This document shows positions 1 through 64,000 of a stretch of 64,000 bases of DNA, one piece after another. A model generated the notes under the pieces. It did not search any database. It saw nothing but the letters and a program-made list of their open reading frames with translations, and was not told the origin of the DNA. Made by a program: the position numbers and the translations under genes. This stretch comes from Nitrosophilus labii. GTDB lineage: Bacteria; Campylobacterota; Campylobacteria; Campylobacterales; Nitratiruptoraceae. How positions within the stretch are numbered: the stretch's first letter is position 1; every line of letters starts with the position of its first letter. Location of the stretch: contig NZ_AP022826.1 in NCBI RefSeq assembly GCF_014466985.1, positions 1,612,001 through 1,676,000 on the forward strand. Direction: 5' to 3'.

Positions 1-757
1 AAATCTCGATATTTCTAAAAAAAAGAAAAAAACCAAATACCATCATCACATAGGCTCTTATAAGAGATGGAACCTCTCCCAAGAAAATAAGATAGCTCAA
101 AGTGACCAACGAAACTACTACCATAGCGTCAAAAACTCTATTTCTATACGGAAAAAATCTTTGGTGTAAAGGTTTATAAAAAAGATAAAAGATAAAAAAT
201 ATAACCGCAGCAATCAAACCTAGATGAAATCCGCTAATCGCCACTAGATGACTTAAACCCAAAAATGAGAGCTTCTCTCTTAACTCTTTTGAGATAGGCT
301 CTGCTAAAAAAAGGGCATTATAGAGCTCTTTTGATAAAGAGTTTTCGTGCTGTAAAGAGATAACTTTTGAAACTCTATTTTTTATCGAAGTATCAGGAAG
401 TACACCTTTTATATAACTTACCGTATAAAAGCCTTTTAAAAAATCGAAAAAATTTTTCTTAAATCTTGTTTTTATGAGCAATACTTCGACCCTTCTTCCT
501 CTTAAATCTTTCAAATCCTCTTTTGAAGTGGTATAAAAAGTAAAACCATCTTCACTTTTTAACTTTAATACGTAGTAGTTTTTCTTTTTATACTGATTTA
601 AAACTTCGGCAACTGTAGTGAAATATTTTGATGAGGCAATTTTTTTATATTTATAATACTCAAAAGAGAGATTTAGCATAAAGATCAAAAAAAGAGCGAT
701 AAAGGCGTATAACCTCTCCTTATGACTCATAAAGAGAGGAACTTTAAAATCATTCAA
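1..757 (-). CDS. comEC: ComEC/Rec2-type DNA uptake channel protein (3' end cut by window)
   Basis: The reverse strand is open from a TTG at 757 to the window edge (252 codons seen). The TTG has an AGAGGT ribosome site six bases upstream; an in-frame ATG at 730 is the alternative start. The translated part has an N-terminal hydrophobic stretch (LYAFIALFLIFMLNL), a soluble region of about 100 residues (OB-fold position in the family), and then the hallmark ComEC motif LGLSHLVAISGFHLGLI followed by further membrane helices and SLIRAYVMM. ComEC forms the inner-membrane channel that moves single-stranded DNA into the cytoplasm during natural transformation. It lies downstream of dnaB on the same strand, across a 330-base repeat-filled gap. 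The C-terminal metallo-beta-lactamase-like part, if present, is outside the window. Confidence 0.9.
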   Translation of the reverse strand, partial: MNDFKVPLFMSHKERLYAFIALFLIFMLNLSFEYYKYKKIASSKYFTTVAEVLNQYKKKNYYVLKLKSEDGFTFYTTSKEDLKDLRGRRVEVLLIKTRFKKNFFDFLKGFYTVSYIKGVLPDTSIKNRVSKVISLQHENSLSKELYNALFLAEPISKELREKLSFLGLSHLVAISGFHLGLIAAVIFFIFYLFYKPLHQRFFPYRNRVFDAMVVVSLVTLSYLIFLGEVPSLIRAYVMMVFGFFLFFRNIEI

Positions 758-774
758 ACGTTACCTCTTTTTCC

Positions 775-1085
775 GTGATTCGTAATTCGTGATTCGTAAA
801 TGGAAATTAGGAATTAGGAATTTGGAATTGGGAATTAGGATTTTTGGTTGAGTGGTTAAATGGGAATAAGAGTTAAGTGCTCAAAGTTAATGGTTAAGGA
901 TTAAGAACAAAGAACAAAAACTTAATACTAAAATTAGCACTTAACACTAAAACTTCACCCACACCCACACTCACCACTAACGACTAACGACTATCGATCC
1001 CCACAACTAACCAGCAACCATTCACTCCCCACCAACATCAACACTCACACCTCTTCATCCTTCAATCTTCACTCCTCTACTAACC
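775..1085. repeat. Long period-7 degenerate repeat tract between dnaB and comEC
   Basis: This 311-base gap has no gene. It opens with heptamers of the GTGATTC/GTAATTC type, passes into GGAATTA/GGAATTG heptamers, then TTAAGTG-like words, and ends in C-rich words such as TAACGAC, CACACCC and CACTCAC. The words TAACGAC and ATCGATAGTCG recur, as reverse complements, in the tract after nadD near 49,330. The pattern is low-complexity but has no constant repeat unit, so it is not CRISPR and not a simple microsatellite. It is the longest member of the period-7 family in this window. Confidence 0.8.
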
Positions 1086-1088
1086 AAC

Positions 1089-2501
1089 TTAAATCTGCGG
1101 AATATCAATATTAGACTCCCTCATCTCATACTCTCTAATTGTCTCGGTAGCTTCTTCTGCAAACTTAACATAATCTTTATGGAAAAAGAGTTTTACAACG
1201 CCGGTTGGTCCGTTTCTTTGTTTTCCAATGATGATTTCAGCTTCTTCAACCTTCTTTTCAGGTATCTGAACATCCACTTTTTCGCCTTTTTTGGCTGCTT
1301 CTTTCGCTTTTTCTTTCATCTCTTTTATCTTATAAACATCATCCCTATAAACAAAAAGTATCACATCGGCATCCTGCTCAATAGCGCCCGATTCTCTAAG
1401 ATCACTAAGCATTGGCCTTTTATCAACCCTGCTTTCTAGTGATCTGTTTAGCTGAGAAAGAGCGATTATTGGAAGTTCTAGTTCTCTTGCGAGGAGTTTC
1501 AGGCTTCTTGAGATTTCACTGATCTCTAAATGTCTCTCTTTATTGGCGCCACCGCTCATCAACTGCAGATAGTCTATAATAGCCAGTTCGATATCGAGAT
1601 GAGTCGATTTAAGCTTTCTTAGTTTGGCTCTTAGCTGATGTATGTTTATAAGACCTTCATCGTCTATAAAGAGTTTTCTGCTTGCCATATAGTCACTTAC
1701 CCTACTTATCTCACTCCACTCTTGATCGGTAAGATTTCCTACTCTTAAGCGCTGTAAAGGAATAGCGGCTTTTGCACTAAGCATTCTAAGAAGAAGCTGC
1801 TCAGCCGGCATCTCCAAAGAGAAAATAGCTACACCTTTGTTGTGATCCAAAACGTTTTGAGCTATGTTTAAGCTAAAAGCCGTTTTTCCCATAGACGGCC
1901 TTGCTGCGATAATGATCAAATCTCCCGGGCTAAATCCGGCGGTTTTAAGATTTAGCTCATGAAAACCTGTATCAAGACCTACCAAAATTGAGTTGCCCCT
2001 CTCTTTCATCTTCAATATGTGAGTAAGAGTATCTTTAACGACTTCGGCCGAATCTTTGAAATCTTTAGCACTAGTTTCTTGGGTTATCTTGTATAGTTTG
2101 GATTGTACGGTATCTATAACATCGGTTACTGGCAGATCCTGCTCGATTGTTATCTTCTTTATCTCCGTAGTTAGATGAATAAGCTCTCTTTTTATAGCTT
2201 TCTCTTTTATCTCTTTAACGTAAGCAGCGGTATTTGATAGAGGGTTAGCGGCTAAAACTTCTAAAAATTCGTTTTCGTCAAACTGATTTTTAAGAGAGAG
2301 TTTTTCTTTCAAAAACTCTTCATCTATGGGCTGATCTTCTTTAAAAAGCTCCTCCATAGCCCTAAACAGGTTTTTATGGAACGGGTGATAAAAATCTTCC
2401 GGCTTTAAAACTGCGGCTATATCTTCATAAAGTTCAGGATCAAAAATAATAGAACTTAAAACTGCTCGTTCTATATTTAGATTGTATAAATGCGCTTCCA
2501 A
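1089..2501 (-). CDS. dnaB: Replicative DNA helicase DnaB
   Basis: A 470-residue protein with the usual DnaB layout: N-terminal helical domain (residues about 1-110), linker, and RecA-type C-terminal ATPase. The Walker A motif ARPSMGKTAF sits near residue 200 and the Walker B IDYLQLM near residue 310. DnaB is the hexameric ring helicase that unwinds DNA at the replication fork and recruits primase. Length matches the bacterial family. No intein is visible at the Walker A site, a common insertion point in this family. A TATAAT box lies 35 bases upstream of the ATG, so the gene has its own promoter rather than depending on ispG. Confidence 0.97.
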   Translation of the reverse strand: MEAHLYNLNIERAVLSSIIFDPELYEDIAAVLKPEDFYHPFHKNLFRAMEELFKEDQPIDEEFLKEKLSLKNQFDENEFLEVLAANPLSNTAAYVKEIKEKAIKRELIHLTTEIKKITIEQDLPVTDVIDTVQSKLYKITQETSAKDFKDSAEVVKDTLTHILKMKERGNSILVGLDTGFHELNLKTAGFSPGDLIIIAARPSMGKTAFSLNIAQNVLDHNKGVAIFSLEMPAEQLLLRMLSAKAAIPLQRLRVGNLTDQEWSEISRVSDYMASRKLFIDDEGLINIHQLRAKLRKLKSTHLDIELAIIDYLQLMSGGANKERHLEISEISRSLKLLARELELPIIALSQLNRSLESRVDKRPMLSDLRESGAIEQDADVILFVYRDDVYKIKEMKEKAKEAAKKGEKVDVQIPEKKVEEAEIIIGKQRNGPTGVVKLFFHKDYVKFAEEATETIREYEMRESNIDIPQI

Positions 2502-2535
2502 AATACCCTCTTTAGTTCTCTTTAGTTTTTAATTT

Positions 2536-2541
2536 ATTATA
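2536..2541 (-). promoter_or_regulatory. -10 box upstream of dnaB
   Basis: TATAAT on the reverse strand, placed to start transcription about 27 bases before the dnaB ATG. No clear -35 box is visible, which is usual in Campylobacterota. Confidence 0.6.
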
Positions 2542-2592
2542 TCATTTTTAAAAATTTTAGTTCGTCAAAGGAAATATAAGAGTTATTAGAGA

Positions 2593-3651
2593 TTAGTTCT
2601 CTTTTGCCAACTTCTCTACTTCTTGCAAAAATTTATCTACTAGCTTATTTTCAGGAAGCTTTGCCACAACTTCACCTTTCACCATAACAAGACCGCTTCC
2701 TTTACCGTACGCTATGGCTACGTCGGCGTGCTTAGCTTCTCCGATAGCGTTTACTACACAACCCATAACGGAGATATTAAGAGGTTTTTTTATATGTTTT
2801 GTCTTCTCTTCCACTTCTGCAACAGCTTTTACCAAATCGACCTCTATCCTACCGCAAGTTGGACAAGAGATGATATTTACTCCCTCATTTGCGACACCGC
2901 TATCTTTAATGATAGCACGTCCAACTTCCACCTCTTTTTCAAGCTCACCGGTAATAGAAACTCTTATGGTATCGCCAATACCATCTAAAAGCAAAGATCC
3001 TATACCTATAGCCGATTTAATAGTAGCATGAAACACTGTTCCTGCTTCTGTTACTCCTAAATGAAACGGATACGGTACCAAAGGTCTTAAAGTTCTATAA
3101 GCCTCTACGGTTCTTGGAACATCACTCGCTTTTAGACTGACTTTAATATCGGTAAAATCTAGATCTTCTAAAAGTTTTATGTGATAAAGCGCAGATTCCA
3201 CCATTGCTTTTGCGCCTACTCCGTACTTTTGCTCTATCTCTTTTTCCAAACTCCCGGCATTAACGCCTATTCTTATAGGTATATTTCTTTCTTTACAAGC
3301 TTTTACCACCTCTTTTATACGCTCTTTACTGCCGATATTGCCCGGATTTATCCTTATACAGTCAACAACCTCGGCCGCAATGAGAGCTAGTTTGTAATTA
3401 AAGTGTATATCGGCAACCAAAGGCAAAGAGATCTCTTTTTTTATCTCTTTTAGAGCTATTGCGTCTTCTTCTTCCGGAACCGCGACTCTTACTATATCGC
3501 ACCCGGCAAAATGGAGTCTCTTTATCTGCTCTACGGTGGCTTTTACGTCTCTTGTTTTAGAATATGTCATAGATTGAACGGATATGGGAGCGTCACCGCC
3601 AACTGCTACATTTCCTACATATATCTTTTTTGTTGGATATCTTTTATTCAT
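2593..3651 (-). CDS. ispG: 4-hydroxy-3-methylbut-2-enyl diphosphate synthase (flavodoxin)
   Basis: A 352-residue IspG (GcpE). It carries out the penultimate step of the MEP isoprenoid pathway, converting MEcPP to HMBPP with a [4Fe-4S] cluster. The TIM-barrel part starts at [16 protein letters not shown]. The C-terminal cluster domain contains the ligands CPTCGR (about residue 263) and [18 protein letters not shown] (about residue 298). The ATG follows the vapC stop codon with no spacer, so ispG may be translated partly by coupling to the toxin-antitoxin operon or from a promoter inside it. The length is typical of the short bacterial form. Confidence 0.96.
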
Positions 3652-4023
3652 TTATACCTCTAACAGTTTAATCTTATCTAAATATTTAAAATCTTTTAAA
3701 TTGAGTGTACAAAGATAGCAATTTTTCTTAATTGCAGTAGCCGCTATCAAACTATCTGGAATATTTAGATTATGACTTTTTGAATATTTTTTTACTAAAT
3801 TAGTCGCAATTTTTGAAATCTCTTCGTCAATATACACAATTTCAAAATTTAAAAAAAACTTTTCTAGTTTTTTTATCTCCATTTTATTAAATGCGCCATA
3901 AAATAGCTCCATTTGAGTAATTGAAGAGATTATAACCTCATCCTCTAAACCATTTAAGAACTCAACTATTTTTCTATTATTTTTTAATACTTCTATTAAA
4001 ATATTCGTATCCAAAAGTATCAT
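3652..4023 (-). CDS. PIN-domain ribonuclease toxin, VapC type
   Basis: A 123-residue PIN-domain protein beginning MILLDTNILIEVL. The four acidic residues expected of a PIN RNase are visible: D5, E39 (in TQMEL), D90 (in NIPDSLIAATA) and D111 (in LNLKDF). VapC toxins cleave RNA, often tRNA or rRNA, until bound by their VapB partner. The start codon overlaps the end of the antitoxin gene by four bases, and the stop codon touches the ispG start. The gene is very AT-rich like its partner. The function is firm at family level; the RNA target cannot be read from sequence. Confidence 0.88.
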   Translation of the reverse strand: MILLDTNILIEVLKNNRKIVEFLNGLEDEVIISSITQMELFYGAFNKMEIKKLEKFFLNFEIVYIDEEISKIATNLVKKYSKSHNLNIPDSLIAATAIKKNCYLCTLNLKDFKYLDKIKLLEV

Positions 4024-4241
4024 TTTTTCCAGGCCGACTCTCTTAAACTTATAAGATCCATATTTTTATCTTCCCATAGTCCCGCAATCTCATTAAAATT
4101 AATCTTTCTGTTTTTTTTCTTCTTAATCTCTTTTTTTAAAACACTTCTTATATAAGAAGATATGCTTTCTCCCCTTTTAAACGCCTCTTTTTTTATCTCT
4201 TCAAATAGTTCCTCTTCAAAATATATTTGGGTTCTATGCAT
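4020..4241 (-). CDS. Antitoxin of the VapBC pair (ribbon-helix-helix type)
   Basis: A 73-residue protein. The N-terminal part, RTQIYFEEELFEEIKKEAFKRG followed by ESISSYIRSVLKK, has the strand-helix-helix pattern of a ribbon-helix-helix DNA-binding domain. A lysine-rich linker (KKEIKKKKNRK) and a short C-terminal tail with aromatic residues (GLWEDKNM) would wrap the toxin. It comes first in the operon and overlaps vapC by four bases, the standard arrangement for tight co-expression and autorepression. A TATAAT box ends 29 bases upstream, right at the priA stop. Confidence 0.85.
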   Translation of the reverse strand: MHRTQIYFEEELFEEIKKEAFKRGESISSYIRSVLKKEIKKKKNRKINFNEIAGLWEDKNMDLISLRESAWKK

Positions 4242-4269
4242 TTATACTCCTACATCACTTTTATACATT

Positions 4270-4275
4270 ATTATA
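4270..4275 (-). promoter_or_regulatory. -10 box of the vapBC operon
   Basis: TATAAT on the reverse strand, just downstream of the priA stop codon and 29 bases before the vapB ATG. It would give the toxin-antitoxin pair its own transcription start inside the priA-ispG gene string. Confidence 0.55.
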
Positions 4276-6147
4276 TCACACAATATTAATCGGATCCATA
4301 TCAACTTCTGTTAGCTCGATTTTTGATCTATTTATGGCGTTTATCAAAGCTTTTGCCAAATCACTTCTTAAAATTATGTTATATCTGTATCTCCCCGCTA
4401 TCTTCTCTATAGGAGCTTCTCCAAAACCCACTATTTCTATATCTTCAAATCTTTTTAGTTTTTTTAACATCTCTTGCATACTCTCTTGCGCCTTTTTTCT
4501 ATCTTTGTGAGAAAAAAGGGCAATAGCTAGTCTCTTAAAGGGAGGATACAACCCTTTTCTAAACTCTATCTCATCTTTTAAAAACTTCTCAAAATCTAGA
4601 TAATTTTCAAAAAAATCCCGATTTAGAGTCTGCACCAAAACTTTTCCCTTCTCTTTTCTTCCGCTTCTTCCGGCAATCTGCAAAAAAAGAGATACCGCTT
4701 TCTCTCTTGCTCTAAAATCGGCCATATTTAAAACATAGTCTATTCCCAACACAACAGATAGCGCTACATCCGGATAATCATGCCCTTTTGAGAGCATCTG
4801 GGTACCAACTAAAATATCTATCTCTTTGTTTGCAAAACTTTTTAGAGTATTTTGAAGTTTTTTATGGGTAGTTATCTCATCTTTGTCAAATTTTGCAATT
4901 TTTGCATCTTTGAAAATCTCTCTAAGCTCTTTTACAATCTCGCTAGTGCCGATTCTATTGGCTTTGAGATTTTGCGAAGAGCAAGATGGACAATTTTTTG
5001 GTATCGGCTCGGCAAAGTTACAGTAGTGGCATACAAGCGCTCTTTTGTCAAAATGCAAACTCATACCCACATCGCAATAGGGACATTTAACCGCTTCGCC
5101 GCAATCAGAGCATATCAGATATTTAAAGTTTGCTCTTGTCGGTAAAAATATAATAGATTGCTTTTTATTTTTTAATGTCTCTTTTATATGCTCAATCACC
5201 AAAGACGTCAAAGATGTTAGCTCATTTTCCCAAACAAACTCTTTTTTTCCTTTATAAAAACTACCTTTGAGTCTAAAGTGAGGAAATTTTAAGTATGAGT
5301 TTAAAGAAGGCGTAGCGCTTCCCAAAACAACACTTATTCCCAGTTTTTTTCCAAAATAGATAGCCAAATCTTTCGCGTTGTATCTAGGGCGGTTATGAGC
5401 TTTGTAACTATCATCATGCTCTTCATCCACCACAATCAAACCCAGATTTTCCATCGGCAAAAAAAGAGCGCTTCTAGGTCCCGCAACTATCTTCACTTTA
5501 CCACTATAGATATCTTCTAAAATCGCCTCTTTTTTCTTTTTGGATATTTTGCTGTGCCATATAGCCACACTTGTTCCAAAATACTCTCTTAGTCTCTCCT
5601 CCATTTGAGGAGTCAAAGAGATCTCTGGCATTAAAAATATCGCGCTTTTACCTTTAGCCAATATCTCTTGAAAATATCTCATATAAATTTGCGTTTTCCC
5701 GCTTCCCGTATCTCCAAAAAGCAAAGATATCTGATGAGATTTTATAAACTCTAATGCCTCTTTTTGTTCTGCAGATAGTTCAATTGTGGACTGCGTAATC
5801 GGTAACTGAGAATTGGTTGATAAATCTTTTTTTATTTTCAAATTTTTAGTTACAAATCTCTCTTTTTTAAAAGGAACAAAAAGGCCGAGCGCTTCGCCAA
5901 TAGAGCAAAAATAGTAAGTTGAGATAAACTTTGCAATCTCCATATAATTTTTAGGCAGATAAAATTCGGTTATATTCATTATCTCTTTGCACTCAAAAGA
6001 GGGCTTTTTGGTCTCTTTTAATATGTATCCTTTATATAGTCTCTTTTTTATCTCAACCTCGACTAAAGTTCCCACTTCTAAGGAGTCTTGATGGGAGTAT
6101 GTAAGCAACAGAGGTTTTTGGTTTATAGCTACGATGTAGTATCTCAT
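4276..6147 (-). CDS. priA: Primosomal protein N' (replication restart helicase PriA)
   Basis: A 623-residue superfamily 2 helicase. It has an N-terminal fork-binding domain (residues 1-105), the ATPase motifs GDTGSGKT (about 142), DEEHDDSYK and GSATPSLNSY, and a zinc-binding cysteine cluster (CSDCGEAVKCPYC, then CHYCNF and CPSC) inserted in the second helicase lobe. PriA recognises stalled forks and D-loops and reloads DnaB. It is shorter than the 732-residue E. coli protein, as usual in Campylobacterota. It overlaps the upstream 227-residue gene by four bases. The linker before the helicase core (STNSQLPITQST, about residues 109-121) is encoded by a stretch resembling the period-7 repeats. 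Confidence 0.95.
   Translation of the reverse strand: MRYYIVAINQKPLLLTYSHQDSLEVGTLVEVEIKKRLYKGYILKETKKPSFECKEIMNITEFYLPKNYMEIAKFISTYYFCSIGEALGLFVPFKKERFVTKNLKIKKDLSTNSQLPITQSTIELSAEQKEALEFIKSHQISLLFGDTGSGKTQIYMRYFQEILAKGKSAIFLMPEISLTPQMEERLREYFGTSVAIWHSKISKKKKEAILEDIYSGKVKIVAGPRSALFLPMENLGLIVVDEEHDDSYKAHNRPRYNAKDLAIYFGKKLGISVVLGSATPSLNSYLKFPHFRLKGSFYKGKKEFVWENELTSLTSLVIEHIKETLKNKKQSIIFLPTRANFKYLICSDCGEAVKCPYCDVGMSLHFDKRALVCHYCNFAEPIPKNCPSCSSQNLKANRIGTSEIVKELREIFKDAKIAKFDKDEITTHKKLQNTLKSFANKEIDILVGTQMLSKGHDYPDVALSVVLGIDYVLNMADFRAREKAVSLFLQIAGRSGRKEKGKVLVQTLNRDFFENYLDFEKFLKDEIEFRKGLYPPFKRLAIALFSHKDRKKAQESMQEMLKKLKRFEDIEIVGFGEAPIEKIAGRYRYNIILRSDLAKALINAINRSKIELTEVDMDPINIV
5785..5825. repeat. Possible period-7 repeat remnant inside priA
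   Basis: Within the priA coding sequence, heptamer-like words GTAATCG, GTAACTG, AGAATTG and GTTGATA follow each other in phase. The stretch encodes the linker between the N-terminal and helicase domains. The words resemble those of the intergenic arrays (for example AGTAATCAGTGA at 51,279), but the run is short and could be chance. Confidence 0.3.
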
Positions 6148-6827
6148 CTGTTAATAAGCTCTTTTAGTTTTTTTTCTATCTCTTTTTTCTTAGCCGGATC
6201 TTTCGTGTTTTTTAAAAGCCACTTTAGATCTTCGATAGCTTGAGCGCGTTTTCCTTTTTTATCCCTTGCGTAGATTAGCATATCCTCTATCCAATCTTTT
6301 ACAAGGATGCGTCCTAGTATCTTTTGGCTATCCGGCAATAGCGTAGCTTTTTTAGCCAAAGAGGCGATATACTCATCATCAAGCTTTTTTTCATCCTCAT
6401 ACGTTAATAACAAAATTATTTCTAAAAAGTAGAGTTTAAAGTCGTTTTTATTGAATATCCTAGCCGTTTTTATAAGCTCCGTTGCCAAATCTACTCTTTT
6501 TTTGATAGAAGCAAGATAGGTTGCGGCATAATTTACAGCTGGATAAAAAAATGGATCCATTACTATGATAGTTTTAAATGCTCTATAAACTTCCATCTCG
6601 TCAACTTTGAAACTATCCCCTACAGCAACTTCACCTACCGTATTTGAGAGAAGCCAAAGTTTATCCGCGCTCAACGTATGAGTATAGTTTGTCAAAGCCC
6701 TAAAAAAAAGAGGTTTGGCAAATAAGATCTCATTTACAACCAAACTCTCCCTAGTCGGCTTTGGAGTTATATAGACAAACCCTACAAGTAGTGAGATAAC
6801 TACAAAAATAGAGACTCTATTCGCCAA
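6144..6827 (-). CDS. Membrane-anchored helical-repeat protein of an ABC export operon
   Basis: A 227-residue protein of unknown function. Residues 6-20 (SIFVVISLLVGFVYI) form a single N-terminal membrane anchor. The rest is mainly helical, with tetratricopeptide-like spacing around AVNYAATYLASI, ATELIKTARIF and AIEDLKWLLKNT, and a Lys/Glu-rich C-terminus. It would sit in the periplasm. It overlaps the upstream permease by 11 bases and priA by four, so it belongs to the ATPase-permease operon and probably acts with that transporter. I do not recognise a named family. Confidence 0.75.
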   Translation of the reverse strand: MANRVSIFVVISLLVGFVYITPKPTRESLVVNEILFAKPLFFRALTNYTHTLSADKLWLLSNTVGEVAVGDSFKVDEMEVYRAFKTIIVMDPFFYPAVNYAATYLASIKKRVDLATELIKTARIFNKNDFKLYFLEIILLLTYEDEKKLDDEYIASLAKKATLLPDSQKILGRILVKDWIEDMLIYARDKKGKRAQAIEDLKWLLKNTKDPAKKKEIEKKLKELINR

Positions 6828-7599
6828 AACGAAGTACCCTTTTTTGATATTTTATATATGAAACTAAAAAGATTAAAACCGCCAAAATCAAAAAGTATCC
6901 GACCGGATATAAAAAAAACTCTTCCTTTCCTATCAATGCTCTATTTACTACCTGCGCCTGCTTGTCAAAATATGAAAAATTGGGTACAAAATAGTAAAAT
7001 AGAGTCGAAATCTTTTCTAAAAACTGCTCTTTTTTTATATAGTGGGCATAAACGTAAAACTCATCCAATCCGTTTCCTATAAAAAAAAGAGCAACGCTGT
7101 AAATAACGGAGTTCATTAGCGAAACAAAATTTGAAAAAAGAGTGATAAAAAAACTAAGCAAAATAGCCGATAGAGTATATAAAAAGAGCTGCCATAAAAC
7201 CTGGTAAACAAACTCTTTCTCTAAAAGATAGAGTACAAGGGAGTCGATCATAAAAAATGAGACAAAAATAGTAAAAACCATAAATATAATCGTTAAAAAT
7301 TGTCCTAAAAGATACCCTCTTCTGCTAAGTCCTGTTGACAAAGGAAGTACAAAAAGTCCAAGTGTCCTCTCTTTTTGCAAAAAATCAAAAGCGTAAAAAA
7401 GAGCCGCAACATGCAACAAAAACATCTGAGAAGTTAAAAGAACGTCCTCTAAGAGTTTATATTTTCTAGCAATATCTATATCGCTAAGTCCCAACGCTAT
7501 TACTATCATTATCACCGCTAAAAGGATAAAGAGAGTAGTCGCTTTCTCTTTAAATAATGACTTAGAAAAAAACTTTACCAAACTAAAAACTTTTTTCAT
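6817..7599 (-). CDS. ABC-2 type transporter permease
   Basis: A 260-residue integral membrane protein with about six hydrophobic segments, the first at ATTLFILLAVIMIVIALGL and the last near the C-terminus (YFLILAVLIFLVSYI). The cytoplasmic motif LQKERTLGLFVLPLSTGLSRRGYLLG between segments two and three is typical of ABC-2/NosY-like permeases. The start overlaps the ATPase gene by four bases, so the two are translated together. The substrate cannot be assigned; multicopper-enzyme maturation exporters (NosFY) and antibiotic-type exporters share this architecture. Confidence 0.82.
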   Translation of the reverse strand: MKKVFSLVKFFSKSLFKEKATTLFILLAVIMIVIALGLSDIDIARKYKLLEDVLLTSQMFLLHVAALFYAFDFLQKERTLGLFVLPLSTGLSRRGYLLGQFLTIIFMVFTIFVSFFMIDSLVLYLLEKEFVYQVLWQLFLYTLSAILLSFFITLFSNFVSLMNSVIYSVALFFIGNGLDEFYVYAHYIKKEQFLEKISTLFYYFVPNFSYFDKQAQVVNRALIGKEEFFLYPVGYFLILAVLIFLVSYIKYQKRVLRFGE

Positions 7600-8198
7600 C
7601 TAATCTTCTCCGGACGATATCTAAAAAGCAGAGCCTCTAACTCTTTTACATTTTTTGGATATCCTTTAAACTCTATCTTTCCCTCTTTTAGTATCCAAAT
7701 CTCATCCTCTAGCGCCAAAGCCAGTTCTAAAGAGTGTGTAGATATTATGAACGAGTGTTCTTTTTTTAGAGTTATTAAAAGTTTTTCAATCTCCGCTCTT
7801 CCAAAAGGATCTAGGCCGCTTGTGGGTTCATCCAATATCAACGTTTTTGGTTTTCCTAGAAGCGCTATAGCCAAAAGAAGTCTTTGTTTCATTCCCTTTG
7901 AATACTTTTTTATAGGAGTATTTAGTTCAACTTCCAAAGCTACGCTTTTTAAGAGTACATAAGGATCAAAATCTTTTACGTCTCTTAAAACGGCCATCAT
8001 TTTAAAATAGTCCATAGCGCTCATATTTAGATCCAAAAGCGCAGCTTCGGGAGCATAACCGATATCTTTTTTATCGATATTTGGCAAATGATCTTTGAAA
8101 TGCGGCAAAAAAGGGTGATCTGAAAGTTTTGAGTAAAAACCGAGCAGAAAGTTTATAAAAGTGCTTTTTCCAGCCCCGTTGTGACCAAGAAGTATCAT
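7596..8198 (-). CDS. ABC transporter ATPase lacking the usual N-terminal strands
   Basis: A 200-residue nucleotide-binding subunit. Walker A GHNGAGKST begins at residue 5, the signature YSKGMKQR and Walker B TLILDEPTSGLD are intact, and the switch histidine is in ISTHSLELA. Family members normally have 30-35 residues before Walker A carrying the aromatic A-loop that stacks on adenine. Here the reading frame is open for only 15 codons further upstream, without a start codon, before a stop. The ATG has a good AGAGGA site four bases away. The ATPase is therefore genuinely short at its N-terminus. Its gene overlaps the permease gene by four bases. Confidence 0.85.
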   Translation of the reverse strand: MILLGHNGAGKSTFINFLLGFYSKLSDHPFLPHFKDHLPNIDKKDIGYAPEAALLDLNMSAMDYFKMMAVLRDVKDFDPYVLLKSVALEVELNTPIKKYSKGMKQRLLLAIALLGKPKTLILDEPTSGLDPFGRAEIEKLLITLKKEHSFIISTHSLELALALEDEIWILKEGKIEFKGYPKNVKELEALLFRYRPEKIR

Positions 8199-8235
8199 AA
8201 AGTCCTCTAGATTTTTTAAGAAATTATAGCAGAAG

Positions 8236-8781
8236 TTATTTTTTTAGACCTAAAATCCCTTGATGATTATCATAACGCCAATACATACCTTTTTTAAGTT
8301 CGGCATTTTCGTACGTTACAAAGTTGGTAGCCGGGCCTGTTAGATATTCGTATCTTTCCTCAACTCTAGTAGAGTTCCAATCTTTTATGGTTGGAGGATC
8401 AAGCATCAAAGGAGCCAACGTTTTGTAGTCTCCTATATTAGTACCGCTGCCTATGCTAAGATTGTTATCTGTAAAAACACCGGTCTCTTTAGCTGTAACG
8501 GTTACGGGATATCTCTGCGAAGAAAAAATTACGGCACAATCGTATCTGTTTCCATCTTTTCCGATGATGGAGACAGTTTTGTTTTCTTCGCTTGGGTGTA
8601 ACAGAGCCCATCCATAAAAAGATAAAATAGACTGTCTTGCTTCACCTATAGTCGATTTTTCAACGGCGCTTAAAGCGTCATCTTCTATAGATTCAAATCT
8701 ACTTATAGCTATAGTAGTAAGCACGCCGATTATAACGATAGCGAAGATAAGCTCGATGATAGTAAAAGCTCTACTTTCCAT
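8236..8781 (-). CDS. Type II secretion/type IV pilus-like pseudopilin (second of pair)
   Basis: A 181-residue protein with a class III prepilin leader: short charged head, then FTIIELIFAIVIIGVLTTIA, with the conserved Glu five residues into the mature part. Prepilin peptidase would cut before F6. The C-terminal globular domain carries no recognisable enzyme motif. A close paralogue lies immediately upstream on the same strand. Such pseudopilins assemble the short pilus used for secretion or DNA uptake. The Shine-Dalgarno site before the ATG is weak and a strong hairpin sits just upstream, so expression is probably lower than that of its partner. Confidence 0.88.
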   Translation of the reverse strand: MESRAFTIIELIFAIVIIGVLTTIAISRFESIEDDALSAVEKSTIGEARQSILSFYGWALLHPSEENKTVSIIGKDGNRYDCAVIFSSQRYPVTVTAKETGVFTDNNLSIGSGTNIGDYKTLAPLMLDPPTIKDWNSTRVEERYEYLTGPATNFVTYENAELKKGMYWRYDNHQGILGLKK

Positions 8782-8793
8782 AAACTAGGCTTT

Positions 8794-8820
8794 AAGAAGG
8801 AGAGTTCTTCTCTCCTTCTT
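8794..8820 (-). terminator. Hairpin between the two pseudopilin genes
   Basis: A perfect 11-bp stem (AAGAAGGAGAG pairing with CTCTCCTTCTT) around a five-base loop lies between the upstream pilin stop (8827) and the downstream pilin start (8781). No U-run follows the stem in the direction of transcription, so it is more likely an attenuator or RNA-stability element than a full terminator. It also buries an AGGAG sequence. Confidence 0.6.
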
Positions 8821-8826
8821 TAAGTG

Positions 8827-9408
8827 TTAATAAGTACCATCTTTAAGAGAAAAAGTACCATTGGAAGCGTTATACAACCAGTACTTATTGGTATTAATTT
8901 CAGCAGCGGTATCGGCTATAGTAGTAGAAGCCGGACCTACGATTTTAGTATTGTTATTATCAGCTTTTGTTTTATATCTCTCTCTACCGTCCGGCTCAAG
9001 CACGATAGCTAAAGCCGCACCATCAAGTTGCTCAGCAGTTTGAGTAGCATTAACTTTAGTGTTAATTGTATAATCTGCGGTAGTGGTACTTAACTGAAAA
9101 GGATATTTGGTTTTTGATAGCTCAACGTCGGTAGTGCCTGGAGTAGTACCGTTAAAATCGTAGTTTACCGTAACATAACCTTGATCTCCATCCTTATCGA
9201 CTACGGTGATATTAAAATCAGTTCCTCTAGCTAAAGCTTTTCCTCTTAAAGCTATAACTGCGCTTCTTGCAGCGGCTATACCGCTTTTTTCACTAGAAAT
9301 CAACGCATCATCTTGCACTCCTGCCAATCTTGGCAAAGCAACTGCCGCTAAAATCCCGATGATCACGATCACGAAGATCAACTCGATCATTGTAAACGCT
9401 TTACGCAT
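8827..9408 (-). CDS. Type II secretion/type IV pilus-like pseudopilin (first of pair)
   Basis: A 193-residue pseudopilin. The leader MRKA precedes FTMIELIFVIVIIGILAAVALPRL, the standard N-terminal methylation helix with Glu at mature position 5. The mature body is rich in Thr, Asp and Asn (NGTTPGTTDVELSKTKYPF), as expected for an exposed pilin head. The ATG has a good AAGGAGATGCG site. It shares its first 40 residues closely with the following pilin, which suggests duplication. It probably works with ComEC and the PilN/PilO-like proteins elsewhere in this window. Confidence 0.9.
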   Translation of the reverse strand: MRKAFTMIELIFVIVIIGILAAVALPRLAGVQDDALISSEKSGIAAARSAVIALRGKALARGTDFNITVVDKDGDQGYVTVNYDFNGTTPGTTDVELSKTKYPFQLSTTTADYTINTKVNATQTAEQLDGAALAIVLEPDGRERYKTKADNNNTKIVGPASTTIADTAAEINTNKYWLYNASNGTFSLKDGTY

Positions 9409-9433
9409 CGCATCTCCTTTTGATGAAATTTTT

Positions 9434-9447
9434 CTGGGTCTTCCCAG
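9434..9447 (-). promoter_or_regulatory. Short stable hairpin in the pilin leader
   Basis: CTGGG-(four-base loop)-CCCAG lies about 26 bases before the first pilin ATG. It stands out in an otherwise AT-only leader and would fold in the mRNA 5' region just ahead of the ribosome site. Confidence 0.4.
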
Positions 9448-9543
9448 TAGATAGATTATCGTATATTTTTGATAAATATTTACTTAAAATTTTTTAGCAA
9501 ATAGTTATGTTTTTCATAAGAAAAAAATATAAGAAAAAATTAT

Positions 9544-9759
9544 CTAAGAATCTAGTTTTTTTAAAAGTTCATGTAGTTTTTTTTCCATTAGAAAGTATTC
9601 GAAGTTTTTTTTAAGATAAGCTTCAAGCAAAGCCTTGACGGAGTTGTTTCCATCCATATTGAGATCTTTGCTCATAGCCTCTATAAGCTCATCTGCCAGT
9701 GCGTCTTCAATGTTAATATCGTAAGTTTTACCAGCTACCGTTACGGATATCTTTTTCAT
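9544..9759 (-). CDS. Small protein, possibly ZapA-like
   Basis: A 71-residue protein that begins with a beta-hairpin pattern (ISVTVAGKTYDINIE) followed by two amphipathic helices (DELIEAMSKDL and VKALLEAYLKKNFEYFLMEKKLHELLKKL). The N-terminal strand pair and helical tail resemble ZapA, a FtsZ-ring bundling protein, but similarity is only at the pattern level. It overlaps by four bases with the upstream coiled-coil gene, so the two are almost certainly made together. Confidence 0.65.
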   Translation of the reverse strand: MKKISVTVAGKTYDINIEDALADELIEAMSKDLNMDGNNSVKALLEAYLKKNFEYFLMEKKLHELLKKLDS

Positions 9760-10013
9760 TGTCCAAGAATCTTTTCTACTCTTTCAACAATCTCTTCAAG
9801 CTCCATATCTTTTAAACTTATCTCCTCTTGAAGCTTTTGTATCTCTGCGTCCTTAACTTCGTTGCTCGCTTTGCAAGTAACTAACTCCCGTCTAAGATTT
9901 TCATTTTCTTCTCTTAACATCTCAAACTTTTTTAAAAGCTCCTCAATCTTTTGATTAAGTTTTTCCAATACGTTAATATCACTCAACTCCCATCCTTTCA
10001 AAAAATCTCCCAA
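9756..10013 (-). CDS. Small coiled-coil protein
   Basis: An 85-residue protein that is almost wholly coiled coil from about residue 14 to the end (heptads in LNQKIEELLKKFEMLREEN and VKDAEIQKLQEEISLKDMEL), with a single cysteine. No enzyme motif is visible. Its pairing with a ZapA-like partner recalls the ZapA/ZapB division factors, but that is a guess from size and context. It lies divergent from uvrB. Confidence 0.65.
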   Translation of the reverse strand: MGDFLKGWELSDINVLEKLNQKIEELLKKFEMLREENENLRRELVTCKASNEVKDAEIQKLQEEISLKDMELEEIVERVEKILGQ

Positions 10014-10056
10014 ATATCCCGTTTCTGCTTCAAACCGTTTTAATTTGGCTATTTGC

Positions 10057-10062
10057 TATAAT
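10057..10062 (+). promoter_or_regulatory. Extended -10 box of uvrB
   Basis: TGCTATAAT, an extended -10 element, lies 44 bases before the uvrB start codon. Confidence 0.6.
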
Positions 10063-10105
10063 TTTATCAACTTTTATCTAATAATATTTTAAAGCAGGAG
10101 AAAAT

Positions 10106-12136
10106 TTGGCAAAATTTGAACTTATAAGTAACTTTAAACCCTCAGGGGATCAGCCAAAGGCCATAGAGAAACTGACTCTTTCTGTAAAATCGGGCAACAA
10201 ATATCAAACTCTTTTAGGAGTAACAGGTAGCGGCAAGACATATACTATGGCCAAAATCATTGAAAATCTCCAGATGCCAACCCTTATCATGACTCACAAT
10301 AAAACTTTAGCCGCCCAACTTTATAGCGAATTTAAAGGTTTTTTCCCAAAAAATCACGTAGAGTATTTTATAAGTTATTACGACTATTATCAGCCCGAAG
10401 CGTACTTGCCAAGACAAGATCTTTTTATAGAAAAAGATAGCTCTATCAACGATGAGCTAGAACGCTTAAGACTCTCGGCAACCGCCTCGCTTTTAGAATT
10501 TGACGACGTTATCGTAGTTGCTAGCGTAAGCGCAAACTACGGACTAGGAAACCCAAATGAATATAGAAAAATGGTTCAAAAACTAGAAATTGGTCAGGAA
10601 ATAAACCAAAAAGAACTTCTATACAGACTTGTAGAGATGGGTTATAAAAGAAACGACAATTTTTTTGATAGAGGTGATTTTAGAGTTAGCGGAGACGTTA
10701 TAGATATATATCCGGCTTATAGTGAAGATGAAGCTATAAGAATAGAGTTTTTCGGTGACGAGATCGAGTCGATTTACTATTTTGATGTACTAACCAATAA
10801 AAAGATAAAAGATATCAAATCTATCACAATCTACGCCGCAAACCAGTTTATCGTTGGACAAAACCGATTAGCCCAAGCCATAAAATCTATAGAAAAAGAG
10901 TTAGAAGAGAGATTGGAGTACTTCAAAAAAGAGAACAAGCTTTTAGAGTACCAAAGACTCAAACAAAGAACGGAGTTTGATCTAGAGATGCTAGAAACTA
11001 CGGGAACATGCAAAGGGATAGAAAACTACTCAAGACACCTCACCGGTAAAAAACCCGGAGAAACTCCCTACTCTTTAATCGACTACTTTGAAGCGATGGG
11101 GAAAGATTATTTAATCATTGTTGACGAGTCTCACGTTAGTCTTCCCCAATTTAGAGGGATGTACGCAGGAGATAGAAGCAGAAAAGAGGTATTGGTAGAG
11201 TACGGTTTTAGGCTGCCTAGCGCACTAGATAACCGTCCATTGAAATTTGAAGAGTTTATAAACAAAGCCCCTCACTATCTTTTCGTTTCAGCAACTCCAG
11301 GAGAAACGGAGCTTGAACTAAGTAGCGTTGTTGCAGAACAAATCATCAGACCTACAGGACTTTTAGATCCAATCGTAGAGGTATTACCTTCACAGTATCA
11401 AGTAGAGACTCTATATGATGAGATAAAAAAAGAGGTTGCAAAACAAAACAGAGTCTTGATAACCACTCTTACTAAGAAGATGGCGGAAGAACTTACAAAG
11501 TATTACGCGGATTTAGGACTTAAAGTAAGATATATGCACTCAGAGATCGATGCTATAGAGAGAAATCAACTAATTAGGGGGCTTAGACTTGGTGATTTTG
11601 ACGTTTTGATTGGGATAAACCTTTTAAGAGAAGGTTTAGATCTTCCGGAAGTAAGTATGGTGGCAGTTTTGGACGCGGATAAAGAGGGTTTTTTAAGAAG
11701 CGAAACATCTTTGATTCAGACTATGGGGAGAGCCGCTAGAAATGAAAAGGGAAGAGTCTTGATGTTTGCGGAAAATATCGAAAAAAGAGTAGTTGTAGAC
11801 GATATAGAAACTCTTGAGAATATAAAAGATAAAATCACTAAATCTATGTATAACGCTATAAAAACAACCGTTGATAGACGCCATAAGCAAAAAATTTACA
11901 ACGAAAAACACGGCATAATACCTAAAACTGTCAAAAGAAAACTGGATGAAAATCTAAAGATGGAAGATATCGACGTGCTTTATGAAAAGAAAAAGAAAAT
12001 AGAAAAACTCCCGCCAAAAGAGAAGGAGAAAATCGTAAAAGAGCTAAGACGCCTTATGCATGAAGCGGCAAAAAAACTAGAATTCGAAGAGGCCGCAAGA
12101 CTAAGAGACGAAATAGAGAAGATAAAAAGTCTATAA
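10106..12136 (+). CDS. uvrB: Excinuclease ABC subunit B
   Basis: A 676-residue UvrB, starting at a TTG with a CAGGAG ribosome site seven bases upstream. Visible elements are Walker [12 protein letters not shown] (about residue 40), the damage-probing beta-hairpin region [13 protein letters not shown] (about residue 93), the DESH box (VDESHV), the helicase motif [12 protein letters not shown], and the C-terminal UVR motif [17 protein letters not shown] that binds UvrC. UvrB verifies DNA lesions and loads UvrC for dual incision in nucleotide excision repair. The length is normal. Confidence 0.97.
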
Positions 12137-12166
12137 CGGGCTTTTGTTTAGTTGGGTAATATAAAA

Positions 12167-13855
12167 TCAAGCGGCTTTTTTACTATTTTCAAATCCGTTT
12201 TCCGTCAAATCAATCATAGGCAAAAATAGTCTATTTGCGCTCTCTATAAGATTTTTAGAGGCAAAAAATATCGCTCTGTTTACATTTAAAATAGTAGCGG
12301 CGCTCTCTTGAGCTATATCATACTCTTTAATCCTTTGAGCTATAAAAAAGATAGCGTTTTTATTATCTTCTGATATCTCATTGTATATACGAACGATATC
12401 CGCTACTCTACTCTTTTCACCTTCTATAACTCTCATAATATTTTTAAAAAGTTTTGCTACACTATATCTAAAATGTTGATATATAGAATACTCATATTCG
12501 TTTAAACTTAGGGCAAATCTATCCATATCCTCTTTTATATCTTTAAAGGTTTTAGAAGCAAACATCATTTTATCTACCGCTTCCGTAATCTCGCCAATCT
12601 TTTTTACCTCATCCTCTTTTAGCTCTTTCGATTTTAAATCATTTGCATAAGATATGATCATAATTTCAAGTTTTTTTAAGTTCTTATAAAGCCTACTGTA
12701 GTTTATATCCAAAATATCACTATTTTTTTCTAAAATCTCTTTTGTTTTTAATTTCTCTACCATAACATCTTTTGGTCTAATATTTATTATAAACAGACAA
12801 AACTCCAAAGTGTTTTTATATAAATGCAAAGATTCATTTTTCAAAGCCTCAAGCGCAACTTCAGGTATATCGGTTGGAACCTTGGTTATATAATGAGCTA
12901 TAGGTGTTTTTGTCTTAGTAAAGAGAGTATTTAGATATTTGGCTAAAGAAGATATAAAAGGAGAAAAAAGTAATACGCCCAAAAAATTAAAAATAGTGTG
13001 AAATAGAGCCAGTGCCGTAGTTAGATCATCTTTTAAAGCAAGATATTCCAATATAAACCTGCTCAAATAGGGAAGCAATATCAAAGCCAAAACTCCAGTA
13101 GCCAAATTAAATATCAAATGTGCAGCGGCGATTCTTTTCTTATCAGGCGTTCCTCCAATGGAACCAAGCATTGCGGTCACCGTAGTTCCTATATTTGCTC
13201 CAATGACCAAAGCAGCTCCCATATCAAAAGTTATAATCCCCGAATATAGCGCCGTTAAAAAAATAGCGGTTGCGGCGGAACTAGACTGAATAACTGCGGT
13301 TAAGACAAAACCGACGGCAACCATTGCAAAAGTTCCATAGGAAGCATACTCTTTTAGATCGAAATTTTGCGCAAATACTTCCATACTCTCTTTCATATAA
13401 CTAAGACCCAAAAAGAGTAATCCTAGCGCAAGTATTAATTTGGCCAAAGTAGATATTTTTTTATTTTCGATAAAAAAGAGGAGTAGAAAACTACCGACTC
13501 CTATTAAAGGTAAGGCAAAGCTCTCGATATTTAGTTTAAAACCAAAAATCGCCACTACCCAAGATGTAAAAGTAGTTCCTATGTTTGCACCAAAAATTAC
13601 TCCTATACCGCTTTTAAGGTTTACAAAACCCGCACCTACAAGTGACAAAACTATCAACGAAACCAACGAACTGCTTTGTAAAACAGCGGTAGCCAATACT
13701 CCTATAAATATGGATTTTAAAACTGTTTTTGTAGAATTTTGAATGATTTTTTTGAAACTTCTTCCCGCAAGCTTTTTCATACTCTCTTCCATTAGAAGCA
13801 TTGCGTATAAAAAGAGACCTAAGCCGGAAAATGCCAAAATAAGATTTTGATACAT
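12167..13855 (-). CDS. Na/Pi cotransporter family protein with PhoU-like tail
   Basis: A 562-residue membrane protein with two inverted NptA-type repeats. Each half has the QSSS signature (VLQSSSLVSLIV, then AVIQSSSAATAIF) and a GANIGTT loop (residues about 89 and 220). After some eight membrane helices, residues from about 330 to the end form a soluble helical region like PhoU. Members take up phosphate with sodium or, in some bacteria, have other roles. Next to it lie beta-carbonic anhydrase and, divergently, ppk, which would fit a role in phosphate supply, but this is inference. Confidence 0.9.
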   Translation of the reverse strand: MYQNLILAFSGLGLFLYAMLLMEESMKKLAGRSFKKIIQNSTKTVLKSIFIGVLATAVLQSSSLVSLIVLSLVGAGFVNLKSGIGVIFGANIGTTFTSWVVAIFGFKLNIESFALPLIGVGSFLLLFFIENKKISTLAKLILALGLLFLGLSYMKESMEVFAQNFDLKEYASYGTFAMVAVGFVLTAVIQSSSAATAIFLTALYSGIITFDMGAALVIGANIGTTVTAMLGSIGGTPDKKRIAAAHLIFNLATGVLALILLPYLSRFILEYLALKDDLTTALALFHTIFNFLGVLLFSPFISSLAKYLNTLFTKTKTPIAHYITKVPTDIPEVALEALKNESLHLYKNTLEFCLFIINIRPKDVMVEKLKTKEILEKNSDILDINYSRLYKNLKKLEIMIISYANDLKSKELKEDEVKKIGEITEAVDKMMFASKTFKDIKEDMDRFALSLNEYEYSIYQHFRYSVAKLFKNIMRVIEGEKSRVADIVRIYNEISEDNKNAIFFIAQRIKEYDIAQESAATILNVNRAIFFASKNLIESANRLFLPMIDLTENGFENSKKAA

Positions 13856-13867
13856 AAACTACCTTTT

Positions 13868-13925
13868 ATGGAGATAAAACGGTTAAATAGTTAAGTAGTA
13901 AAAAAGATAATATGGTTAAATGCTA
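13868..13925. repeat. Weak period-7-like tract before the Na/Pi gene
   Basis: Words GGTTAAATAG, TTAAGTAG and GGTTAAATG follow one another between the carbonic anhydrase stop and the cotransporter start. The periodicity is loose; I include it as a possible decayed member of the repeat family. Confidence 0.3.
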
Positions 13926-13980
13926 TATTCTAAATAATTATGTTTTTGCCAATAAACTACGATTCAAAAACTAAAACACC

Positions 13981-14625
13981 TCAACTATCCACTAATTCCA
14001 AAGGGAAAAAATCTTTTTTTTCACTGTCATAATACTCAATTTCCCCGCTCTCTATCTTATAATACCATCCATGAAGAAAGAGTTTCTCCTCTTTAGTTCT
14101 TTTTTTAACTTCCGGATATGTCAAAAGATTTTCTATCTGAACTAGTATAGATATCTTCTCAGTAAATCTAAGAAGTTCATCTTTATTTTCCTCTCCTACT
14201 GCTTCTAGTGCCGCCTTTTTTGCGGGAATACCGATCTCAAGCCACTTTTTAGTATGTATCAACTCAGGAGTATCCGGTATATCCTTATATAACGACTCAC
14301 AAGCCCCGCAGTGAGAGTGTCCGCAAACTATAATGTTTTCTACCTGCAAAACACTCACCGCATACTCGATTGCCGCCGCAGTTGCGTGAAAGTCGTAATC
14401 GGGTTTAAAAGGAGGTACAAAATTTCCAATATTTCTCAAAACAAAGAGATCTCCCGGTTTACTTCCCGTTATCAAAGAGGGAATGACTCTTGAATCGCTA
14501 CAGCCTATAAAGAGCGCTTTTGGGCTCTGTCCTTTTTTTACAAGTTCTACAAAAAGATCTTCATGTTTTTTAAAATAGATTTTTTTAAACTCTACATGTT
14601 TCTTTATAAGTTCATTTATCCTCAT
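13981..14625 (-). CDS. Beta-class carbonic anhydrase
   Basis: A 214-residue beta-carbonic anhydrase. The zinc ligands are all visible: C and D in GCSDSRVIP (about residues 42-44), and H and C in CGHSHCGACE (about residues 101-104). It interconverts CO2 and bicarbonate in the cytoplasm. The N-terminal helix and hydrophobic core match the bacterial cab type, and the C-terminal GWYYKIESGEIEYYD strand is typical. In an organism with sqr and no sugar uptake genes here, it probably supplies CO2 or bicarbonate for autotrophic fixation. Confidence 0.95.
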   Translation of the reverse strand: MRINELIKKHVEFKKIYFKKHEDLFVELVKKGQSPKALFIGCSDSRVIPSLITGSKPGDLFVLRNIGNFVPPFKPDYDFHATAAAIEYAVSVLQVENIIVCGHSHCGACESLYKDIPDTPELIHTKKWLEIGIPAKKAALEAVGEENKDELLRFTEKISILVQIENLLTYPEVKKRTKEEKLFLHGWYYKIESGEIEYYDSEKKDFFPLELVDS

Positions 14626-14704
14626 TTTATCCCCTTTACATTTAAAACTTTTACACTATTTAGCTCAACTATAAAGATTTTATCTTTTGTTTGCTAAAAT
14701 TTTA

Positions 14705-14710
14705 TATAAT
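14705..14710 (+). promoter_or_regulatory. -10 box of ppk
   Basis: TATAAT 19 bases before the chosen ppk ATG. It lies inside the longer possible reading frame that begins at 14687, which argues for the shorter start. Confidence 0.55.
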
Positions 14711-14728
14711 TGCTTAAAAAGGGAGCAA

Positions 14729-16819
14729 ATGATAAATCTAAAAGATCCGAAATTATTCATAAACAGAGAACTATCATGGCTTAGATTTAACTCAAGAGTT
14801 TTGGAAGAAGCGCAAAAAAGAGAAAATCCTTTGCTTGAGAGACTCAAATTTTTAGCCATATATGGAACCAACTTGGATGAATTTTATATGATAAGGGTTG
14901 CCGGACTAAAACAGCTTTTCAAATCAAGAGTATCAGTAACCGGCCCAGATAAAATGTCACCACTTGCTCAACTTAGGGCTATTAGAGATTATCTTCATAA
15001 AGAAAAACTTGAGGTTCAAAAGATTTTCTACGAAATTATAAATGAACTTGAAAACGAGGGACTCTTTATAAAAAATTACAACGATTTGGATGAAAAGACA
15101 AAAAAAGAGGTAGATAACTACTTTTTTACGCAACTTTATCCGGTAATAGTGCCTATAGCCGTAGATGCAACACACCCTTTTCCTCATCTAAACAATCTTA
15201 GCTTCGCCCTTGTCATAAAACTAGCGGATATGCAAAACGAAAACGAAATCAAATATGCGCTTATTAGGATTCCAAGAGTCTTGCCAAGATTTATTCAAAT
15301 AGATAATACCTACGTTCCTATAGAATCTTTGGTTCAAGAACATATAAACGCACTTTTCCCCGGATATAAACTCATTTCAAGCGCTCCTTTTAGAGTAACT
15401 AGAAACGCCGATATAGAAATCGAAGAGGAAGAGGCAGACGATTTTATGGAGCTTTTGGAAGAGGGATTGAAACTTAGAAGAAAAGGAGAGATAGTTAGAC
15501 TTGAAATAGGCGAAAATGTAGATGAAGACCTTCTTGAATTTTTAAACTCTCACATCAAAGTCTTTAAAGATGATATCTATAAATTCAAAATTCCTCTAAA
15601 TCTCGGAAGTTTTTGGCAGATTGTTTCCAATAAAAATTTCGCTCATCTGCTTTTTGAACCATACACCCCAAAAACTTTACCGCCTCTAGATCAAGAGCCT
15701 ATATTTGATATTATGGAGCATGAAGATATATTACTCTTTCATCCTTATGAAAGTTTTGATCCTGTAGTTAAGTTTATAGAAGATGCGAGTAAAGACTCCG
15801 ATGTTTTGGCTATCAGAATGACGCTTTATAGAGTAGGAAAAGATTCGCCTATAGTTAAAGCGCTTATTGAGGCCGCAGAAAGCGGCAAACAAGTTACCGC
15901 TTTAGTTGAACTAAAAGCCAGATTCGACGAAGAGAACAATCTTATATGGGCTAAAGCCTTGGAAGACGCCGGAGCTCACGTAATTTTTGGGATACCCGGA
16001 TTTAAAGTTCACGCTAAAATAGCTCAAATTATAAAAAAAGAGGGTGATAGATTAAAACAGTATGTTCATCTAGCAACAGGCAACTACAATCCCAGTACCG
16101 CGAGAATCTATACCGATACAAGCTATTTTACTTCTCAAAAAGATATTACTGATGATGCCACAAGATTTTTTCACTATTTAACGGGTTTCTCAAAAAAAGG
16201 AAAACTAAATACTCTGTATATGTCCCCTACACAAATAAAACCGAAACTGTTAAGTCTTATAGACAATGAGACCAAAAAAGGGAGTGAAGGAAGAATTATA
16301 GCTAAAATGAACTCTTTGGTGGATCCTGAAGTTATAGTAGCCCTGTATAAAGCGTCAAGGGCCGGAGTCAAAATAGACCTGATAGTTAGAGGAATATGCT
16401 GTTTAAGACCAAAAGTAAAAGATGTAAGCGAAAATATAAGAGTAATCTCCATAGTAGGAAAATATTTAGAACACGCAAGAATATTCTATTTTAAACATTC
16501 CAATCCTCAGATCTTTATCTCAAGCGCCGACTGGATGCCAAGAAATTTAGAAAGAAGAATAGAACTAATGACGCCTTTATTTGAAAAAGAGCTTTCGGAA
16601 AAACTTTTTGAAATACTCAATCTTCAAATAAACGATAACGTTTTAGCGAGAGAACTTCAAGAAAACGGTGAGTACAAAAGGATTGAGCGTATAGGAAAAA
16701 CACCGATAAATTCCCAAATAGTTATGGAAGAGTACACCAATATGCTTTACACGTCACATAAAAAAAGTAGTGTTAGCAGAGCAAAAAAACTGGCAAGAAG
16801 ACTTTTGAAAGAGAGTTAA
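14729..16819 (+). CDS. ppk: Polyphosphate kinase 1
   Basis: A 696-residue Ppk1, chosen to start at the ATG with a GGGAG site, because a longer frame from 14687 includes its own promoter. The N-terminal domain begins [20 protein letters not shown]. The two catalytic histidines are in [10 protein letters not shown] (autophosphorylated) and LEHARIFYF, inside PLD-like domains. The enzyme polymerises the gamma-phosphate of ATP into polyphosphate. The cytoplasmic or membrane-associated enzyme is of ordinary length. The Na/Pi-type gene is nearby on the opposite strand. Confidence 0.96.
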
Positions 16820-16842
16820 AAATGACAATATCACCACATATA

Positions 16843-16890
16843 AACTTAAACTTTTTTAACTGCTCAACAATTTTAACTTTTTTAACTATT
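16843..16890. repeat. Weak repeated-word tract between ppk and the gamma-CA gene
   Basis: TTTTTTAACTGCTCAAC and TTTTTTAACTATTTT follow each other at about 22 bases. The same words (TGCTCAACTAATTTAAC, TTTTTTAAC) appear after sqr at 19,154-19,180, which links the two intergenic tracts. Confidence 0.4.
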
Positions 16891-16907
16891 TTAAAAAAAG
16901 GATTAAT

Positions 16908-17444
16908 ATGCTTTTAAGATATAAAGAGTGGTTTCCAAAACTTGAAAAAAACGTATGGATAGCTCCTAACTCTACCGTAATAGGCAACGTAGAGATTGGT
17001 GAAGACTCATCTATCTGGTTCGGTTGCGTTGTTAGAGGAGACGTTCACTATATCAAAATAGGTAAAAGAACAAATATTCAAGACTTGACCATGATTCACG
17101 TTACACACTTTAAAAACCCCGATATGAGCGACGGCAATCCTACTATAATAGGAAACGACGTAACCATAGGACATAAAGTTATGCTGCATGGCTGCACTAT
17201 TGAAGATGGATGTTTGATAGGTATGAATGCTACTATTTTGGATGGGGCGGTTATAGGAAAAGAGTCTATAGTCGGAGCTGGAGCGCTAATAACAAAAAAT
17301 AAAAAATTCCCCCCACGAAGTTTAATTGTCGGCACTCCTGCAAAAGTCGCAAGAGAACTTACCGACAAAGAGGTAGAAGAGCTTTATAAATCTGCAAAAA
17401 GGTATGTGGATTTTAAAAATGAGTATATAGACCAAATCTTTTAA
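16908..17444 (+). CDS. Gamma-carbonic anhydrase-like hexapeptide-repeat protein
   Basis: A 178-residue left-handed beta-helix protein with isoleucine/valine hexapeptide repeats (IGNVEIGEDSSIWFGCVVRG, VTIGHKVMLHGCTIEDGCLIG). The histidines expected to bind metal in gamma-carbonic anhydrases are present in LTMIHVTHF and TIGHKVMLHG. Such proteins trimerise around zinc or iron. Some are true carbonic anhydrases and others (YrdA, PaaY) have little such activity, so the reaction is uncertain. Start ATG with AAAGGA upstream. Confidence 0.85.
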   Translation: MLLRYKEWFPKLEKNVWIAPNSTVIGNVEIGEDSSIWFGCVVRGDVHYIKIGKRTNIQDLTMIHVTHFKNPDMSDGNPTIIGNDVTIGHKVMLHGCTIEDGCLIGMNATILDGAVIGKESIVGAGALITKNKKFPPRSLIVGTPAKVARELTDKEVEELYKSAKRYVDFKNEYIDQIF

Positions 17445-17611
17445 TTTTAATATAAATTATTGAACAAACTATTAATAATTATTGAATAATATCTTATATT
17501 TCTCCAATATTAATTTAACTTCACATAATTTAAATCTTTTCTTATAGGTATCAATCAATATATCTTATCAATCATTCAGTTTTTATAATATTTCTTTAAA
17601 GATAAAAGGAT

Positions 17612-17617
17612 TATAAT
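17612..17617 (+). promoter_or_regulatory. -10 box of sqr
   Basis: TATAAT 32 bases before the sqr ATG. The 160 bases before it are extremely AT-rich and contain no ORF, as is common upstream of strongly expressed genes. Confidence 0.55.
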
Positions 17618-17648
17618 AAAAGTCGAATCTAATTTTAAAGGGGTTTAT

Positions 17649-19106
17649 ATGGCAAGATTAGTCGTACTAGGAGCAGGTGTATCCGGACATACTGCTGCTA
17701 CTTTCGCAAAACATTGGCTTGGTGATAGTCATGAGGTAGTTGTAATCTCTCCTAACAGCAAATGGAACTGGATCCCTTCTAATATCTGGGTAGGTGTCGG
17801 TCAGATGACACCAGAGGACGTTGTTTTTGAATTGGCTCCCGTCTACCAAAAGGCTGGAATAGATTTTAAACAGGCAAAAGCGGTATCTATTCACCCCGAA
17901 GGCAAAAAAGAAAGTGAAAAACCATACGTTACTATAGAATATACCGATCCTTCAAAAAAAGGTGAAATAGAAGAGGTTGAATATGATTACTTGATCAATG
18001 CTACCGGTCCAAAACTAAACTTTGCGGCTACGCCTGGTCTAGGACCTGAACACAATAGCTTATCGGTATGTACATATCAACATGCGGCCGAAGCAAACGA
18101 TCATTTACAAATCGCGATAGAAAAGATGAAAAAAGGTGAAAAACAGAAATTCCTTATAGGTACCGGTCATGGAATGTGTACATGTCAAGGTGCGGCATTT
18201 GAGTATATATTCAATATCGAGCATGAACTAAGAAAAGCAGGAGTTAGAGATAAAGCCGAAATAAAATGGATATCAAATGAGCAATTTCTAGGAGATTTCG
18301 GTGTTGCAGGCCTACATATAAAATGGGGTGGACATATCGTTTCAAGTAAAGTTTTGGCAGAGTCGCTATTTGCCGAAAGAGGACTTGACTGGATTACAGG
18401 CGCTCACGTTAAAGAAGTTCAAAAAGGAAAACTCTCTTACGAACTCTTAGACGGTACAGAAGGAGAAGAAGAGTTTGATTTTGCAATGCTCATACCTCCG
18501 TTTAGCGGTGTAGGTCTTAAAGCATACGATAAAGAAGGAAACGATATTACCGATAAAGTATTTATGCCAAACGGCTTTATGAAAGTTGATGCCGATTACA
18601 CTCCAAAATCTTTTGAAGAGTGGAAAGGCGATGACTGGCCAAAATATTATCAAAACCCTGACTATCCGAATATGTTCGCAGTAGGTATTGCCTTTGCCCC
18701 TCCTCATCCAATAAGCAAACCGGCAAAATCTGTAAACGGTACGCCAATAACTCCGGCACCTCCTAGAACGGGTATGCCTTCGGGAATTATTGGTAAAACT
18801 GTAGCTCATAGTATAGTTGAGATGATTCAAGGCAAAGCCGATAAGCCTATGCATCATGCTTCTATGGCAGAGATGGGAGCTGCTTGTATAGCTTCAACAG
18901 GAAAAGGTCTGTTTGACGGAACAGCAGTTGCACTAACAGTTTATCCTGTTGTACCTGATTATGACAAGTATCCGGGAACCGGTAGAGATCCTGATTATAC
19001 TTTTGGTGAAATCGGACTTGCCGGACACTGGATCAAACATATACTACATTATATGTTTATGTGGAAAGCGCAACTTAAACCGGGCTGGACATTAATACCT
19101 GAATAA
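17649..19106 (+). CDS. sqr: Sulfide:quinone oxidoreductase
   Basis: A 485-residue flavoprotein of the SQR family. It has the N-terminal FAD-binding GxGxxG-type motif VVLGAGVSGHTAA, a second dinucleotide-type region at KFLIGTGHGMCTCQG, and redox cysteines in SVCTYQHA and MCTCQGAAFEY. SQR oxidises sulfide to polysulfide sulfur at the membrane surface and passes electrons to the quinone pool, feeding respiration. The tryptophan-rich C-terminus (HWIKHILHYMFMWKAQL) is a good candidate for membrane attachment. A strong GGGG ribosome site lies upstream. The SQR subtype cannot be fixed without alignment. A 57-residue gene follows. Confidence 0.9.
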   Translation: MARLVVLGAGVSGHTAATFAKHWLGDSHEVVVISPNSKWNWIPSNIWVGVGQMTPEDVVFELAPVYQKAGIDFKQAKAVSIHPEGKKESEKPYVTIEYTDPSKKGEIEEVEYDYLINATGPKLNFAATPGLGPEHNSLSVCTYQHAAEANDHLQIAIEKMKKGEKQKFLIGTGHGMCTCQGAAFEYIFNIEHELRKAGVRDKAEIKWISNEQFLGDFGVAGLHIKWGGHIVSSKVLAESLFAERGLDWITGAHVKEVQKGKLSYELLDGTEGEEEFDFAMLIPPFSGVGLKAYDKEGNDITDKVFMPNGFMKVDADYTPKSFEEWKGDDWPKYYQNPDYPNMFAVGIAFAPPHPISKPAKSVNGTPITPAPPRTGMPSGIIGKTVAHSIVEMIQGKADKPMHHASMAEMGAACIASTGKGLFDGTAVALTVYPVVPDYDKYPGTGRDPDYTFGEIGLAGHWIKHILHYMFMWKAQLKPGWTLIPE

Positions 19107-19109
19107 TAG

Positions 19110-19185
19110 TTTTGTTGAGTTGTTAAGTAGTTGAGTGGAATATCTATCGTTACTGCTCAACTAATTTAACTTTTTTAACTTTTTA
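19110..19185. repeat. Fold-back repeat tract between sqr and the 57-residue gene
   Basis: GTTGAGT, TGTTAAG and TAGTTGAG words are followed 20 bases on by their complement CTCAACTA-ATTTAAC. The core arms are 19128-19135 and 19156-19163. Words are shared with the tract after ppk. Confidence 0.55.
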
Positions 19186-19206
19186 ACCAAAATAAGGAGA
19201 AAAAAA

Positions 19207-19380
19207 ATGGCTTACAAAGAGATTCAAAAAGATATTAAACCATATGACGGAAAAACTTTTGGAACAATGATACCAGGCCCTTTTCAAAGGTTCTTGAGAA
19301 CTTGTAAGATATGGCAGTTTATAAGATTTATTATAATCAACCTCAAAATGCTTAGAGTTGTTGCAAAAAGCCACAATTAA
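19207..19380 (+). CDS. 57-residue basic protein after sqr
   Basis: A short ORF with an excellent ribosome site (AAGGAG, then seven A) and a complete start and stop. It begins MAYKEIQKDIKPYDGKTFG, then TMIPGPFQRFLRTCKIWQF and a C-terminal hydrophobic, basic helix (IRFIIINLKMLRVV). The tail would bind a membrane surface. Codon use and the following hairpin support it as a real gene. I do not recognise a family. Its position suggests co-transcription with sqr and perhaps a role as a small partner or anchor of SQR; that is inference. Confidence 0.75.
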   Translation: MAYKEIQKDIKPYDGKTFGTMIPGPFQRFLRTCKIWQFIRFIIINLKMLRVVAKSHN

Positions 19381-19388
19381 GCATATTT

Positions 19389-19405
19389 AGGGGCTTTTTG
19401 CCCCT
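19389..19405 (+). terminator. Terminator-like hairpin after the sqr unit
   Basis: AGGGGC and GCCCCT form a 6-bp GC-rich stem around a TTTTT loop, nine bases past the stop codon. The trailing sequence TATTTCTTC is only moderately T-rich. Confidence 0.6.
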
Positions 19406-19438
19406 TATTTCTTCATATAATCTTCTAAGGAATTGCTA

Positions 19439-20224
19439 ATGGCAAAAATTTTAACCTATCCTGACAAGACACTGCTGCAAATTTCAGGTTTAGTTAGAGA
19501 TTTTAACGATATCTCCGTAAAAGAGACCATAGAGAAGTTAAAAAAGACTATTGAAGAAAACAATATCAAAGGTCTAAGCGCAATTCAGATAGGTATACCT
19601 AAAAGAATAATCGTCTTCAAAGATAAAAACCAAGAATTTGTAACAATGATAAATCCCGCAATTTTTGGAAAAAGCGGAAAACTTATCGATTCTACGGAGA
19701 GCGATGAGAGCTTACCCGATATTGAAGTAACAGTTAAAAGATATGACACTATAAAAATAATGTATCAAGATATAGACAAAAATGATAAATTCTTAACAGT
19801 AAGCGGAGATGAGGCTATATTTTTGCAAAGAAAAATAGATATGGCTTATGGCGGATATCTTTTTGACAAGTTAGACAAAAAGAAACAGAAAGAGTTTTTT
19901 AAACAGTACGGTTCCTACGGCGATACTTGTCCTAGTTATTTTGTAAAAGACAAAATAATAAAAGCTTTAAGATATACGCTAACCTTACATACTATTTTAT
20001 TGGTCGCTAGTCTCTTTTTTCAATTTGCAAAATTTGTTATAACATATAAAACTCCTATTTTTATATTAGAATTTGCTTGGGTAATTTTTTATGCATTATA
20101 TGCAAAATATGAGACCCAAAAATATAAAAACTGTACAAGCTGCCAAGGAGCAAATATTTTTGGCACAAGCGCCATATATTTGACAATAATCTTTACAATT
20201 TATATAATTGCCCTGTTTCTTTAA
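19439..20224 (+). CDS. Peptide-deformylase-like domain without metal site, fused to a membrane domain
   Basis: A 261-residue protein starting at the ATG seven bases after AAGGA. Residues 1-140 match peptide deformylase in outline: MAKILTYPDKTL at the N-terminus, KGLSAIQIG (residues 45-52, usually GxGLAAxQ), INPAI, DESLP (usually EGCLS, so the metal cysteine is Ser) and QRKIDMAYGGYLFD (usually QHEIDHLxGxLFID, so both metal histidines and the catalytic Glu are replaced). It cannot be a normal deformylase. Residues 180-260 hold three hydrophobic segments, with a CTSC pair (232-235) between the second and third. Function unknown. It sits between the sqr unit and a symporter. Confidence 0.75.
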   Translation: MAKILTYPDKTLLQISGLVRDFNDISVKETIEKLKKTIEENNIKGLSAIQIGIPKRIIVFKDKNQEFVTMINPAIFGKSGKLIDSTESDESLPDIEVTVKRYDTIKIMYQDIDKNDKFLTVSGDEAIFLQRKIDMAYGGYLFDKLDKKKQKEFFKQYGSYGDTCPSYFVKDKIIKALRYTLTLHTILLVASLFFQFAKFVITYKTPIFILEFAWVIFYALYAKYETQKYKNCTSCQGANIFGTSAIYLTIIFTIYIIALFL

Positions 20225-20244
20225 GATAATATAAAGGGGCGGGG

Positions 20245-21453
20245 ATGAATAAAAAAGTGTTAAATTTAGAAAACTTAACACTACTTTCTATAATTTTAGG
20301 CGTAATTTTTGGCTACTTCTTTAAAGATTTAGCCCTTAACTTGAAAGTAATTGGCGACATCTACATAGCGCTTCTAAAAATGCTTATCATTCCGCTTGTT
20401 TTCGCATCAATTTTCATCGCCATTTTAGGGTTGAAAAGTAGCGATGATCTAAAATCGATAGGGTTAAAATCTTTTATATATTATCTCTCTACCACATCGC
20501 TAGCAGTTATTTTAGGGCTTATAGTAGTAAATATTTTCGATCCCGGCTCCAATATGCAGCTTCCACAAGATATCTCTTCGGATATTCAGCCAAAAGATGT
20601 AAATATAAACGATTTTTTACTCTCTTTCATACCATCAAACATATTTTACGCGTTTGCTAACGGGCAGATTTTGCCTATTATATTTTTTGCAATTATGTTT
20701 GCGATAGCAACTATGTATATTCAAAAAGATAAAAAAGAGACACTTTACAACTTTTTCGACTCCATAAACGACTCTATGATGGTTTTGGCAAAATGGATCA
20801 TAAATCTAACGCCAATAGGCGTATTTTTTCTTATTGCCTACACAATAGCCAAAAACGGGATAGATCCTTTGATAAATCTATACAGTTATGTTTTAACAGT
20901 ACTTTTTGCCCTATTTTTACATGCAGTTGTTACACTTGGAGCTATTTTGTATTTCATTACCAAAATAGATCCTATTACATATTTTACAAAAATCAAAGAG
21001 GCTTTGATGGTCTCCTTTTCAACAGCTTCAAGTTCAGCTACGCTGCCCGTTTCTATAGAAGTAGCAAAAACAAACGCCAATGTTGATAAAAAAGTAGCCG
21101 GGTTTGTCCTTCCTCTTGGAGCCACTATAAATATGGACGGAACCGCGCTTTATGAATCGATAGCAGTTATGTTTATAGCCAATATCAGCGGAGTGGAACT
21201 TACATTTGCTCAGCAAGTAACAATTTTTGTTACAGCAACTTTTGCCTCAATAGGCGCAGCCGGTATCCCAGGTGCCGGTCTTATCATGATGACTATGATA
21301 CTTGAGAGTGTAGGACTACCTGTCGAATATATAGCTTTAATCATTGCCGTAGATAGATTTTTGGATATGTTTAGAACCAGTATAAACGTCTGGGGAGATC
21401 TTATAGGTGCAAAAGTCGTTGATACTCTAGTTTTTCGCAAAACAAAGATTTAA
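20245..21453 (+). CDS. Dicarboxylate/amino acid:cation symporter (SLC1/DAACS family)
   Basis: A 402-residue membrane carrier of the glutamate/dicarboxylate symporter family. Signature elements are SSSATLPVSIE (the serine-rich HP1 tip), GATINMDGTALYE (the NMDGT motif that binds sodium and substrate) and GIPGAGLIMM (HP2). It would import glutamate, aspartate or C4-dicarboxylates with Na+ or H+. Sequence alone does not choose between GltP, GltT and DctA. A GGGGCGGGG stretch serves as ribosome site directly before the ATG. The gene is convergent with dnaQ. Confidence 0.92.
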   Translation: MNKKVLNLENLTLLSIILGVIFGYFFKDLALNLKVIGDIYIALLKMLIIPLVFASIFIAILGLKSSDDLKSIGLKSFIYYLSTTSLAVILGLIVVNIFDPGSNMQLPQDISSDIQPKDVNINDFLLSFIPSNIFYAFANGQILPIIFFAIMFAIATMYIQKDKKETLYNFFDSINDSMMVLAKWIINLTPIGVFFLIAYTIAKNGIDPLINLYSYVLTVLFALFLHAVVTLGAILYFITKIDPITYFTKIKEALMVSFSTASSSATLPVSIEVAKTNANVDKKVAGFVLPLGATINMDGTALYESIAVMFIANISGVELTFAQQVTIFVTATFASIGAAGIPGAGLIMMTMILESVGLPVEYIALIIAVDRFLDMFRTSINVWGDLIGAKVVDTLVFRKTKI

Positions 21454-21489
21454 AAAAAAGAAGACTTAAGTAGGCTAAAAACCTCTATC

Positions 21490-22281
21490 TTACTTCGCCT
21501 CTTCCCTTTTTTTACACTCTTTAGCGGTTACTTTTTTCCCTTTTTTACTAAAATCTATCAAATCCTCCGTTGTCTTTATACTGCTAGGAATATTTTTAAA
21601 CGAGATCTCCAAAATTTTTAGAGCGGTCAAAGCATCGGCATATGCTCTATGGTGTATAAGCGAATTTATACCAAGAGTTTCGTTTAGATAACTAAGTCCG
21701 TACTTTTCACTCTCTATTGTCCTTCTTGCGAGATCAATGGTACAGAGTTTTCTGTTAGCCAGCTTTTCAAATCCAAGCTCATTTAGTTTATCCGATAAAA
21801 AATTATAATCAAAATTTACATTATGCGCTACAAAAACACTGTCACCCAAAAACTCTTTAAAACTTTTTAAAACCTCTTGCTGAGTTGGAGCCAAAGTAAG
21901 ATCTTCCAAAGTAATCCCTGTTAGTTTGGATATATATTCGGGCAACTCCTTTGCATGTACAAAACTTTCAAATCTATCTAAGACTTGACCCTTTTTATAT
22001 TTAATGGCTCCTATTTCAATAACTTGAGAGTTAAAAGATTTACTGCCGCTGGTTTCTATATCTACTATAACGTACTCTTGGTCTTTATAATCTGTTTTGG
22101 CAGTCTTTAAAAATACATTTCCTTTATCTAAATCTATAGGAAAGCCTCTTGCGATGAGCGTTTGAAAAATGAGTTCGGGATCTTCAAACATTCCGTAGAG
22201 TGCAACAAGTATGTTGTTAAACTCCTCTTTTTTTATATCCTTTTTTCTCAATTTTTGCGCAAGCTTATCAAGTTTATTCAA
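21490..22281 (-). CDS. dnaQ: DEDDh 3'-5' exonuclease, DnaQ/Pol III epsilon-like
   Basis: A 263-residue protein with an N-terminal helical extension of about 65 residues and then the exonuclease fold: VIVDIETSG (ExoI), VFVAHNVNFDYNFL (ExoII) and HHRAYADALTAL (ExoIII), giving the complete DEDDh set. It is a proofreading-type exonuclease. The start is a TTG overlapping the trpF stop by eight bases; an internal ATG near residue 31 is a possible alternative. A dnaQ gene next to rpe is the order I know from Helicobacter pylori. Confidence 0.88.
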   Translation of the reverse strand: MNKLDKLAQKLRKKDIKKEEFNNILVALYGMFEDPELIFQTLIARGFPIDLDKGNVFLKTAKTDYKDQEYVIVDIETSGSKSFNSQVIEIGAIKYKKGQVLDRFESFVHAKELPEYISKLTGITLEDLTLAPTQQEVLKSFKEFLGDSVFVAHNVNFDYNFLSDKLNELGFEKLANRKLCTIDLARRTIESEKYGLSYLNETLGINSLIHHRAYADALTALKILEISFKNIPSSIKTTEDLIDFSKKGKKVTAKECKKREEAK

Positions 22282-22867
22282 AACTTTTAGCCTTTTTTAT
22301 AAATTGCAAAACTTTTTGGTGATCTTTTTTACCTTTGCTCTTTTCAACCCCGCTACTAACATCCACCCCGAAAAAACCTTTATCTTTTACACTATCTAGA
22401 TTTTGCGGGTTAAGACCGCCGGCAAGGATGATCTTGGACGTGTCAACACCTTCAAACCAATCTAGTCTAACTCTCTTTCCACTTCCTCCATACTCACGGG
22501 CATACGCATCAACGAGTCTATACTCATCTTCATATTTTGTGATATCTTCTTTAGTTTTTGCTCTAATTACTTTTATATGTTTTACCGTCAAATTGTCATA
22601 AAACTCTTTGTTGGCTTCAAAATGAATCTGCGCCAAAGATAGATTGCAATCATGACATATCTGGTTGACATATTGACTTTTAACATTTACAAAAAGACCT
22701 ACTCTTTCTACAAAAGGAGGAAGTTTTTCAATAATCTCTTTTGCCTTTTTTGGTTCTATATATCTTGGCGATTTTTCATAAAACACGAACCCTAAAGCAT
22801 CAGCTCCCGCTTTTACGGCAAAAAGCGCATCTTCTATATTTGTTATTCCGCAGATTTTTACTCTCAA
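22274..22867 (-). CDS. trpF: Phosphoribosylanthranilate isomerase
   Basis: A 197-residue TIM-barrel enzyme of tryptophan synthesis, converting PRA to CdRP. The N-terminus VKICGITNIEDALFAVKAGADALGF has the catalytic cysteine, and the barrel's phosphate site is in ILAGGLNPQNL and GVDVSSGVE, where the catalytic Asp lies. Length is typical. It sits between rpe and dnaQ with almost no spacing, so it is part of that operon and not in a trp cluster. Confidence 0.95.
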   Translation of the reverse strand: MRVKICGITNIEDALFAVKAGADALGFVFYEKSPRYIEPKKAKEIIEKLPPFVERVGLFVNVKSQYVNQICHDCNLSLAQIHFEANKEFYDNLTVKHIKVIRAKTKEDITKYEDEYRLVDAYAREYGGSGKRVRLDWFEGVDTSKIILAGGLNPQNLDSVKDKGFFGVDVSSGVEKSKGKKDHQKVLQFIKKAKSFE

Positions 22868-22868
22868 A

Positions 22869-23507
22869 TCAGACCTTTAAACTCTCTATCGCAGCTTTTT
22901 TATCTTTTTGTTTAAAAATATAGCTGCCGCTAACCACTATATCTACTCCGGCACTCTTTAGCTCTTTTACATTTTTATCGCTTACTCCTCCATCAACCTC
23001 TATAAGACAGTCTGGATTTTTAGCTTCACACATCTCTTTTACTTCGCAAATTTTTTCATATATAGGTATAAATTTTTGTCCTCCAAAACCGGGATTTACG
23101 CTCATAAGCAAAACCATGTCTATATCTTCTATCAGATATTCTATAAGCTTTGGGGTAGTTCCTGGATTTAACACAAGAGCAGGTTTTATTCCGTAATTTC
23201 TAATCTTTTGAATAAGTCTGTGAGGATGTTTTTCCTCCTCTACATGAAAAGAGATATATTCTGGTTTAAACTCTGCAAACAAATCCACAAAAAAGGCATT
23301 ATTTTGAACCATCAAATGAATATCCAAAGGCTTTGTGGCAGCTTTGGCAACAGCTTCTACCACAATAGGCCCTATAGTCATATTCGGTACAAAATGACCA
23401 TCCATAACATCGATATGGATAAGATCGGCCCCACCTTCGCAAATATCTTTTACCTCTTCAGCCAATCTTCCAAAATCGGCACTCAATATGCTCGGAGCAA
23501 CTAACAT
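22869..23507 (-). CDS. rpe: Ribulose-phosphate 3-epimerase
   Basis: A 212-residue Rpe starting at the ATG of MLVAPSILSADFG, preceded by AAGGAAG; a longer frame from 23576 has no support. Metal-binding histidines and aspartates occur in IHIDVMDGHFVPN and DIHLMV, and the phosphate loop in EVDGGVSDKN and VSGSYIFK. It interconverts ribulose-5-phosphate and xylulose-5-phosphate in the pentose phosphate pathway. It heads the rpe-trpF-dnaQ operon. Confidence 0.96.
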   Translation of the reverse strand: MLVAPSILSADFGRLAEEVKDICEGGADLIHIDVMDGHFVPNMTIGPIVVEAVAKAATKPLDIHLMVQNNAFFVDLFAEFKPEYISFHVEEEKHPHRLIQKIRNYGIKPALVLNPGTTPKLIEYLIEDIDMVLLMSVNPGFGGQKFIPIYEKICEVKEMCEAKNPDCLIEVDGGVSDKNVKELKSAGVDIVVSGSYIFKQKDKKAAIESLKV

Positions 23508-23668
23508 TATCTTCCTTTTTATAAAATAACATCTGAGTCTAAATTTATTTGAAATCTTAAATAACTTAATATACAACTTATGATAAAATCATGATATTAT
23601 ATCAAAAAAGATAGTCTCTTAAAACTGAAACAGAGTTTAAATTCATTCAACTTTAAGGTTCAATCGGC

Positions 23669-23674
23669 TACAAT
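23669..23674 (+). promoter_or_regulatory. -10 box of rpmB
   Basis: TACAAT, preceded by GGC, lies 34 bases before the rpmB ATG. Confidence 0.4.
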
Positions 23675-23707
23675 TCAAAGCTAAATTATTGAGAGAAGGT
23701 GAAAAAA

Positions 23708-23902
23708 ATGTCAAGAAAATGCGCTATAACAGGTAAAGGTCCAAGAACTGGACATAATGTAAGTCACGCAAACAATAAAACAAAAAGAAGATTTTTGCCA
23801 AACCTTAGAACCGTTAGAATAACACTTCCAGACGGAACAAGAAAAAAGATCAAAGTAGCAGCCTCAACTCTAAGAACTATGAAGAAAAAATCGCTAATAT
23901 AA
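23708..23902 (+). CDS. rpmB: 50S ribosomal protein L28
   Basis: A 64-residue L28 that begins [21 protein letters not shown]. The short frame is chosen because AGAAGGTG serves as ribosome site and the family begins with MS-R-x-C; a GTG three codons upstream is unlikely. L28 binds 23S rRNA in the large subunit. It is monocistronic: its stop codon lies within a strong terminator hairpin. Confidence 0.97.
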
Positions 23903-23912
23903 GCGATTTTTT
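23885..23912 (+). terminator. Rho-independent terminator overlapping the rpmB stop codon
   Basis: AAAAAATCGCT pairs with AGCGATTTTTT (11 bp) around a six-base loop that contains the TAA stop. The T-run is the outer end of the right arm. The left arm encodes the last Lys-Lys-Ser residues of L28. Confidence 0.85.
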
Positions 23913-23971
23913 CACCTCTTCCTCCCACTTCTTTTTTAGATAAATTTTTTTATAAACTTTAAGGATCCGCT

Positions 23972-25156
23972 ATGTTCAAACTTATCCCTACTAAAGACGG
24001 TATAGAATCGGTTGAAGGTTTTTATTGTGATGGTTTGAATGCAGGTTTAAAAAAAGATGGGTTAGACCTAGGTTTTATATACTCAGATACCATTTGCGAA
24101 ATATCAGCACTATTTACAAAAAACAGATTTCAAGCCGCACCTTTGAAACATTTTCAAAAACATAATATCACAAAAAGCAACTTTTTACTTGTAAATTCAA
24201 AAAACGCAAACGCTATGACCGGTGAAAAAGGGATAGATGATATAGAAGAGATTTTAGAGTATGCAAAAAAGATTTTCCCTAGCATCGATAACCCTATAAT
24301 GAGCTCAACTGGCGTTATAGGCGTACCGCTTCCAAAAGAAAAGATAAAATCTGCACTTGAAAAACTTGACCTAAGCTCAAAAAACTCTCTAAATTTTGCA
24401 AAATCTATAATGACAACAGATACTTTTGAGAAAATGATCTCTTTTAAAGTTGAGCTAAATAATAAAAAAAGTTTCAATATAGCAGGAGTAGCAAAAGGAG
24501 CTGGTATGATAAATCCAGCTCTTGCTACAATGCTCTGTTTTATCATAACCGATGCAGATATACCTAAAAAAGATATGGACGAACTTCTGCACAAAAATGT
24601 AGAAACCACATTCAATGCTATCAGTGTAGATGGAGACAGATCTACCAACGATACCGTAATGCTTTTTAGCAATAAAAAAAGCGGTGTTTATGATAAAGAT
24701 GCTTTTGATTTTGCTTTATATAAAATAATGCATCATCTTGCTCTACAGATAGTTAAAGACGGAGAAGGGGCGAAAAAATTAGTAGGGTTTGAGATAACAG
24801 GCGCAAAAAATGATACTGAAGCAAAAATTGCTGCACAAGCTTTAACGAATTCTCTCTTAGTAAAAACAGCAATTTTCGGCGAAGATCCAAACTGGGGAAG
24901 AATCGCTTCAACTATTGGAGCTAGCGGGATTGAGTGCTATGAAGATAGATTAAAAATCAGTTTTGAAGATGTTTTGGTTTACGATAAAGGAGAGATACTT
25001 TTTACTCCCCAAATAGAGGGAATGGCTCATCAAGTTATGAAAAGAGATGAGTTTACAATAAAGTGCGATCTAGGAATTGCCCAAGGAAGATTTAAAGCGT
25101 ATGGATGTGATCTTGGATACGAATACGTAAAAATTAATGCAGAATATAGAACATAA
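23972..25156 (+). CDS. argJ: Bifunctional ornithine acetyltransferase/N-acetylglutamate synthase
   Basis: A 394-residue ArgJ. The self-cleavage site that makes the alpha and beta chains is the Ala-Thr bond in NPALATML (about residue 180); the threonine becomes the catalytic N-terminus of the beta chain. Other conserved parts are AVAKGAGMINP-like GVAKGAGMI, SVDGDRSTNDT and GEDPNWGRI. It recycles the acetyl group in arginine synthesis. The C-terminus CDLGYEYVKINAEYRT is complete. A DUF465 gene follows. Confidence 0.96.
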   Translation: MFKLIPTKDGIESVEGFYCDGLNAGLKKDGLDLGFIYSDTICEISALFTKNRFQAAPLKHFQKHNITKSNFLLVNSKNANAMTGEKGIDDIEEILEYAKKIFPSIDNPIMSSTGVIGVPLPKEKIKSALEKLDLSSKNSLNFAKSIMTTDTFEKMISFKVELNNKKSFNIAGVAKGAGMINPALATMLCFIITDADIPKKDMDELLHKNVETTFNAISVDGDRSTNDTVMLFSNKKSGVYDKDAFDFALYKIMHHLALQIVKDGEGAKKLVGFEITGAKNDTEAKIAAQALTNSLLVKTAIFGEDPNWGRIASTIGASGIECYEDRLKISFEDVLVYDKGEILFTPQIEGMAHQVMKRDEFTIKCDLGIAQGRFKAYGCDLGYEYVKINAEYRT

Positions 25157-25221
25157 ATGCTAAAATTATCTACAGAAGCAATACCTAAACAAAAGTTTGC
25201 AAGCAATAAAAAGGAGATAAA

Positions 25222-25455
25222 ATGTTAGAAGAATTCCCAAAAGAGATAGTAGAAGAGCTAAAAGCAAAAGATCCTCATTTTGATGCAATAGTCACTAAAC
25301 ATAACGAGCTAGACGAAATTGTAACGGAAGTAGAAGAGGGACGCGAATATATGGAAGATTTGGAACTTGAGAAACTAAAACTTGAAAAATTGAAACTAAA
25401 AGATGAAGCTTACCATCTAATGAACAAATATATGAAAGAAAAAGGTCTCAAATAA
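25222..25455 (+). CDS. DUF465 (YdcH-type) small helical protein
   Basis: A 77-residue protein with the DUF465 pattern: a helix ending in FDAIVTKHNELDEIVTEVE and the tail LKLKDEAYHLMNKYMKE. It would form a short helical hairpin. The central heptads (LELEKLKLEKLKLKDE) are strongly repetitive. Members are widespread and of unknown function. The ribosome site is AAAGGAG. It may share a transcript with argJ, 65 bases upstream. Confidence 0.8.
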   Translation: MLEEFPKEIVEELKAKDPHFDAIVTKHNELDEIVTEVEEGREYMEDLELEKLKLEKLKLKDEAYHLMNKYMKEKGLK

Positions 25456-25524
25456 GGACAAAAAAAATAAGTCAAGGTAAAAACTTATAATAGTAAAGAA
25501 ATAAGCTTGAGATGAAGTATGCAA

Positions 25525-25555
25525 GGCGTTTAACGAGACCTACTCTTTAAACGCC
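25525..25555. terminator. Inverted repeat at the accA 3' end
   Basis: GGCGTTTAA and TTAAACGCC form a perfect 9-bp stem around 13 bases that include the accA stop codon. It lies between the convergent DUF465 and accA genes and may end transcription from both sides, though no long T-run flanks it. Confidence 0.5.
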
Positions 25556-26475
25556 CCTTTACTTACTAATTTCTGATATCTTAAACTAAGCCTTTCTTCT
25601 GAAGATAAGCCGGAGAGCTCCTTCACACTTTTTAAATAATACTCCTTCAAAGCCTTAGCGGCACCCTCTTTATCACGATGAGCGCCTATAAGCGGCTCTT
25701 CAATGATATCATCTACAAGACCTAGCTCTTTTAGATCCTCGGCGGTTATTTTTAAAGCTTTGGTAGCCTGCTCAACTTTAGCAGGATCATTCCATAAAAT
25801 CGCGGCACAACCTTCAGGAGAGATAACACTAAATACCGAATATCTCATCATCGCAAGTTTGTCAGCCACACCTATGGCCAAAGCCCCACCGCTTCCACCT
25901 TCTCCTATCACGATAGAGACTGTTACCGTATCGAGTCTGCTAAGCTCTAAAAGATTTCTTGCAATCGCCTCACTCTGCCCTCTCTCCTCGGCGCCAATTC
26001 CAGGATACGCTCCCGGCGTATCTATAAGCATCAAGACTGGAATACCAAATTTTTCAGCCATTTTAGCGGCTCTAAGAGCTTTTCTATACCCTTCCGGGTG
26101 AGGCATTCCGAAATTTCTTTTAATCTTGTTTTTGGTTCCCCTGCCCTTTTGCTCTCCTATAAGCATAGTTCTTTGACCATCAATATATCCAAGATAACAT
26201 ATAATTGCAGGATCGTCTCTATAACATCTATCACCATGAATTTCATAAGGCTCTTCCATCAAAAGTCTTACATAATCCAAAGCATAAGGTCTGTCCGGAT
26301 GCCTTGCAAGCTGAAGTTTTTGAAAATCGGATAGATTTTTATACGTTTTAGAGACCTCTTTTTCCAAATCTTTTTTCAATATCTCAACGGCAGCCTCATC
26401 ACCTCTAGCTTTTGCAGCTTCAATCTGCTCTTCAATCTGTTTTATTTTTTGTTCAAAATCAAGGTATGTTGCCAA
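25540..26475 (-). CDS. accA: Acetyl-CoA carboxylase carboxyltransferase alpha subunit
   Basis: A 311-residue AccA. After an N-terminal coiled helix ([22 protein letters not shown]) comes the crotonase-like fold with [49 protein letters not shown] and [14 protein letters not shown]. It transfers carboxyl groups from biotin to acetyl-CoA to make malonyl-CoA, working with AccD (not seen here). It follows fabF by nine bases, so the fatty-acid genes form one operon. Confidence 0.96.
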
Positions 26476-26484
26476 AATCAGCCC

Positions 26485-27708
26485 TTAAACTTTTTTAAAA
26501 ATCACAACTCCATTCGTTCCACCAAAACCGAAAGAGTTACTCATAACCACATTTAGCTTCGCCTCTCTAGCTTGATTTGGTACATAATCAAGATCACAAT
26601 CAGGATCAGGTGTTTCATAGTTTATAGTAGGAGGAATCACTCCTTTATCCATAGCCATCAAAGATATAACGGCTTCTATCGCTCCTGCAGCACCCAAACA
26701 GTGTGCTATCTGTCCTTTTGTAGAGCTTACAGGAGGACATTGCTCTTTTGTACCAAAAAGTTTTTTTATTGCCATAGTTTCATACATATCGTTATATTTC
26801 GTACTTGTTCCATGCGCATTTATATAATCGATATTTATATTTCCAGCCATTTGTAAAGCCGCTTTCATTGCCCTGTAAGCCCCCTCTCCTTCAGGAGCCG
26901 GTGTAGTAATATGGTTCGCGTCTCCACTTTCACCAAAACCTACAATCTCAGCATAAATCTTAGCGCCTCTTTTTTTAGCCGCTTCATACTCTTCAAGGAT
27001 CAAAGCCCCGGCACCTTCACCCATCACAAAACCGTCTCTATCTGCATCAAAAGGGCGTGAAGCGTGCTTTGGATCATCGTTTCTTGTTGAGAGTGCTTTC
27101 ATTGCGGCAAAACCGCCGATTCCTATAGGACATATCGCAGCTTCCGCTCCCACAACAAGCATTCTATCGGCTCCACCAAGCAATATTGTCTTAACAGCTT
27201 CCGTAATCGCGTGAGTACCAGCCGCACAAGCCGTGACACTTGATATATTTGGTCCTTTTAAGTTATTCTCAATAGATATAAATCCACCTAACATATTAAC
27301 CAGTGCGGAAGGGATGAAAAAGGGACTTATTCTTTTAGGTCCTCTTGTATCGCAGATAACGGAGTTCTTCTCTATATTTTGAAGCCCACCTATACCGGAA
27401 GCAGAGCTTATTCCAAATCTTTCTCTCTCAACACTATCATCAATACTCGCATCTTTTATCGCTTCTTGAGCCGCTTTTATACCAAGATGAATAAATCTAT
27501 CTGCTTTTTTAACCTCTTTAGGATCCATTATGGTTTTAGGATCAAAATCTTTTACTTCGGCCGCAATTTTTACGCTGTGATTTGTCGGATCGAAAGAGGT
27601 TATTGTATCTACTCCACATTCACCATTTATAATGGCCTCAAAAGAGCTATCTTTATCATTTCCTAAAGCATTTATCATTCCGAGTCCGGTTATTACCACT
27701 CTTTTCAC
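26485..27708 (-). CDS. fabF: 3-oxoacyl-[ACP] synthase II
   Basis: A 407-residue condensing enzyme. The Cys-His-His triad is visible: SSVTACAAGTHAI (active cysteine), NAHGTSTKYND and KGQIAHCLGAAGAIEA. The N-terminus VVITGLGMINALGND and the C-terminal SNSFGFGGTNGVVIFKK are standard. It elongates acyl-ACP with malonyl-ACP. It lies after acpP and before accA on the same strand; a fold-back repeat separates it from acpP. Confidence 0.97.
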   Translation of the reverse strand: MKRVVITGLGMINALGNDKDSSFEAIINGECGVDTITSFDPTNHSVKIAAEVKDFDPKTIMDPKEVKKADRFIHLGIKAAQEAIKDASIDDSVERERFGISSASGIGGLQNIEKNSVICDTRGPKRISPFFIPSALVNMLGGFISIENNLKGPNISSVTACAAGTHAITEAVKTILLGGADRMLVVGAEAAICPIGIGGFAAMKALSTRNDDPKHASRPFDADRDGFVMGEGAGALILEEYEAAKKRGAKIYAEIVGFGESGDANHITTPAPEGEGAYRAMKAALQMAGNINIDYINAHGTSTKYNDMYETMAIKKLFGTKEQCPPVSSTKGQIAHCLGAAGAIEAVISLMAMDKGVIPPTINYETPDPDCDLDYVPNQAREAKLNVVMSNSFGFGGTNGVVIFKKV

Positions 27709-27720
27709 AACTTATCCTTT

Positions 27721-27787
27721 TAAGTGTCAAGTGTTAAGTATTAAGTGCTACATCATGCATAATCTATAACACTTAGCACTTAACACT
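27721..27787. repeat. Period-7 fold-back repeat between acpP and fabF
   Basis: Four in-phase heptamers of the AAGTGTC/AAGTGTT/AAGTATT/AAGTGCT type are followed by complementary CTTAGCA and CTTAACA words. The best arms, AGTGTTAAGT (27730-27739) and ACTTAACACT (27778-27787), pair perfectly over 10 bp. Confidence 0.8.
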
Positions 27788-27796
27788 GCTAGTTTA

Positions 27797-27816
27797 TTGC
27801 AGGCCAACGCCTGCAA
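27797..27816. terminator. GC-rich hairpin just after acpP
   Basis: TTGCAGGC and GCCTGCAA form a perfect 8-bp stem around a four-base loop, three bases past the acpP stop in the direction of transcription. No T-run follows, so it may protect the acpP 3' end or partly attenuate read-through into fabF. Confidence 0.5.
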
Positions 27817-27819
27817 AAA

Positions 27820-28053
27820 TCAAGATTTGTGCTCTTCAATATATTTAACTGCGTCACCTACAGTTTGGATTTTTTCTGCATCCTCATCAGGAATTTCTAT
27901 ACCAAATTTTTCTTCCAAAGCCATAACCAACTCAACTACGTCAAGGCTGTCAGCACCTAAATCTTCAACAAATTTTGAATCTTCTTTAACTTCATCAGGA
28001 TTAGCGTTTAGCTGCTCTACCACAACCTCTTTAACTTCATCAAAAAGTGCCAT
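27820..28053 (-). CDS. acpP: Acyl carrier protein
   Basis: A 77-residue acidic four-helix protein with the phosphopantetheine attachment motif [18 protein letters not shown] (Ser about residue 37). It carries growing acyl chains in fatty acid synthesis. The ATG is preceded by AAAGGAG. It lies between fabG and fabF, each separated from it by fold-back repeats, which may let acpP be expressed at a different level from the enzymes. Confidence 0.97.
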
Positions 28054-28111
28054 ATTAACTCCTTTGTAATTTTTAAATCGCTAAATTTTATCAAAAAAAG
28101 ATTTAATTAGA

Positions 28112-28212
28112 CATAAGTTATTTAGTATATTGGTTATTGGTATATTGGTTGTTTGCGCAAAAATAGAAAAACCGATACACCAATATACAAATACACTGAA
28201 TATACCAATAAC
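28112..28212. repeat. Fold-back repeat between fabG and acpP
   Basis: Words of the TAGTATATTGG and TTATTGGTATATTGG type occur left of a GTTTGCGC core, and their complements (ACCAATATAC, ATATACCAATAAC) right of it. GTTATTGGTATAT (28133-28145) pairs perfectly with ATATACCAATAAC (28200-28212), 13 bp. The same words appear after nusA. Confidence 0.8.
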
Positions 28213-28215
28213 AAA

Positions 28216-28959
28216 TTACATATACATCCCGCCGTTAACTTTTATAGTCTCGCCTGTAATATAGCTTGAATGATCACTTAGTAAAAAAGCTACCGCTTCT
28301 GCAACTTCTTTAGGCTCACCAAATCTTTTTAATGGAATTTTAGATATATACTCTTCTTTAATCTCATCTTTTAGCTTGTCTGTCATATCTGTAGCAATAA
28401 ATCCTGGAGTAATAGCGTTAAACCTGATACCTCTAGCGGCACCTTCTAGTGCAAAACTTTTTGTCATAGAGAGCATCGCTCCTTTGCTAGCACTGTAGTT
28501 TACCTGTCCCGCGTTTCCACTCTCAGCTACAATCGAAGATATATTTACTACACTTCCAAATCTTTTTTTACTCATAACTTTCAAAGCCTCTTTACATCCA
28601 ATAAATGCCGATGTTAAGTTAGCTCTTATCACTTCTTCGAAATCGGCTACACTCATTCTGATTGCCAATTTATCTTTTGTAATACCTGCGTTGTTTACCA
28701 GATAACTAAGCTCGCCGTCACAATCTATTATAGTTTTTATTGCCTCTACAAAAGCCTTTTCATCACTTACATCAAATCCTATAACGGCGGCTTCTCCCCC
28801 ATTTGACTCAATCTCATCTTTGAGCCTGTCGGCAGCTTCCGCACTGCTTTTGTAATTTATCCAAACTTTTAGTCCGTATCCTGCCAAAACTCTAGCGATT
28901 TCGGCTCCGATTCCTCTACTAGCTCCCGTTACTAAAACATTTTTTCCGCTAAATTTCAT
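28216..28959 (-). CDS. fabG: 3-oxoacyl-[ACP] reductase
   Basis: A 247-residue short-chain dehydrogenase. The NADPH loop is VTGASRGIGAEIA; the catalytic set is NNAGITKD, SSIVAESGNAGQ and YSASKGAM; the C-terminus ends ITGETIKVNGGMYM, the usual FabG finish. The ATG of MKFSGKN is chosen because AAGGAG lies seven bases upstream; a TTG one codon earlier is less likely. It reduces 3-oxoacyl-ACP. It follows gpmI by 22 bases. Confidence 0.96.
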   Translation of the reverse strand: MKFSGKNVLVTGASRGIGAEIARVLAGYGLKVWINYKSSAEAADRLKDEIESNGGEAAVIGFDVSDEKAFVEAIKTIIDCDGELSYLVNNAGITKDKLAIRMSVADFEEVIRANLTSAFIGCKEALKVMSKKRFGSVVNISSIVAESGNAGQVNYSASKGAMLSMTKSFALEGAARGIRFNAITPGFIATDMTDKLKDEIKEEYISKIPLKRFGEPKEVAEAVAFLLSDHSSYITGETIKVNGGMYM

Positions 28960-28981
28960 CAAATCTCCTTTTATTAGGTAT

Positions 28982-30463
28982 TTATATCAACGGCTCATCC
29001 ATCTCTTTTGGAATCTCAAGACCCATCAGTTTCAAAACCGTAGGAGCTATATTGCTAAGCCCGCCTGGTTTTACCTCTTTAACGCCATCGGCCATAACAA
29101 AACACCAAACTTCTCCAACAGTATGGTTCGTTAACACTTTTCCGTCTTTATCTCTCATCTTTTCACAATTCCCGTGATCGCTTGTTAAAATTAGGTTATA
29201 ATCTTTCTCTTTAGCTTTTGTTATAATCTTTTCAAGCTCATTATCAACTGCTTCCACAGCTTTTACTGCCGCTTCAAAATTACCAGTATGGCCTACCATA
29301 TCCCCGTTTGCAAAATTCACCACGATAAATTCATAACCCTCATCCATAGCGCTTCTTACCGCTTTGCCAACTTCGTGAGCACTCATCTGGGGTTTTTCAT
29401 CGTATGTTCTTACATTTGGGCTAGGAATCAAAACTCTTGTTTCGTTTATATAAGGCTCCTCTATGCCCCCATTAAAAAAGAATGTTACATGGGCATATTT
29501 TTCCGTTTCCGCTGTATGGAATTGATCTAATCCCTCTTTACTTATAACTTCGGCAAGAGTGTTTTTAGGAACGCTCTTTTCAAACATAACAGGATAAGAA
29601 AAAGTTTCATCATACTCCACAATCGTTGCTATATTTACTTTCACATCTCTTCTTGGAAACTTGTCAAAACTCTCATCGCCTATAGCGGTGACAATCTCTC
29701 TCATCCTATCACTTCTAAAATTTATAAACAAAACTCCATCGCCATCTTCAAAGCCGTTATACCACTCAAGCGATACCGGCTCTATAAACTCATCCGTTAT
29801 CTCTTTTTCATACTGCTTATTGATATATTCATCCAAAGAAGTTGATATTTTAGGTACTCCTTCGGCTATAGTCCTGTAGCCTCTCTCTACCCTCTCCCAT
29901 CTTTTATCTCTATCCATGGTGTAAAATCTTCCGCCAATAGTCGCTATTTTGGCTTTTGGCAACTTTTGAAGCTCTTTTAGATATTTTACCGCACTTGTAG
30001 GAGATACGTCTCTTCCGTCGGTAATGGGATGTAGAATCACCTCAAGTTTATATTTTGAAGCAATATTTGCAATACCGATAAAATGCTCAATATGAGAATG
30101 AACTCCTCCGTCACTTAAAAGACCTACTAAATGGAGTCTTTTGCTACTTTTTAGAAGGTTTTGAAAAACCTCGTTTTTTTCCAAAGTGCCATCACTTAAA
30201 GCCAAAGAGATTCTTACTAAATCTTGATAAAGAACCCTGCCGCTTCCTATAGTCATATGACCAACTTCACTATTTCCCATCTGTCCTTCTGGGAGTCCCA
30301 CACTCATTCCGTAAGTTTTTATAAGTGAGTATGGAACGTTTTTGAAAAGATACTCATACGCACTCTTTTTCGCTGCGGCAAATGCGTTATAATAGCTATC
30401 CGGATTGTAGCCTATTCCGTCTGTTATCACTAGTATAGTTTTTCTTATACCTTTTTTATTCAT
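28982..30463 (-). CDS. gpmI: 2,3-bisphosphoglycerate-independent phosphoglycerate mutase
   Basis: A 493-residue GpmI of the alkaline-phosphatase superfamily. The phosphoserine loop is [15 protein letters not shown] (Ser about residue 63), and metal ligands occur in [29 protein letters not shown] and LTSDHGNCE. It interconverts 3- and 2-phosphoglycerate. The ATG at 30463 is favoured because GAGGTG lies just upstream. It is the first gene of the fatty-acid gene string and is divergent from mraY. Confidence 0.95.
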
Positions 30464-30575
30464 TTTCACCTCAAAAACTTATTAAATTATCAGTGAAATT
30501 TTAGTAGTATTTCTCTTTTGTTTATATTAATAATGTAGCAATTTTAAAATAACTATAAACTTTTAATGGAAAAGT

Positions 30576-31640
30576 ATGCTGTATCTACTATATAAACATT
30601 TTGATATAAACCTGTTTCAGTATATTACGGTTAGAGCGGGATTCGGTTTTTTTATAGCTTTCATACTTACTCTTTGGCTCATGCCGAGATTTATCAAATG
30701 GGCAAGAACCAAAAATGCAAATCAACCTATCTATTCGTTAGCGCCACAAACACATAAAAACAAAGCCAATACTCCAACTATGGGGGGAGTAGTTTTTATA
30801 TTTTCTACGATAGTAGCTTCACTCTTAACTGCTAAAATAGACAATATTTTCGTAGTTTGCGCACTATTAACTATCGTGCTTTTTACCATAATAGGCATAA
30901 AAGACGATATTTCCAAAATTGTAAAAAAAGAGAATCAATCCGGCTTAAGCGCAAAAGCAAAAGTTTTACTTCAAATAGCCGCGTCACTAATAATAGCTTC
31001 AATACTATATTTTTATTCTAATCTTTCATCTGAGCTATATATACCCTTTTACAAATATCCTATTTTCGATATGGGTTTTTTTGCTATTTTGTTTTGGGTT
31101 TTGGTAATGGTTGCTACTTCCAACGCCGTCAATTTAACTGACGGCCTTGACGGCTTGGCAACTGTTCCATCAATCTTTTCTCTCGCATCTTTATCTTTAC
31201 TCGTTTACATAACAGGACATGCGGGTCTTAGCAGCTATCTTTTGCTTCCTAAAGTAACCGGAGTAGGAGAAGTAACTATCATAGGAGCCGCATTAGCTGG
31301 CGCTTTAATAGGTTTTTTATGGTATAACTGTCATCCTGCCGAAGTATTTATGGGTGACAGCGGAAGTTTGTCAATAGGCGCTTTGTTGGCTTATTTGTCA
31401 ATCGTTTCAAAAAGCGAACTACTGCTTATCATAATCGGTTTTGTTTTTGTTTTGGAAGCACTATCGGTAATATTACAGGTTGGAAGCTATAAGCTAAGGG
31501 GGAAAAGGGTCTTTTTAATGGCTCCTATTCATCACCATTTCGAGCAGAAAAACTGGAAAGAGAGTAAAATAATAGTGAGATTTTGGATAATTGCTTTAAT
31601 TTCCAATATTATTGCTTTGATAACTTTAAAAATTAGGTAG
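30576..31640 (+). CDS. mraY: Phospho-N-acetylmuramoyl-pentapeptide transferase
   Basis: A 354-residue membrane enzyme with about ten helices. The conserved cytoplasmic motifs are [24 protein letters not shown] (Asp pair), [14 protein letters not shown] and [15 protein letters not shown]. It attaches UDP-MurNAc-pentapeptide to undecaprenyl phosphate to make lipid I. It overlaps the ribosome site of murD, which begins four bases after its stop, so the two are co-transcribed. Confidence 0.97.
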
Positions 31641-31715
31641 AAGGATGAAGGCAGAAGAAAACAAAAAAGAAGAAAAAAAAGTAGAAAAGATAGAAGATTT
31701 ATTCCTTTATCCTTC
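31640..31715. repeat. Repeat-like fold-back sequence over the murD start
   Basis: GAAGGATGAAGG (31640-31651), which contains the murD start codon, pairs 11 of 12 with CCTTTATCCTTC (31704-31715). The word GAAGGATGAAGG also occurs in the tract after nadD near 49,480. The interval encodes the unusual Lys/Glu-rich head of MurD. Confidence 0.45.
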
Positions 31716-32940
31716 CTCTGACTCCATACCCTCTATATCCCTATTTGGCTACGGAAAAACCACAAAAGCAATAGCTCAAAAATTAAGAAACGCAATCTTT
31801 TTTGACGACAATACTAAAGAACCTTTTATAGATGAAAAAGGTTTCAAAGTATTTCCCTCTAGCTTTTTCGATCCAAAAAAATCTCTTTTAGAGATTCCTA
31901 GTCCCGGCATCCCTCCTTTTAATCCTCTCATAAAAAGAGCAGCAAATCTTATCAGCGAATATGATCTATTTCTATCCTCTTTTTTCAATTCAAAAAATAT
32001 ACCGTTTACAATTTGGATTAGCGGAACAAACGGAAAAACTACCACTACCCAGATGATAGCTCATCTACTAAAAAAAAGGGGAGCAGAACTTGGAGGCAAT
32101 ATAGGTACGCCTTTAGCTAATTTGGACGAAAACGCAAAAATATGGACTTTAGAGACTAGTTCGTTTACGCTGCATTATACTAAATTTGCAAAACCTAATT
32201 TATACATACTTTTACCAATTAGTGAGGACCATATAAGCTGGCACGGAAGTTTTAAAGCATACGAAAAAGCCAAATTAAAACCTATTAGAGCTTTGAAAGA
32301 GGGAGAAGTTTGTATAATCCCTAAAAAATATGAAAATATTGAAACTAATGGCATGAAAATAGTGTATGAAAAGAGTGAGGATTTAGCAAAATATTTTAAT
32401 ATCGATATAAAAAAAATATCTTTTAAAGAGCCCTTTTTACTAGATGCTCTTTTAGCGTTAGGAGTAACAAAAACTGTTTTTGACGAAATAGATTATGAGC
32501 TGATAAATAGTTTCGAAGTTGATTCTCATAAAATTGAAGAGTTTTTTGACAATGAAGGAAGATTGTGGGTAGATGACAGCAAAGCAACCAACATAAATGC
32601 CGCTATGGAAGCTGTAAAAAGATATAAAGACAAAAAGATCTATCTCATTGCTGGAGGCGACGCTAAAGGGGCAGATTTGGAGCCTTTTGTAAGATTTTTA
32701 AAAAACTTCGAAATAGAGATTTTTGCAATAGGAAAAGATAGTGACACCATTTTCAAACTATCAAAAAAGCATTTCGTAATATGTAAAAGAGTAGTAACTC
32801 TAAAAAGAGCCGTTGAAGAGATTAAAAAAGTGTTAGATGAAAAAAGTGTCGCTTTGTTATCTCCCGCTTGTGCAAGTCTGGATCAGTTCAAATCATATAA
32901 AGAGAGAGGGAAAAAGTTTAAAAAATATGTATTAGAGTAA
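31645..32940 (+). CDS. murD: UDP-N-acetylmuramoylalanine--D-glutamate ligase with N-terminal extension
   Basis: A 431-residue MurD. The enzyme proper starts near residue 30 (ISLFGYGKTTKAIAQKL), followed by the ATP loop WISGTNGKTTTTQMIAHLL and LWVDDSKATNINAAMEAV. It adds D-glutamate to UDP-MurNAc-L-alanine in the cytoplasm. The first 29 residues (MKAEENKKEEKKVEKIEDL and PSSDSIPS) have no counterpart that I know in MurD and are encoded by a repeat-like sequence. No better start codon lies between. The ribosome site AGAAGG touches the ATG, which is unusually close. Confidence 0.92.
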   Translation: MKAEENKKEEKKVEKIEDLFLYPSSDSIPSISLFGYGKTTKAIAQKLRNAIFFDDNTKEPFIDEKGFKVFPSSFFDPKKSLLEIPSPGIPPFNPLIKRAANLISEYDLFLSSFFNSKNIPFTIWISGTNGKTTTTQMIAHLLKKRGAELGGNIGTPLANLDENAKIWTLETSSFTLHYTKFAKPNLYILLPISEDHISWHGSFKAYEKAKLKPIRALKEGEVCIIPKKYENIETNGMKIVYEKSEDLAKYFNIDIKKISFKEPFLLDALLALGVTKTVFDEIDYELINSFEVDSHKIEEFFDNEGRLWVDDSKATNINAAMEAVKRYKDKKIYLIAGGDAKGADLEPFVRFLKNFEIEIFAIGKDSDTIFKLSKKHFVICKRVVTLKRAVEEIKKVLDEKSVALLSPACASLDQFKSYKERGKKFKKYVLE

Positions 32941-32979
32941 TGATAGTGATATTTAAGCTTATTTTCAATGTATGTTTAT

Positions 32980-32985
32980 TATAAT
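32980..32985 (+). promoter_or_regulatory. -10 box of tRNA-Phe
   Basis: TATAAT 17 bases before the mature 5' end of the tRNA, which would give a short leader for RNase P to remove. Confidence 0.6.
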
Positions 32986-33002
32986 TTCAGTCCACATTCA
33001 AG

Positions 33003-33078
33003 GGCCAGATAGCTCAGTCGGTAGAGCAAGGGACTGAAAATCCCTGTGTCGGCGGTTCGATTCCGCCTCTGGCCACCA
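33003..33078 (+). tRNA. tRNA-Phe (anticodon GAA)
   Basis: A 76-base cloverleaf. The acceptor stem is GGCCAGA/TCTGGCC, the D-arm has AGCTCAGTCGGTAGAGC, the anticodon stem GGGAC/... loop reads CTGAAAA giving anticodon GAA, and the T-arm has GGCGGTTCGATTCCGCC. Discriminator A and an encoded CCA end are present. It stands alone between murD and the diguanylate cyclase gene, behind its own TATAAT box. Confidence 0.98.
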
Positions 33079-33263
33079 CTTCCTACAAAACCAACTTCAT
33101 CTTATCAGTCAAACTCCGTCAAGATGTAAAGTGTTGTTACAATCGTGATACATTCTTTTTTAAACTCTTTACATAATAGAAAATATCTTATAAAATAAGT
33201 CCATTATTTCGAATTTATTTAATATTATATCTCAATCAAAAATTATATCCCAAAGGGTAATCG

Positions 33264-34328
33264 ATGAAGATAAATGAATGTATAATCCTGAAAAAACTGG
33301 AAAATGGTGAAAAATTTTCAAAAGAAGATATTAAAACTATTATGAATATAGTCAGACAAGAGATGAATTTTATGATAAGAAACAACATTTTAATAACTCC
33401 TAAAAACTATGAAAGATGGTTTTATGTATTTTGTTACATTGTAGAATCTCAAAAAGAGTTAAACGACCTTGAAATTTTAGGGCTTTTTAAAGAAATTTAT
33501 GACGAACCATACGATGAAGTAAAAGAATACAAAGAAGAGAATAATTTTGACAATCCTAAAGGTTTTGTAAAAAAATTAAATTTGATAGCCAAGTCTATAG
33601 ATAAAAAACTACTTGAGATAATCTACTCTTTAGACAAACATGCCGATACGATAGACAACCATACCGAATTTATTATAGATAGCAAAGAGAAAATTGAGCA
33701 TAAAACTATTTTAAAATCGATAGATAAAATTTTAGAAGAGTTAAATAATCTGAAAAATGAAAATAAAAAATTAACAAAAGAGCTTAAAAAATACCATAAA
33801 GATGTTCTAATACTACAAGAAGAGTTAAAAATAGCAAAAACCGAAGCGGAAATGGATTTTCTAACAGGACTTGTAAATAGAAGAAGATTTGAAAGAGCTC
33901 TTTTAGAACTTATCAATGATTTACAAACAAAAAACTATCCTTTTTCACTCGTTATTTTGGATATAGATGACTTTAAAAAGATTAACGACAAATATGGACA
34001 CCCGATTGGGGATATGATTCTTCAAGAAATTGCAAATATTTTGAAAAACTTTCTAAGAGCAAATGCCATAGCTTCACGAATAGGAGGAGAAGAGTTTGCG
34101 GTTATTCTACCAGGTTCTGAACTTCAACAGGCAAAACATATTGCCGAAAGGTTACGAAAAGCCATAGAAAATAGAACTTTCAATATCAATGAGATTAAAA
34201 CAACTGCTAGTTTCGGTGTTACGGAAGCAAAAAAAACGGATACTTTAGAGTCTATATTTGAAAGAGCGGATAAAGCTTTATATGATGCAAAAAAAAGCGG
34301 TAAAAACTGTGTAAAAGCCGTTAAATAA
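33264..34328 (+). CDS. Diguanylate cyclase with unassigned N-terminal domain
   Basis: A 354-residue protein. Residues 1-120 are helical with no recognised family; 140-195 form a coiled coil (ILEELNNLKNENKKLTKEL); 196-352 are a GGDEF domain with DFLTGLVNRRRFE, VILDIDDFKKINDKYGH and the active-site GGEEF at 274-278. It should make cyclic di-GMP. The inhibitory I-site (RxxD, five residues before GGEEF) reads RANA, so product inhibition is probably lost. No membrane segment is seen. A soluble N-terminal sensor or partner-binding role is inferred. Confidence 0.9.
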   Translation: MKINECIILKKLENGEKFSKEDIKTIMNIVRQEMNFMIRNNILITPKNYERWFYVFCYIVESQKELNDLEILGLFKEIYDEPYDEVKEYKEENNFDNPKGFVKKLNLIAKSIDKKLLEIIYSLDKHADTIDNHTEFIIDSKEKIEHKTILKSIDKILEELNNLKNENKKLTKELKKYHKDVLILQEELKIAKTEAEMDFLTGLVNRRRFERALLELINDLQTKNYPFSLVILDIDDFKKINDKYGHPIGDMILQEIANILKNFLRANAIASRIGGEEFAVILPGSELQQAKHIAERLRKAIENRTFNINEIKTTASFGVTEAKKTDTLESIFERADKALYDAKKSGKNCVKAVK

Positions 34329-34394
34329 AATAATATCTTTGATTTTCTATTATTTTCAAAGACAGATAAAATTTTAAAAAATTATAGGAGTATT

Positions 34395-35708
34395 ATGAAA
34401 AAAAAGCTGTTTGTAGTATCTTTGGGATGTACCAAAAATTTGGTAGATACCGAAGTAATGCTTGGAAAACTAAAAGATTACGAAATTAGTCAAAATATCA
34501 AAGAAGCAGATGTAATCATAGTAAATAGTTGCGGGTTTATAGAAGCTGCAAAAGAAGAAAGCCTTCAAACGGTGTTTGAGCTTCACTCCCAAAGAAAAAA
34601 AGACTCAATTTTGGTTATGGCCGGATGTCTTAGCGAAAGATACAAAGAAGAGTTAAAAAAAGAGTTAACGGAGGTAGATATTTTCACAGGTGTTGGAGAT
34701 TATGACAAGATAGACAAACTTTTAGAAGAGAAAAGAGACTACTTTAGTTCAACGCCATATCTAATAAAAAACGAAGATAGAGTAGTAACAGGCTCAAACT
34801 ATCACGCATATATAAAACTTAGCGAAGGTTGCAATCAAACATGTAGTTTTTGCGCAATCCCCTCTTTCAAAGGAAAACTTCAATCAAGACCGGTAGAATC
34901 TATCGTAACTGAGATACAAAGATTGGTAGAAAAAGGATTTTACGACTTTACTTTCGTTTCTCAAGATAGCAGTTCCTATTTGAGAGATTTTGGCCAAAAA
35001 GATGGACTTATAAAACTTATAGAAGAGGTTGAAAAGGTAGAGGGAGTAAAAAGTGCTAGGATTTTGTATCTGTATCCATCCACAACATCTACAGAACTTA
35101 TAGAAAAGATAGCCGATTCGCCTATTTTCCACAAATATTTTGAAATGCCTATACAGCATATCAGCTCAAAAATGCTAAAAATCATGAAACGAGGAGCCGG
35201 GACAGATAGAACAAAAGAGCTTCTAGAAAAGATGAGGAATGTAAATGAGTCATTCTTAAGAACTAGTATAATAGTAGGACACCCCCAAGAGTCAGAAAAG
35301 GATTTTAAAGAGCTCTGCGATTTTTTAGAAAAGTTTGATTTTGATAGGGTAAATCTTTTTGCGTACTCTGACGAAGAAGGCACCTTTGCACACCAGATGA
35401 AAAACAAAGTACCCCAAGAAACAATAGATGAGAGACTAAAAATTTTGGATGAGATAGTAAAAGAAAAAACTTTAAAAAGTTTAAAAAAGGATTTAGGAAA
35501 AGTCATTGAAGCGGTACTAGAGGGAGAAAGCGAAGAGAGTGAACTTCTTTTAAGTGCTAGAAAAATTATGTGGGCTCCTGAAGTTGACGGAGAGATTTTA
35601 GTTAATGAAAGCAAAACGCAAAACCTTGAAACCGGAAAAATTTATAAGATTGAGATAACCGAGCTAGTAGATGACAAACTACTTGGAAAAGTGATAAAGG
35701 AAGCATAA
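34395..35708 (+). CDS. rimO: Ribosomal protein S12 methylthiotransferase RimO
   Basis: A 437-residue radical SAM methylthiotransferase. The N-terminal UPF0004 domain begins [19 protein letters not shown] with further cysteines in NSCGF and AGCLSER; the radical SAM cluster motif is [11 protein letters not shown] (about residue 147); a TRAM domain closes the protein. SLGCTKN and the S12-type C-terminus separate it from MiaB, which is also in this window. It methylthiolates an aspartate of S12. The tilS start lies nine bases after its stop. Confidence 0.95.
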
Positions 35709-35717
35709 GGTATCCGT

Positions 35718-36722
35718 TTGAAAACAGCTTTAAATCCAAAGGCAACTCAGTATTTAAAAGATAAGAAAAACCTTTTGGCTTTTTCGGCAGGAACCGATTC
35801 TAGCGCACTTTTTTTTATGCTTCTTGAAAAAAACATCTCTTTTGATATAGCTATCGTAAACTATAAACTAAGAAGCCAAAGCCACCTGGAAGTAGAATAT
35901 GCAAAAGAACTTGCAAAAAAATACGGTAAAAAAATATTTATAAAAGAGGCTCCCTTGTCACCTCCTTCAATAGAGTATAAAGCAAGAAAAATCAGATACG
36001 ATTTTTTTGAACAAGTTATAAAACAGTATAACTATCATAACCTAATAACTGCTCATCATCTAAACGATCAACTAGAGTGGTTTTTGATGCAGTTTACAAA
36101 AGGTGCCGGACTTGTAGAACTGCTAGGAATGGAACTTATTAGCGAAAAAAAAGATTATTGTATTGTCAGGCCCCTGCTTTTTACGGCAAAAAAAGATATT
36201 AAAAAGTATTTAAAACAAAAAAAAATAAAATATTTCGAAGATATTACAAACAAAGATATTAAGTTTAGAAGAAACTTTTTTAGAAAAGAGTTCAGTGATA
36301 AATTGATGGAACTTTTTGATGAAGGTATAAAAAGAAGTTTCGAGTATCTTCACTTAGACAAACAGCTACTTCTAGAAGAGTTTAAAATTTACAATTTAAA
36401 AGATCTATTTATCATAAAAAATCAAAAAAACGATCTAAAAAACATAAGAGCGATAGACAAAGCGGTAAAATCTTTAGGATATCTTTTAAGCTCAAAGCAG
36501 AAAAAGGAGATTTTGAAGCAAAAAAAGTGCGTTATAGGCAAAAATATAGCAATTGATATCGATGACGACTATATATTTGTATCTCCTTATATAAAAACTG
36601 TTATGGACAAAAGGTTCAAAGAGTCCTGCAGGATTTTAAAAATTCCTGAACACGTAAGGGGCTATATATTTAAAAGCGGTATTGAACCAAAAGAGATTAA
36701 AAACTGTATAGAGCGACTTTAA
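35718..36722 (+). CDS. tilS: tRNA(Ile)-lysidine synthase
   Basis: A 334-residue N-type ATP pyrophosphatase beginning at a TTG with AAGG upstream. The PP-loop reads LLAFSAGTDSSALF rather than the commoner SGGxDS; HHLNDQLEWFLM is the conserved ATP/tRNA region. TilS changes the wobble cytidine of tRNA-Ile(CAU) to lysidine, which is essential for reading AUA. The protein lacks part of the C-terminal domains of the E. coli enzyme, as is common in this phylum. Its last 26 bases overlap the convergent PilO-like gene. Confidence 0.9.
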   Translation: MKTALNPKATQYLKDKKNLLAFSAGTDSSALFFMLLEKNISFDIAIVNYKLRSQSHLEVEYAKELAKKYGKKIFIKEAPLSPPSIEYKARKIRYDFFEQVIKQYNYHNLITAHHLNDQLEWFLMQFTKGAGLVELLGMELISEKKDYCIVRPLLFTAKKDIKKYLKQKKIKYFEDITNKDIKFRRNFFRKEFSDKLMELFDEGIKRSFEYLHLDKQLLLEEFKIYNLKDLFIIKNQKNDLKNIRAIDKAVKSLGYLLSSKQKKEILKQKKCVIGKNIAIDIDDDYIFVSPYIKTVMDKRFKESCRILKIPEHVRGYIFKSGIEPKEIKNCIERL

Positions 36723-37194
36723 ATCTCAACTCAATCAAATCTTTTTTCTCAAAAACAATAGGATATTCAATCTTAATAGGAATACGGTTTTCTTCAACAT
36801 AATTTAAAAAGGAATAGAAGTTTTTTGGTGTCTCAATCTTCATACTTACTAAATATTTTACAACTTTATAATTTTCTTCAATATTTTTATCGACTTTTTT
36901 TACTGCTACTTCACTACCGTAAATTATCAAAAGATTCTCCAAATCCTTTTTACTAAAACCGTTTTCGAAATATCTAAGATACCCTTTATACCAATTTAGA
37001 TCAAAAAAACTGTTTTGCAGATCGCTATTTTTCTCTTTCAAAATTTTAAGTTTAGATTCTAATTGTGAAATATTCTCTTTTAAATCTCCGGCTCTTTTCA
37101 TATCTGGTATGATTAAAAAAGCGACTACCGCATAGAAAAGTGATATGAACAAAAGAGTATAAAGCAGATATATGATTTTATTTTTAGCGCCCAT
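36697..37194 (-). CDS. PilO/GspM-like inner-membrane assembly protein
   Basis: A 165-residue protein with one N-terminal membrane helix (IIYLLYTLLFISLFYAVVAF), a coiled coil (LKENISQLESKLKILKEKN) and a small alpha/beta domain (YLVSMKIETPKNFYSFLNYVEE, then IPIKIEYPIVFEKKDLIELRF). This matches the layout of PilO or GspM, which brace type IV pilus or type II secretion platforms. It overlaps the upstream PilN-like gene by 11 bases and ends inside the convergent tilS gene. Confidence 0.7.
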   Translation of the reverse strand: MGAKNKIIYLLYTLLFISLFYAVVAFLIIPDMKRAGDLKENISQLESKLKILKEKNSDLQNSFFDLNWYKGYLRYFENGFSKKDLENLLIIYGSEVAVKKVDKNIEENYKVVKYLVSMKIETPKNFYSFLNYVEENRIPIKIEYPIVFEKKDLIELRFKVALYSF

Positions 37195-38272
37195 TATTAA
37201 CCTTGGCCTCTTTATTTATTGATAAAAAGAGATATTTTCTATTCTTTTTTTCAAACTTAACATCTCTTATTTGATAAAAACTCTTCAAAGACTTATCAAG
37301 CTTAAAATAATCTCTTTTAGAAGGAGTAAAGCCTTCTAAAACAAGTGATTTTTTATAAAACTCTGCCCTTTTAAGCACAATTTCATCTGGAACTAGCTCA
37401 AAAATATTTTTAATATTGCTCTTTATGAGAGAATTGGAACTTTTGATATCTTGAACAATAGGTACGATCGATTTCAACAAAGTCGTTTTTTTAGTTAAAT
37501 CTTCTATGTTTTTTTGCAATGATATCTTTTCATTTTGCATTTCAATCATTTGCGATTGCAACAAAGAGTTTTTATACCTAAAATAGAGATCCAAACCTCC
37601 TAAAAATAAAAAGATAAAAACTATAGATATTTTGAGCCAGTTTGGTATAGAAAAATTTTCTCTTTCTATTTTAATAGCGTATTTTAAAACCTTATCATCT
37701 TTACAAAACTTCTCAAGTTCGCTTTTTAGATCTATACTTTTATATTCTGTTTCAAGTAGAGTTTTCTCATAAATTTTCTCGACCTCATCTTGATTAATAC
37801 CTTCAGCGTCAAAAATCAAAATCTCCTCTAAAAAATAGCAGCACTCGCTTTTATAAAACTCCTTTATAATCTCTTTTACAAACTCATCATATTTTAATTC
37901 TTCATCTTTTTTTATCTGTCTGCTAAAAAGAGCGGAGCCATCTTTAAAAACAGATACTGTGACAAAATTTTTCTGATTTAAGATCCATAAAGCTTTTTCA
38001 TTTCTATCTTTTAAAAAAAATTTATAAAGCAGCAAAAATGGGGATATTATATATTTGACATTGGGGAGCTCTTTTTTGATTTTTTCTAACTCTTCTTTTG
38101 ATATAACTATTTTAAATTTGTCGTCTATCTCAAAGTATGCATAATCTTTTTTATTTTCTTCCTTCTCTTTACAAAGAGTAAACTGCAAAAGGGTATTTAC
38201 AAAAAGACAACTTCTAAAATTTGTTTTGACGCTAATATAAGTCTCTTTATCGTCTATTAGGGAAGTATCCAC
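37184..38272 (-). CDS. PilM/PilN (GspL)-like inner-membrane assembly protein
   Basis: A 362-residue protein with a cytoplasmic actin-like or partial PilM-like region (residues 1-205), one membrane helix (LKISIVFIFLFLGGLDLYF), a coiled coil (LLQSQMIEMQNEKISLQKN) and a periplasmic ferredoxin-like domain typical of PilN (FELVPDEIVLKRAEFY, then LVLEGFTPSKRDYFKLDKSL). GspL has the same cytoplasm-helix-periplasm order. With the PilO-like partner it should form part of the machine that uses the pseudopilins. The assignment is by architecture, not close identity. Confidence 0.7.
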   Translation of the reverse strand: MDTSLIDDKETYISVKTNFRSCLFVNTLLQFTLCKEKEENKKDYAYFEIDDKFKIVISKEELEKIKKELPNVKYIISPFLLLYKFFLKDRNEKALWILNQKNFVTVSVFKDGSALFSRQIKKDEELKYDEFVKEIIKEFYKSECCYFLEEILIFDAEGINQDEVEKIYEKTLLETEYKSIDLKSELEKFCKDDKVLKYAIKIERENFSIPNWLKISIVFIFLFLGGLDLYFRYKNSLLQSQMIEMQNEKISLQKNIEDLTKKTTLLKSIVPIVQDIKSSNSLIKSNIKNIFELVPDEIVLKRAEFYKKSLVLEGFTPSKRDYFKLDKSLKSFYQIRDVKFEKKNRKYLFLSINKEAKVNNGR

Positions 38273-38292
38273 TTTTGGCCTTTAACTGCTCT

Positions 38293-38916
38293 TTATTTAC
38301 CAAATTGTAGCATTCGCTTCTTTATATATTCCTTTGTGGATTTATCTTCAAGTTCTTCGACTTTAAAGGGCTCTCCCACATAAAACGTCAGCTTGGAGAA
38401 AGGCTTTGGAATGATAAATTTATCCCAGCTGTTAAGCTGCCAATACTTGGAAGCTTCGTAATGAAAAGGTACTATATATGCATCTTCTTTTTTAGAAATA
38501 GCCACAATACCGTCAGCTATAGAATATCTTGGACCTCTTGGACCATCAGGAGTTATTGCTATATCATACCCCTCTCTCATTTTTCTTATAGCATTTAGTA
38601 AAACTTTTGCGGCTCCCTTCTTAGTTGAGCCTCTAACAGAATCGATCCCAAATCTTTTAACTATTCTAGCTATTATCTCGCCATCGAAATGTTCGCTAAT
38701 CATTACAGCAATTTTGTGTTTACCTCTTACTTTTTTGTAAAGATATGGCTGCATAAGCAGTTCACCGTGCCAAAAAGCTACGATAAAAGGCTCTTTTGGT
38801 ATTTTTGAAGCAATTTTATACTCTTTTTTACAAGTAAGATAGATAAAACGTATCAGTAATGCACCGATAAACGGTAAAAGAGTAGATAGTATCTTTCTTT
38901 TTGTCTCTTTTTTCAT
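38293..38916 (-). CDS. DUF374 lysophospholipid acyltransferase family protein
   Basis: A 207-residue protein with one N-terminal membrane segment (LLPFIGALLIRFIYLTC) and the acyltransferase motifs FIVAFWHGELLMQPYL (HX3-4 type His) and ITPDGPRGPRYSIADGIVAIS. DUF374 proteins are LPLAT-superfamily enzymes thought to acylate lipids of the cell envelope. The substrate is unknown. It follows miaB by three bases, a linkage that I also associate with Helicobacter. Confidence 0.88.
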   Translation of the reverse strand: MKKETKRKILSTLLPFIGALLIRFIYLTCKKEYKIASKIPKEPFIVAFWHGELLMQPYLYKKVRGKHKIAVMISEHFDGEIIARIVKRFGIDSVRGSTKKGAAKVLLNAIRKMREGYDIAITPDGPRGPRYSIADGIVAISKKEDAYIVPFHYEASKYWQLNSWDKFIIPKPFSKLTFYVGEPFKVEELEDKSTKEYIKKRMLQFGK

Positions 38917-38919
38917 AAT

Positions 38920-40218
38920 TTAGACAGTTTCACCCTCTAAAGCAAGTCTTCCTGGTTTTGTGATCTTTACATCTACAAACTTTCCTAGAAGCTCTTCGCT
39001 TCCTTTTACTTTGACGATCCAGTTATTATCGCTTCTGCCGGCTACAAATCCACCAGGTTTAAGTTCTTCAAAATATACTTTATAAACTTTGCCTAGCTCA
39101 CGTTTACTTATCTCGTCCAAAATTTCAAAATGGAGATCCTGTAATATTTTTAGTCTCTCGCTTGCCACCTCGTCAGGTACTTGATTTTCAAAATCTTTCG
39201 CCGGCGTTAAAGGTCTTGGAGAGTATTTAAAACTAAAAATCTGCTCGAACTTGACCTCTTTTACAACCTCTATAGTCTCTTCAAAATCTTTTTCACTCTC
39301 TCCTGGAAAACCAACTATAATATCGGTAGAGATATGTACATCGGGAACCATCTCTCTAAGTTTAGAAGCTCTATTTAAAAACCACTCTTTGGTATATCCT
39401 CTTTTCATATCTCTTAAAACTTTCGTTGAACCGCTTTGAAGCGGCATGTGCATAGATTTACAAATTTTAGGATTGTTTGCAAACTCCTCTAAAAACTCAT
39501 CATCCATATGAAGAGGGTGAGGAGATGTAAATCTTATACGCTCCACCCCATCTACTTCGCTTACCAGCCTCAAAAGTTTTGTAAAGTTTATTTCGCCTTC
39601 GTAAGAGGAAAATCTTCTACCGTAATTGTTAACATTTTGCCCTAGTAAAAATATCTCTTTAGCACCGCTTTTTGCCGCTTTTTCTACCTCTTTTAAAATA
39701 AGATCCGGCGGAATTGAAATCTCTTCGCCTCTTGTGTTTGGAACTATACAAAAGGTACATTTTTTATCGCATCCTATTGATATGTTTATAAAAGCTTTAT
39801 ATAAAGAACTTCTAAAATCGCTAAAGGCGTATGTACTTTCATCATAATCGATATCAACTTCAACCGCTTTTTCCTTATGTAAAACGTCGGTTATTTTCGA
39901 TACGTTTCTAGCACCAAGAACAAAACTTACGTATGGCGCCTTTTTTATTATCTCTTCGCCTAGATGGCTTGCGGTACATCCGCAAACACCAATCTTCGCA
40001 CCAGGTTTTTTTACTTTGTTAAAATGCCCGATTTCAGAAAAGAGTTTATGAACGGGTTTCTCTCTTACGGAGCATGTATTTATCAAAATAAGATCGGCCT
40101 CTTTTATATTCTCCGTAAGGTCAAAGTCTTCTTTGTTTTTAAGCTCTGCGATTATATGCTCGCTATCGCGAACGTTCATCGCACAACCGAGAGTCTCTAT
40201 ATAAAGCTTCTTTGTCAA
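38920..40218 (-). CDS. miaB: tRNA-2-methylthio-N6-dimethylallyladenosine synthase
   Basis: A 432-residue radical SAM methylthiotransferase: [17 protein letters not shown] with cysteines in NTCSVREK and GVCGCTAS (first cluster), [17 protein letters not shown] (radical SAM cluster) and a TRAM domain ending [13 protein letters not shown]. The TLGCAMN and NTCSVRE forms identify MiaB rather than RimO. It adds the methylthio group to i6A37 of tRNAs. It lies in a four-gene run with the HP0268-type gene upstream. Confidence 0.96.
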
Positions 40219-40229
40219 ATCCTCTTCCT

Positions 40230-40475
40230 TTACTTTAAAATATGTACTTCATAGAGATAGTCGTTATCGTCAAGTCCGTATTTGACCTCTCTTAAATATA
40301 CACTGTAACCTTTATTCTCAAAATACTCAACCATTTCAACAAGATCCTTATGGGCATTTTCTCTATCGAAATAGAAAATCTTTTCTCCCTCTTTTTCTAC
40401 CTCTTCTTCAATCTTTTCTAAAGTTATAGGTTTTGGCTTGTTTTTCAGTTCGTTTCTCGCTAATTTTAACTCCAT
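40230..40475 (-). CDS. HP0268-family small nuclease-like protein
   Basis: An 81-residue acidic protein. The blocks [31 protein letters not shown] and YLYEVHILK resemble Helicobacter pylori HP0268 as I recall it, which is also next to miaB. HP0268 has been described as a small metal-dependent nicking endonuclease/ribonuclease. Both sequence pattern and gene order support the family; activity here is inferred. The ribosome site is AAAGGG. Confidence 0.75.
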
Positions 40476-40571
40476 ATTTACCCTTTAAACAGTTTTTGGT
40501 ATTATATCAAAAAAGTGGCGTATTATTGCTATTGGAAACTTTTCTTAAACTTAATTCAAGCTAAAATTAAT

Positions 40572-40577
40572 TATAAT
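40572..40577 (+). promoter_or_regulatory. -10 box of nusA
   Basis: TATAAT 68 bases before the nusA ATG, in a very AT-rich divergent region. Confidence 0.5.
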
Positions 40578-40645
40578 TACCAAACTCTCAAAAGCTTCTA
40601 ACCGCTTTTTATAAAATCAAAAATTAAGACAATACAAGGAAAGAG

Positions 40646-41764
40646 ATGGAAAAGATAGTAGATATAATAGACTCTATTGCGCATGAAAAAAATCTTGATG
40701 TAGAAAATGTTACAAACGCTATAAAAACGGCAATCGTTAGAACCGCAAAAAATGTTTTAGGCGAAGAGCTAGAGTTTGACGTTGATATAGATAAACAGAG
40801 CAAAAAGGCAAACGTTTTTCAAAAAGTAACCGTAGTTGCCGATGATGACGAAAGAGCAAATGAAGATAGCGAAAAGTATATAACATTAAACGAAGCAAAA
40901 GAGATAGATCCTGATGTGGAAATTGGAGATGAACTTAGGTATCCGATAGATTTTGAAGGGCTTGGAAGAACTGCGGCTTTACATCTGCAGCGAGAGATAG
41001 AGTATCACATCCAAAGACTTGTAGAACAGAAACTATTTCAAAAATACCAGAACAGAGTTGGAAAAATCATCAGCGGTACCGTAACAAGAGTCGATAGAGA
41101 AGAGAACACATACATAGAAGTTGATGAAGTAAAAGCGGTTCTTCCTATGAGATACAGAATAAAAGGGGAGCATTTCAAAACCGGTAATGTTGTAAAAGCA
41201 ATTCTTAGAAAAGTAGTAATAGACAGGATTCATGGAATATATCTTGAACTCTCAAGAACAACACCTAAATTTCTGGAAGAACTTTTAAAGCTAGAAGTGC
41301 CGGAAATCAAGGACACTCTCGTCAATGTCGAAAAAGTGGCCAGAATACCCGGAGAAAGAGCAAAAGTAGCCTTAACTTCAACTTCACCCCAAATTGACCC
41401 TATAGGAGCTTGCGTAGGAGTTAAAGGTGTTAGGATAAACGCAGTTAGTAAAGAGCTTAACGGAGAAAGTATAGACTGTATCGAATATTCGCCCGTTCCG
41501 GAAATCTTTGTAGCAAGAAGTCTTAGTCCAGCTATTATAACCAGCGTAAAAATAGAAGATAAAAAAGCTATTGTTACACTACCTGCTGATCAAAAATCAA
41601 AAGCTATAGGTAAAAGCGGAATAAACATAAGATTAGCTTCTATGCTAACCGGATACGAGATAGAACTACAAGAAAAAGCCGGAGTCGCCGGTATAACAAC
41701 TAAAGAAGCCATAAGTGAAGAAGAAGGACCAAAGATTACGTTAGAAGATCTTTTTAAAGAGTAA
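40646..41764 (+). CDS. nusA: Transcription termination/antitermination protein NusA
   Basis: A 372-residue NusA: N-terminal RNA-polymerase-binding domain (1-130), S1 domain (about 135-200, with GTVTRVDREENTYIEVDEV), KH1 with DPIGACVGVKGVRINAVSKEL and KH2 with AIGKSGINIRLASMLTGYEI. It lacks the acidic C-terminal repeats of E. coli NusA, as expected outside gamma-proteobacteria. It binds elongating RNA polymerase and RNA, promoting pausing and termination or antitermination. It stands alone and is not in the common rimP-nusA-infB operon. Confidence 0.96.
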   Translation: MEKIVDIIDSIAHEKNLDVENVTNAIKTAIVRTAKNVLGEELEFDVDIDKQSKKANVFQKVTVVADDDERANEDSEKYITLNEAKEIDPDVEIGDELRYPIDFEGLGRTAALHLQREIEYHIQRLVEQKLFQKYQNRVGKIISGTVTRVDREENTYIEVDEVKAVLPMRYRIKGEHFKTGNVVKAILRKVVIDRIHGIYLELSRTTPKFLEELLKLEVPEIKDTLVNVEKVARIPGERAKVALTSTSPQIDPIGACVGVKGVRINAVSKELNGESIDCIEYSPVPEIFVARSLSPAIITSVKIEDKKAIVTLPADQKSKAIGKSGINIRLASMLTGYEIELQEKAGVAGITTKEAISEEEGPKITLEDLFKE

Positions 41765-41766
41765 AT

Positions 41767-41888
41767 TTAGTATATTAGTATATTAGTATATTAGTGCAAA
41801 AACCCGATTAAGCCCTCTGAAAAATTACAAAGTGAGCGAAAGCTTTGTAATTTTTCAGAACATTCAACTACCAATATACCAATAACTA
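41767..41888. repeat. Repeat with nested 16-bp perfect hairpin between nusA and the permease
   Basis: Three TAGTATAT units (period eight here) lead into a perfect inverted repeat: CTGAAAAATTACAAAG (41817-41832) and CTTTGTAATTTTTCAG (41843-41858), with a ten-base loop. ACCAATATACCAATAAC words follow. The outer words are shared with the fabG-acpP tract. It separates two convergent genes; no T-run follows the stem on either strand. Confidence 0.85.
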
Positions 41889-42845
41889 TTAGTTCTTAAA
41901 ATATGGATTAAGTTTTAAAAGAATAAGATCTGCTAATATATTTCCAAGAAGCGTTAAAAAGGCAGTTATTATCAAAATTCCCATAATCACCGGATAGTCT
42001 CTAGAAAGTGCCGCCTGATAAAAAAGAAGCCCCATTCCGTTTATCGAAAATATAGACTCAAGTATGACGCTACCGCCGATTAATCCCGGAAGAGAAAGAC
42101 CAAGTATAGTAATAAGAGGAGGAGATAGATTTGGTAGTATGAACTTTTTTATTATAGTTTTTTCGTCGGCGCCTCTAGCCTTAGCAAAAAATATATAATC
42201 ACTCTTTAAAATCTCCTGCGTAAGCGAACGTATATACATAGCAAAGGAACCAAAACTAACAAAAATAATGACAATGAGAGGAAGTACTAAATGCCAGATT
42301 AGATCTAAATAGTAAAATATACCAGATTTTGGCTCAAGCGAATGAAGACCGCTTATAGGAAAGAGTTTTAGTTCTACGGCAAAAACTATAATCAAAATCA
42401 GTGCGAGATAAAATGATGGCATGGAAAAGCTAACAAGAGAGAACTGTTTGACTACTTTATCAAAAAACGAGTTTTGTTTGATAGCCGCTTTCATACCAAG
42501 ATATAAAGATAAAACAAATACTATCAACATGCTAGATAGATTGATCCCCAATGTTATACCGATTCTATCCATTATCTCATCGGTTACGCTTTTGCCACTT
42601 GCAAAAGATACTCCAAAGTCAAAATGAAGTATCGACCATACCCAAGAAAGATACTGCTCTAAAAGAGGCTTATCAAGACCGTAGATCTTTTTAAGATGCT
42701 CTAAAGACTCCTTTGTTATATTGGGATTGAGTTCACCCGCGCTAAAAAAGCTATTGGGCGCTAGATGGATAGCCAAAAAAGAGATAAGAGAAATGATAAA
42801 AAGCATCAAAAAGATGTATGATAGTTTTTTTATAAATATTTTCAT
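41889..42845 (-). CDS. OppB/DppB-type ABC transporter permease, without visible partners
   Basis: A 318-residue permease with six hydrophobic segments. The N-terminal part contains APNSFFSAGELNPNITKESLEHLKKIYGLDKPLLEQYLSW in pieces typical of OppB (LDKPLLEQYLSWV), and the EAA loop reads FFAKARGADEKTIIKKFILPN. Such permeases import peptides or nickel with a second permease, ATPases and a binding protein. None of those partners is adjacent: the next genes are a small secreted protein and a porin. Partners may lie elsewhere on the chromosome. Confidence 0.85.
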   Translation of the reverse strand: MKIFIKKLSYIFLMLFIISLISFLAIHLAPNSFFSAGELNPNITKESLEHLKKIYGLDKPLLEQYLSWVWSILHFDFGVSFASGKSVTDEIMDRIGITLGINLSSMLIVFVLSLYLGMKAAIKQNSFFDKVVKQFSLVSFSMPSFYLALILIIVFAVELKLFPISGLHSLEPKSGIFYYLDLIWHLVLPLIVIIFVSFGSFAMYIRSLTQEILKSDYIFFAKARGADEKTIIKKFILPNLSPPLITILGLSLPGLIGGSVILESIFSINGMGLLFYQAALSRDYPVIMGILIITAFLTLLGNILADLILLKLNPYFKN

Positions 42846-42887
42846 AAAGAAAATTATACAAAAAAGAGTCTAAAGAGACAAAAGCCT

Positions 42888-43442
42888 CTATTTTACTTTA
42901 TGTAGTTCGGTATCTATTAAGCTTTCAAGCTTTTCACTCTCGTCATAAAGAGTTTTAAAATCAGGAGAAAATTTGAGTTTTCTTGAAACGCCGCCGAAAG
43001 ACAAAAATCCAAGTCTAGCGTCTTCACCTATATTGACTATTATTTTTCTTTTTGGCTCGTCAATATGCTCTATAGACCATTTTCCTTCGACAATCCTGCT
43101 TCCTTTTTTGAAAACAGCTTTATCTTTTTTAAACAAATACTTAACACTTCCGTCATTTGATTGCCATTCACCTAGTAAAGCCTTAGCAAACTTTGAGTCC
43201 ATATATTTTTTTGAAGTTTCGTTAGTTATAGTCTGAGCTGCCTCAATATCTTTTGGTTTAATCTCCTCCCATTTGCCATCTTTTCTAAGAGCTATATTTT
43301 TATCTCCCTTTTTAACGATAGTAACCTCTTCCCAAGTTCCGTCATCTTTCAAAAGAACAGATTTTCCATTATCAAGAGTGATATATTCTGAAGAAAAGGC
43401 TAAAAGTGATGTAAAAAGAAGTAGCGAGATCTTTTTTTTCAT
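42888..43442 (-). CDS. Secreted protein with repeated DG-W-EE strands
   Basis: A 184-residue protein with a signal peptide (KKKISLLLFTSLLAFSSE). Two similar strand units follow: LDNGKSVLLKDDGTWEEV and KNIALRKDGKWEEI. These recall DUF3157/SH3-like periplasmic proteins. The C-terminal half (ALLGEWQSNDGSVKYLFKKD and IVEGKWSIEH) looks like a small lipocalin-type beta domain (a 'GEW' start). Function unknown; the protein should be periplasmic. It lies between the permease and the porin terminator. Confidence 0.75.
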   Translation of the reverse strand: MKKKISLLLFTSLLAFSSEYITLDNGKSVLLKDDGTWEEVTIVKKGDKNIALRKDGKWEEIKPKDIEAAQTITNETSKKYMDSKFAKALLGEWQSNDGSVKYLFKKDKAVFKKGSRIVEGKWSIEHIDEPKRKIIVNIGEDARLGFLSFGGVSRKLKFSPDFKTLYDESEKLESLIDTELHKVK

Positions 43443-43473
43443 AATAATTCCTTCTAGGAGGATATCTATAACT

Positions 43474-43500
43474 AAAAAAGCCCGAGCAAAAGCCCGGGCA
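43474..43500 (-). terminator. Rho-independent terminator of the porin gene
   Basis: On the reverse strand GCCCGGGC pairs with GCTCGGGC (one G-U) around TTTT and is followed by six T. It stands 23 bases past the porin stop codon and is the clearest terminator in the window. Confidence 0.9.
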
Positions 43501-43522
43501 TGGCATATTGTTATTTATAGAT

Positions 43523-44704
43523 TTAGAAATTGTATGTTAGGTATACTTGAAGTATATTATAGTTATTTGTATTATCTTTTGCATTGATATAAGCTATAGT
43601 AGTATCTAGTGAACCGTAAGACTTTGAAGCCGTTAGAGCAACTTCAGTCAAATCAGGTGTTGTACCTTCATGGTCTGCATTGGTAAAGTAGATACCAAAA
43701 TCTGCAACATCTTTCATACTATATTCAGCAGAAATATTGTATGAATCGGTTCCTGCTTGACCAACATGTCCATAGTTCCACCAAGCTTCTGTGTAGAGTT
43801 TTGACTGTGATGTTCCACCTGTATAATTTGTTGCAGTATTTGCAACAGGAAGCGCGTTTCCACTATCAACAGTAGAGTATGCTGCAGATACAGTTATACC
43901 TTCAACATTTCCACTTAATTTAAATGCTACTGCACTAGAATCATCTAAAGCTCCTAAACGATCATCCGGAGAAATCGTTGCGTACTGTACGCCTAAACCC
44001 ACGCCTTCAGAAACATCTTTAAGATCAATATCAGCTTGTAACCATAGAGCTTGAGCTGTACTTATAATATCGTAATACCATGCTTGAAAAGTTGTATTTG
44101 GTATTGCCGTAGTAATAGCACCAAACGCAAAAGCTCCGTCACTAAAATAAGTTGTAAAAGGATCCGCACCTGAAGCAGCATTATTTGTTACTCCAAAAAC
44201 TGCATTCCCGCCATTACCGCGACCAACGAATGCTGCCACTAAAGTAGTATCTTTAATATCTTGGTTTAAAGCTACGGCCGCTTCAAAAGTGTTGTGTGCG
44301 ATTGACCATGTTTCTGTAAATGCAAGTGGAGTATCAAGAGCTTGTCTACCTACTTTAAGAGTCGTGTTTCCAAACGATTTCGCTAGCCATGCTTCACTTG
44401 CCCACCATTGGTTACCAAGACCTCCATCCCATACACTATTTACCAATTGTCTTTCAAGTCCTAAAGTAGAAAGCATTGTAACGTTAACTTTTCCTTGAAC
44501 ATCTTCAGGAAGTTCAAGTGACGCGCCAAGATTTAATGCTGTTTGAGCCATAGCACCTTCACGTGCAAATAGATCTACATCTTTTCCTTTATCAGATGTA
44601 CTATAAAAAAGCTTAGCATCTCCGCCAAATTTCACATTGACATCAGCAAAAGCTGAAACACTTAAAGCCATTAACGCTGCAAGACTAAGTTTTGCAAATT
44701 TCAT
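43523..44704 (-). CDS. Major outer-membrane porin, Campylobacterota type
   Basis: A 393-residue beta-barrel protein. A signal peptide (MKFAKLSLAALMALSVSAFA) is followed by alternating strands (VNVKFGGDAKLFYSTSD) and a C-terminal ILQVYLTYNF ending in phenylalanine, the usual outer-membrane assembly signal. Alternating strand/loop sections such as SKLYTEAWWNYGH and VADFGIYFTNADHEG fit a trimeric porin of roughly 16-18 strands. It should admit small solutes. A strong extended -10 promoter and a strong terminator bracket the gene, which fits high expression as a single-gene transcript. Confidence 0.85.
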   Translation of the reverse strand: MKFAKLSLAALMALSVSAFADVNVKFGGDAKLFYSTSDKGKDVDLFAREGAMAQTALNLGASLELPEDVQGKVNVTMLSTLGLERQLVNSVWDGGLGNQWWASEAWLAKSFGNTTLKVGRQALDTPLAFTETWSIAHNTFEAAVALNQDIKDTTLVAAFVGRGNGGNAVFGVTNNAASGADPFTTYFSDGAFAFGAITTAIPNTTFQAWYYDIISTAQALWLQADIDLKDVSEGVGLGVQYATISPDDRLGALDDSSAVAFKLSGNVEGITVSAAYSTVDSGNALPVANTATNYTGGTSQSKLYTEAWWNYGHVGQAGTDSYNISAEYSMKDVADFGIYFTNADHEGTTPDLTEVALTASKSYGSLDTTIAYINAKDNTNNYNILQVYLTYNF

Positions 44705-44761
44705 TCTTACTCCTTTGAAATATATAAAAAATTTGAATCTTTAATAACAAACCACACGAGG

Positions 44762-44767
44762 ATTATA
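44762..44767 (-). promoter_or_regulatory. Extended -10 promoter of the porin gene
   Basis: TGCTATAAT on the reverse strand, 58 bases before the ATG, followed by an AT-rich leader and an AAAGGAG ribosome site. Confidence 0.7.
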
Positions 44768-44838
44768 GCAAACATTTCTTAAAAAAATGTTATAAAAATA
44801 TCACTTTTCTTTTTTAGACTTATAAAATTTTCCTATTT

Positions 44839-45672
<834 letters not shown>

Positions 45673-45682
45673 TTAAATCTCC

Positions 45683-46378
45683 TTAGTTAGTTAATTCGAT
45701 CATTTCACAAAAACTGTTTACATCCCAACTAGCAGTTCCTATCAAAGCACCACTGCAGTTAGAAACTGATACTATCTCTTTGATATTTGAAGGTTTTACG
45801 CTCCCACCGTACAAAAGAGGAGCATCACTCTTTTTGCTTAAAAATTCCAAGATCTCTTCTATATCTTCACTTGTCGCACTCTTTCCGGTTCCTATAGCCC
45901 AAACCGGCTCATACGCTATGACAAGATTTTTATAAGATAGGTCTATCCCTTCAAGCTGGAGTCCAAGATACTTTTTAATTAGCTCTTTGCCGCCCTCTCT
46001 AACTTCCAAAGTCTCACCTATACAATAAAAAATCTTAAAACCTTTATCTTTGAAAAATTTAAATTTTTGAGTTATAAACTCTTGATTTTCGCCTAGTATA
46101 TGCCTTCTTTCGCTGTGTCCGATGATTATATTTTTTATATCAAACTCTTCAAGCTGCTCTAATCCTATCTCACCGGTGAAAGATCCTTTTTGGGCGGGAT
46201 AAGCGTTTTGAACGCCTATATTGACCTTGGTTTCAAAACTATCTAGGGCGCTAACCGGAGGAAACAGATATATATCACTTTTTGGCTTTTTTTCCTCTAA
46301 AAAAGCGTCTAGTCTTCTCAAATACTCTTTTGTTGATAACCTAGTATGGTTCATCTTAAAATTTGCAGCTAGTATCAC
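45683..46378 (-). CDS. tpiA: Triosephosphate isomerase
   Basis: A 231-residue TIM. Catalytic residues are Lys in AANFKMNH (about residue 8), His in [13 protein letters not shown] and Glu in [12 protein letters not shown]; the phosphate loop is [11 protein letters not shown]. Slightly shorter than the usual 250 residues, as in other members of this phylum. It overlaps pgk by four bases. Confidence 0.96.
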
Positions 46379-47580
46379 TCTTCTTCTCCGTTTTCAGCCA
46401 TTAGTGCCGCCACGCCAGGAAGCACTTTTCCTTCAAGAAGCTCCAGACTCGCTCCACCACCAGTTGAGATAAATGTCATCTCTTCATCATCTCCAGCTCT
46501 TTGAACAAGATCAGCTGTATCTCCTCCTCCTATCACTTTTGTAGCATAACTTTGGGCTATGAAGTGAGATATCTGAAAACTGCCTCTTGCAAATTTATCC
46601 ATCTCATAAACTCCCATTGGACCGTTCCACAAAATGGTTTGAGCATCGTTTAGAGCCTCTCTAAAAAGTCTAACTGTAGCAGGCCCTATATCGAGGCCCA
46701 TCCAGCCTTTTGGAATCTCTTTAAAAGTTACATACTTTATAGGAGTATCTTCGCTAAATGTTTGAGAAACCACAAAATCTACGGGCATATAGAGTTTAAC
46801 TCCCAATTTTTTAGCCTCTTCGATAATATTTAAAGCATCAGTAATAAGATCATCTTCCACAATAGAGTTGCCGACTTCTTCTCCCAAAGCTTTCAAAAAA
46901 GTAAACGCCATACCACCGCCTATAAGCATTTTATCCACTTTTGGAAGAAGGTTGATAAGAGCTTTTAGTTTACTCGATACTTTGCTACCGCCGATCACCG
47001 CGACAAAAGGTCTAGTAGGTCTTTTTAAAAGATGATGGAAAAACTGTATCTCTTTTAGTAACAAAAATCCAGCGGCTTTATGGTTTTGGTCATAAAAGTG
47101 GGTAATAGCCTCTACAGAAGCGTGAGCTCTATGACTAACTCCAAAAGCATCGTTTATGTAAAATTCTCCAAATTGACTAAGTTTTTCTGCAAACTCCATA
47201 TCATTTTTAGTTTCACCTTTTTCAAATCTTAGGTTTTCTAGAAGCATTATTTCGCCATTTTTCAAAGACGCAAACTTCTTCTTCGCATCTTCGCCTACTA
47301 CATCGTTCGCCATAATAATATCCTGCTTTAAAAGCGTATGAAGTCTTTTTGCTACCGGTTTTAAAGAAAATTTTTCGTCATATCCTTTAGGGCGACCTAG
47401 ATGACTTGCAAGAACTATCTTACAGTCGTGATCTAGACAATATCTAATAGTTTGTAGAGCAGATCTAATCCTTCTATCGTCAGTTATGTTTCCAAATTCA
47501 TCCATCGGTACATTAAAATCACATCTTATAAATACAGCACTCTTTGTAAACTCCAACTCTTTTATAGATTTAATATGCAC
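46375..47580 (-). CDS. pgk: Phosphoglycerate kinase
   Basis: A 401-residue PGK. Substrate-binding parts are [21 protein letters not shown] and [10 protein letters not shown]; the hinge and ATP side include [26 protein letters not shown] and [12 protein letters not shown]. It makes ATP from 1,3-bisphosphoglycerate or runs in reverse during carbon fixation. It lies between gapA and tpiA on the same strand. Confidence 0.97.
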
Positions 47581-47642
47581 AGAACCTCCTTATTAAGTTA
47601 CTCAAAAATCGATAGCAATTTTTCTTTTATTTAATTCAACTC

Positions 47643-48638
47643 TTAAAATGAAATATATTTTGCCATTTCAACCAATCTGTTTGCATATCCCCACTCATTA
47701 TCATACCAAGACATCACTTTTAGAAGATTACCGTCAACCACCTGAGTCAAGTCCAAAGCAACCACGGAACTGTAACTACAGTTTAAAAAATCCCCTGATA
47801 CTCTAAACTCTTCATCTATCCCCAAAATTCCATTCATATCATTTTGAGAATAAATTTTAAAAAGCTCATTTACCTCTTCTTTTGAGACATTTTTTGATAA
47901 AATAACATCAAAATCGAGCAGCGAAACGTTAGGCACAGGAACTCTAACACTTCTGCCATCAAGTTTACCGTTTAATTTAGGCAAAACCCTTCCGATCGCT
48001 TTTGCCGCACCTGTTGTAGTCGGGATCATATTTACGGCCGCCGCACGAGAACGTCTGGGATCACGTTTATGAAAATTGTCCAAAAGATTTTGGTCATTTG
48101 TATAACTGTGAATTGTCGTTATGTTCCCTTTTTCTATGCCAAAATGTTTATCCAAAATTTTTGCTATCGGGGCTAAACAGTTTGTTGTACAGCTTGCGTT
48201 TGAAATGATACTCTCACCTTTATACTCATCAGCATTTACGCCTAAAACGTATGTTGAAGTATCATCATTAGCCGGTGCGGAAATGATAACTTTTTTGATA
48301 CCCTTTTTTATATGGTGTTTAACCTCATCAGAAGTCAAAAAAAGACCACTACACTCCAAAACCACGTCAGCACCAGATTTTGCAAAATCAAGGTTTTGAG
48401 GATCACTCTCATTAAAAAAAGGTATCTTTTTATCATCTATAATCAAATTTTTTTCATCAAATCTTATCTCTTTTTCCAAACCGCTATGAACCGTATCATG
48501 TTTTAAAAGATATGCAGCACTTTTAACAGGAATAATATCATTTATAGCCGCAAGTTCTACGTCTTTGTCTTTTAAAATCACTCTTGCTACACTTCTTCCG
48601 ATACGTCCAAAACCGTTTATAGCAATCTTTATTGCCAC
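47643..48638 (-). CDS. gapA: Glyceraldehyde-3-phosphate dehydrogenase
   Basis: A 331-residue GAPDH. The dinucleotide loop is INGFGRIGRSVARV, with an Asp in AAINDI that favours NAD; the catalytic cysteine is in SNASCTTNCLAPIA and the histidine in TTIHSYTNDQ. The C-terminal WYDNEWGYANRLVEM is standard. First gene of the gapA-pgk-tpiA-fabI operon, divergent from nadD. Confidence 0.97.
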   Translation of the reverse strand: MAIKIAINGFGRIGRSVARVILKDKDVELAAINDIIPVKSAAYLLKHDTVHSGLEKEIRFDEKNLIIDDKKIPFFNESDPQNLDFAKSGADVVLECSGLFLTSDEVKHHIKKGIKKVIISAPANDDTSTYVLGVNADEYKGESIISNASCTTNCLAPIAKILDKHFGIEKGNITTIHSYTNDQNLLDNFHKRDPRRSRAAAVNMIPTTTGAAKAIGRVLPKLNGKLDGRSVRVPVPNVSLLDFDVILSKNVSKEEVNELFKIYSQNDMNGILGIDEEFRVSGDFLNCSYSSVVALDLTQVVDGNLLKVMSWYDNEWGYANRLVEMAKYISF

Positions 48639-48764
48639 CTTTTACCTTTACAAAAAATTTTGCCTATTTTATCCAAAAAAAGATAAAATTTAAGTGAGTA
48701 TTTAAGTTTTAAATTTTCAATTACTAAACAACTAATAATTTTAACCACTTAACTAAGGATAAAA

Positions 48765-49328
48765 ATGAAAATAGCAGTTTTCGGCGGAAGTTTTGATCCT
48801 ATCCATATCGGGCATATCAGGGTTATAGAGGAAGCTCTAAAAACTCTGGATATAGATCTGCTTGTAGTAGTTCCGGCATTTTTAAATCCATTTAAAAAAA
48901 GTTTTACTGCCCCTCCAAATCTTAGAGCAAAATGGATAAAAAAAGCTTTAATGATTTATAAAAAAGTTAAAATCTGCCCTTTTGAGATTGAAAACAACAG
49001 ACCAACATATATGATAGAAACAGTTTATCATCTACAAAAACTATATAAACCTTCAAAAATATATCTAATAATTGGAGCTGATAATCTAAAATCTTTACAT
49101 AAATGGTACAAATACAAAAATTTAAAATCAAAAGTCGAGTTTGTAGTTGCAAAACGAGGACGAGAAAAAATCCCGTTAAAATATAAAATTTTAAATGTTA
49201 ATGTTCCTATAAGCGCCACAGCGCTTAGAAAGAGGATAATTAGAAGATTTTTACCGAAAATTGTGGCTGATGAAATAGTTAGATTTTATAAGCAAAGAAG
49301 CAGTAAAGAGCGTGGGTGTAAGTGCTGA
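48765..49328 (+). CDS. nadD: Nicotinate-nucleotide adenylyltransferase
   Basis: A 187-residue nucleotidyltransferase with the signature FGGSFDPIHIGHIRVIEEAL and the C-terminal VPISATALRKRI. It makes deamido-NAD from NaMN. The ATG follows an AAGGA site. The last residues (ERGCKC, stop) are encoded by GTGGGTGTAAGTGCTGAGTC, which is already in the words of the repeat tract that follows, so the natural C-terminus may have been replaced by repeat sequence. Confidence 0.94.
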   Translation: MKIAVFGGSFDPIHIGHIRVIEEALKTLDIDLLVVVPAFLNPFKKSFTAPPNLRAKWIKKALMIYKKVKICPFEIENNRPTYMIETVYHLQKLYKPSKIYLIIGADNLKSLHKWYKYKNLKSKVEFVVAKRGREKIPLKYKILNVNVPISATALRKRIIRRFLPKIVADEIVRFYKQRSSKERGCKC

Positions 49329-49542
49329 GTCGATAGTCGTTAGTTGTTTGTTAGTAGTCAGTAGTGGGGAGTGTGGGTTTGGGCGTGAGAGTGGATCGTC
49401 CCTTGCTCCTTATCACTCATCACTAATCGCTAATCACGCTTGATGAATTACTAAGAAATAAGGATGAATGAAGAAGGCTGAAGGATGAAGGATAAAGTTT
49501 CAAGTTTTAAGTTTGAAGTATTTAGCTTAAAACTTAAATTAT
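49306..49542. repeat. Long period-7 tract from the nadD 3' end to the IS element
   Basis: Heptamers AGTCGAT, AGTCGTT, AGTTGTT, AGTCAGT and AGTGGGG follow the nadD end, then TCACTCATCACTAATCGC words, GAAGGATGAAGGATAAAG, and finally AAGTTTTAAGTTT with its complement AAAACTTAAA. There is no gene in this 214-base gap. AGTCGTTAGT recurs in reverse complement near 990 and 57,050. The IS copy inserted at its right end. Confidence 0.8.
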
Positions 49543-49588
49543 GGGACTGTAAAATAAACTGTGTAAACCACCTAAAGCCCTTAAAACC

Positions 49589-50455
49589 TTAGCGTGTATA
49601 TTTTTGCATAATTTCACTGAAAAATATACAAAGCTGAGGATAGATTTCACTCCAGCTTCTGATTTTTGTATTACTCCATTTGTGCTGTACCTCCTGTGTG
49701 GCAAGATAAAGAAGCTTAAAAGCTGAATCGATGGTTGGAAAAGAACCCACAGACTTTGTTCTTTTTTTAATATTTGAATTTATCGATTCTATGGGATTTG
49801 TCGTATAAATCAGTTTTCTTATAGCTTGGGGATATTTAAAAAATGTAGATAGCTCATTCCAGTTAGATTGCCAAGACTGGGTAATATGGGGATATTTTTG
49901 ACCCCATTTGTCATTAAAATTTGTAAGAGCAAGCTCTGCTTCTTCTTCGGTTGATGAAGTGTAGATACTCTTTAAATCTTTAGCTACCTCTTTTCTATCT
50001 TTCCAAGATACAAATTTTAGGCTATTTCTGATCTGGTGTACAATACATCTTTGAATTTCTGCCTTTGGATAAACTGCCTCTATAGCCTCTTTAAATCCAT
50101 TTAGTCCGTCTATTGCAAATATCAATACATCTTCAACACCTCTGTTTTTTATCTCATTTAAAAGTGTTAACCACTGTTTAGAACTTTCATTTTCACCTAT
50201 CCATATACCAAGAATATCTTTTTTCCCTTCAAGAGTTATGCCTAGCATTATATATGCAGCAATATTTTTAACTACTCTATCCACTCTTATTTTTAAAACT
50301 GTAGCATCCATAAATATTATCGGATATATTGCCTCTAGCGGACGACTATGCCACTCTTTTGCCTTATCTATTATTGCTTCTGTTATATTGGAAATTGTCT
50401 GAATAGAAAGTTCATACCCATATAAATCATCAAGATGGTGTTGAAATCTGTTCAC
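49589..50455 (-). CDS. IS256-type transposase, C-terminal reading frame (left copy)
   Basis: A 288-residue frame starting at GTG (MNRFQHHLDDLYGYELSIQTISN). It contains the whole DDE catalytic domain of the mutator/IS256 family: first Asp in IFMDATVLKIR, second Asp in FAIDGLNGFKEAI and Glu in TTNPIESINSNIKK, plus the QRCIVHQIRNSLKF stretch. In intact relatives this is joined to the N-terminal part in one frame. Here it overlaps the first frame by 26 bases in +1. An AAAGGGATGA site precedes the GTG, so separate translation is possible. Confidence 0.88.
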   Translation of the reverse strand: MNRFQHHLDDLYGYELSIQTISNITEAIIDKAKEWHSRPLEAIYPIIFMDATVLKIRVDRVVKNIAAYIMLGITLEGKKDILGIWIGENESSKQWLTLLNEIKNRGVEDVLIFAIDGLNGFKEAIEAVYPKAEIQRCIVHQIRNSLKFVSWKDRKEVAKDLKSIYTSSTEEEAELALTNFNDKWGQKYPHITQSWQSNWNELSTFFKYPQAIRKLIYTTNPIESINSNIKKRTKSVGSFPTIDSAFKLLYLATQEVQHKWSNTKIRSWSEIYPQLCIFFSEIMQKYTR

Positions 50456-50804
50456 TCATCCCTTTTGCATATAAAGACAAAATTAAATCTTCTGTCCCCT
50501 TTATGAGAGTCTGTCGCTTCTTGATAAGCTTTGGTTCGAAGGTAGCGTTTCTGTCTCTTGGTATCTTAACCTCTATATCCCCATATTTGGACTTTAAAGT
50601 TTTTTCACTGTACCCATTACGATAATTTGGATTATCTGAAACTTGATGCTTCTCATATCCTAAATGCTCAGTTAACTCTACTTCTGTAGCAGTCTGATAA
50701 ACCTCTTTTAAAAGACCTTTGAATTCTTCCAAGATCTCATCAATATCTATCCCCTTTCCCTCTTTGATAGCTTTTTTTACCTCTTCTGTATTGATATACC
50801 TCAT
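50430..50804 (-). CDS. IS256-type transposase, N-terminal reading frame (left copy)
   Basis: A 124-residue frame beginning MRYINTEEVKKAIKEGKG. It carries the family's N-terminal region with TEVELTEHLGYEKHQ, NYRNGYSEKTLKSKYGDIEVKIPRDRN and LYAKGMSEQ, then changes frame and ends at ISTPS. Relatives read through from GMS-x-x-x to FQxHLDDLYG, so two bases appear to be missing at the junction. It would supply the DNA-binding half only. Confidence 0.88.
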   Translation of the reverse strand: MRYINTEEVKKAIKEGKGIDIDEILEEFKGLLKEVYQTATEVELTEHLGYEKHQVSDNPNYRNGYSEKTLKSKYGDIEVKIPRDRNATFEPKLIKKRQTLIKGTEDLILSLYAKGMSEQISTPS

Positions 50805-50890
50805 TGTGTAAATCCTTTTTATTCTTTAATTTTATCTAATCTTTTTATAAGGATTTACACAGTTATTTTTACACTCCCGAAATTATTGAA

Positions 50891-50928
50891 ACTTATACTA
50901 ATTCCCAATTCCTAATGTCTAATATTCC
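50891..50928. repeat. Short period-7 tract over the rsfS stop codon
   Basis: ATTCCCA, ATTCCTA, ATGTCTA and ATATTCC follow in phase. The rsfS stop (50919-50921) lies inside it, so the last Gly-Glu-Tyr codons are shared with the repeat. Confidence 0.55.
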
Positions 50929-51254
50929 CCTTTTCTTATCTCTTCCAAAAACTCTTCAATATTGTATCTTTTTCTATAGGCTTCCGTCATTATATGAACT
51001 ATCATATCTCCAAGATCTATAACAACCCAGTCATCGCTAGTTTGCACTTTTAAAAACTCTTCTCCCTCAGGTTTTAGCTTCTCTTTCAAAAAATCCAAAA
51101 GGGCTGTTGTATGTTTATCTCCTAATGACGTTCCAATTACTACAAAATCTACAAAATATCCTTTATCTTTTAGATCAAAGATTTGTACATCTTCAGCTTT
51201 TTTATCTTCTAATAGCTCTTTGATTCTTTTAGCTCTTTCTTCAACACTCTTCAT
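50919..51254 (-). CDS. rsfS: Ribosomal silencing factor RsfS (Iojap family)
   Basis: A 111-residue Iojap protein. Conserved parts are KAEDVQIFDLKDKGYFVDFVVIGTSLG in outline, DDWVVIDLGDMIVHIMTEAYRKRYNIEEF. It binds L14 and blocks subunit joining when nutrients are short. In relatives it is usually next to nadD; here an IS element and repeat tracts separate the two, and the genes are convergent. It lies downstream of argS. Confidence 0.93.
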   Translation of the reverse strand: MKSVEERAKRIKELLEDKKAEDVQIFDLKDKGYFVDFVVIGTSLGDKHTTALLDFLKEKLKPEGEEFLKVQTSDDWVVIDLGDMIVHIMTEAYRKRYNIEEFLEEIRKGEY

Positions 51255-51267
51255 TTATCCTCCAAGT

Positions 51268-51357
51268 TAACATTGAACAGTAATCAGTGAGCAGCGGTCA
51301 GTGAATAGTACTCGTCACTCATCACTCATCACCCGTCACTCATCACTGATTACTAAC
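51268..51357. repeat. Period-7 fold-back repeat between argS and rsfS
   Basis: The tract is in phase seven throughout: CAGTAAT, CAGTGAG, CAGCGGT, CAGTGAA on the left and CGTCACT, CATCACT, CATCACC, GATTACT on the right. AGTAATCAGTGA (51279-51290) pairs perfectly with TCACTGATTACT (51343-51354). It starts at the argS stop codon. Confidence 0.85.
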
Positions 51358-52944
51358 CTACATCCTTTTTTTTGCTTCTATCCCCAAAAGTCTTAGTCCT
51401 ACTCTAATAGAAAGCGCAGTTACGGAAAATAGTTTTAAAAGTTTCTCTTCTTCATGTGAGCCTATAACTTTGTGTTCATTATAAAATCTATGAAACTCTG
51501 AAGCCAAAGCTTTAAGATAGTCTGTAACTTTTTGAAGCTCTCTCTTTTCAAAAGCATCTTCGATAACTTCAGGCAACAGTAGCGAAATAAACAGAAGATT
51601 TTTAGCATCTTCTTTAAGATCTTTTAACTCTACATCATATACGTCTTCAAAATTTTTACCGGCCTTTTCAAAAATAGAGTTTACTCTTGCGTGAGCATAG
51701 TTAATATAATAAACAGGGTTTGAAGAGTCCTCTTTTTTCAAAAGATCCACATCAAACTCAAGATGTGTATCAGCTTTCTTACTCAAAAACATAAATCTTA
51801 AAGCATCTGCTCCAATATCTTCTACAACATCACCCATTAAGATAAAATTACCGGCGCGTTTACTCATTTTGTAAGGTTCTCCGCCCTTAAGCAAAGAGAC
51901 CATCTGGGCTAAAATTATCTCAAGTTTGTCAGCGTCGAAAGCTAAAAATCTTATAGCTGCTTTTACTCTAGCAATATATCCGTGATGATCTGCTCCCCAG
52001 ATATTTATATATCTGTCATAACCTCTTTTAAATTTTTCGTAATGATAGATTATATCGCCTGCAAGATAGGTAGGACGTCCATCCTCTCTTACTACGACTC
52101 TATCTTTTTCATCGCCATACTGAGTCGATTTTAGCCAAACTTTTCCATCTTTATGATAAACAGCTCCCGCCTCTTCTAAAACCTCCAAAACTTTAGGCCA
52201 CTTCTCATAAAGTTCTTTTTCACTTACAAAAGTATCAAACTCTATTCCTACTCTTTTTAGATCCGCTTTGATAAGCTCCATCATCTTGTCTTTAGCCCAT
52301 GTTGAGAGCTTTGGTATAAAAACTTCGTCAACAAAAATTTCACTTCCAAAATGCTCAGCTGCCTCTTTGGCAAGTTCGATGATATACTCACCCCTATAAT
52401 ACTCTTGGGGCCATTTTGTTTCAAGCTTTAAGATATTTTCTCTTCCGGCAAGATATATGGAAAGTCCCAAAAGATATATCTGATTTCCAGCATCATTTAT
52501 ATAATACTCTTTAATTATCTTATATCCAAGATGTTTGCCTATTCTTGAAAGCGCATCACCAATAACTGCTCCTCTTGCATGACCTATATGAAGAGGCCCT
52601 GTAGGATTAGCGCTAACAAACTCCAAAAGAATATTCTTATCTTTAAAATCTGCACCGAACTTCTCTTCATTTTTAAGAGCCCAAGTAGCATACTCATCTA
52701 AAAAGTTTTCGCTAAGTTTGAAATTTATATACCCTTTTACCGCTTCCACATTTTCAAATATCTCTTCACCTTTAAAAATATTGGCCAGTTCGTCAGCTAT
52801 AATCATCGGCGATTTTCTTAACTCTTTAGCTAACGAAAAGGCAATAGGAGTGGCATAATGTCCAAATGCTCTATCTTTAGGTTTTTCCAAAACCATAGGT
52901 TTATCTATATGCTTTGTAAGTATTTGAAGAACTTTTTTTCTCAA
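51358..52944 (-). CDS. argS: Arginyl-tRNA synthetase
   Basis: A 528-residue class I synthetase. The HIGH motif is in [22 protein letters not shown] and the KMSKS-like motif in [17 protein letters not shown]; the C-terminal DALR domain ends [22 protein letters not shown] and beyond. It charges tRNA-Arg. The stop codon abuts a repeat tract. The order argS-tatA-gmk-polyE is as in Helicobacter pylori. Confidence 0.97.
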
Positions 52945-52969
52945 ATTTTATCCTTTTTTAAAGGTGTGA

Positions 52970-53033
52970 AAGTGGAGTATGGAGTATGGAGTTTGTATCA
53001 AATAATACTCCCTACTCCATACTCCTTACTTAA
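52970..53033. repeat. Period-7 fold-back repeat between tatA and argS
   Basis: GGAGTAT, GGAGTAT, GGAGTTT, GTATCAA, ATAATAC, TCCCTAC, TCCATAC and TCCTTAC run in one seven-base phase across the whole fold. The left arm (52974-52992) pairs with the right arm (53007-53025) at 18 of 19 positions. It forms the argS mRNA leader. Confidence 0.9.
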
Positions 53034-53035
53034 AA

Positions 53036-53275
53036 TTATGCTTCTTTTTTCTCGGTAGTTTTTGAAGTTTCAGCAGTCTCTTCTTTGCCCTCTATCTCTT
53101 TTTTTGTTTCAGTTTTCGCAACAGTTGCCTCTTCTTCATCCTCTTTCATCGCTTTTTTGAAATTTTTAATCCCGCTACCTAAACCTTTTGCAAGTTCAGG
53201 AATTTTTTTAGCTCCAAAAAGTAAAACAACAATTGCTAGAATTATCAACAATTCCGGCATACTTGGCATTCCCAT
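53036..53275 (-). CDS. tatA: Sec-independent protein translocase TatA
   Basis: A 79-residue TatA/E protein. One membrane helix ([21 protein letters not shown]) is followed by the hinge and amphipathic helix [16 protein letters not shown], then an acidic-lysine tail. TatA oligomers form the pore that exports folded proteins with twin-arginine signals. TatB and TatC are not in this window. The ribosome site is AAAGGAG. Confidence 0.95.
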
Positions 53276-53357
53276 ACTATCTCCTTTTAAAATTTAACGT
53301 AATTATAGCTTATAATACTACATTTTTTTAACTAATAAAAGTATAAAAATTTTTATC

Positions 53358-53975
53358 TTAACTCTCTTTCCACTCCCAAATAAGTGATTGTATATCATCT
53401 TTGGAAAATTTCAATCTCGAAGCTTTTGCGATAGACAATATAAAATCTTTTGCTCTGTTAAAATCGTCATTAATTAAAACAAAATCGAACTCTCCTATCC
53501 TTTTCATCTCTTCTGCAGCGTTTTTAAGCCTTTTTTGTATCGTCTCTTCGCTATCGGTACCTCTTTTTTGAAGTCTCTTTTTAAGCTCGCTTATAGATGG
53601 TGTGGTTACGAAAACAGAAGTGGTAATATCGTCAAATTTTTTTCTTATACTCTCATGACCTTGAACATCGATATCAAAAACCACCAGTTTACCTTCTTGA
53701 AGCGCTTCAAAAACAGGTTTCAAAGATGTACCGTAGTAGTTGCCGTGAACTTCGGCCCACTCCAAAAAAAGACCCTTTTTGATATCATTTTCAAACTCAT
53801 CTTTCGTGACGAAATAGTAGTTTACACCATCTACTTCTCCCTCTCTTTTTTCTCTCGTTGTTGTCGATATACTAAAATATACATCCTCAAAATTTTTTAG
53901 TATCTCATTTATCAAAGAACTCTTTCCAGCCCCGCTAGGACCGGATATTACAAACAAACTCCCTCTTTTTCTCAT
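53358..53975 (-). CDS. gmk: Guanylate kinase
   Basis: A 205-residue GMP kinase. The P-loop is ISGPSGAGKSSLINEIL, the GMP-binding part ISTTTREKREGEVDGVNYYFV, and the lid region KKRLQKRGTDSEETIQKRL. It phosphorylates GMP to GDP. It overlaps the upstream polyE gene by four bases and leads towards tatA. Confidence 0.96.
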   Translation of the reverse strand: MRKRGSLFVISGPSGAGKSSLINEILKNFEDVYFSISTTTREKREGEVDGVNYYFVTKDEFENDIKKGLFLEWAEVHGNYYGTSLKPVFEALQEGKLVVFDIDVQGHESIRKKFDDITTSVFVTTPSISELKKRLQKRGTDSEETIQKRLKNAAEEMKRIGEFDFVLINDDFNRAKDFILSIAKASRLKFSKDDIQSLIWEWKES

Positions 53976-54874
53976 CTCTTTTTCTTCTTCTTTTTGTTGA
54001 AATTTATTTTTATAGTTATCTCCATCCCATCTAGCAGTTCTCTGACGGTATAAAGATCCAAAACTCCCATCAAGGCTTTTATTTTTTCTTCGCTGCTATA
54101 CTCCTCTTTTAACGGTTTTGGCTCTTCGTTTTTTTTGTACTCTTCTACTTTTTCCAAAATTGACGGCTTCTCTTCTCTCTCTTCTTTAATAGCGCTATCC
54201 CCGATAGACTCTTCCTCTGTATCTTGAACCTCTTTTGTTGCAATCTCTTTTTCATCTTCATCTTCTAGCAGTTCTTGAACCTTTTCAAGCTCTTTTTCAT
54301 CAAGAATCCCACTCTTATCAAGATGATCTTCGTTAATAAACGGCTCTTCTTCCTCCTCTTCCTCAAACTGTACTATATTTTCTTTCGGCTCTTCTTTAGT
54401 TTCTTGAGTTTTTGATTCAAATTCGGGCTCTTTTTCCTCTTCGTTGAGAGTTAAAATGTTTAGTTCAGCCTCAGCTTCGGAACTATCTTGTTCAGATACT
54501 TCTTCAGTAAGTTCCTTATCGAGCTGTTCTTCAGTTTGCTCTTTTTTGATGAACTCTATCTTAGATTTTATTCCTCTTAAAAGCTCTATTAAATCAGTAG
54601 GTAAAAACGGCTTTATAAGAGTAAAATCAAACCCTTCTATATTCTCATTTTTTAAAGAAGTTATAATTCCTATCTGCTCAAAATCTATACTTCTTTTTAT
54701 CTCTTTTAAAAAATTTTCGTCATACATCTCATCATCAAGTATGACAACTTCATAATGCCCTTTTGGAAGCTCATAAACGTTATCACACTCAAAAACCTCA
54801 AAGCCTATCTTTGGAGCGCTTAATTTTAGCATTCTAGATACGACCGGGTTTTTATTGATTAAAAGAAGATTCAT
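53972..54874 (-). CDS. Glutamate-rich protein with receiver-like N-terminus (HP0322 'poly E-rich' type)
   Basis: A 300-residue protein. Residues 1-100 resemble a CheY-like receiver: LLINKNPVVSRMLKLSAPKIGF, then VVILDDEMYDENFL with an Asp pair, and FTLIKPFLPTDLIELL with the conserved Lys. Residues 110-250 are highly acidic and disordered, including runs of Glu (FEEEEEEEPF). The C-terminus returns to a helix (IKALMGVLDLYTVRELLDGMEIT) and a lysine block. Helicobacter pylori has a poly-E protein (HP0322) in the same place, before gmk. Function unknown. Confidence 0.8.
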   Translation of the reverse strand: MNLLLINKNPVVSRMLKLSAPKIGFEVFECDNVYELPKGHYEVVILDDEMYDENFLKEIKRSIDFEQIGIITSLKNENIEGFDFTLIKPFLPTDLIELLRGIKSKIEFIKKEQTEEQLDKELTEEVSEQDSSEAEAELNILTLNEEEKEPEFESKTQETKEEPKENIVQFEEEEEEEPFINEDHLDKSGILDEKELEKVQELLEDEDEKEIATKEVQDTEEESIGDSAIKEEREEKPSILEKVEEYKKNEEPKPLKEEYSSEEKIKALMGVLDLYTVRELLDGMEITIKINFNKKKKKKR

Positions 54875-54992
54875 AACGTCTCCAATTTTTAGGGTAATTA
54901 AGTTTATAATCCCTTAACTTTTGATATATTTTATAATCTTTTTGCTTTAATTACATTAATATCACTATATTGTTTTTATTATAAAAAGGATA

Positions 54993-55514
54993 ATGATGAA
55001 AAAGTTTTTCTTATTTTTATTTTTTTCACTATTTTTATGGGCAGATGAAATTTATATCTTGCCTTATGAGGCAAAACCTGCTCTAGATACTCTTTTAAAA
55101 AGTATAGATTTATCTAAAAATCAAATAGATATAGCAATATACAGTTTTACTAATCGTAAAATCGCAAAACATCTAAAAAAAGCCGCAAAAAGAGGTGTCA
55201 AAATAAGAATAATATTTGACAAAGAGTCCAATCTTTACAACAAAAGAAGCCAACTTAGATATCTTGCAAAATATAAAAATATAAAAACATACATAATTTC
55301 CGGAAAACCGTTTAAAAAAAATGATAGCTACGGTAAAATGCATATGAAACTTATGATTATAGATAACAAAAGAGTGATTTTAGGTTCTGCAAACTACTCT
55401 TATTCGGCTTTTGGCAAAAATTATGAGATTTTATATATAAAAGATGATTATAAAATCGCAAAAAAATGCGAAAAATATTTTGAAAGGATTAAAAGTAAGG
55501 CGCAAGAGTATTAG
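54993..55514 (+). CDS. nucT: NucT-type phospholipase D-family nuclease
   Basis: A 173-residue protein with a signal/anchor (KKFFLFLFFSLFLWADE) and one HKD motif, HMKLMIIDNKRVILGSANYSYSAF. Single-HKD nucleases dimerise to form the active site. NucT of Helicobacter pylori is a membrane-associated nuclease preferring single-stranded DNA and is next to the polyE gene there too. A role in DNA uptake or nucleotide salvage is likely. Two tandem ATGs are possible starts; AAAGGA precedes. Confidence 0.9.
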   Translation: MMKKFFLFLFFSLFLWADEIYILPYEAKPALDTLLKSIDLSKNQIDIAIYSFTNRKIAKHLKKAAKRGVKIRIIFDKESNLYNKRSQLRYLAKYKNIKTYIISGKPFKKNDSYGKMHMKLMIIDNKRVILGSANYSYSAFGKNYEILYIKDDYKIAKKCEKYFERIKSKAQEY

Positions 55515-55583
55515 ATAGTGAGATATTAGTCGTTAGTCTTTAGTTTTTAGTTATTAATTGTTAAATCATTATAGACATTAAAA
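55513..55583. repeat. Period-7 tract after nucT
   Basis: TTAGTCG, TTAGTCT, TTAGTTT, TTAGTTA, TTAATTG and TTAAATC run in phase seven from the nucT stop to the edge of the IS target site. No strong fold-back. Confidence 0.75.
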
Positions 55584-55665
55584 TATATTTAGGGAGTGTA
55601 AATATAACTGTGTAAATCCTTATAAAAAGATTAGATAAAATTAAAGAATAAAAAGGATTTACACA

Positions 55666-56040
55666 ATGAGGTATATCAATACAGAAGAGGTAAAAAAAGC
55701 TATCAAAGAGGGAAAGGGGATAGATATTGATGAGATCTTGGAAGAATTCAAAGGTCTTTTAAAAGAGGTTTATCAGACTGCTACAGAAGTAGAGTTAACT
55801 GAGCATTTAGGATATGAGAAGCATCAAGTTTCAGATAATCCAAATTATCGTAATGGGTACAGTGAAAAAACTTTAAAGTCCAAATATGGGGATATAGAGG
55901 TTAAGATACCAAGAGACAGAAACGCTACCTTCGAACCAAAGCTTATCAAGAAGCGACAGACTCTCATAAAGGGGACAGAAGATTTAATTTTGTCTTTATA
56001 TGCAAAAGGGATGAGTGAACAGATTTCAACACCATCTTGA
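55666..56040 (+). CDS. IS256-type transposase, N-terminal reading frame (right copy)
   Basis: A 124-residue frame with the same protein sequence as its counterpart in the left copy, ending after GMSEQISTPS through the same frameshift. Its ATG follows AAAAGGATTTACACA. As in the left copy it lacks all three catalytic acidic residues. Confidence 0.88.
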   Translation: MRYINTEEVKKAIKEGKGIDIDEILEEFKGLLKEVYQTATEVELTEHLGYEKHQVSDNPNYRNGYSEKTLKSKYGDIEVKIPRDRNATFEPKLIKKRQTLIKGTEDLILSLYAKGMSEQISTPS

Positions 56041-56881
56041 TGATTTATATGGGTATGAACTTTCTATTCAGACAATTTCCAATATAACAGAAGCAATAAT
56101 AGATAAGGCAAAAGAGTGGCATAGTCGTCCGCTAGAGGCAATATATCCGATAATATTTATGGATGCTACAGTTTTAAAAATAAGAGTGGATAGAGTAGTT
56201 AAAAATATTGCTGCATATATAATGCTAGGCATAACTCTTGAAGGGAAAAAAGATATTCTTGGTATATGGATAGGTGAAAATGAAAGTTCTAAACAGTGGT
56301 TAACACTTTTAAATGAGATAAAAAACAGAGGTGTTGAAGATGTATTGATATTTGCAATAGACGGACTAAATGGATTTAAAGAGGCTATAGAGGCAGTTTA
56401 TCCAAAGGCAGAAATTCAAAGATGTATTGTACACCAGATCAGAAATAGCCTAAAATTTGTATCTTGGAAAGATAGAAAAGAGGTAGCTAAAGATTTAAAG
56501 AGTATCTACACTTCATCAACCGAAGAAGAAGCAGAGCTTGCTCTTACAAATTTTAATGACAAATGGGGTCAAAAATATCCCCATATTACCCAGTCTTGGC
56601 AATCTAACTGGAATGAGCTATCTACATTTTTTAAATATCCCCAAGCTATAAGAAAACTGATTTATACGACAAATCCCATAGAATCGATAAATTCAAATAT
56701 TAAAAAAAGAACAAAGTCTGTGGGTTCTTTTCCAACCATCGATTCAGCTTTTAAGCTTCTTTATCTTGCCACACAGGAGGTACAGCACAAATGGAGTAAT
56801 ACAAAAATCAGAAGCTGGAGTGAAATCTATCCTCAGCTTTGTATATTTTTCAGTGAAATTATGCAAAAATATACACGCTAA
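56015..56881 (+). CDS. IS256-type transposase, C-terminal reading frame (right copy)
   Basis: A 288-residue frame with the same protein sequence as in the left copy and a full DDE triad. It begins at GTG in the +1 frame, 26 bases before the first frame ends. Whether the two frames make one protein through slippage, two proteins, or none cannot be told from sequence. Confidence 0.88.
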   Translation: MNRFQHHLDDLYGYELSIQTISNITEAIIDKAKEWHSRPLEAIYPIIFMDATVLKIRVDRVVKNIAAYIMLGITLEGKKDILGIWIGENESSKQWLTLLNEIKNRGVEDVLIFAIDGLNGFKEAIEAVYPKAEIQRCIVHQIRNSLKFVSWKDRKEVAKDLKSIYTSSTEEEAELALTNFNDKWGQKYPHITQSWQSNWNELSTFFKYPQAIRKLIYTTNPIESINSNIKKRTKSVGSFPTIDSAFKLLYLATQEVQHKWSNTKIRSWSEIYPQLCIFFSEIMQKYTR

Positions 56882-57000
56882 GGTTTTAAGGGCTTTAGGT
56901 GGTTTACACAGTTTATTTTACAGTCCCTATATTTATATAAATAAAATTTCAAAATATTATAAATTAATTTTCTATAAAATAGATTTGTATATATATAACA

Positions 57001-57058
57001 TCTAACATCATTCATCATTCATCATTAATCACTCATCACTCATCACGACTAACGACTT
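57001..57058. repeat. Period-7 tract encoding the C-terminus of the lolD-like gene
   Basis: On the reverse strand the units AGTCGTT, AGTCGTG, ATGAGTG (twice), ATTAATG and ATGAATG (twice) run in phase. The lolD-like stop codon (57029-57031) lies in the middle, so the last eight or so codons are repeat sequence. Confidence 0.85.
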
Positions 57059-57718
57059 ATTCTCTAATCTATAAACCCTGTCACATCTACGGGCCAATTC
57101 CATATCGTGTGTCACTAAAAAAAGAGCGGCATCGTTTAAATATATATATTCAAACACTTTTTCCATCACTTCATCGGCTGTTTTTTTATCAAGATTTCCC
57201 GTCGGTTCGTCTGCAAATATTATTTTAGGTCTTTTAGTCAAAACTCTGGCAATCGAAACTCTTTGTTGTTCTCCTCCGCTTAGTTCGGTTACTTTTTTGT
57301 AAATCACTTTTTTTATACCAAAACTCTCTATCAGTTCCTTATCAATCTCTTTTTGAGCAAGAAGTGAAGCAACTTTAATATTTTCAAACGCAGTAAATCC
57401 TCTGAAAAGATAATGGGATTGAAATATAATCCCTATTAATTCTCTTCTAATCTTCAATATATTTTTTTGTGTCTCGTTATATATATCTTTGCCAAAAAGA
57501 AAAACTTTTCCTTTTTTTGGTTCCAACAAAGTAGATAATATATGTAAAAGGGTAGATTTTCCGCTTCCACTCACGCCGACAATAGCAATTGATTCTTTGG
57601 GGTTCAAAGTTAAATCAACATTTTCAAAAAGTGGATAATCAAATGAATGGGAGATGCTTGTAGCTTTTAGTAAAAAGGTTGAAGGTTGAAGATTGAAGGT
57701 TGAAGGGTCTGTTCTCAT
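57029..57718 (-). CDS. LolD/MacB-type ABC transporter ATPase with repeat-encoded ends
   Basis: A 229-residue ATPase starting at the ATG preceded by GGAAGAAG; a TTG six codons upstream is less likely. Walker A is GVSGSGKSTLLHIL, the signature TELSGGEQQRVSIARVL and Walker B IIFADEPTGNLD, all typical of LolD/MacB/FtsE ATPases that power lipoprotein release or export. The conserved family start is LLKATSISHSFDYPLFENV; the 15 residues before it (with PSTF twice) and the last residues (SLVVMSDE) are encoded by period-7 repeats. The partner permease is not adjacent. Confidence 0.88.
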   Translation of the reverse strand: MRTDPSTFNLQPSTFLLKATSISHSFDYPLFENVDLTLNPKESIAIVGVSGSGKSTLLHILSTLLEPKKGKVFLFGKDIYNETQKNILKIRRELIGIIFQSHYLFRGFTAFENIKVASLLAQKEIDKELIESFGIKKVIYKKVTELSGGEQQRVSIARVLTKRPKIIFADEPTGNLDKKTADEVMEKVFEYIYLNDAALFLVTHDMELARRCDRVYRLENKSLVVMSDE

Positions 57719-57750
57719 TTTTACTTCTTCCTTCAACCTTCTACCTTTTA
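57672..57750. repeat. Period-7 fold-back repeat over the lolD-like start
   Basis: AAAGGTT, GAAGGTT, GAAGATT, GAAGGTT and GAAGGGT are followed past the start codon by the complement CCTTCAACCTTCTACCTTTT. The same GAAGGTTGAAGATTG words occur upstream of ilvE near 63,495. Confidence 0.85.
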
Positions 57751-57757
57751 CCTTAAA

Positions 57758-58675
57758 TTATTTCATCTGAGCCGCAACTTCAGACGCAAAATCATCTTGT
57801 TTTCTTTCTATTCCTTCACCAAGTTCATATCTTACAAACTGTACGATTTTTGCAGTTCCGCCTGCAGCTTTTGCCGTCTCGTCAAGAATCTGTTTAACAC
57901 TTTTTTTATCATCTTTAACGAACTTTTGTCCCAAAAGAGTATTCTCTTCTACAAACTTTTTGATTTTACCAGGAATGATTTTATCGATAATATTGGTAGG
58001 TTTACCCTCTTTTTCAAGTTGAGCTTTAGCTATCTCTTTCTCTTTTTCTAAAACAGATTCAGGAACAGCGCTTTCATCAAGATATTTTGGATTCATTGCA
58101 GCTATATGCATTGCTATATCTTTTAACAAATCTTTTACAGCTTCGCAAACTTCATCTTTATCGCAAGTAGCCGCAACGATAACTCCTATCTTTCCTCCCA
58201 TATGAATATATCCGTTTACTACTCCGCTTCCTTCTACGCAGATCTTATCAAATCTTCTAACGACGATATTTTCACCAATTTTTGCAATCTCGGCTTTCAT
58301 AAACTCTTCAAACTTAACTCCGTCAATCTCCGTTTGAAGAAGATCCTCTACACTATCTGGCGAAGTTATGTGGATATGTCTTAACGCTTTTTTAACAAGT
58401 TGCTTGAAATTATCGTTTTGTGCGACAAAATCGGTTTCAGAGTTAATTTCACTTATAGTAGCACACTTATAATCATCGCTTATTTCCAACGAAACAGCCC
58501 CTTCACTCGCAACTCTATCAGCCTTTTTAGCAGCTTTTGCTATACCTTTTTTTCTTAATATCTCTACGGCTTTATCCATATCTCCTTGTGCTTCTTGCAA
58601 AGCCTTTTTGCAGTCCATCATTCCTGCACCGGTCATCTCTCTTAGTTTTTTTACCTCTGCAGCAGTTATCGCCAT
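57758..58675 (-). CDS. tsf: Elongation factor Ts
   Basis: A 305-residue EF-Ts. The N-terminal UBA-like domain is [26 protein letters not shown]; the core has NSETDFVAQNDNFKQLV, which inserts into EF-Tu to release GDP. The start codon shares one base with the rpsB stop (TAATG), so the two are translationally coupled. Length is within the family range. Confidence 0.97.
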   Translation of the reverse strand: MAITAAEVKKLREMTGAGMMDCKKALQEAQGDMDKAVEILRKKGIAKAAKKADRVASEGAVSLEISDDYKCATISEINSETDFVAQNDNFKQLVKKALRHIHITSPDSVEDLLQTEIDGVKFEEFMKAEIAKIGENIVVRRFDKICVEGSGVVNGYIHMGGKIGVIVAATCDKDEVCEAVKDLLKDIAMHIAAMNPKYLDESAVPESVLEKEKEIAKAQLEKEGKPTNIIDKIIPGKIKKFVEENTLLGQKFVKDDKKSVKQILDETAKAAGGTAKIVQFVRYELGEGIERKQDDFASEVAAQMK

Positions 58676-59481
58676 TACTTCTCCTCCTCTTGCGTTTCAC
58701 TTGCCTCAGCAGCTGCTTCCTCTTTTACTTCAGCTACAGTCTCTTCGATCTCTTCTTGAGTTACTTTTTCGCTTTCCTCTTCTTCTTCACTCATCTCCTG
58801 AGCTCTAAGCTCTTTTCCTTCTATAATAGCTTCTGCTATCTCTTTACAGAAAAGCTGAATACTTCTAATAGCGTCATCATTTCCCGGAATAGGATAATCG
58901 ATCACATCCGGATCACAGTTAGTATCAAGAGGCGCTACTACTGGAATGCCAAGTTTATTAGCCTCTTTAACCGCAATATGTTCTCTAACGGCATCTACTA
59001 CAAAAAGCATATCGGGAAGTTTTTTCATATCTCTAATACCGCCGAGGAAATTTTCAAGTTTCTCTTTTCTACGCTTTAGCATCAATGCTTCTTTTTTCGT
59101 CAAAAGATCCATTTGGCCGGTTTTTTCCATCTCTTCAATCACTTCTAGTTTTCTAATAGATTTTTTGATTGTATTAAAGTTTGTTAAAGTTCCACCTAGC
59201 CATCTTGAGTTTACGTAAGGCATTTCACACTTTTTAGCATACTCTTCGATAGCGTTTTGGGCCTGTTTTTTAGTTCCCACGAACAAAATAGTCTGTCCCT
59301 CTTTAGCAGCATCTCTTACTATATTGTATGTGTATCTGAAAAATCTAAGAGTCTTTTGCAAGTCAATTATGTGGATATTTTTTCTGATACCGAATATATA
59401 AGGCTTCATCTTCGGATTCCATCTTCTTGTCTGATGACCGAAGTGAACACCACACTCTAATAGATCCTTCATTGTTACCAT
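58675..59481 (-). CDS. rpsB: 30S ribosomal protein S2
   Basis: A 268-residue S2. The core begins [27 protein letters not shown] in outline and contains [11 protein letters not shown] and [12 protein letters not shown]. After about residue 225 comes a strongly acidic tail ([18 protein letters not shown] and on), longer than in E. coli and of unknown use. First gene of the rpsB-tsf operon, behind a clear promoter and a structured leader of about 90 bases. Confidence 0.97.
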
Positions 59482-59586
59482 GTTTTCTCCTTGATTATAT
59501 TTGGTTTATGCCTCCGCGCCCCTTAACGGTTATACCGCAACCTTTCAAGGATTGACGCGTGTGTAATAAAAGGCTCGGTGATTATA
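59482..59586 (-). promoter_or_regulatory. rpsB promoter and structured leader
   Basis: A TATAAT box at 59581-59586 starts a transcript with about 93 leader bases. In an AT-rich genome the leader is unusually GC-rich and has paired segments: GCCT with AGGC and CGCG with CGCG at the outer ends, and inner CCTTGAAAGG and CGGTATAACCG hairpins. The layout fits a ribosomal-protein autoregulatory leader in which S2 would bind its own mRNA. No Rfam match is claimed. Confidence 0.5.
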
Positions 59587-59676
59587 CTAAAAAATAGCTT
59601 AATTTTAGCTTTTTTTAAACTAACAAAAAAGTTTGTTCGCAACTGAATTTAAATTTTCCGCTTTGTTTGTCTACGT

Positions 59677-60975
59677 TTAGACTAAGCTTCCTTCAAAAAG
59701 ATGTTGTTCAAACAAAAACTTCTCACCAAAAGCAGGTTTTAGTTCATCTATCCAAGTAGCGTTTTCATCAAACTCTGCAAAGAAAGGAACTCCTACCAAA
59801 TCAGGATTTTTGGCCTGAATCATACTAAGTATAAAAACCTTTTTTCCATTAACTTCCGCAGCACCTTGCAAGCAGATCTTACCCGGACTTGCCGACATAC
59901 TAGGACCTCTAACCGTTCTAGCAATCCCGCTTACTTTACTGTAAGCTTCTTTATATATTTTCCAAGCCCTATAAAGCGGAACCCCAAAATAGTGCTGTGC
60001 TCCAGTATCTCTTGCCATAAACATATAATAAGGTATCATTCCCATTTGTACCTGAAGTTTCCACATCTTTTCCCATACTTCTACGCTGTCGTTTATATGT
60101 CTTAAAATCGGAGACTGCGTTCTAATGACCGCGCCTGTATCTATAATCTTTTCAACGGCCTCTTTTACTTCCTCCGTTTCGAGCTCTTTATAGTGGTTGA
60201 ATTGTGCCATAAACGCTACGTGATATCCCGCATTTTTTATCTCTTTAAACAGATTTAAGAGATCTTTGCTATCTTTGTCTTTTGTAAATCTATACGGCCA
60301 AAAACCTAATGTTTTAGTTCCAAATCTTATATTTTTCAAATGAGGAATTTTAGCTTTTAAAATAGGTTCAACATAACTTCGTAAAAGTTTTGTTCCCATT
60401 ATTAAAGGATCACCACCGGTAAAGATTATATCCGTTATTTCAGGATGAGCTTTGACATACTCTATTAAAACTTCAACCTCTTTGGAAGCAAATTTAAGAT
60501 CTTCCATGCCAACAAATTGGGGCCATCTAAAACAGAAACTACAGTATGAATGGCAGGTTTGTCCCTGTTTAGGAAAAAACAGAATCGTCTCTTTATATTT
60601 GTGCTGAGAACCCTCTAACTTTTTTCCGTTTATCTCAGGAACGTTTGAAAGCTGATCCGCAGGATGTGGATTTAAAGAGAGTCTTATTTCATTTACTAAG
60701 TTTTTAAGCTTTTTTACATCACCATCTTTCAAAGCTGTTTTAACTCTCTCATAGTCATCAGGCAAAAGCATATCTTTATGAGGAAACGTCAATCTAAAGA
60801 TGGGATCATCTTTATAATCATCCCAGTCAATAAGTTTTTCTATCACATAATTATCTACTTTAAACGGGAAAACCTGCGAAACTATCTCTATATCTTTTAT
60901 CTCTTCTTCACTTAGGTACGTTTGAATTTGTGGTATTTTTTTAAAACTTTTTACATTATAACTTCTATACTCCAA
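59677..60975 (-). CDS. KamA-family radical SAM aminomutase
   Basis: A 432-residue protein of the lysine 2,3-aminomutase family. The cluster motif CHSYCSFCFRWPQF (CxxxCxxC) lies near residue 140; TDIIFTGGDPLIM is the SAM-binding GGDP; SPGKICLQGAAEV near residue 365 has the lysine candidate for PLP. It lacks the C-terminal zinc cysteines of the clostridial enzyme. The substrate could be lysine (beta-lysine for osmotic balance) or another amino acid; no ablB-type acetyltransferase is in the neighbourhood. It lies three bases after bcp. Confidence 0.82.
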   Translation of the reverse strand: MEYRSYNVKSFKKIPQIQTYLSEEEIKDIEIVSQVFPFKVDNYVIEKLIDWDDYKDDPIFRLTFPHKDMLLPDDYERVKTALKDGDVKKLKNLVNEIRLSLNPHPADQLSNVPEINGKKLEGSQHKYKETILFFPKQGQTCHSYCSFCFRWPQFVGMEDLKFASKEVEVLIEYVKAHPEITDIIFTGGDPLIMGTKLLRSYVEPILKAKIPHLKNIRFGTKTLGFWPYRFTKDKDSKDLLNLFKEIKNAGYHVAFMAQFNHYKELETEEVKEAVEKIIDTGAVIRTQSPILRHINDSVEVWEKMWKLQVQMGMIPYYMFMARDTGAQHYFGVPLYRAWKIYKEAYSKVSGIARTVRGPSMSASPGKICLQGAAEVNGKKVFILSMIQAKNPDLVGVPFFAEFDENATWIDELKPAFGEKFLFEQHLFEGSLV

Positions 60976-60978
60976 TTT

Positions 60979-61449
60979 TCACACCTCCTTTAGCTCTTTT
61001 AATCTCTCTTTAACTTTCTCTACATGACCTTTTACTCTAACTTTTGGCCAAATATAAGCGATATTTCCGTTTGGATCTATCAAATATGTAGTTCTTATAA
61101 CTCCTTCATACTCTTTACCATACATCTTCTTTTTACCCCATGCCCCATAAGCTTTTAAAACCTTTTTTTCTTCATCGCAAAGTAGTGTAATTTTAAGTCC
61201 TTTTTTCTCTATAAACTTTCTATGGCTTTCGCAAGAATCGGGACTAACTCCTAAAATTACAGCATCAAGAGCCTCAAACTCTTCAAACTCGTTTGTAAAA
61301 TCGCAAGCTTCAGTAGTACATCCTGGAGTATTGTCTTTTGGATAAAAGTATAAAACTATCCATTTTCCTTTTAAATCTTTAAGACAAATCTCTACTTCAT
61401 CTTGATTTTTCAAACAAAAATCTGGGGCTTTTTGACCTATTTCAAGCAT
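60979..61449 (-). CDS. bcp: Thioredoxin-dependent peroxiredoxin (Bcp/PrxQ)
   Basis: A 156-residue peroxiredoxin. The peroxidatic and resolving cysteines are spaced as in PrxQ: YPKDNTPGCTTEACDFTNEF. KVLKAYGAWGKKKMYGKEYEGVIRTTYLIDPNG is the conserved second half. It reduces hydrogen peroxide and organic peroxides with thioredoxin. It is in a run with the DUF523, kamA-like and aldehyde dehydrogenase genes. Confidence 0.95.
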   Translation of the reverse strand: MLEIGQKAPDFCLKNQDEVEICLKDLKGKWIVLYFYPKDNTPGCTTEACDFTNEFEEFEALDAVILGVSPDSCESHRKFIEKKGLKITLLCDEEKKVLKAYGAWGKKKMYGKEYEGVIRTTYLIDPNGNIAYIWPKVRVKGHVEKVKERLKELKEV

Positions 61450-61479
61450 ATATTCTCCTTGTAATTGTTTAAGATAACA

Positions 61480-61902
61480 CTATCTTTCGATAAACTTTGC
61501 TCTTTTATACCAAATTTTTAATTTTTTTGTAAAGACCCCAGTTGCAGTCTGGTTTAGAAGGTTGCAATCTTCATCATACACTTTCGCGCTACAAAGAGCA
61601 CAACTAGGCGACTTTGACTTTAAATAGAATATTTTTATATCCGGATATGCCACAAAAAATCTTTTTGCTTCATTTTCCAAAAGAGGAGTATAGTCTTTAG
61701 AAGTTTCACTCCCTATAGCTTTTATTCCATATTTAGTTTCAAAAAGATCTATACTTTCTCTAGGAGCACCTAAAATATTGACTTCCGGACAAAAAGGAGC
61801 GATTCTAGTGCATTCAATATTTTTCAAAAGCTCCTCGTCCCTTTTGTCTCCTCCGTCATATCTGCAGTTTAGTCCCAATAAACAGGCACTAACGGCAATC
61901 AT
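61480..61902 (-). CDS. DUF523 protein
   Basis: A 140-residue protein with the DUF523 signature SACLLGLNCRYDGG at its N-terminus, CPEVNILGAPRESI in the middle and KSPSCALCSAKVYDE near residue 105. The conserved cysteines suggest metal or cluster binding, or a thiol chemistry. Some relatives are fused to or lie beside DUF1722. Function is not known. Confidence 0.88.
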   Translation of the reverse strand: MIAVSACLLGLNCRYDGGDKRDEELLKNIECTRIAPFCPEVNILGAPRESIDLFETKYGIKAIGSETSKDYTPLLENEAKRFFVAYPDIKIFYLKSKSPSCALCSAKVYDEDCNLLNQTATGVFTKKLKIWYKRAKFIER

Positions 61903-61935
61903 CGACTACCTTTTAATTTAAATCGATAAACATTT

Positions 61936-63354
61936 CTATAAAATCACCACAGATTTTATCTCCGTAAACTCCTCAATGGCAAACTTTGGTCCTTCTCGTC
62001 CAATCCCTGAAAGTTTAACGCCTCCATACGGCTGTATATCAAATCTAAGTGTAGGTATATCATTTATTACAACACCGCCTGCTTCGGCATCGTCGATAAA
62101 TCTTTTAGTCAAACCTAGATCATTTGTAAAAATCGAAAACTGTAATCCATAAGGTGAATCGTTCATCTTTTTTATAGCCTCATCGTAGTTTTTAACTTTA
62201 ACCAAACTTACAATAGGAGCAAAAACCTCTTCACAAACTATCTTCATATCATCAGTTACATCGGCTAATATTGCCGGATAAAAATACCTACCTTCCCTTT
62301 TTGGAGGCAAAATTGCTCTAGCACCGGCTTCAATAGCACTATTTACCCAGTTTTGGGCTCTAATCGCCGCATCTTCGTTTATCAAAGGCCCCATAAAAGT
62401 ATCCGGTTCATAAGGATCGCCAACTTTTAGTTTTGAAGTCTCAGTAGCTAGTTTTTGCGCAAACTCCTCATAAATATCCTCGTGAACATAAATTCTTTGA
62501 AGGCTTATACAAACTTGACCGCTATTTACGAACGCTCCAACAGCACATCTACTAGCCGCATAAGATAGATCCGCACTTTTATCTATAAAAGTTGCCGCAT
62601 TTCCTCCTAATTCTAAACTTATCTTTTTAATACCAGCGCTTTTAGTAATAATCTCTCCAACTTGAACGCTTCCCGTAAAACTTATCTTTCTTGGTATATC
62701 GCTTGTAACTAACGCGCTTCCAACTTCGGCGTCTCCATATACGACACTTAGCATATCAGCAATCGCATATTCGCTTTCAATAAATGTTTTAGCTAAAAGG
62801 TATCCCGTATATGGGGCTTCAGGCGTGGGTTTAAAAACAACGCTGTTTCCCGCAACTAATGCTGGTCCTAGTTTATGAGCCGCTAAATTTAGAGGAAAGT
62901 TAAAAGGTGTAATGGCAACCACTACGCCTACAGGAACTCTTTTATAAAAAGCCACACTTTTTTTACCGCTTGAAGTCGCGTCCGTATTTATGGTCTCTCC
63001 TACTAGATTAACGGCCGCTTCAGCGCTTAACTCCAATGTTTCAACGCACCTATCAACCTCTACTCTACTAAAAGTTATAGGTTTTCCTACCTCTTTTGTT
63101 ATTGCTAAAGCGAATTCTTCTTTATCCTCTTTTATCTTTTTAGCCACATCTTTGATCCATTCTACTCTTTTAGCAAGAGTAAACTCTTTACTTTTTTCAA
63201 AAGCATCTTTGGCAATTTTTAAAGCTTTCTTGGCATCTTCAGCACTACACTTAGGAAAAATAGTAACAACTTGGTCGTTAAAAGGACTTTTTATCTCCCC
63301 TTTCTCCTCCTTACTCACCGGTACAGAACCATAATATATCTTTGCTTCTTGCAT
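61936..63354 (-). CDS. NAD(P)-dependent aldehyde dehydrogenase
   Basis: A 472-residue ALDH. The cofactor region is ITPFNFPLNLAAHKLGPALVAGNSVVFKP, the general base Glu is in ISLELGGNAATFID, and the catalytic Cys is in FVNSGQVCISLQRIYV. The GNSVVFKP/ELGGNA pattern and length fit the succinate-semialdehyde/lactaldehyde/GapN branch. The substrate is uncertain. Divergent from ilvE. Confidence 0.92.
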   Translation of the reverse strand: MQEAKIYYGSVPVSKEEKGEIKSPFNDQVVTIFPKCSAEDAKKALKIAKDAFEKSKEFTLAKRVEWIKDVAKKIKEDKEEFALAITKEVGKPITFSRVEVDRCVETLELSAEAAVNLVGETINTDATSSGKKSVAFYKRVPVGVVVAITPFNFPLNLAAHKLGPALVAGNSVVFKPTPEAPYTGYLLAKTFIESEYAIADMLSVVYGDAEVGSALVTSDIPRKISFTGSVQVGEIITKSAGIKKISLELGGNAATFIDKSADLSYAASRCAVGAFVNSGQVCISLQRIYVHEDIYEEFAQKLATETSKLKVGDPYEPDTFMGPLINEDAAIRAQNWVNSAIEAGARAILPPKREGRYFYPAILADVTDDMKIVCEEVFAPIVSLVKVKNYDEAIKKMNDSPYGLQFSIFTNDLGLTKRFIDDAEAGGVVINDIPTLRFDIQPYGGVKLSGIGREGPKFAIEEFTEIKSVVIL

Positions 63355-63450
63355 TACATACCCCTCTTCTGTTCGTTAAAATAATTAAAATTAATGCGTA
63401 ATTAAATAGTTTTAATTACTTAACAACAAATTACTATCTATTTTAACCAT

Positions 63451-63458
63451 ATTATAAT
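63451..63458. promoter_or_regulatory. Shared -10 region between the aldehyde dehydrogenase and ilvE
   Basis: ATTATAAT reads TATAAT on both strands with a two-base offset, about 97 bases before each gene, and could serve divergent promoters. Confidence 0.35.
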
Positions 63459-63485
63459 TTAATCAATATTTTGATAGACTTAAGC

Positions 63486-63531
63486 CCACTTTTAAGGTTG
63501 AAGATTGAAGGTTGAGATCTCAATCTTCTCC
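63486..63531. repeat. Period-7 fold-back repeat upstream of ilvE
   Basis: AAGGTTG, AAGATTG and AAGGTTG units are followed at once by CTCAATCTTCTCCTT. The centre TTGAGATCTCAA is a perfect palindrome and extends by GAAG/CTTC with one G-T pair. Same words as the lolD-like tract. Confidence 0.75.
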
Positions 63532-63561
63532 TTTTACTTTAAAAAAATCATGGAGAAATGG

Positions 63562-64000
63562 ATGGAAAAAGCGAAATATATCTGGATGGATGGAGATTTT
63601 GTTGAGTGGGATGAGGCAAAAGTTCACGTTCTAACACACACTCTGCATTATGGAAACGGGGTTTTTGAAGGAACAAGAGCCTATAAAACCGATAATGGAC
63701 TTGCGATTTTTAGATTAAAAGATCATACAAAAAGGCTTTTGAACTCCGCAAAAATAACGGTTATAAAATGCCCATATACATTAGAAGAACTAGAGAGAGC
63801 ACAGATAGAGCTTTTAAGAAAGAACGATTTTAAATCAAATGTTTATATAAGACCTCTAATATATCTTGGTTATGGAATAATGGGACTCTATCACGTAAAA
63901 GCGCCGGTAAATGTAGCAATCGCCGCTTGGGAGTGGGGAAGCTATCTTGGAGATGATGGACTTGAAAATGGTATTAGAGTAAAAATCAGTTCATTTACTA
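63562..64000 (+). CDS. ilvE: Branched-chain amino acid aminotransferase (3' end beyond window)
   Basis: The first 146 codons of a fold-type IV PLP aminotransferase, starting at the ATG six bases after GGAG. KYIWMDGDFVEWDEAKVHVLTH, HYGNGVFEGTRAY, FRLKDHTKRLLNSAKI and YIRPLIYLGYGIMGL are IlvE hallmarks, and AAWEWGSYLGDDGLENGIRV continues the family pattern. It transfers amino groups between glutamate and branched-chain 2-oxoacids. The catalytic lysine lies just past the window. Confidence 0.95.
   Translation, partial: MEKAKYIWMDGDFVEWDEAKVHVLTHTLHYGNGVFEGTRAYKTDNGLAIFRLKDHTKRLLNSAKITVIKCPYTLEELERAQIELLRKNDFKSNVYIRPLIYLGYGIMGLYHVKAPVNVAIAAWEWGSYLGDDGLENGIRVKISSFT

Follow-up and report, generated by a model that had tools for sequence, protein, structure and literature searches.

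Intergenic DNA of the Nitrosophilus labii genome (G000) carries dispersed tracts of degenerate tandem words, of seven nucleotides in most tracts and of eight in a minority. The tracts are not a palindrome family; their constant feature is polarity, each arm having one C-poor strand and the C-poor strands of adjacent arms converging. Here an arm is a heptamer or octamer array with one C-poor strand, a slot is the gap between given neighbour genes, and the window is the whole 64,000-nt stretch of G000 analysed, whose coordinates are used below. Three relatives were compared, G001, G002 (the closest) and the congener G003; the G002 pieces had been chosen for their orthology to regions with tracts, and tract density in G002 is therefore a biased sample.

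A preliminary description of the window had listed twelve intervals, and the tracts do exist there: in all twelve the lag signal stands above resampled sequence (p ≤ 0.014; first-order resampling, 5000 replicates each, at the best lag). The resampled signal was equal or higher 0-1 times in 5000 for nine of them, while 63486-63531 (lag 7), 50891-50928 (lag 7) and 19110-19185 (lag 8) were matched by 17, 69 and 67 resamples, respectively. The strict period of seven that had been claimed applies to ten intervals; for 19110-19185 and 28112-28212 the best lag is 8. The same description rightly placed a period-eight tract at nusA (40646-41764), where TTAGTATA words occupy 41767-41795 on the plus strand directly behind the gene, an interval absent from its list. 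Its expectation of a lag-7 excess also held beyond the window: in 444 kb of G000 (19 stretches of 20 kb and the window) 26 lag-7 segments scored at least 14, against none in one Markov resample, and lag 7 exceeded every other lag (lags 4-6 and 8-16 gave 1-14 segments, and 0-3 in the resample). Heptameric tandem units are above chance, and 28 of 188 gaps of at least 20 nt in the G000 sample hold a tract, as do 44 of 140 in G003; 14 G000 tracts lie within called reading frames. Presence is patchy among congeners, and the sampled 126 kb of G001 contained no tract.

The composite tract at 775-1085 (173 of 304 positions matching at lag 7 against 83.5 expected, equalled in 0 of 5000 resamples) has its C-poor strand on the plus strand up to about 930, with outer TTCGTRA, then GGAATTD, then AGTTAAG words, and continues to 1085 in the C-rich words CACTAAC/CACTCAC and CTTCATC, its end adjoining the stop of dnaB (1089-2501, minus). 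The period-8 tract at 19110-19185, a C-poor arm followed by a C-rich one, follows immediately after a gene (17649-19106) that weakly matches sulfide:quinone reductase, and its slot looks empty in G003. Converging TTAAGTG arms occupy 27721-27787 upstream of fabF (26485-27708, minus), and period-8 converging arms, GTATATTG, occupy 28112-28212 behind fabG (28216-28962, minus), a slot with the same words in G002 and a long tract of other words in G003. Behind nadD (48765-49328, plus), the composite tract at 49306-49542 comprises a C-poor arm (49328-49376; AGTCGTT/AGTGGGG), a C-rich arm to about 49445 (CATCACT) and a second C-poor arm (49460-49538; AAGGATG, AAGTTTN). The apparent partner of this last arm is the C-rich AATTCCT arm at 50891-50928 (minus), which overlaps the end of rsfS (50919-51254, minus) and is parted from that C-poor arm by an IS256-family insertion (49543-50878). 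A second such insertion (55592-56927) splits another tract, whose left half, a C-poor TTAGTCN arm at 55513-55583 (plus), stands directly behind a NucT-like gene (54993-55514, plus), and whose right half, a C-rich CATCATT/CATCACT arm at 57001-57058 (minus), overlaps the end of an ABC ATPase gene (57029-57736, minus); no clear array was seen in the slot of this right half in G002. Between rsfS and argS, converging AGTNNNN arms span 51268-51357, each arm being 14 nt longer in G002 and the slot empty in G003, and converging GGAGTAT arms upstream of argS (51358-52944, minus) span 52970-53033, identical in G002 except for a 2-nt loop deletion and replaced by TTAAGTG words in the G003 slot. Converging AAGGTTG arms lie at 57672-57750, where the ABC ATPase frame begins, beside tsf (57758-58675, minus), in a slot that holds GTGAAGGA 8-mers in G003, and again, as short arms, at 63486-63531 upstream of an aldehyde-dehydrogenase-like gene (61936-63354, minus).

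In many loci the second half of the tract had been described as the reverse complement of the first. This is clearly so in five of the twelve intervals (27721, 28112, 51268, 52970 and 57672; 0-1 of 300 shuffles), weakly so in two (19110, 9 of 300; 63486, 7 of 300) and not so in five (775, 49306, 50891, 55513 and 57001), four of these last being pieces of the two tracts split by the IS256-family insertions. Self-complementarity produced by template switching, which had been proposed as the design, finds no support: arms are unrelated in 54 of 130 converging pairs, and a palindrome grown from its centre (an "onion") was rejected, for the inner 21 nt of the arms matched no better than the outer 21 nt (9.7 versus 10.5 in G000, 6.7 versus 6.6 in G003, 8.6 versus 8.1 in other phyla). 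The unrelated arms also speak against RNA hairpins under selection, serving as bidirectional terminators or 3' stabilisers and renewed while their words change, a reading that we regard as improbable. It would account for the complementary halves of the five tracts, for the better conservation of the 52970 tract than of its own coding flanks in G002, and for the folding of nine tracts, with z below -4 in five and -3.9 in a sixth; z is above -2 in the other three, and two of these are each one half of an interrupted tract. A milder preference for a G-rich left arm (20:8, 14:6 and 7:6) is seen in plain hairpins of G000 as well. However, none of the 7 terminator-like sites found between 48600 and 58200 (loops of 3-8 only) falls inside the seven tract intervals there, nor was a stem followed by a T run found in these; an Rfam search of the window at gathering scores matched a tRNA only and no tract; arm direction bears no relation to gene direction (see below); and the 51268-51357 tract (site 51310) is missing in G003.

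Polarity, by contrast with complementarity of the arms, holds whatever the words. The 166 pairs of adjacent arms come from G000, the congener, viral contigs and 117 loci spread over many phyla. Of these pairs 130 converge, 3 diverge and 33 are tandem, and the ratio of converging to diverging pairs is 54:0 for unrelated arms (local score below 14) and 76:3 for related ones. The multi-phylum and viral sets were found by word pattern, and so chosen for C-poor words, and sister-phage pairs are not independent; G000 and G003, the only sets free of that choice, alone gave 28 inward, 0 outward and 4 tandem pairs. A looser count (score 12, lags 7 and 8) gave inward to outward ratios of 10:0 in our own set, 35:4 in 80 loci of other phyla and 13:1 in viral contigs. 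With one pair per locus the pattern-found sets gave 72 inward, 1 outward and 20 tandem, and their pairs without any search word 29, 3 and 14. A C-rich array was present downstream of GGAATTD sites from the 80 genome loci in 28 of 86 cases and upstream in none; most pattern-found arrays are single (54 of 82 genome sites without a downstream array, and more in viral contigs). Tract-free gaps, taken as a control, lean the opposite way (7 inward versus 18 outward). Single arms are nearer to the gene on their own 5' side (10:0, 11:3, 44:28 and 112:77), and arm direction showed no link with gene direction (20:15 and 65:64), for which reason regulation by transcription direction was rejected. The C content of the C-poor strand is 4-7%, and the free base of GGAATTNGGAATT, as found in the genus with each locus counted once (n = 54), is G in 27, A in 20, T in 7 and C in none.

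RecBCD and Chi provide a familiar case of a polar recognition site read from its 3' side. The observed polarity would fit Chi-like sites made of G-rich words, as would arms that flank a centre and adjoin genes: a nuclease entering from a break between the arms would meet both in the active direction, and the flanking genes would be spared. Nevertheless, the words are wholly different from one congener to another, and a single genome contains several unrelated ones with no dominant family, a variety that one sequence-specific nuclease could hardly read, and we consider this explanation very improbable indeed.

Comparison of slots between relatives (leaving out two coding-DNA matches, L027 8093 and 11005) shows words mostly kept at flank identities of 90-95% and replaced at 68-89%. 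Syntenic slots with unrelated words, which had been named beforehand as a test, were found in the less similar relatives. The same words at orthologous sites, which had been set down as refuting the proposal and as the mark of ordinary regulatory sites, occur in G002 with flanks of 90-95% and not in G003 or in the less similar parts of G002. Of eight G000 tract slots whose G003 ortholog could be read, six have a tract in G003 too; this conservation of slots is weak, since in G003 tracts occur anyway in 36-42% of gaps with a minimum length of 40-60 nt (p of about 0.03-0.06, by hand). In viral contigs, slot words were swapped while flanks remained 90-94% identical; 26 comparisons were listed as different words (global identity ≤ 0.7), of which 5 differ only in length by eye; the other 21 come from a small number of slots in related phages. 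Identical words return at dozens of places in G000, and 60 pairs of loci share word order at 50 bits or more, against 0-4 in five block-shuffles, contrary to the earlier suggestion of a different seed at each locus. Two G003 slots share 143 nt at 89.5%, and two slots of one viral contig share 64 nt at 95%, their sister slots carrying other words. Such sharing of word order and long stretches between loci indicates copying of segments from one site to another. We attach no special claim to any one word: arrays of GGAATTD occur in many phyla, yet its reversed word is about as common in viral contigs (31 stretches against 35, with 16 for GGATATD and at least 120 for AAGGHTG).

These comparisons bear on ordinary replication slippage, whereby heptameric minisatellites would start from a short native word, gain and lose whole units and diverge through point mutations, with neither a special event nor a function. 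The register of 7 nt is genuine, and between two relatives each arm of the 51268 tract changes in length by 14 nt, or two units, so slippage takes part, as the preliminary description had proposed alongside template switching. Consistent with slippage, at two viral slots the array-less allele already has one copy of the word (L293 against L381), and variation over the seven phases is as at random in the genus (top-phase share of changes 0.30 versus 0.31 at random) and only slightly uneven in other phyla (0.33 versus 0.27); a fixed anchor inside the heptamer was rejected. A length of 7 nt might be favoured by polymerase contact length, as Mrazek and colleagues proposed (cited in PMC4679880 and PMC4692102). 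Slippage gives no reason, however, for the convergence of neighbouring unrelated arrays (54:0), for shared word order and common segments of 64 to 143 nt that are partly non-periodic, or for word swaps between flanks 90-94% identical, and as a full account it is possible but on the doubtful side. Non-autonomous elements of the REP or MITE type, with the arms as degenerate terminal inverted repeats of copies moved by a transposase, appear unlikely. They would make sense of a dispersed family that is patchy among congeners, of a compound order common to loci and of the clean insertion at site 51310 relative to G003; at this one filled and empty pair no target-site duplication was seen by eye, and the tracts have no fixed length, often have unrelated arms and grow in units. 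An insertion sequence as the tract maker was rejected, 9 of 12 IS256-family copies lying outside tracts by eye and 3 within (two in the window, one in L208).

With one layout recurring in distant bacteria and phages and the words exchanged between relatives, the arrays resemble what DNA repair might leave behind more than a collection of switches. Our preferred reading, held tentatively and with somewhat less than even confidence, is that two-ended repair leaves the tracts as fast-turning intergenic filler, by extension of 3' ends on both sides of a break followed by joining. We infer that a break or collapsed fork between two genes would present two 3' ends facing each other; to each of them C-poor sequence would be added seven (or eight) nucleotides at a time, in part because the end slips back onto its most recent word and in part because it copies a stretch of another array of that genome; and the two extended ends would be joined and gaps filled in. 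With both additions at 3' ends, the C-poor strands would converge whatever the words. Repeated rounds would replace words, and gene ends would limit the spread. Arms begin within a few nucleotides of a gene end, a position that randomly placed breaks alone would not explain. Other points against this reading are the prevalence of single arrays in the pattern-found sets, the one copy of the word in two array-less viral alleles, for which simple slippage suffices, the conservation of the 52970 tract above that of its coding flanks in G002, and the small number of pairs reported for Nostoc. Additions at both 3' ends, giving a purine-rich left and a pyrimidine-rich right half, are known from V(D)J N-regions and alternative end joining, and templated insertions of the latter copy short distant segments; the additions here differ in being periodic, and among the enzymes searched for no bacterial one of that kind was found. 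With Pfam models over 21 genomes, the distributions of reverse transcriptase, Ku and Y-family polymerase do not fit a key enzyme: Ku was absent from all 21, the tract-rich G002 and G003 gave no RVT_1 match, and G001, tract-free as sampled, does have a Y-family polymerase. For the enzyme copying short primers that had been suggested no candidate was found.

Bacterial heptamer repeats have been known since about 1990, and to our knowledge have no accepted origin. The STRR of heterocystous cyanobacteria are tandem heptamers between genes, and going by that general description the present tracts resemble them. Rehm et al. (2015; PMC4692102) describe GGGAATC heptamers in Xanthomonas and GGGGA(C/T)T in Nostoc, the former nearer to the ORF on their own 5' side (28 against 160 nt), with 70 and 75 convergent pairs (186 and 183 repeats) and with mostly the same gene slots in two species, varying in length and sequence; Nostoc is reported to have only few paired repeats. 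The present tracts share with these the heptamer, dispersal, mostly intergenic position, C-poor strand and (Xanthomonas) convergent pairs, so that the layout is not new; as far as the available portion of that paper goes, they differ in having many words rather than one family per genome, two periods, ordered compound arrays, converging unrelated arms, word replacement and segments shared between slots (PMC4692102). Nor is a heptamer new to Campylobacterota, for which the preliminary description knew of none: van Belkum reported the heptanucleotide GTGATTA in Helicobacter pylori (cited in PMC4692102). The TAACTGA direct repeats of Beggiatoaceae, cyanobacteria and Bacteroidetes (MacGregor 2015; PMC4679880) are likewise heptameric and patchy over distant phyla, with close-strain indels mostly of 7 nt and mixed words in Microcystis; in the main species most of them sit immediately before start codons, and the accessible sections do not describe converging unrelated arrays. 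Heptamers are the commonest class of long prokaryotic SSRs (Mrazek et al. 2007, cited in PMC4679880 and PMC4692102), a likeness in length class and in the slippage idea, which predicts neither convergence nor word replacement. A 2025 tree-of-life survey, in the part available, reports on average no enrichment of short tandem repeats in bacteria (PMC12699852); degenerate arrays of the present kind may escape exact-repeat surveys. In the accessible parts of this heptamer-repeat literature we found no description of a general convergence rule, genus-wide word replacement or copying between slots.

A polarity rule valid even for unrelated arms becomes a testable statement on which DNA ends were extended. 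That many bacterial phyla and their phages share an undescribed two-ended repair activity adding C-poor heptamers to both 3' ends before joining is rather unlikely on present evidence; if true, it would be a bacterial counterpart of N-addition or telomere healing, one that continually rewrites intergenic sequence. The stretches between genes, start sites and protein ends among them, can be replaced while the neighbouring genes keep their places.

All 12 intervals for which the preliminary description claimed period seven exceed first-order resampling at their strongest lag in autocorrelation. That lag is 7 in ten of them and 8 in the other two (19110-19185 and 28112-28212), and the period-8 tract assigned to nusA is present at 41767-41795, directly 3' of the gene. 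In 444 kb of the Nitrosophilus labii genome (19 stretches of 20 kb plus the window), 26 lag-7 segments scored at least 14 versus none in one resample; other lags (4-6 and 8-16) gave 1-14 segments versus 0-3 resampled. The unit of a tract is the arm, an in-phase run of heptamers or octamers such as GGAATTA/G/T, TTCGTAA, AAGGTTG, AGTNNNN, TTAAGTG or GTATATTG. C makes up 5.3% of the C-poor strand in N. labii, 5.9% in the congener G003, 4.4% in loci of other phyla and 6.7% in viral contigs, of which only the first two values are unbiased because the other sets were retrieved with C-poor words. The free base of GGAATTNGGAATT in the genus is G in 27, A in 20, T in 7 and C in none of 54 cases. Within an arm, words can change stepwise and in register from the gene side inwards (for example GACATT, GTCATT, GTAATT, GGAATT), a series common to many of 18 G003 loci displayed, which were picked for similarity to such a tract.

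Intergenic lag-7 tracts number 6 per 100 kb in N. labii, 12 in G003, 12 in its closest relative G002, and 0 in the comparison genomes G001, G005 and G007 (samples of 444, 344, 42, 126, 100 and 100 kb, respectively), the G002 pieces being orthologs of tract-bearing regions and hence not an unbiased density sample; 60 kb from three other families held 2. With up to one mismatch, GGAATTNGGAATTNGGAAT matches 123 times in N. labii, 57 in G002, 40 in G003 and not at all in the congeners G001 and G004, and its reversed pattern has no match in the genomes searched. As these densities and counts range from high to 0, the trait is patchy, even within the genus. A pattern of three GGAATTD words plus GGAAT found at least 117 stretches in database records; titles among the matches listed include Cyanobacteria, Bacteroidetes, Clostridia, Patescibacteria, Acidobacteriota, Chloroflexi, Calditrichaeota, Verrucomicrobium, Treponema, Xanthomonas, a Campylobacterales MAG and others, though individual draft MAG contigs may carry a wrong title.

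Self-complementarity, proposed earlier as the design of many tracts, is not the rule. Folding z was -3.9 or lower in six of nine folded tracts, two of the other three being halves of one insertion-sequence-interrupted tract. Similarity between arms of one locus exceeded that across loci in N. labii (reached by 1/2000 permutations) and other phyla (20/2000) and was not clearly higher in G003 (230/2000), with complementarity scores ranging from none to high. None of seven terminator-like sites in 48600-58200 lies within a tract interval, and an Rfam scan of the window matched a tRNA and no tract.

What recurs is polarity. Among 166 pairs of arms at most 150 nt apart, 130 converge, the C-poor strands pointing at each other, 33 are tandem and 3 diverge; the count covers N. 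labii, G003, 117 genome-contig loci and viral contigs from four patterns, with tracts inside called frames excluded and identical pairs entered once. Pairs with unrelated words gave 54 converging and 0 diverging, and those with related words 76 and 3. N. labii and G003 alone contributed 28 converging (13 with unrelated words), 0 diverging and 4 tandem pairs. Taking one pair per locus in the pattern-found sets left 72 converging, 1 diverging and 20 tandem; pairs lacking any search word numbered 29, 3 and 14. A looser count of converging to diverging gave 10:0 in N. labii, 35:4 in 80 other-phyla loci and 13:1 in viral contigs. The three diverging pairs sit in the loci L087 and L062, two on a Candidatus Uhrbacteria contig with CAATCCAACAATC-type words and one on an acidobacterial contig with AATTTTC-type words. 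Tract-free intergenic regions lean the opposite way (G-rich left/C-rich right in 7, the reverse in 18), and plain N. labii hairpins show a mild bias towards a G-rich left arm (20:8, 14:6 and 7:6 at minimum arm lengths of 8, 9 and 10).

Many arrays are single, without a partner. A C-rich array lies downstream of 28/86 and upstream of 0/86 GGAATTD sites in 80 genome loci, and downstream of 2/38 GGAATTD and 19/101 AAGGHTG sites in viral contigs. For single arms, the gene 5' of the C-poor strand is the nearer one by 10:0 in N. labii, 11:3 in G003, 44:28 in pattern-found genome loci and 112:77 in viral contigs; the direction of the neighbouring gene shows no association with the C-poor strand (20:15 and 65:64). 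The same polarity and 5'-ORF proximity are reported for one word in Xanthomonas (70 and 75 convergent cases; mean 28 nt to the 5' ORF versus 160 nt to the downstream ORF) in a paper that describes convergent pairs as few in Nostoc and also mentions the Helicobacter pylori heptanucleotide GTGATTA (PMC4692102). Among the papers listed by a limited search of open-access literature, none was seen that describes arrays of this kind in Campylobacterota, the polarity rule across phyla, word replacement across a genus or copying between slots.

The expectation that orthologous slots would not share words held in part. In G002, where alignments were judged by eye, window tracts have flanks of 90-95% identity (70% for one flank of the 49306 tract) and most retain their words: 52970 is unchanged except for 2 nt of loop, 51268 has 14 nt more per arm, 57672, 28112 and 48697 share words with small changes, 49306 is shortened, 19110 has diverged, and the 55513/57001 slot lacks a clear array. 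Words are replaced at three slots of the locus L027 (G002 flanks 71-89%): at 15490, GTGTGAGT and CTAATTCC/TAATGTC in N. labii correspond to ATATTGGT octamers in G002; at 16664 three species have three words; and at 17058 the tract, here at the beginning of a coding frame, differs in all three. At 17058-17092 and its orthologs, the N-terminus or its leader is apparently encoded by three word families; at 16664-16691 and its orthologs the tract, with its three different words, ends in the next gene's apparent ribosome-binding site (GGAGG, GGGAG, AGGAG). In G003 (flanks 68-88%), TTAAGTG replaces GGAGTAT at 52970, GTGAAGGA octamers replace AAGGTTG at 57672, 28112 holds a long tract of other words, and the 51310 slot is empty, the tract looking like a clean insertion. 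Viral slots carried other words in 2/13 cases with flanks of at least 95%, 19/44 at 90-95%, 33/49 at 80-90% and 20/27 below 80%, the label meaning global identity of at most 0.7; by eye, 5 of 26 displayed rows differ in length alone, and the remaining 21 represent few slots in related phages.

Some arrays were probably born by local slippage, because the array-less sister allele (L381) of the viral slots L293:8565 and L293:4898 already carries one copy of the word AGGATGA. Slippage alone does not give separate slots the common word order and long common segments seen here. All-against-all comparison of 47 G003 elements gave 60 pairs of at least 50 bits versus 0-4 in five shuffles of 7-nt blocks inside each half, and 29 N. 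labii elements gave 5 versus 0. In G003, a 143-nt segment recurs at 89.5% identity in two slots separated by roughly 3 kb. Two slots of one viral contig (L391, L369) share 64 nt at 95%, a non-periodic stretch included; sister contigs carry other words there, and the 21-nt core occurs at one other place only among the loci collected. That contig (L391, L395 and L369) has 18 array-filled slots in these three pieces, many gene gaps are likewise filled in the related L333, L336, L319 and L387, and CGCAGAGG octamer runs occur in this group.

An IS256-family element, with about a dozen copies in N. labii and a transposase encoded by two frames that overlap (50430-50804, 49589-50455), has two inverted copies in the window (49543-50878, 55592-56927); these and the copy in the locus L208 lie between or beside arms. 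The second contig, of plasmid size (102,672 bases), has no near match to its first 12 kb in the plasmid collection.

Among Pfam models of candidate enzymes in 21 genomes, none has a fitting distribution: reverse transcriptase (PF00078) occurs in 9, G002 and G003 not among them, Ku (PF02735) in 0, and Y-family polymerase (PF00817) in 13, including G001, tract-free in the 126 kb sampled. N. labii encodes a reverse-transcriptase domain (43 bits) at G000:C1:1345002-1345433 on the minus strand, within a 607-aa frame, with no match in the other tract-rich congeners (G002, G003). In the N-regions of antibody genes, additions are made to both 3' ends. By analogy, word-independent convergence is the trace that would be expected from additions at both 3' ends of a gap. 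The 7-nt spacing suggests that the last word serves for re-priming, and the long shared segments suggest copying from other arrays; the course of events from break to join is inferred.

Follow-up and report, generated by a model that had tools for sequence, protein, structure and literature searches.

The 261-codon gene that follows the sulfide:quinone reductase gene (sqr) in the Nitrosophilus labii window (the whole stretch of 64,000 nucleotides analysed here) encodes what is best read as a catalytically dead, membrane-tethered deformylase fold, hereafter the pseudo-deformylase, which may in some form be accessory to the sulfide:quinone reductase (SQR) encoded upstream. Judging from sequence and predicted structure, we give this reading a probability of roughly 0.5. 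It is supported by the predicted fold, by the loss of the metal site in all 120 aligned members of the family, by the presence of a separate def gene, by dN/dS values of 0.10-0.12, and by linkage to and co-occurrence with sqr. Further support comes from a small ORF lying between the two genes, from a CxxC membrane protein that stands beside sqr in two other genomes, and from the distribution of Lys and Arg around the predicted membrane helices. The features of the locus are collected in Table 1.

Table 1. Features of the sqr/pseudo-deformylase locus, in window coordinates.
Feature	Position	Strand	Details
sqr, sulfide:quinone reductase	17649..19106	+	485 aa; best PDB match Aquifex SQR 3hyv
Small ORF between sqr and pseudo-deformylase	19207..19380	+	57 aa; AAGGAG upstream; present across loci
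Terminator-like hairpin in the small ORF/pseudo-deformylase gap	19389..19405	+	Pattern scan, weak
Pseudo-deformylase ORF	19439-20224	+	ATG start; 261 aa
Pseudo-deformylase domain, residues 1-150	19439..19888	+	Metal site lost: D89, R131, K132, M135
C164 codon (nearly invariant Cys immediately preceding the first membrane helix)	19928..19930	+	117/120 members
C-terminal membrane domain, residues 169-261	19943..20221	+	AlphaFold model, hydropathy, K+R distribution
Codons of C232-T-S-C235	20132..20143	+	Both Cys 120/120

The pseudo-deformylase ORF has the limits given in the original prediction, which was made from the sequence alone and described a deformylase outline at the N-terminus. Residues 1-150 matched Pfam PF01327 with 123.7 bits (cut-off 22.8) over model positions 1-155 of 156. 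AlphaFold2, run on an 82-sequence alignment, returned a model of the 261-aa protein with a pLDDT of 94.6 and a pTM of 0.79, whose best PDB matches in Foldseek were the H. pylori and E. coli deformylases (E 2e-13; TM 0.84 to the H. pylori enzyme). The predicted model thus shows the deformylase fold, and the proposed outline is borne out by all three results. Against the NCBIfam deformylase equivalog, the 261-aa protein scored 70.7 bits, under the cut-off of 103.95 bits. A normal peptide deformylase (PDF) does exist elsewhere in the same genome, separate from this gene; it lies at G000:C1:110902 and has the intact motifs EGCLS and QHEIDH. When the pseudo-deformylase was aligned to it, the metal Cys corresponded to D89, the first His to R131, the catalytic Glu to K132, and the second His to M135, confirming that all four residues are replaced, as had been claimed. 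E87, Q130, and D134, which flank the lost metal and catalytic positions, are retained, as is Q50.

The three C-terminal helices and the CTSC pair (C232/C235) of the original prediction were likewise recovered in the alignment and the AlphaFold model, which places the helices at residues 169-190, 204-228, and 230-260. The mean number of Lys plus Arg residues was 3.2 at positions 164-179 and 2.5 at 222-236, vs 1.3 at 193-206, a bias that by the positive-inside rule places the deformylase domain, C164, and the CxxC motif in the cytoplasm. We infer that the protein likely spans the membrane three times, holding its deformylase-fold domain on the cytoplasmic side, and that C164, C232, and C235 likely sit at the cytoplasmic face of the membrane.

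To define the family, a protein search was performed on 399 genomes of the order, and matches at E <= 1e-20 were obtained in 121 of them; one (G286) proved to be an intact deformylase and was set aside as a false positive. The members extracted and aligned numbered 120, all from Campylobacterota. Since a profile search added at least one genome (G131) that the single-sequence search had missed, any count of genomes lacking the pseudo-deformylase is a maximum. Orthologues with intact metal ligands were sought and none was found: the metal Cys, the second His, and the catalytic Glu were each present in 0/120 members, and the first His in 3/120. The commonest residue set at the four positions was T-R-K-Y (70 members), followed by D-R-K-M (20), the set of the window's own protein. 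Nine positions (P8, R20, N72, E87, R101, Q130, D134, C232, and C235) were invariant in the 82-sequence set. The retained fold and Q50, E87, Q130, and D134 would be compatible with a protein that is still active, as a deformylase or another kind of hydrolase, through an alternative site or metal set; however, with three of the four residues missing from every member and Arg or Lys usually occupying the site, such activity seems very improbable.

Comparison of the window gene with two relatives gave dN/dS values of 0.10 and 0.12; the gene is thus not undergoing decay. A tree of 40 deformylase domains placed the dead and the intact members on opposite sides of a single branch with 100/100 support; since the tree is unrooted, a single origin of the dead domain is likely, short of proof. 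That the gene is a decaying def duplicate might be suggested by the loss of its catalytic residues, but this reading is refuted by conservation and has practically no probability left: the protein is full-length in about ten families, it keeps its invariant residues, its dN/dS is near 0.1, and its dead domains fall on one side of the 100/100 branch. The description of a pseudoenzyme with a membrane domain and a CxxC motif, distinct from the housekeeping def, is supported, and the gene is under purifying selection. In a profile search beyond the order, conducted on a limited sample, none of the matches listed fell outside it, the weak ones (E about 1e-41) being short, PDF-only matches. On a plasmid of Sulfurovum mangrovi (L195, 5265-6080), the pseudo-deformylase is annotated as two CDS in different frames, which is a frameshift or sequencing error; both are named 'peptide deformylase'. 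RefSeq's use of that name for the member on a Sulfurovum plasmid is contradicted by the lost catalytic residues and could mislead annotation.

The protein encoded upstream matched Aquifex SQR 3hyv at E 9.9e-43 and the A. ferrooxidans-type SQR at E about 1e-32, together with Pyr_redox_2. Aligned with the Aquifex enzyme, it has Cys in all three redox Cys stretches (SICT/SVCT, SCFG/TCQG, and AICI/ACIA): C141, C177 (or C179), and C413. Considering that it scored 150 bits to the Aquifex type I SQR, vs 83 for a 390-aa SQR of the same genome, and that type IV groups with type I (PMC4584964), the comparison suggests a type IV enzyme, with type VI as the alternative candidate.

Whether the place beside sqr was chance or meaningful had been left open. 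Clustering of the neighbouring genes showed sqr to be directly upstream on the same strand in 93 of 118 loci (median gap, 238 bases) and to be the sole constant partner, although related genomes inflate such locus counts and the p-values drawn from them, and several loci come from incomplete assemblies. Since the linkage spans eight families, while the next gene downstream falls in 29 different clusters, the position beside sqr is not due to chance. This sqr was also present in 116 of the 121 genomes with a pseudo-deformylase match (Fisher p 4e-42, inflated by relatedness), and the organisms with the pairing are vent and sediment bacteria. The fusion is not always beside sqr, however, as 27 of the 120 aligned members lie elsewhere or lack upstream sequence. 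Those away from sqr belong mainly to family f7, where 2 of 16 loci show the linkage, and to second copies in family f17, in which 11 of 47 are unlinked and seven genomes carry two copies. Among the f17 copies off sqr, mostly second copies, are L074, L076, L078, L080, L084, L093, and L114, which have the same invariant residues.

The retention of the same residues in the unlinked f7 and f17 members argues against a role confined to SQR. The usual ligands of the deformylase fold are N-terminal formyl-Met peptides, and the pseudo-deformylase could conceivably be a general membrane receptor that recognises nascent chains or N-termini and is not specifically tied to SQR, its linkage to sqr reflecting inherited gene order or shared expression. 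Binding of N-terminal peptides and a part in membrane-protein quality control, both raised in the original prediction, are putative roles. We consider this rather unlikely: the linkage outlasts the change of nearly all other neighbours across eight families, and nearly all genomes with the pseudo-deformylase carry this sqr as well. Conversely, sqr and the small ORF occur without the pseudo-deformylase in up to 74 genomes, indicating that the pseudo-deformylase is not essential to SQR.

The small ORF is, with C164 and the strength of the sqr linkage, one of three points that this analysis adds to the original prediction. Nearly all linked loci have it between sqr and the pseudo-deformylase; an over-long ORF call masked the gap in four loci, and those genomes contain the small ORF. 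Its product is helical, with P, R, Q, F, and N invariant and C, K, S, and H nearly so; predicted alone, it gave a model of modest confidence (pLDDT 72) with helices at residues 25-32 and 34-55. It had no family match in Pfam (to E 10) or NCBIfam (to E 1). Among the 399 genomes, the small ORF was found in 193, sqr in 190, and both in 186. The small ORF also lay directly after sqr in 39 of 40 extra sqr regions, most of them taken from genomes in which no pseudo-deformylase had been detected. Most Campylobacterota retain the Cys of the small ORF whether or not the pseudo-deformylase is there, and as the ORF itself accompanies sqr in either case, it was dropped as a marker for that protein. Outside the phylum, Thiodictyon syntrophicum (Gammaproteobacteria) has the small ORF after the same SQR (tblastn E 2e-5), and Marivivens (Alphaproteobacteria) has a similar, weaker match in that position, sharing P, R, Q, RF, N, and K; both carry the annotation 'hypothetical protein'.

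Two further points tell against an accessory role in SQR function. Adjacency differs from function, and the hairpin in the gap may split the pseudo-deformylase from the small ORF, although the scan that detected it gave 2 overlapping matches vs 1.7 expected in shuffles. Farther downstream, the pseudo-deformylase gene contains, within its 3' end (window positions 20180-20208), a perfect sigma-70 consensus (TTGACA, 17, TATAAT), a short distance before a dicarboxylate symporter gene (20245-21453).

Two family f9 genomes (L202 and L203) have a different protein after sqr and the small ORF: it is about 98 aa long (about 5048-5357), has three hydrophobic stretches and a CTGC motif, matches the membrane domain only (E about 1e-7), and lacks C164. 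This arrangement shows that the CxxC membrane module can exist without the dead deformylase domain and still stand beside sqr. It also bears on the possibility that the pseudo-deformylase is a redox or metal subunit, in which C164 and the CxxC motif either coordinate a metal or an Fe-S centre or undergo disulfide cycling, so that the quinone pool or a cytoplasmic acceptor exchanges electrons or sulfane sulfur with SQR, and the deformylase domain is a mere scaffold. The occurrence of the module by itself, the conservation of the CxxC pair (120/120) and C164 (117/120), and the nearly invariant Cys of the small ORF would all be consistent with such a subunit. Yet only three Cys are available and a fourth ligand is not apparent, the L202/L203 version does without C164, and SQR by itself is known to reduce quinone. 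We regard this alternative as possible, though unlikely.

If the pseudo-deformylase is instead an accessory of SQR, its dead pocket, in which Arg and Lys mostly stand in for the metal ligands (QRKxDY), would bind and hold a ligand without cleaving it. The most plausible candidate ligand would be, on SQR or on the small protein, either a chain N-terminus or an anionic group. The Cys-bearing membrane module might then provide a thiol, persulfide, or metal site for the SQR unit and serve in SQR assembly, membrane placement, or sulfur handling. More broadly, and at somewhat under even odds, the locus could represent an unreported SQR accessory system in which a small helical protein that goes with this SQR type across phyla and a CxxC membrane protein of Campylobacterota, which has mostly acquired a dead deformylase domain, jointly assemble SQR at the membrane or accept its sulfur. 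A survey of the open-licence literature found no deformylase pseudoenzyme, small SQR partner, or SQR accessory protein of this kind.

The pseudo-deformylase resembles Def (PF01327; the H. pylori and E. coli PDFs) in its fold over residues 1-150, in the motif L-(S/A)-A-x-Q, and in E87, Q130, and D134. It differs in that every metal and catalytic position is changed, a three-helix membrane domain and three conserved Cys are added, and its gene lies beside sqr, def remaining intact elsewhere. In keeping the fold of an enzyme while losing catalysis, in being membrane-bound, and in the binding or chaperone role proposed, it is similar to the iRhoms, which are membrane pseudoproteases; the iRhoms have another fold, organism, and pathway, and the role suggested here is putative. 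SQR, for its part, is usually described as a stand-alone monotopic flavoprotein, whereas the SQR considered here, a member of the family with its conserved Cys and the constant neighbour of the pseudo-deformylase, is accompanied by both a small ORF and a membrane protein.

SQR is a central entry point for electrons from sulfide in vent and sediment Campylobacterota and is usually treated as acting alone. The small protein that comes after SQR across phyla, together with the membrane pseudo-deformylase that in most cases accompanies SQR, suggests that subunits or assembly factors of SQR may have been overlooked, and the turning of a deformylase into a binder would, if true, be an unusual fate for this fold.
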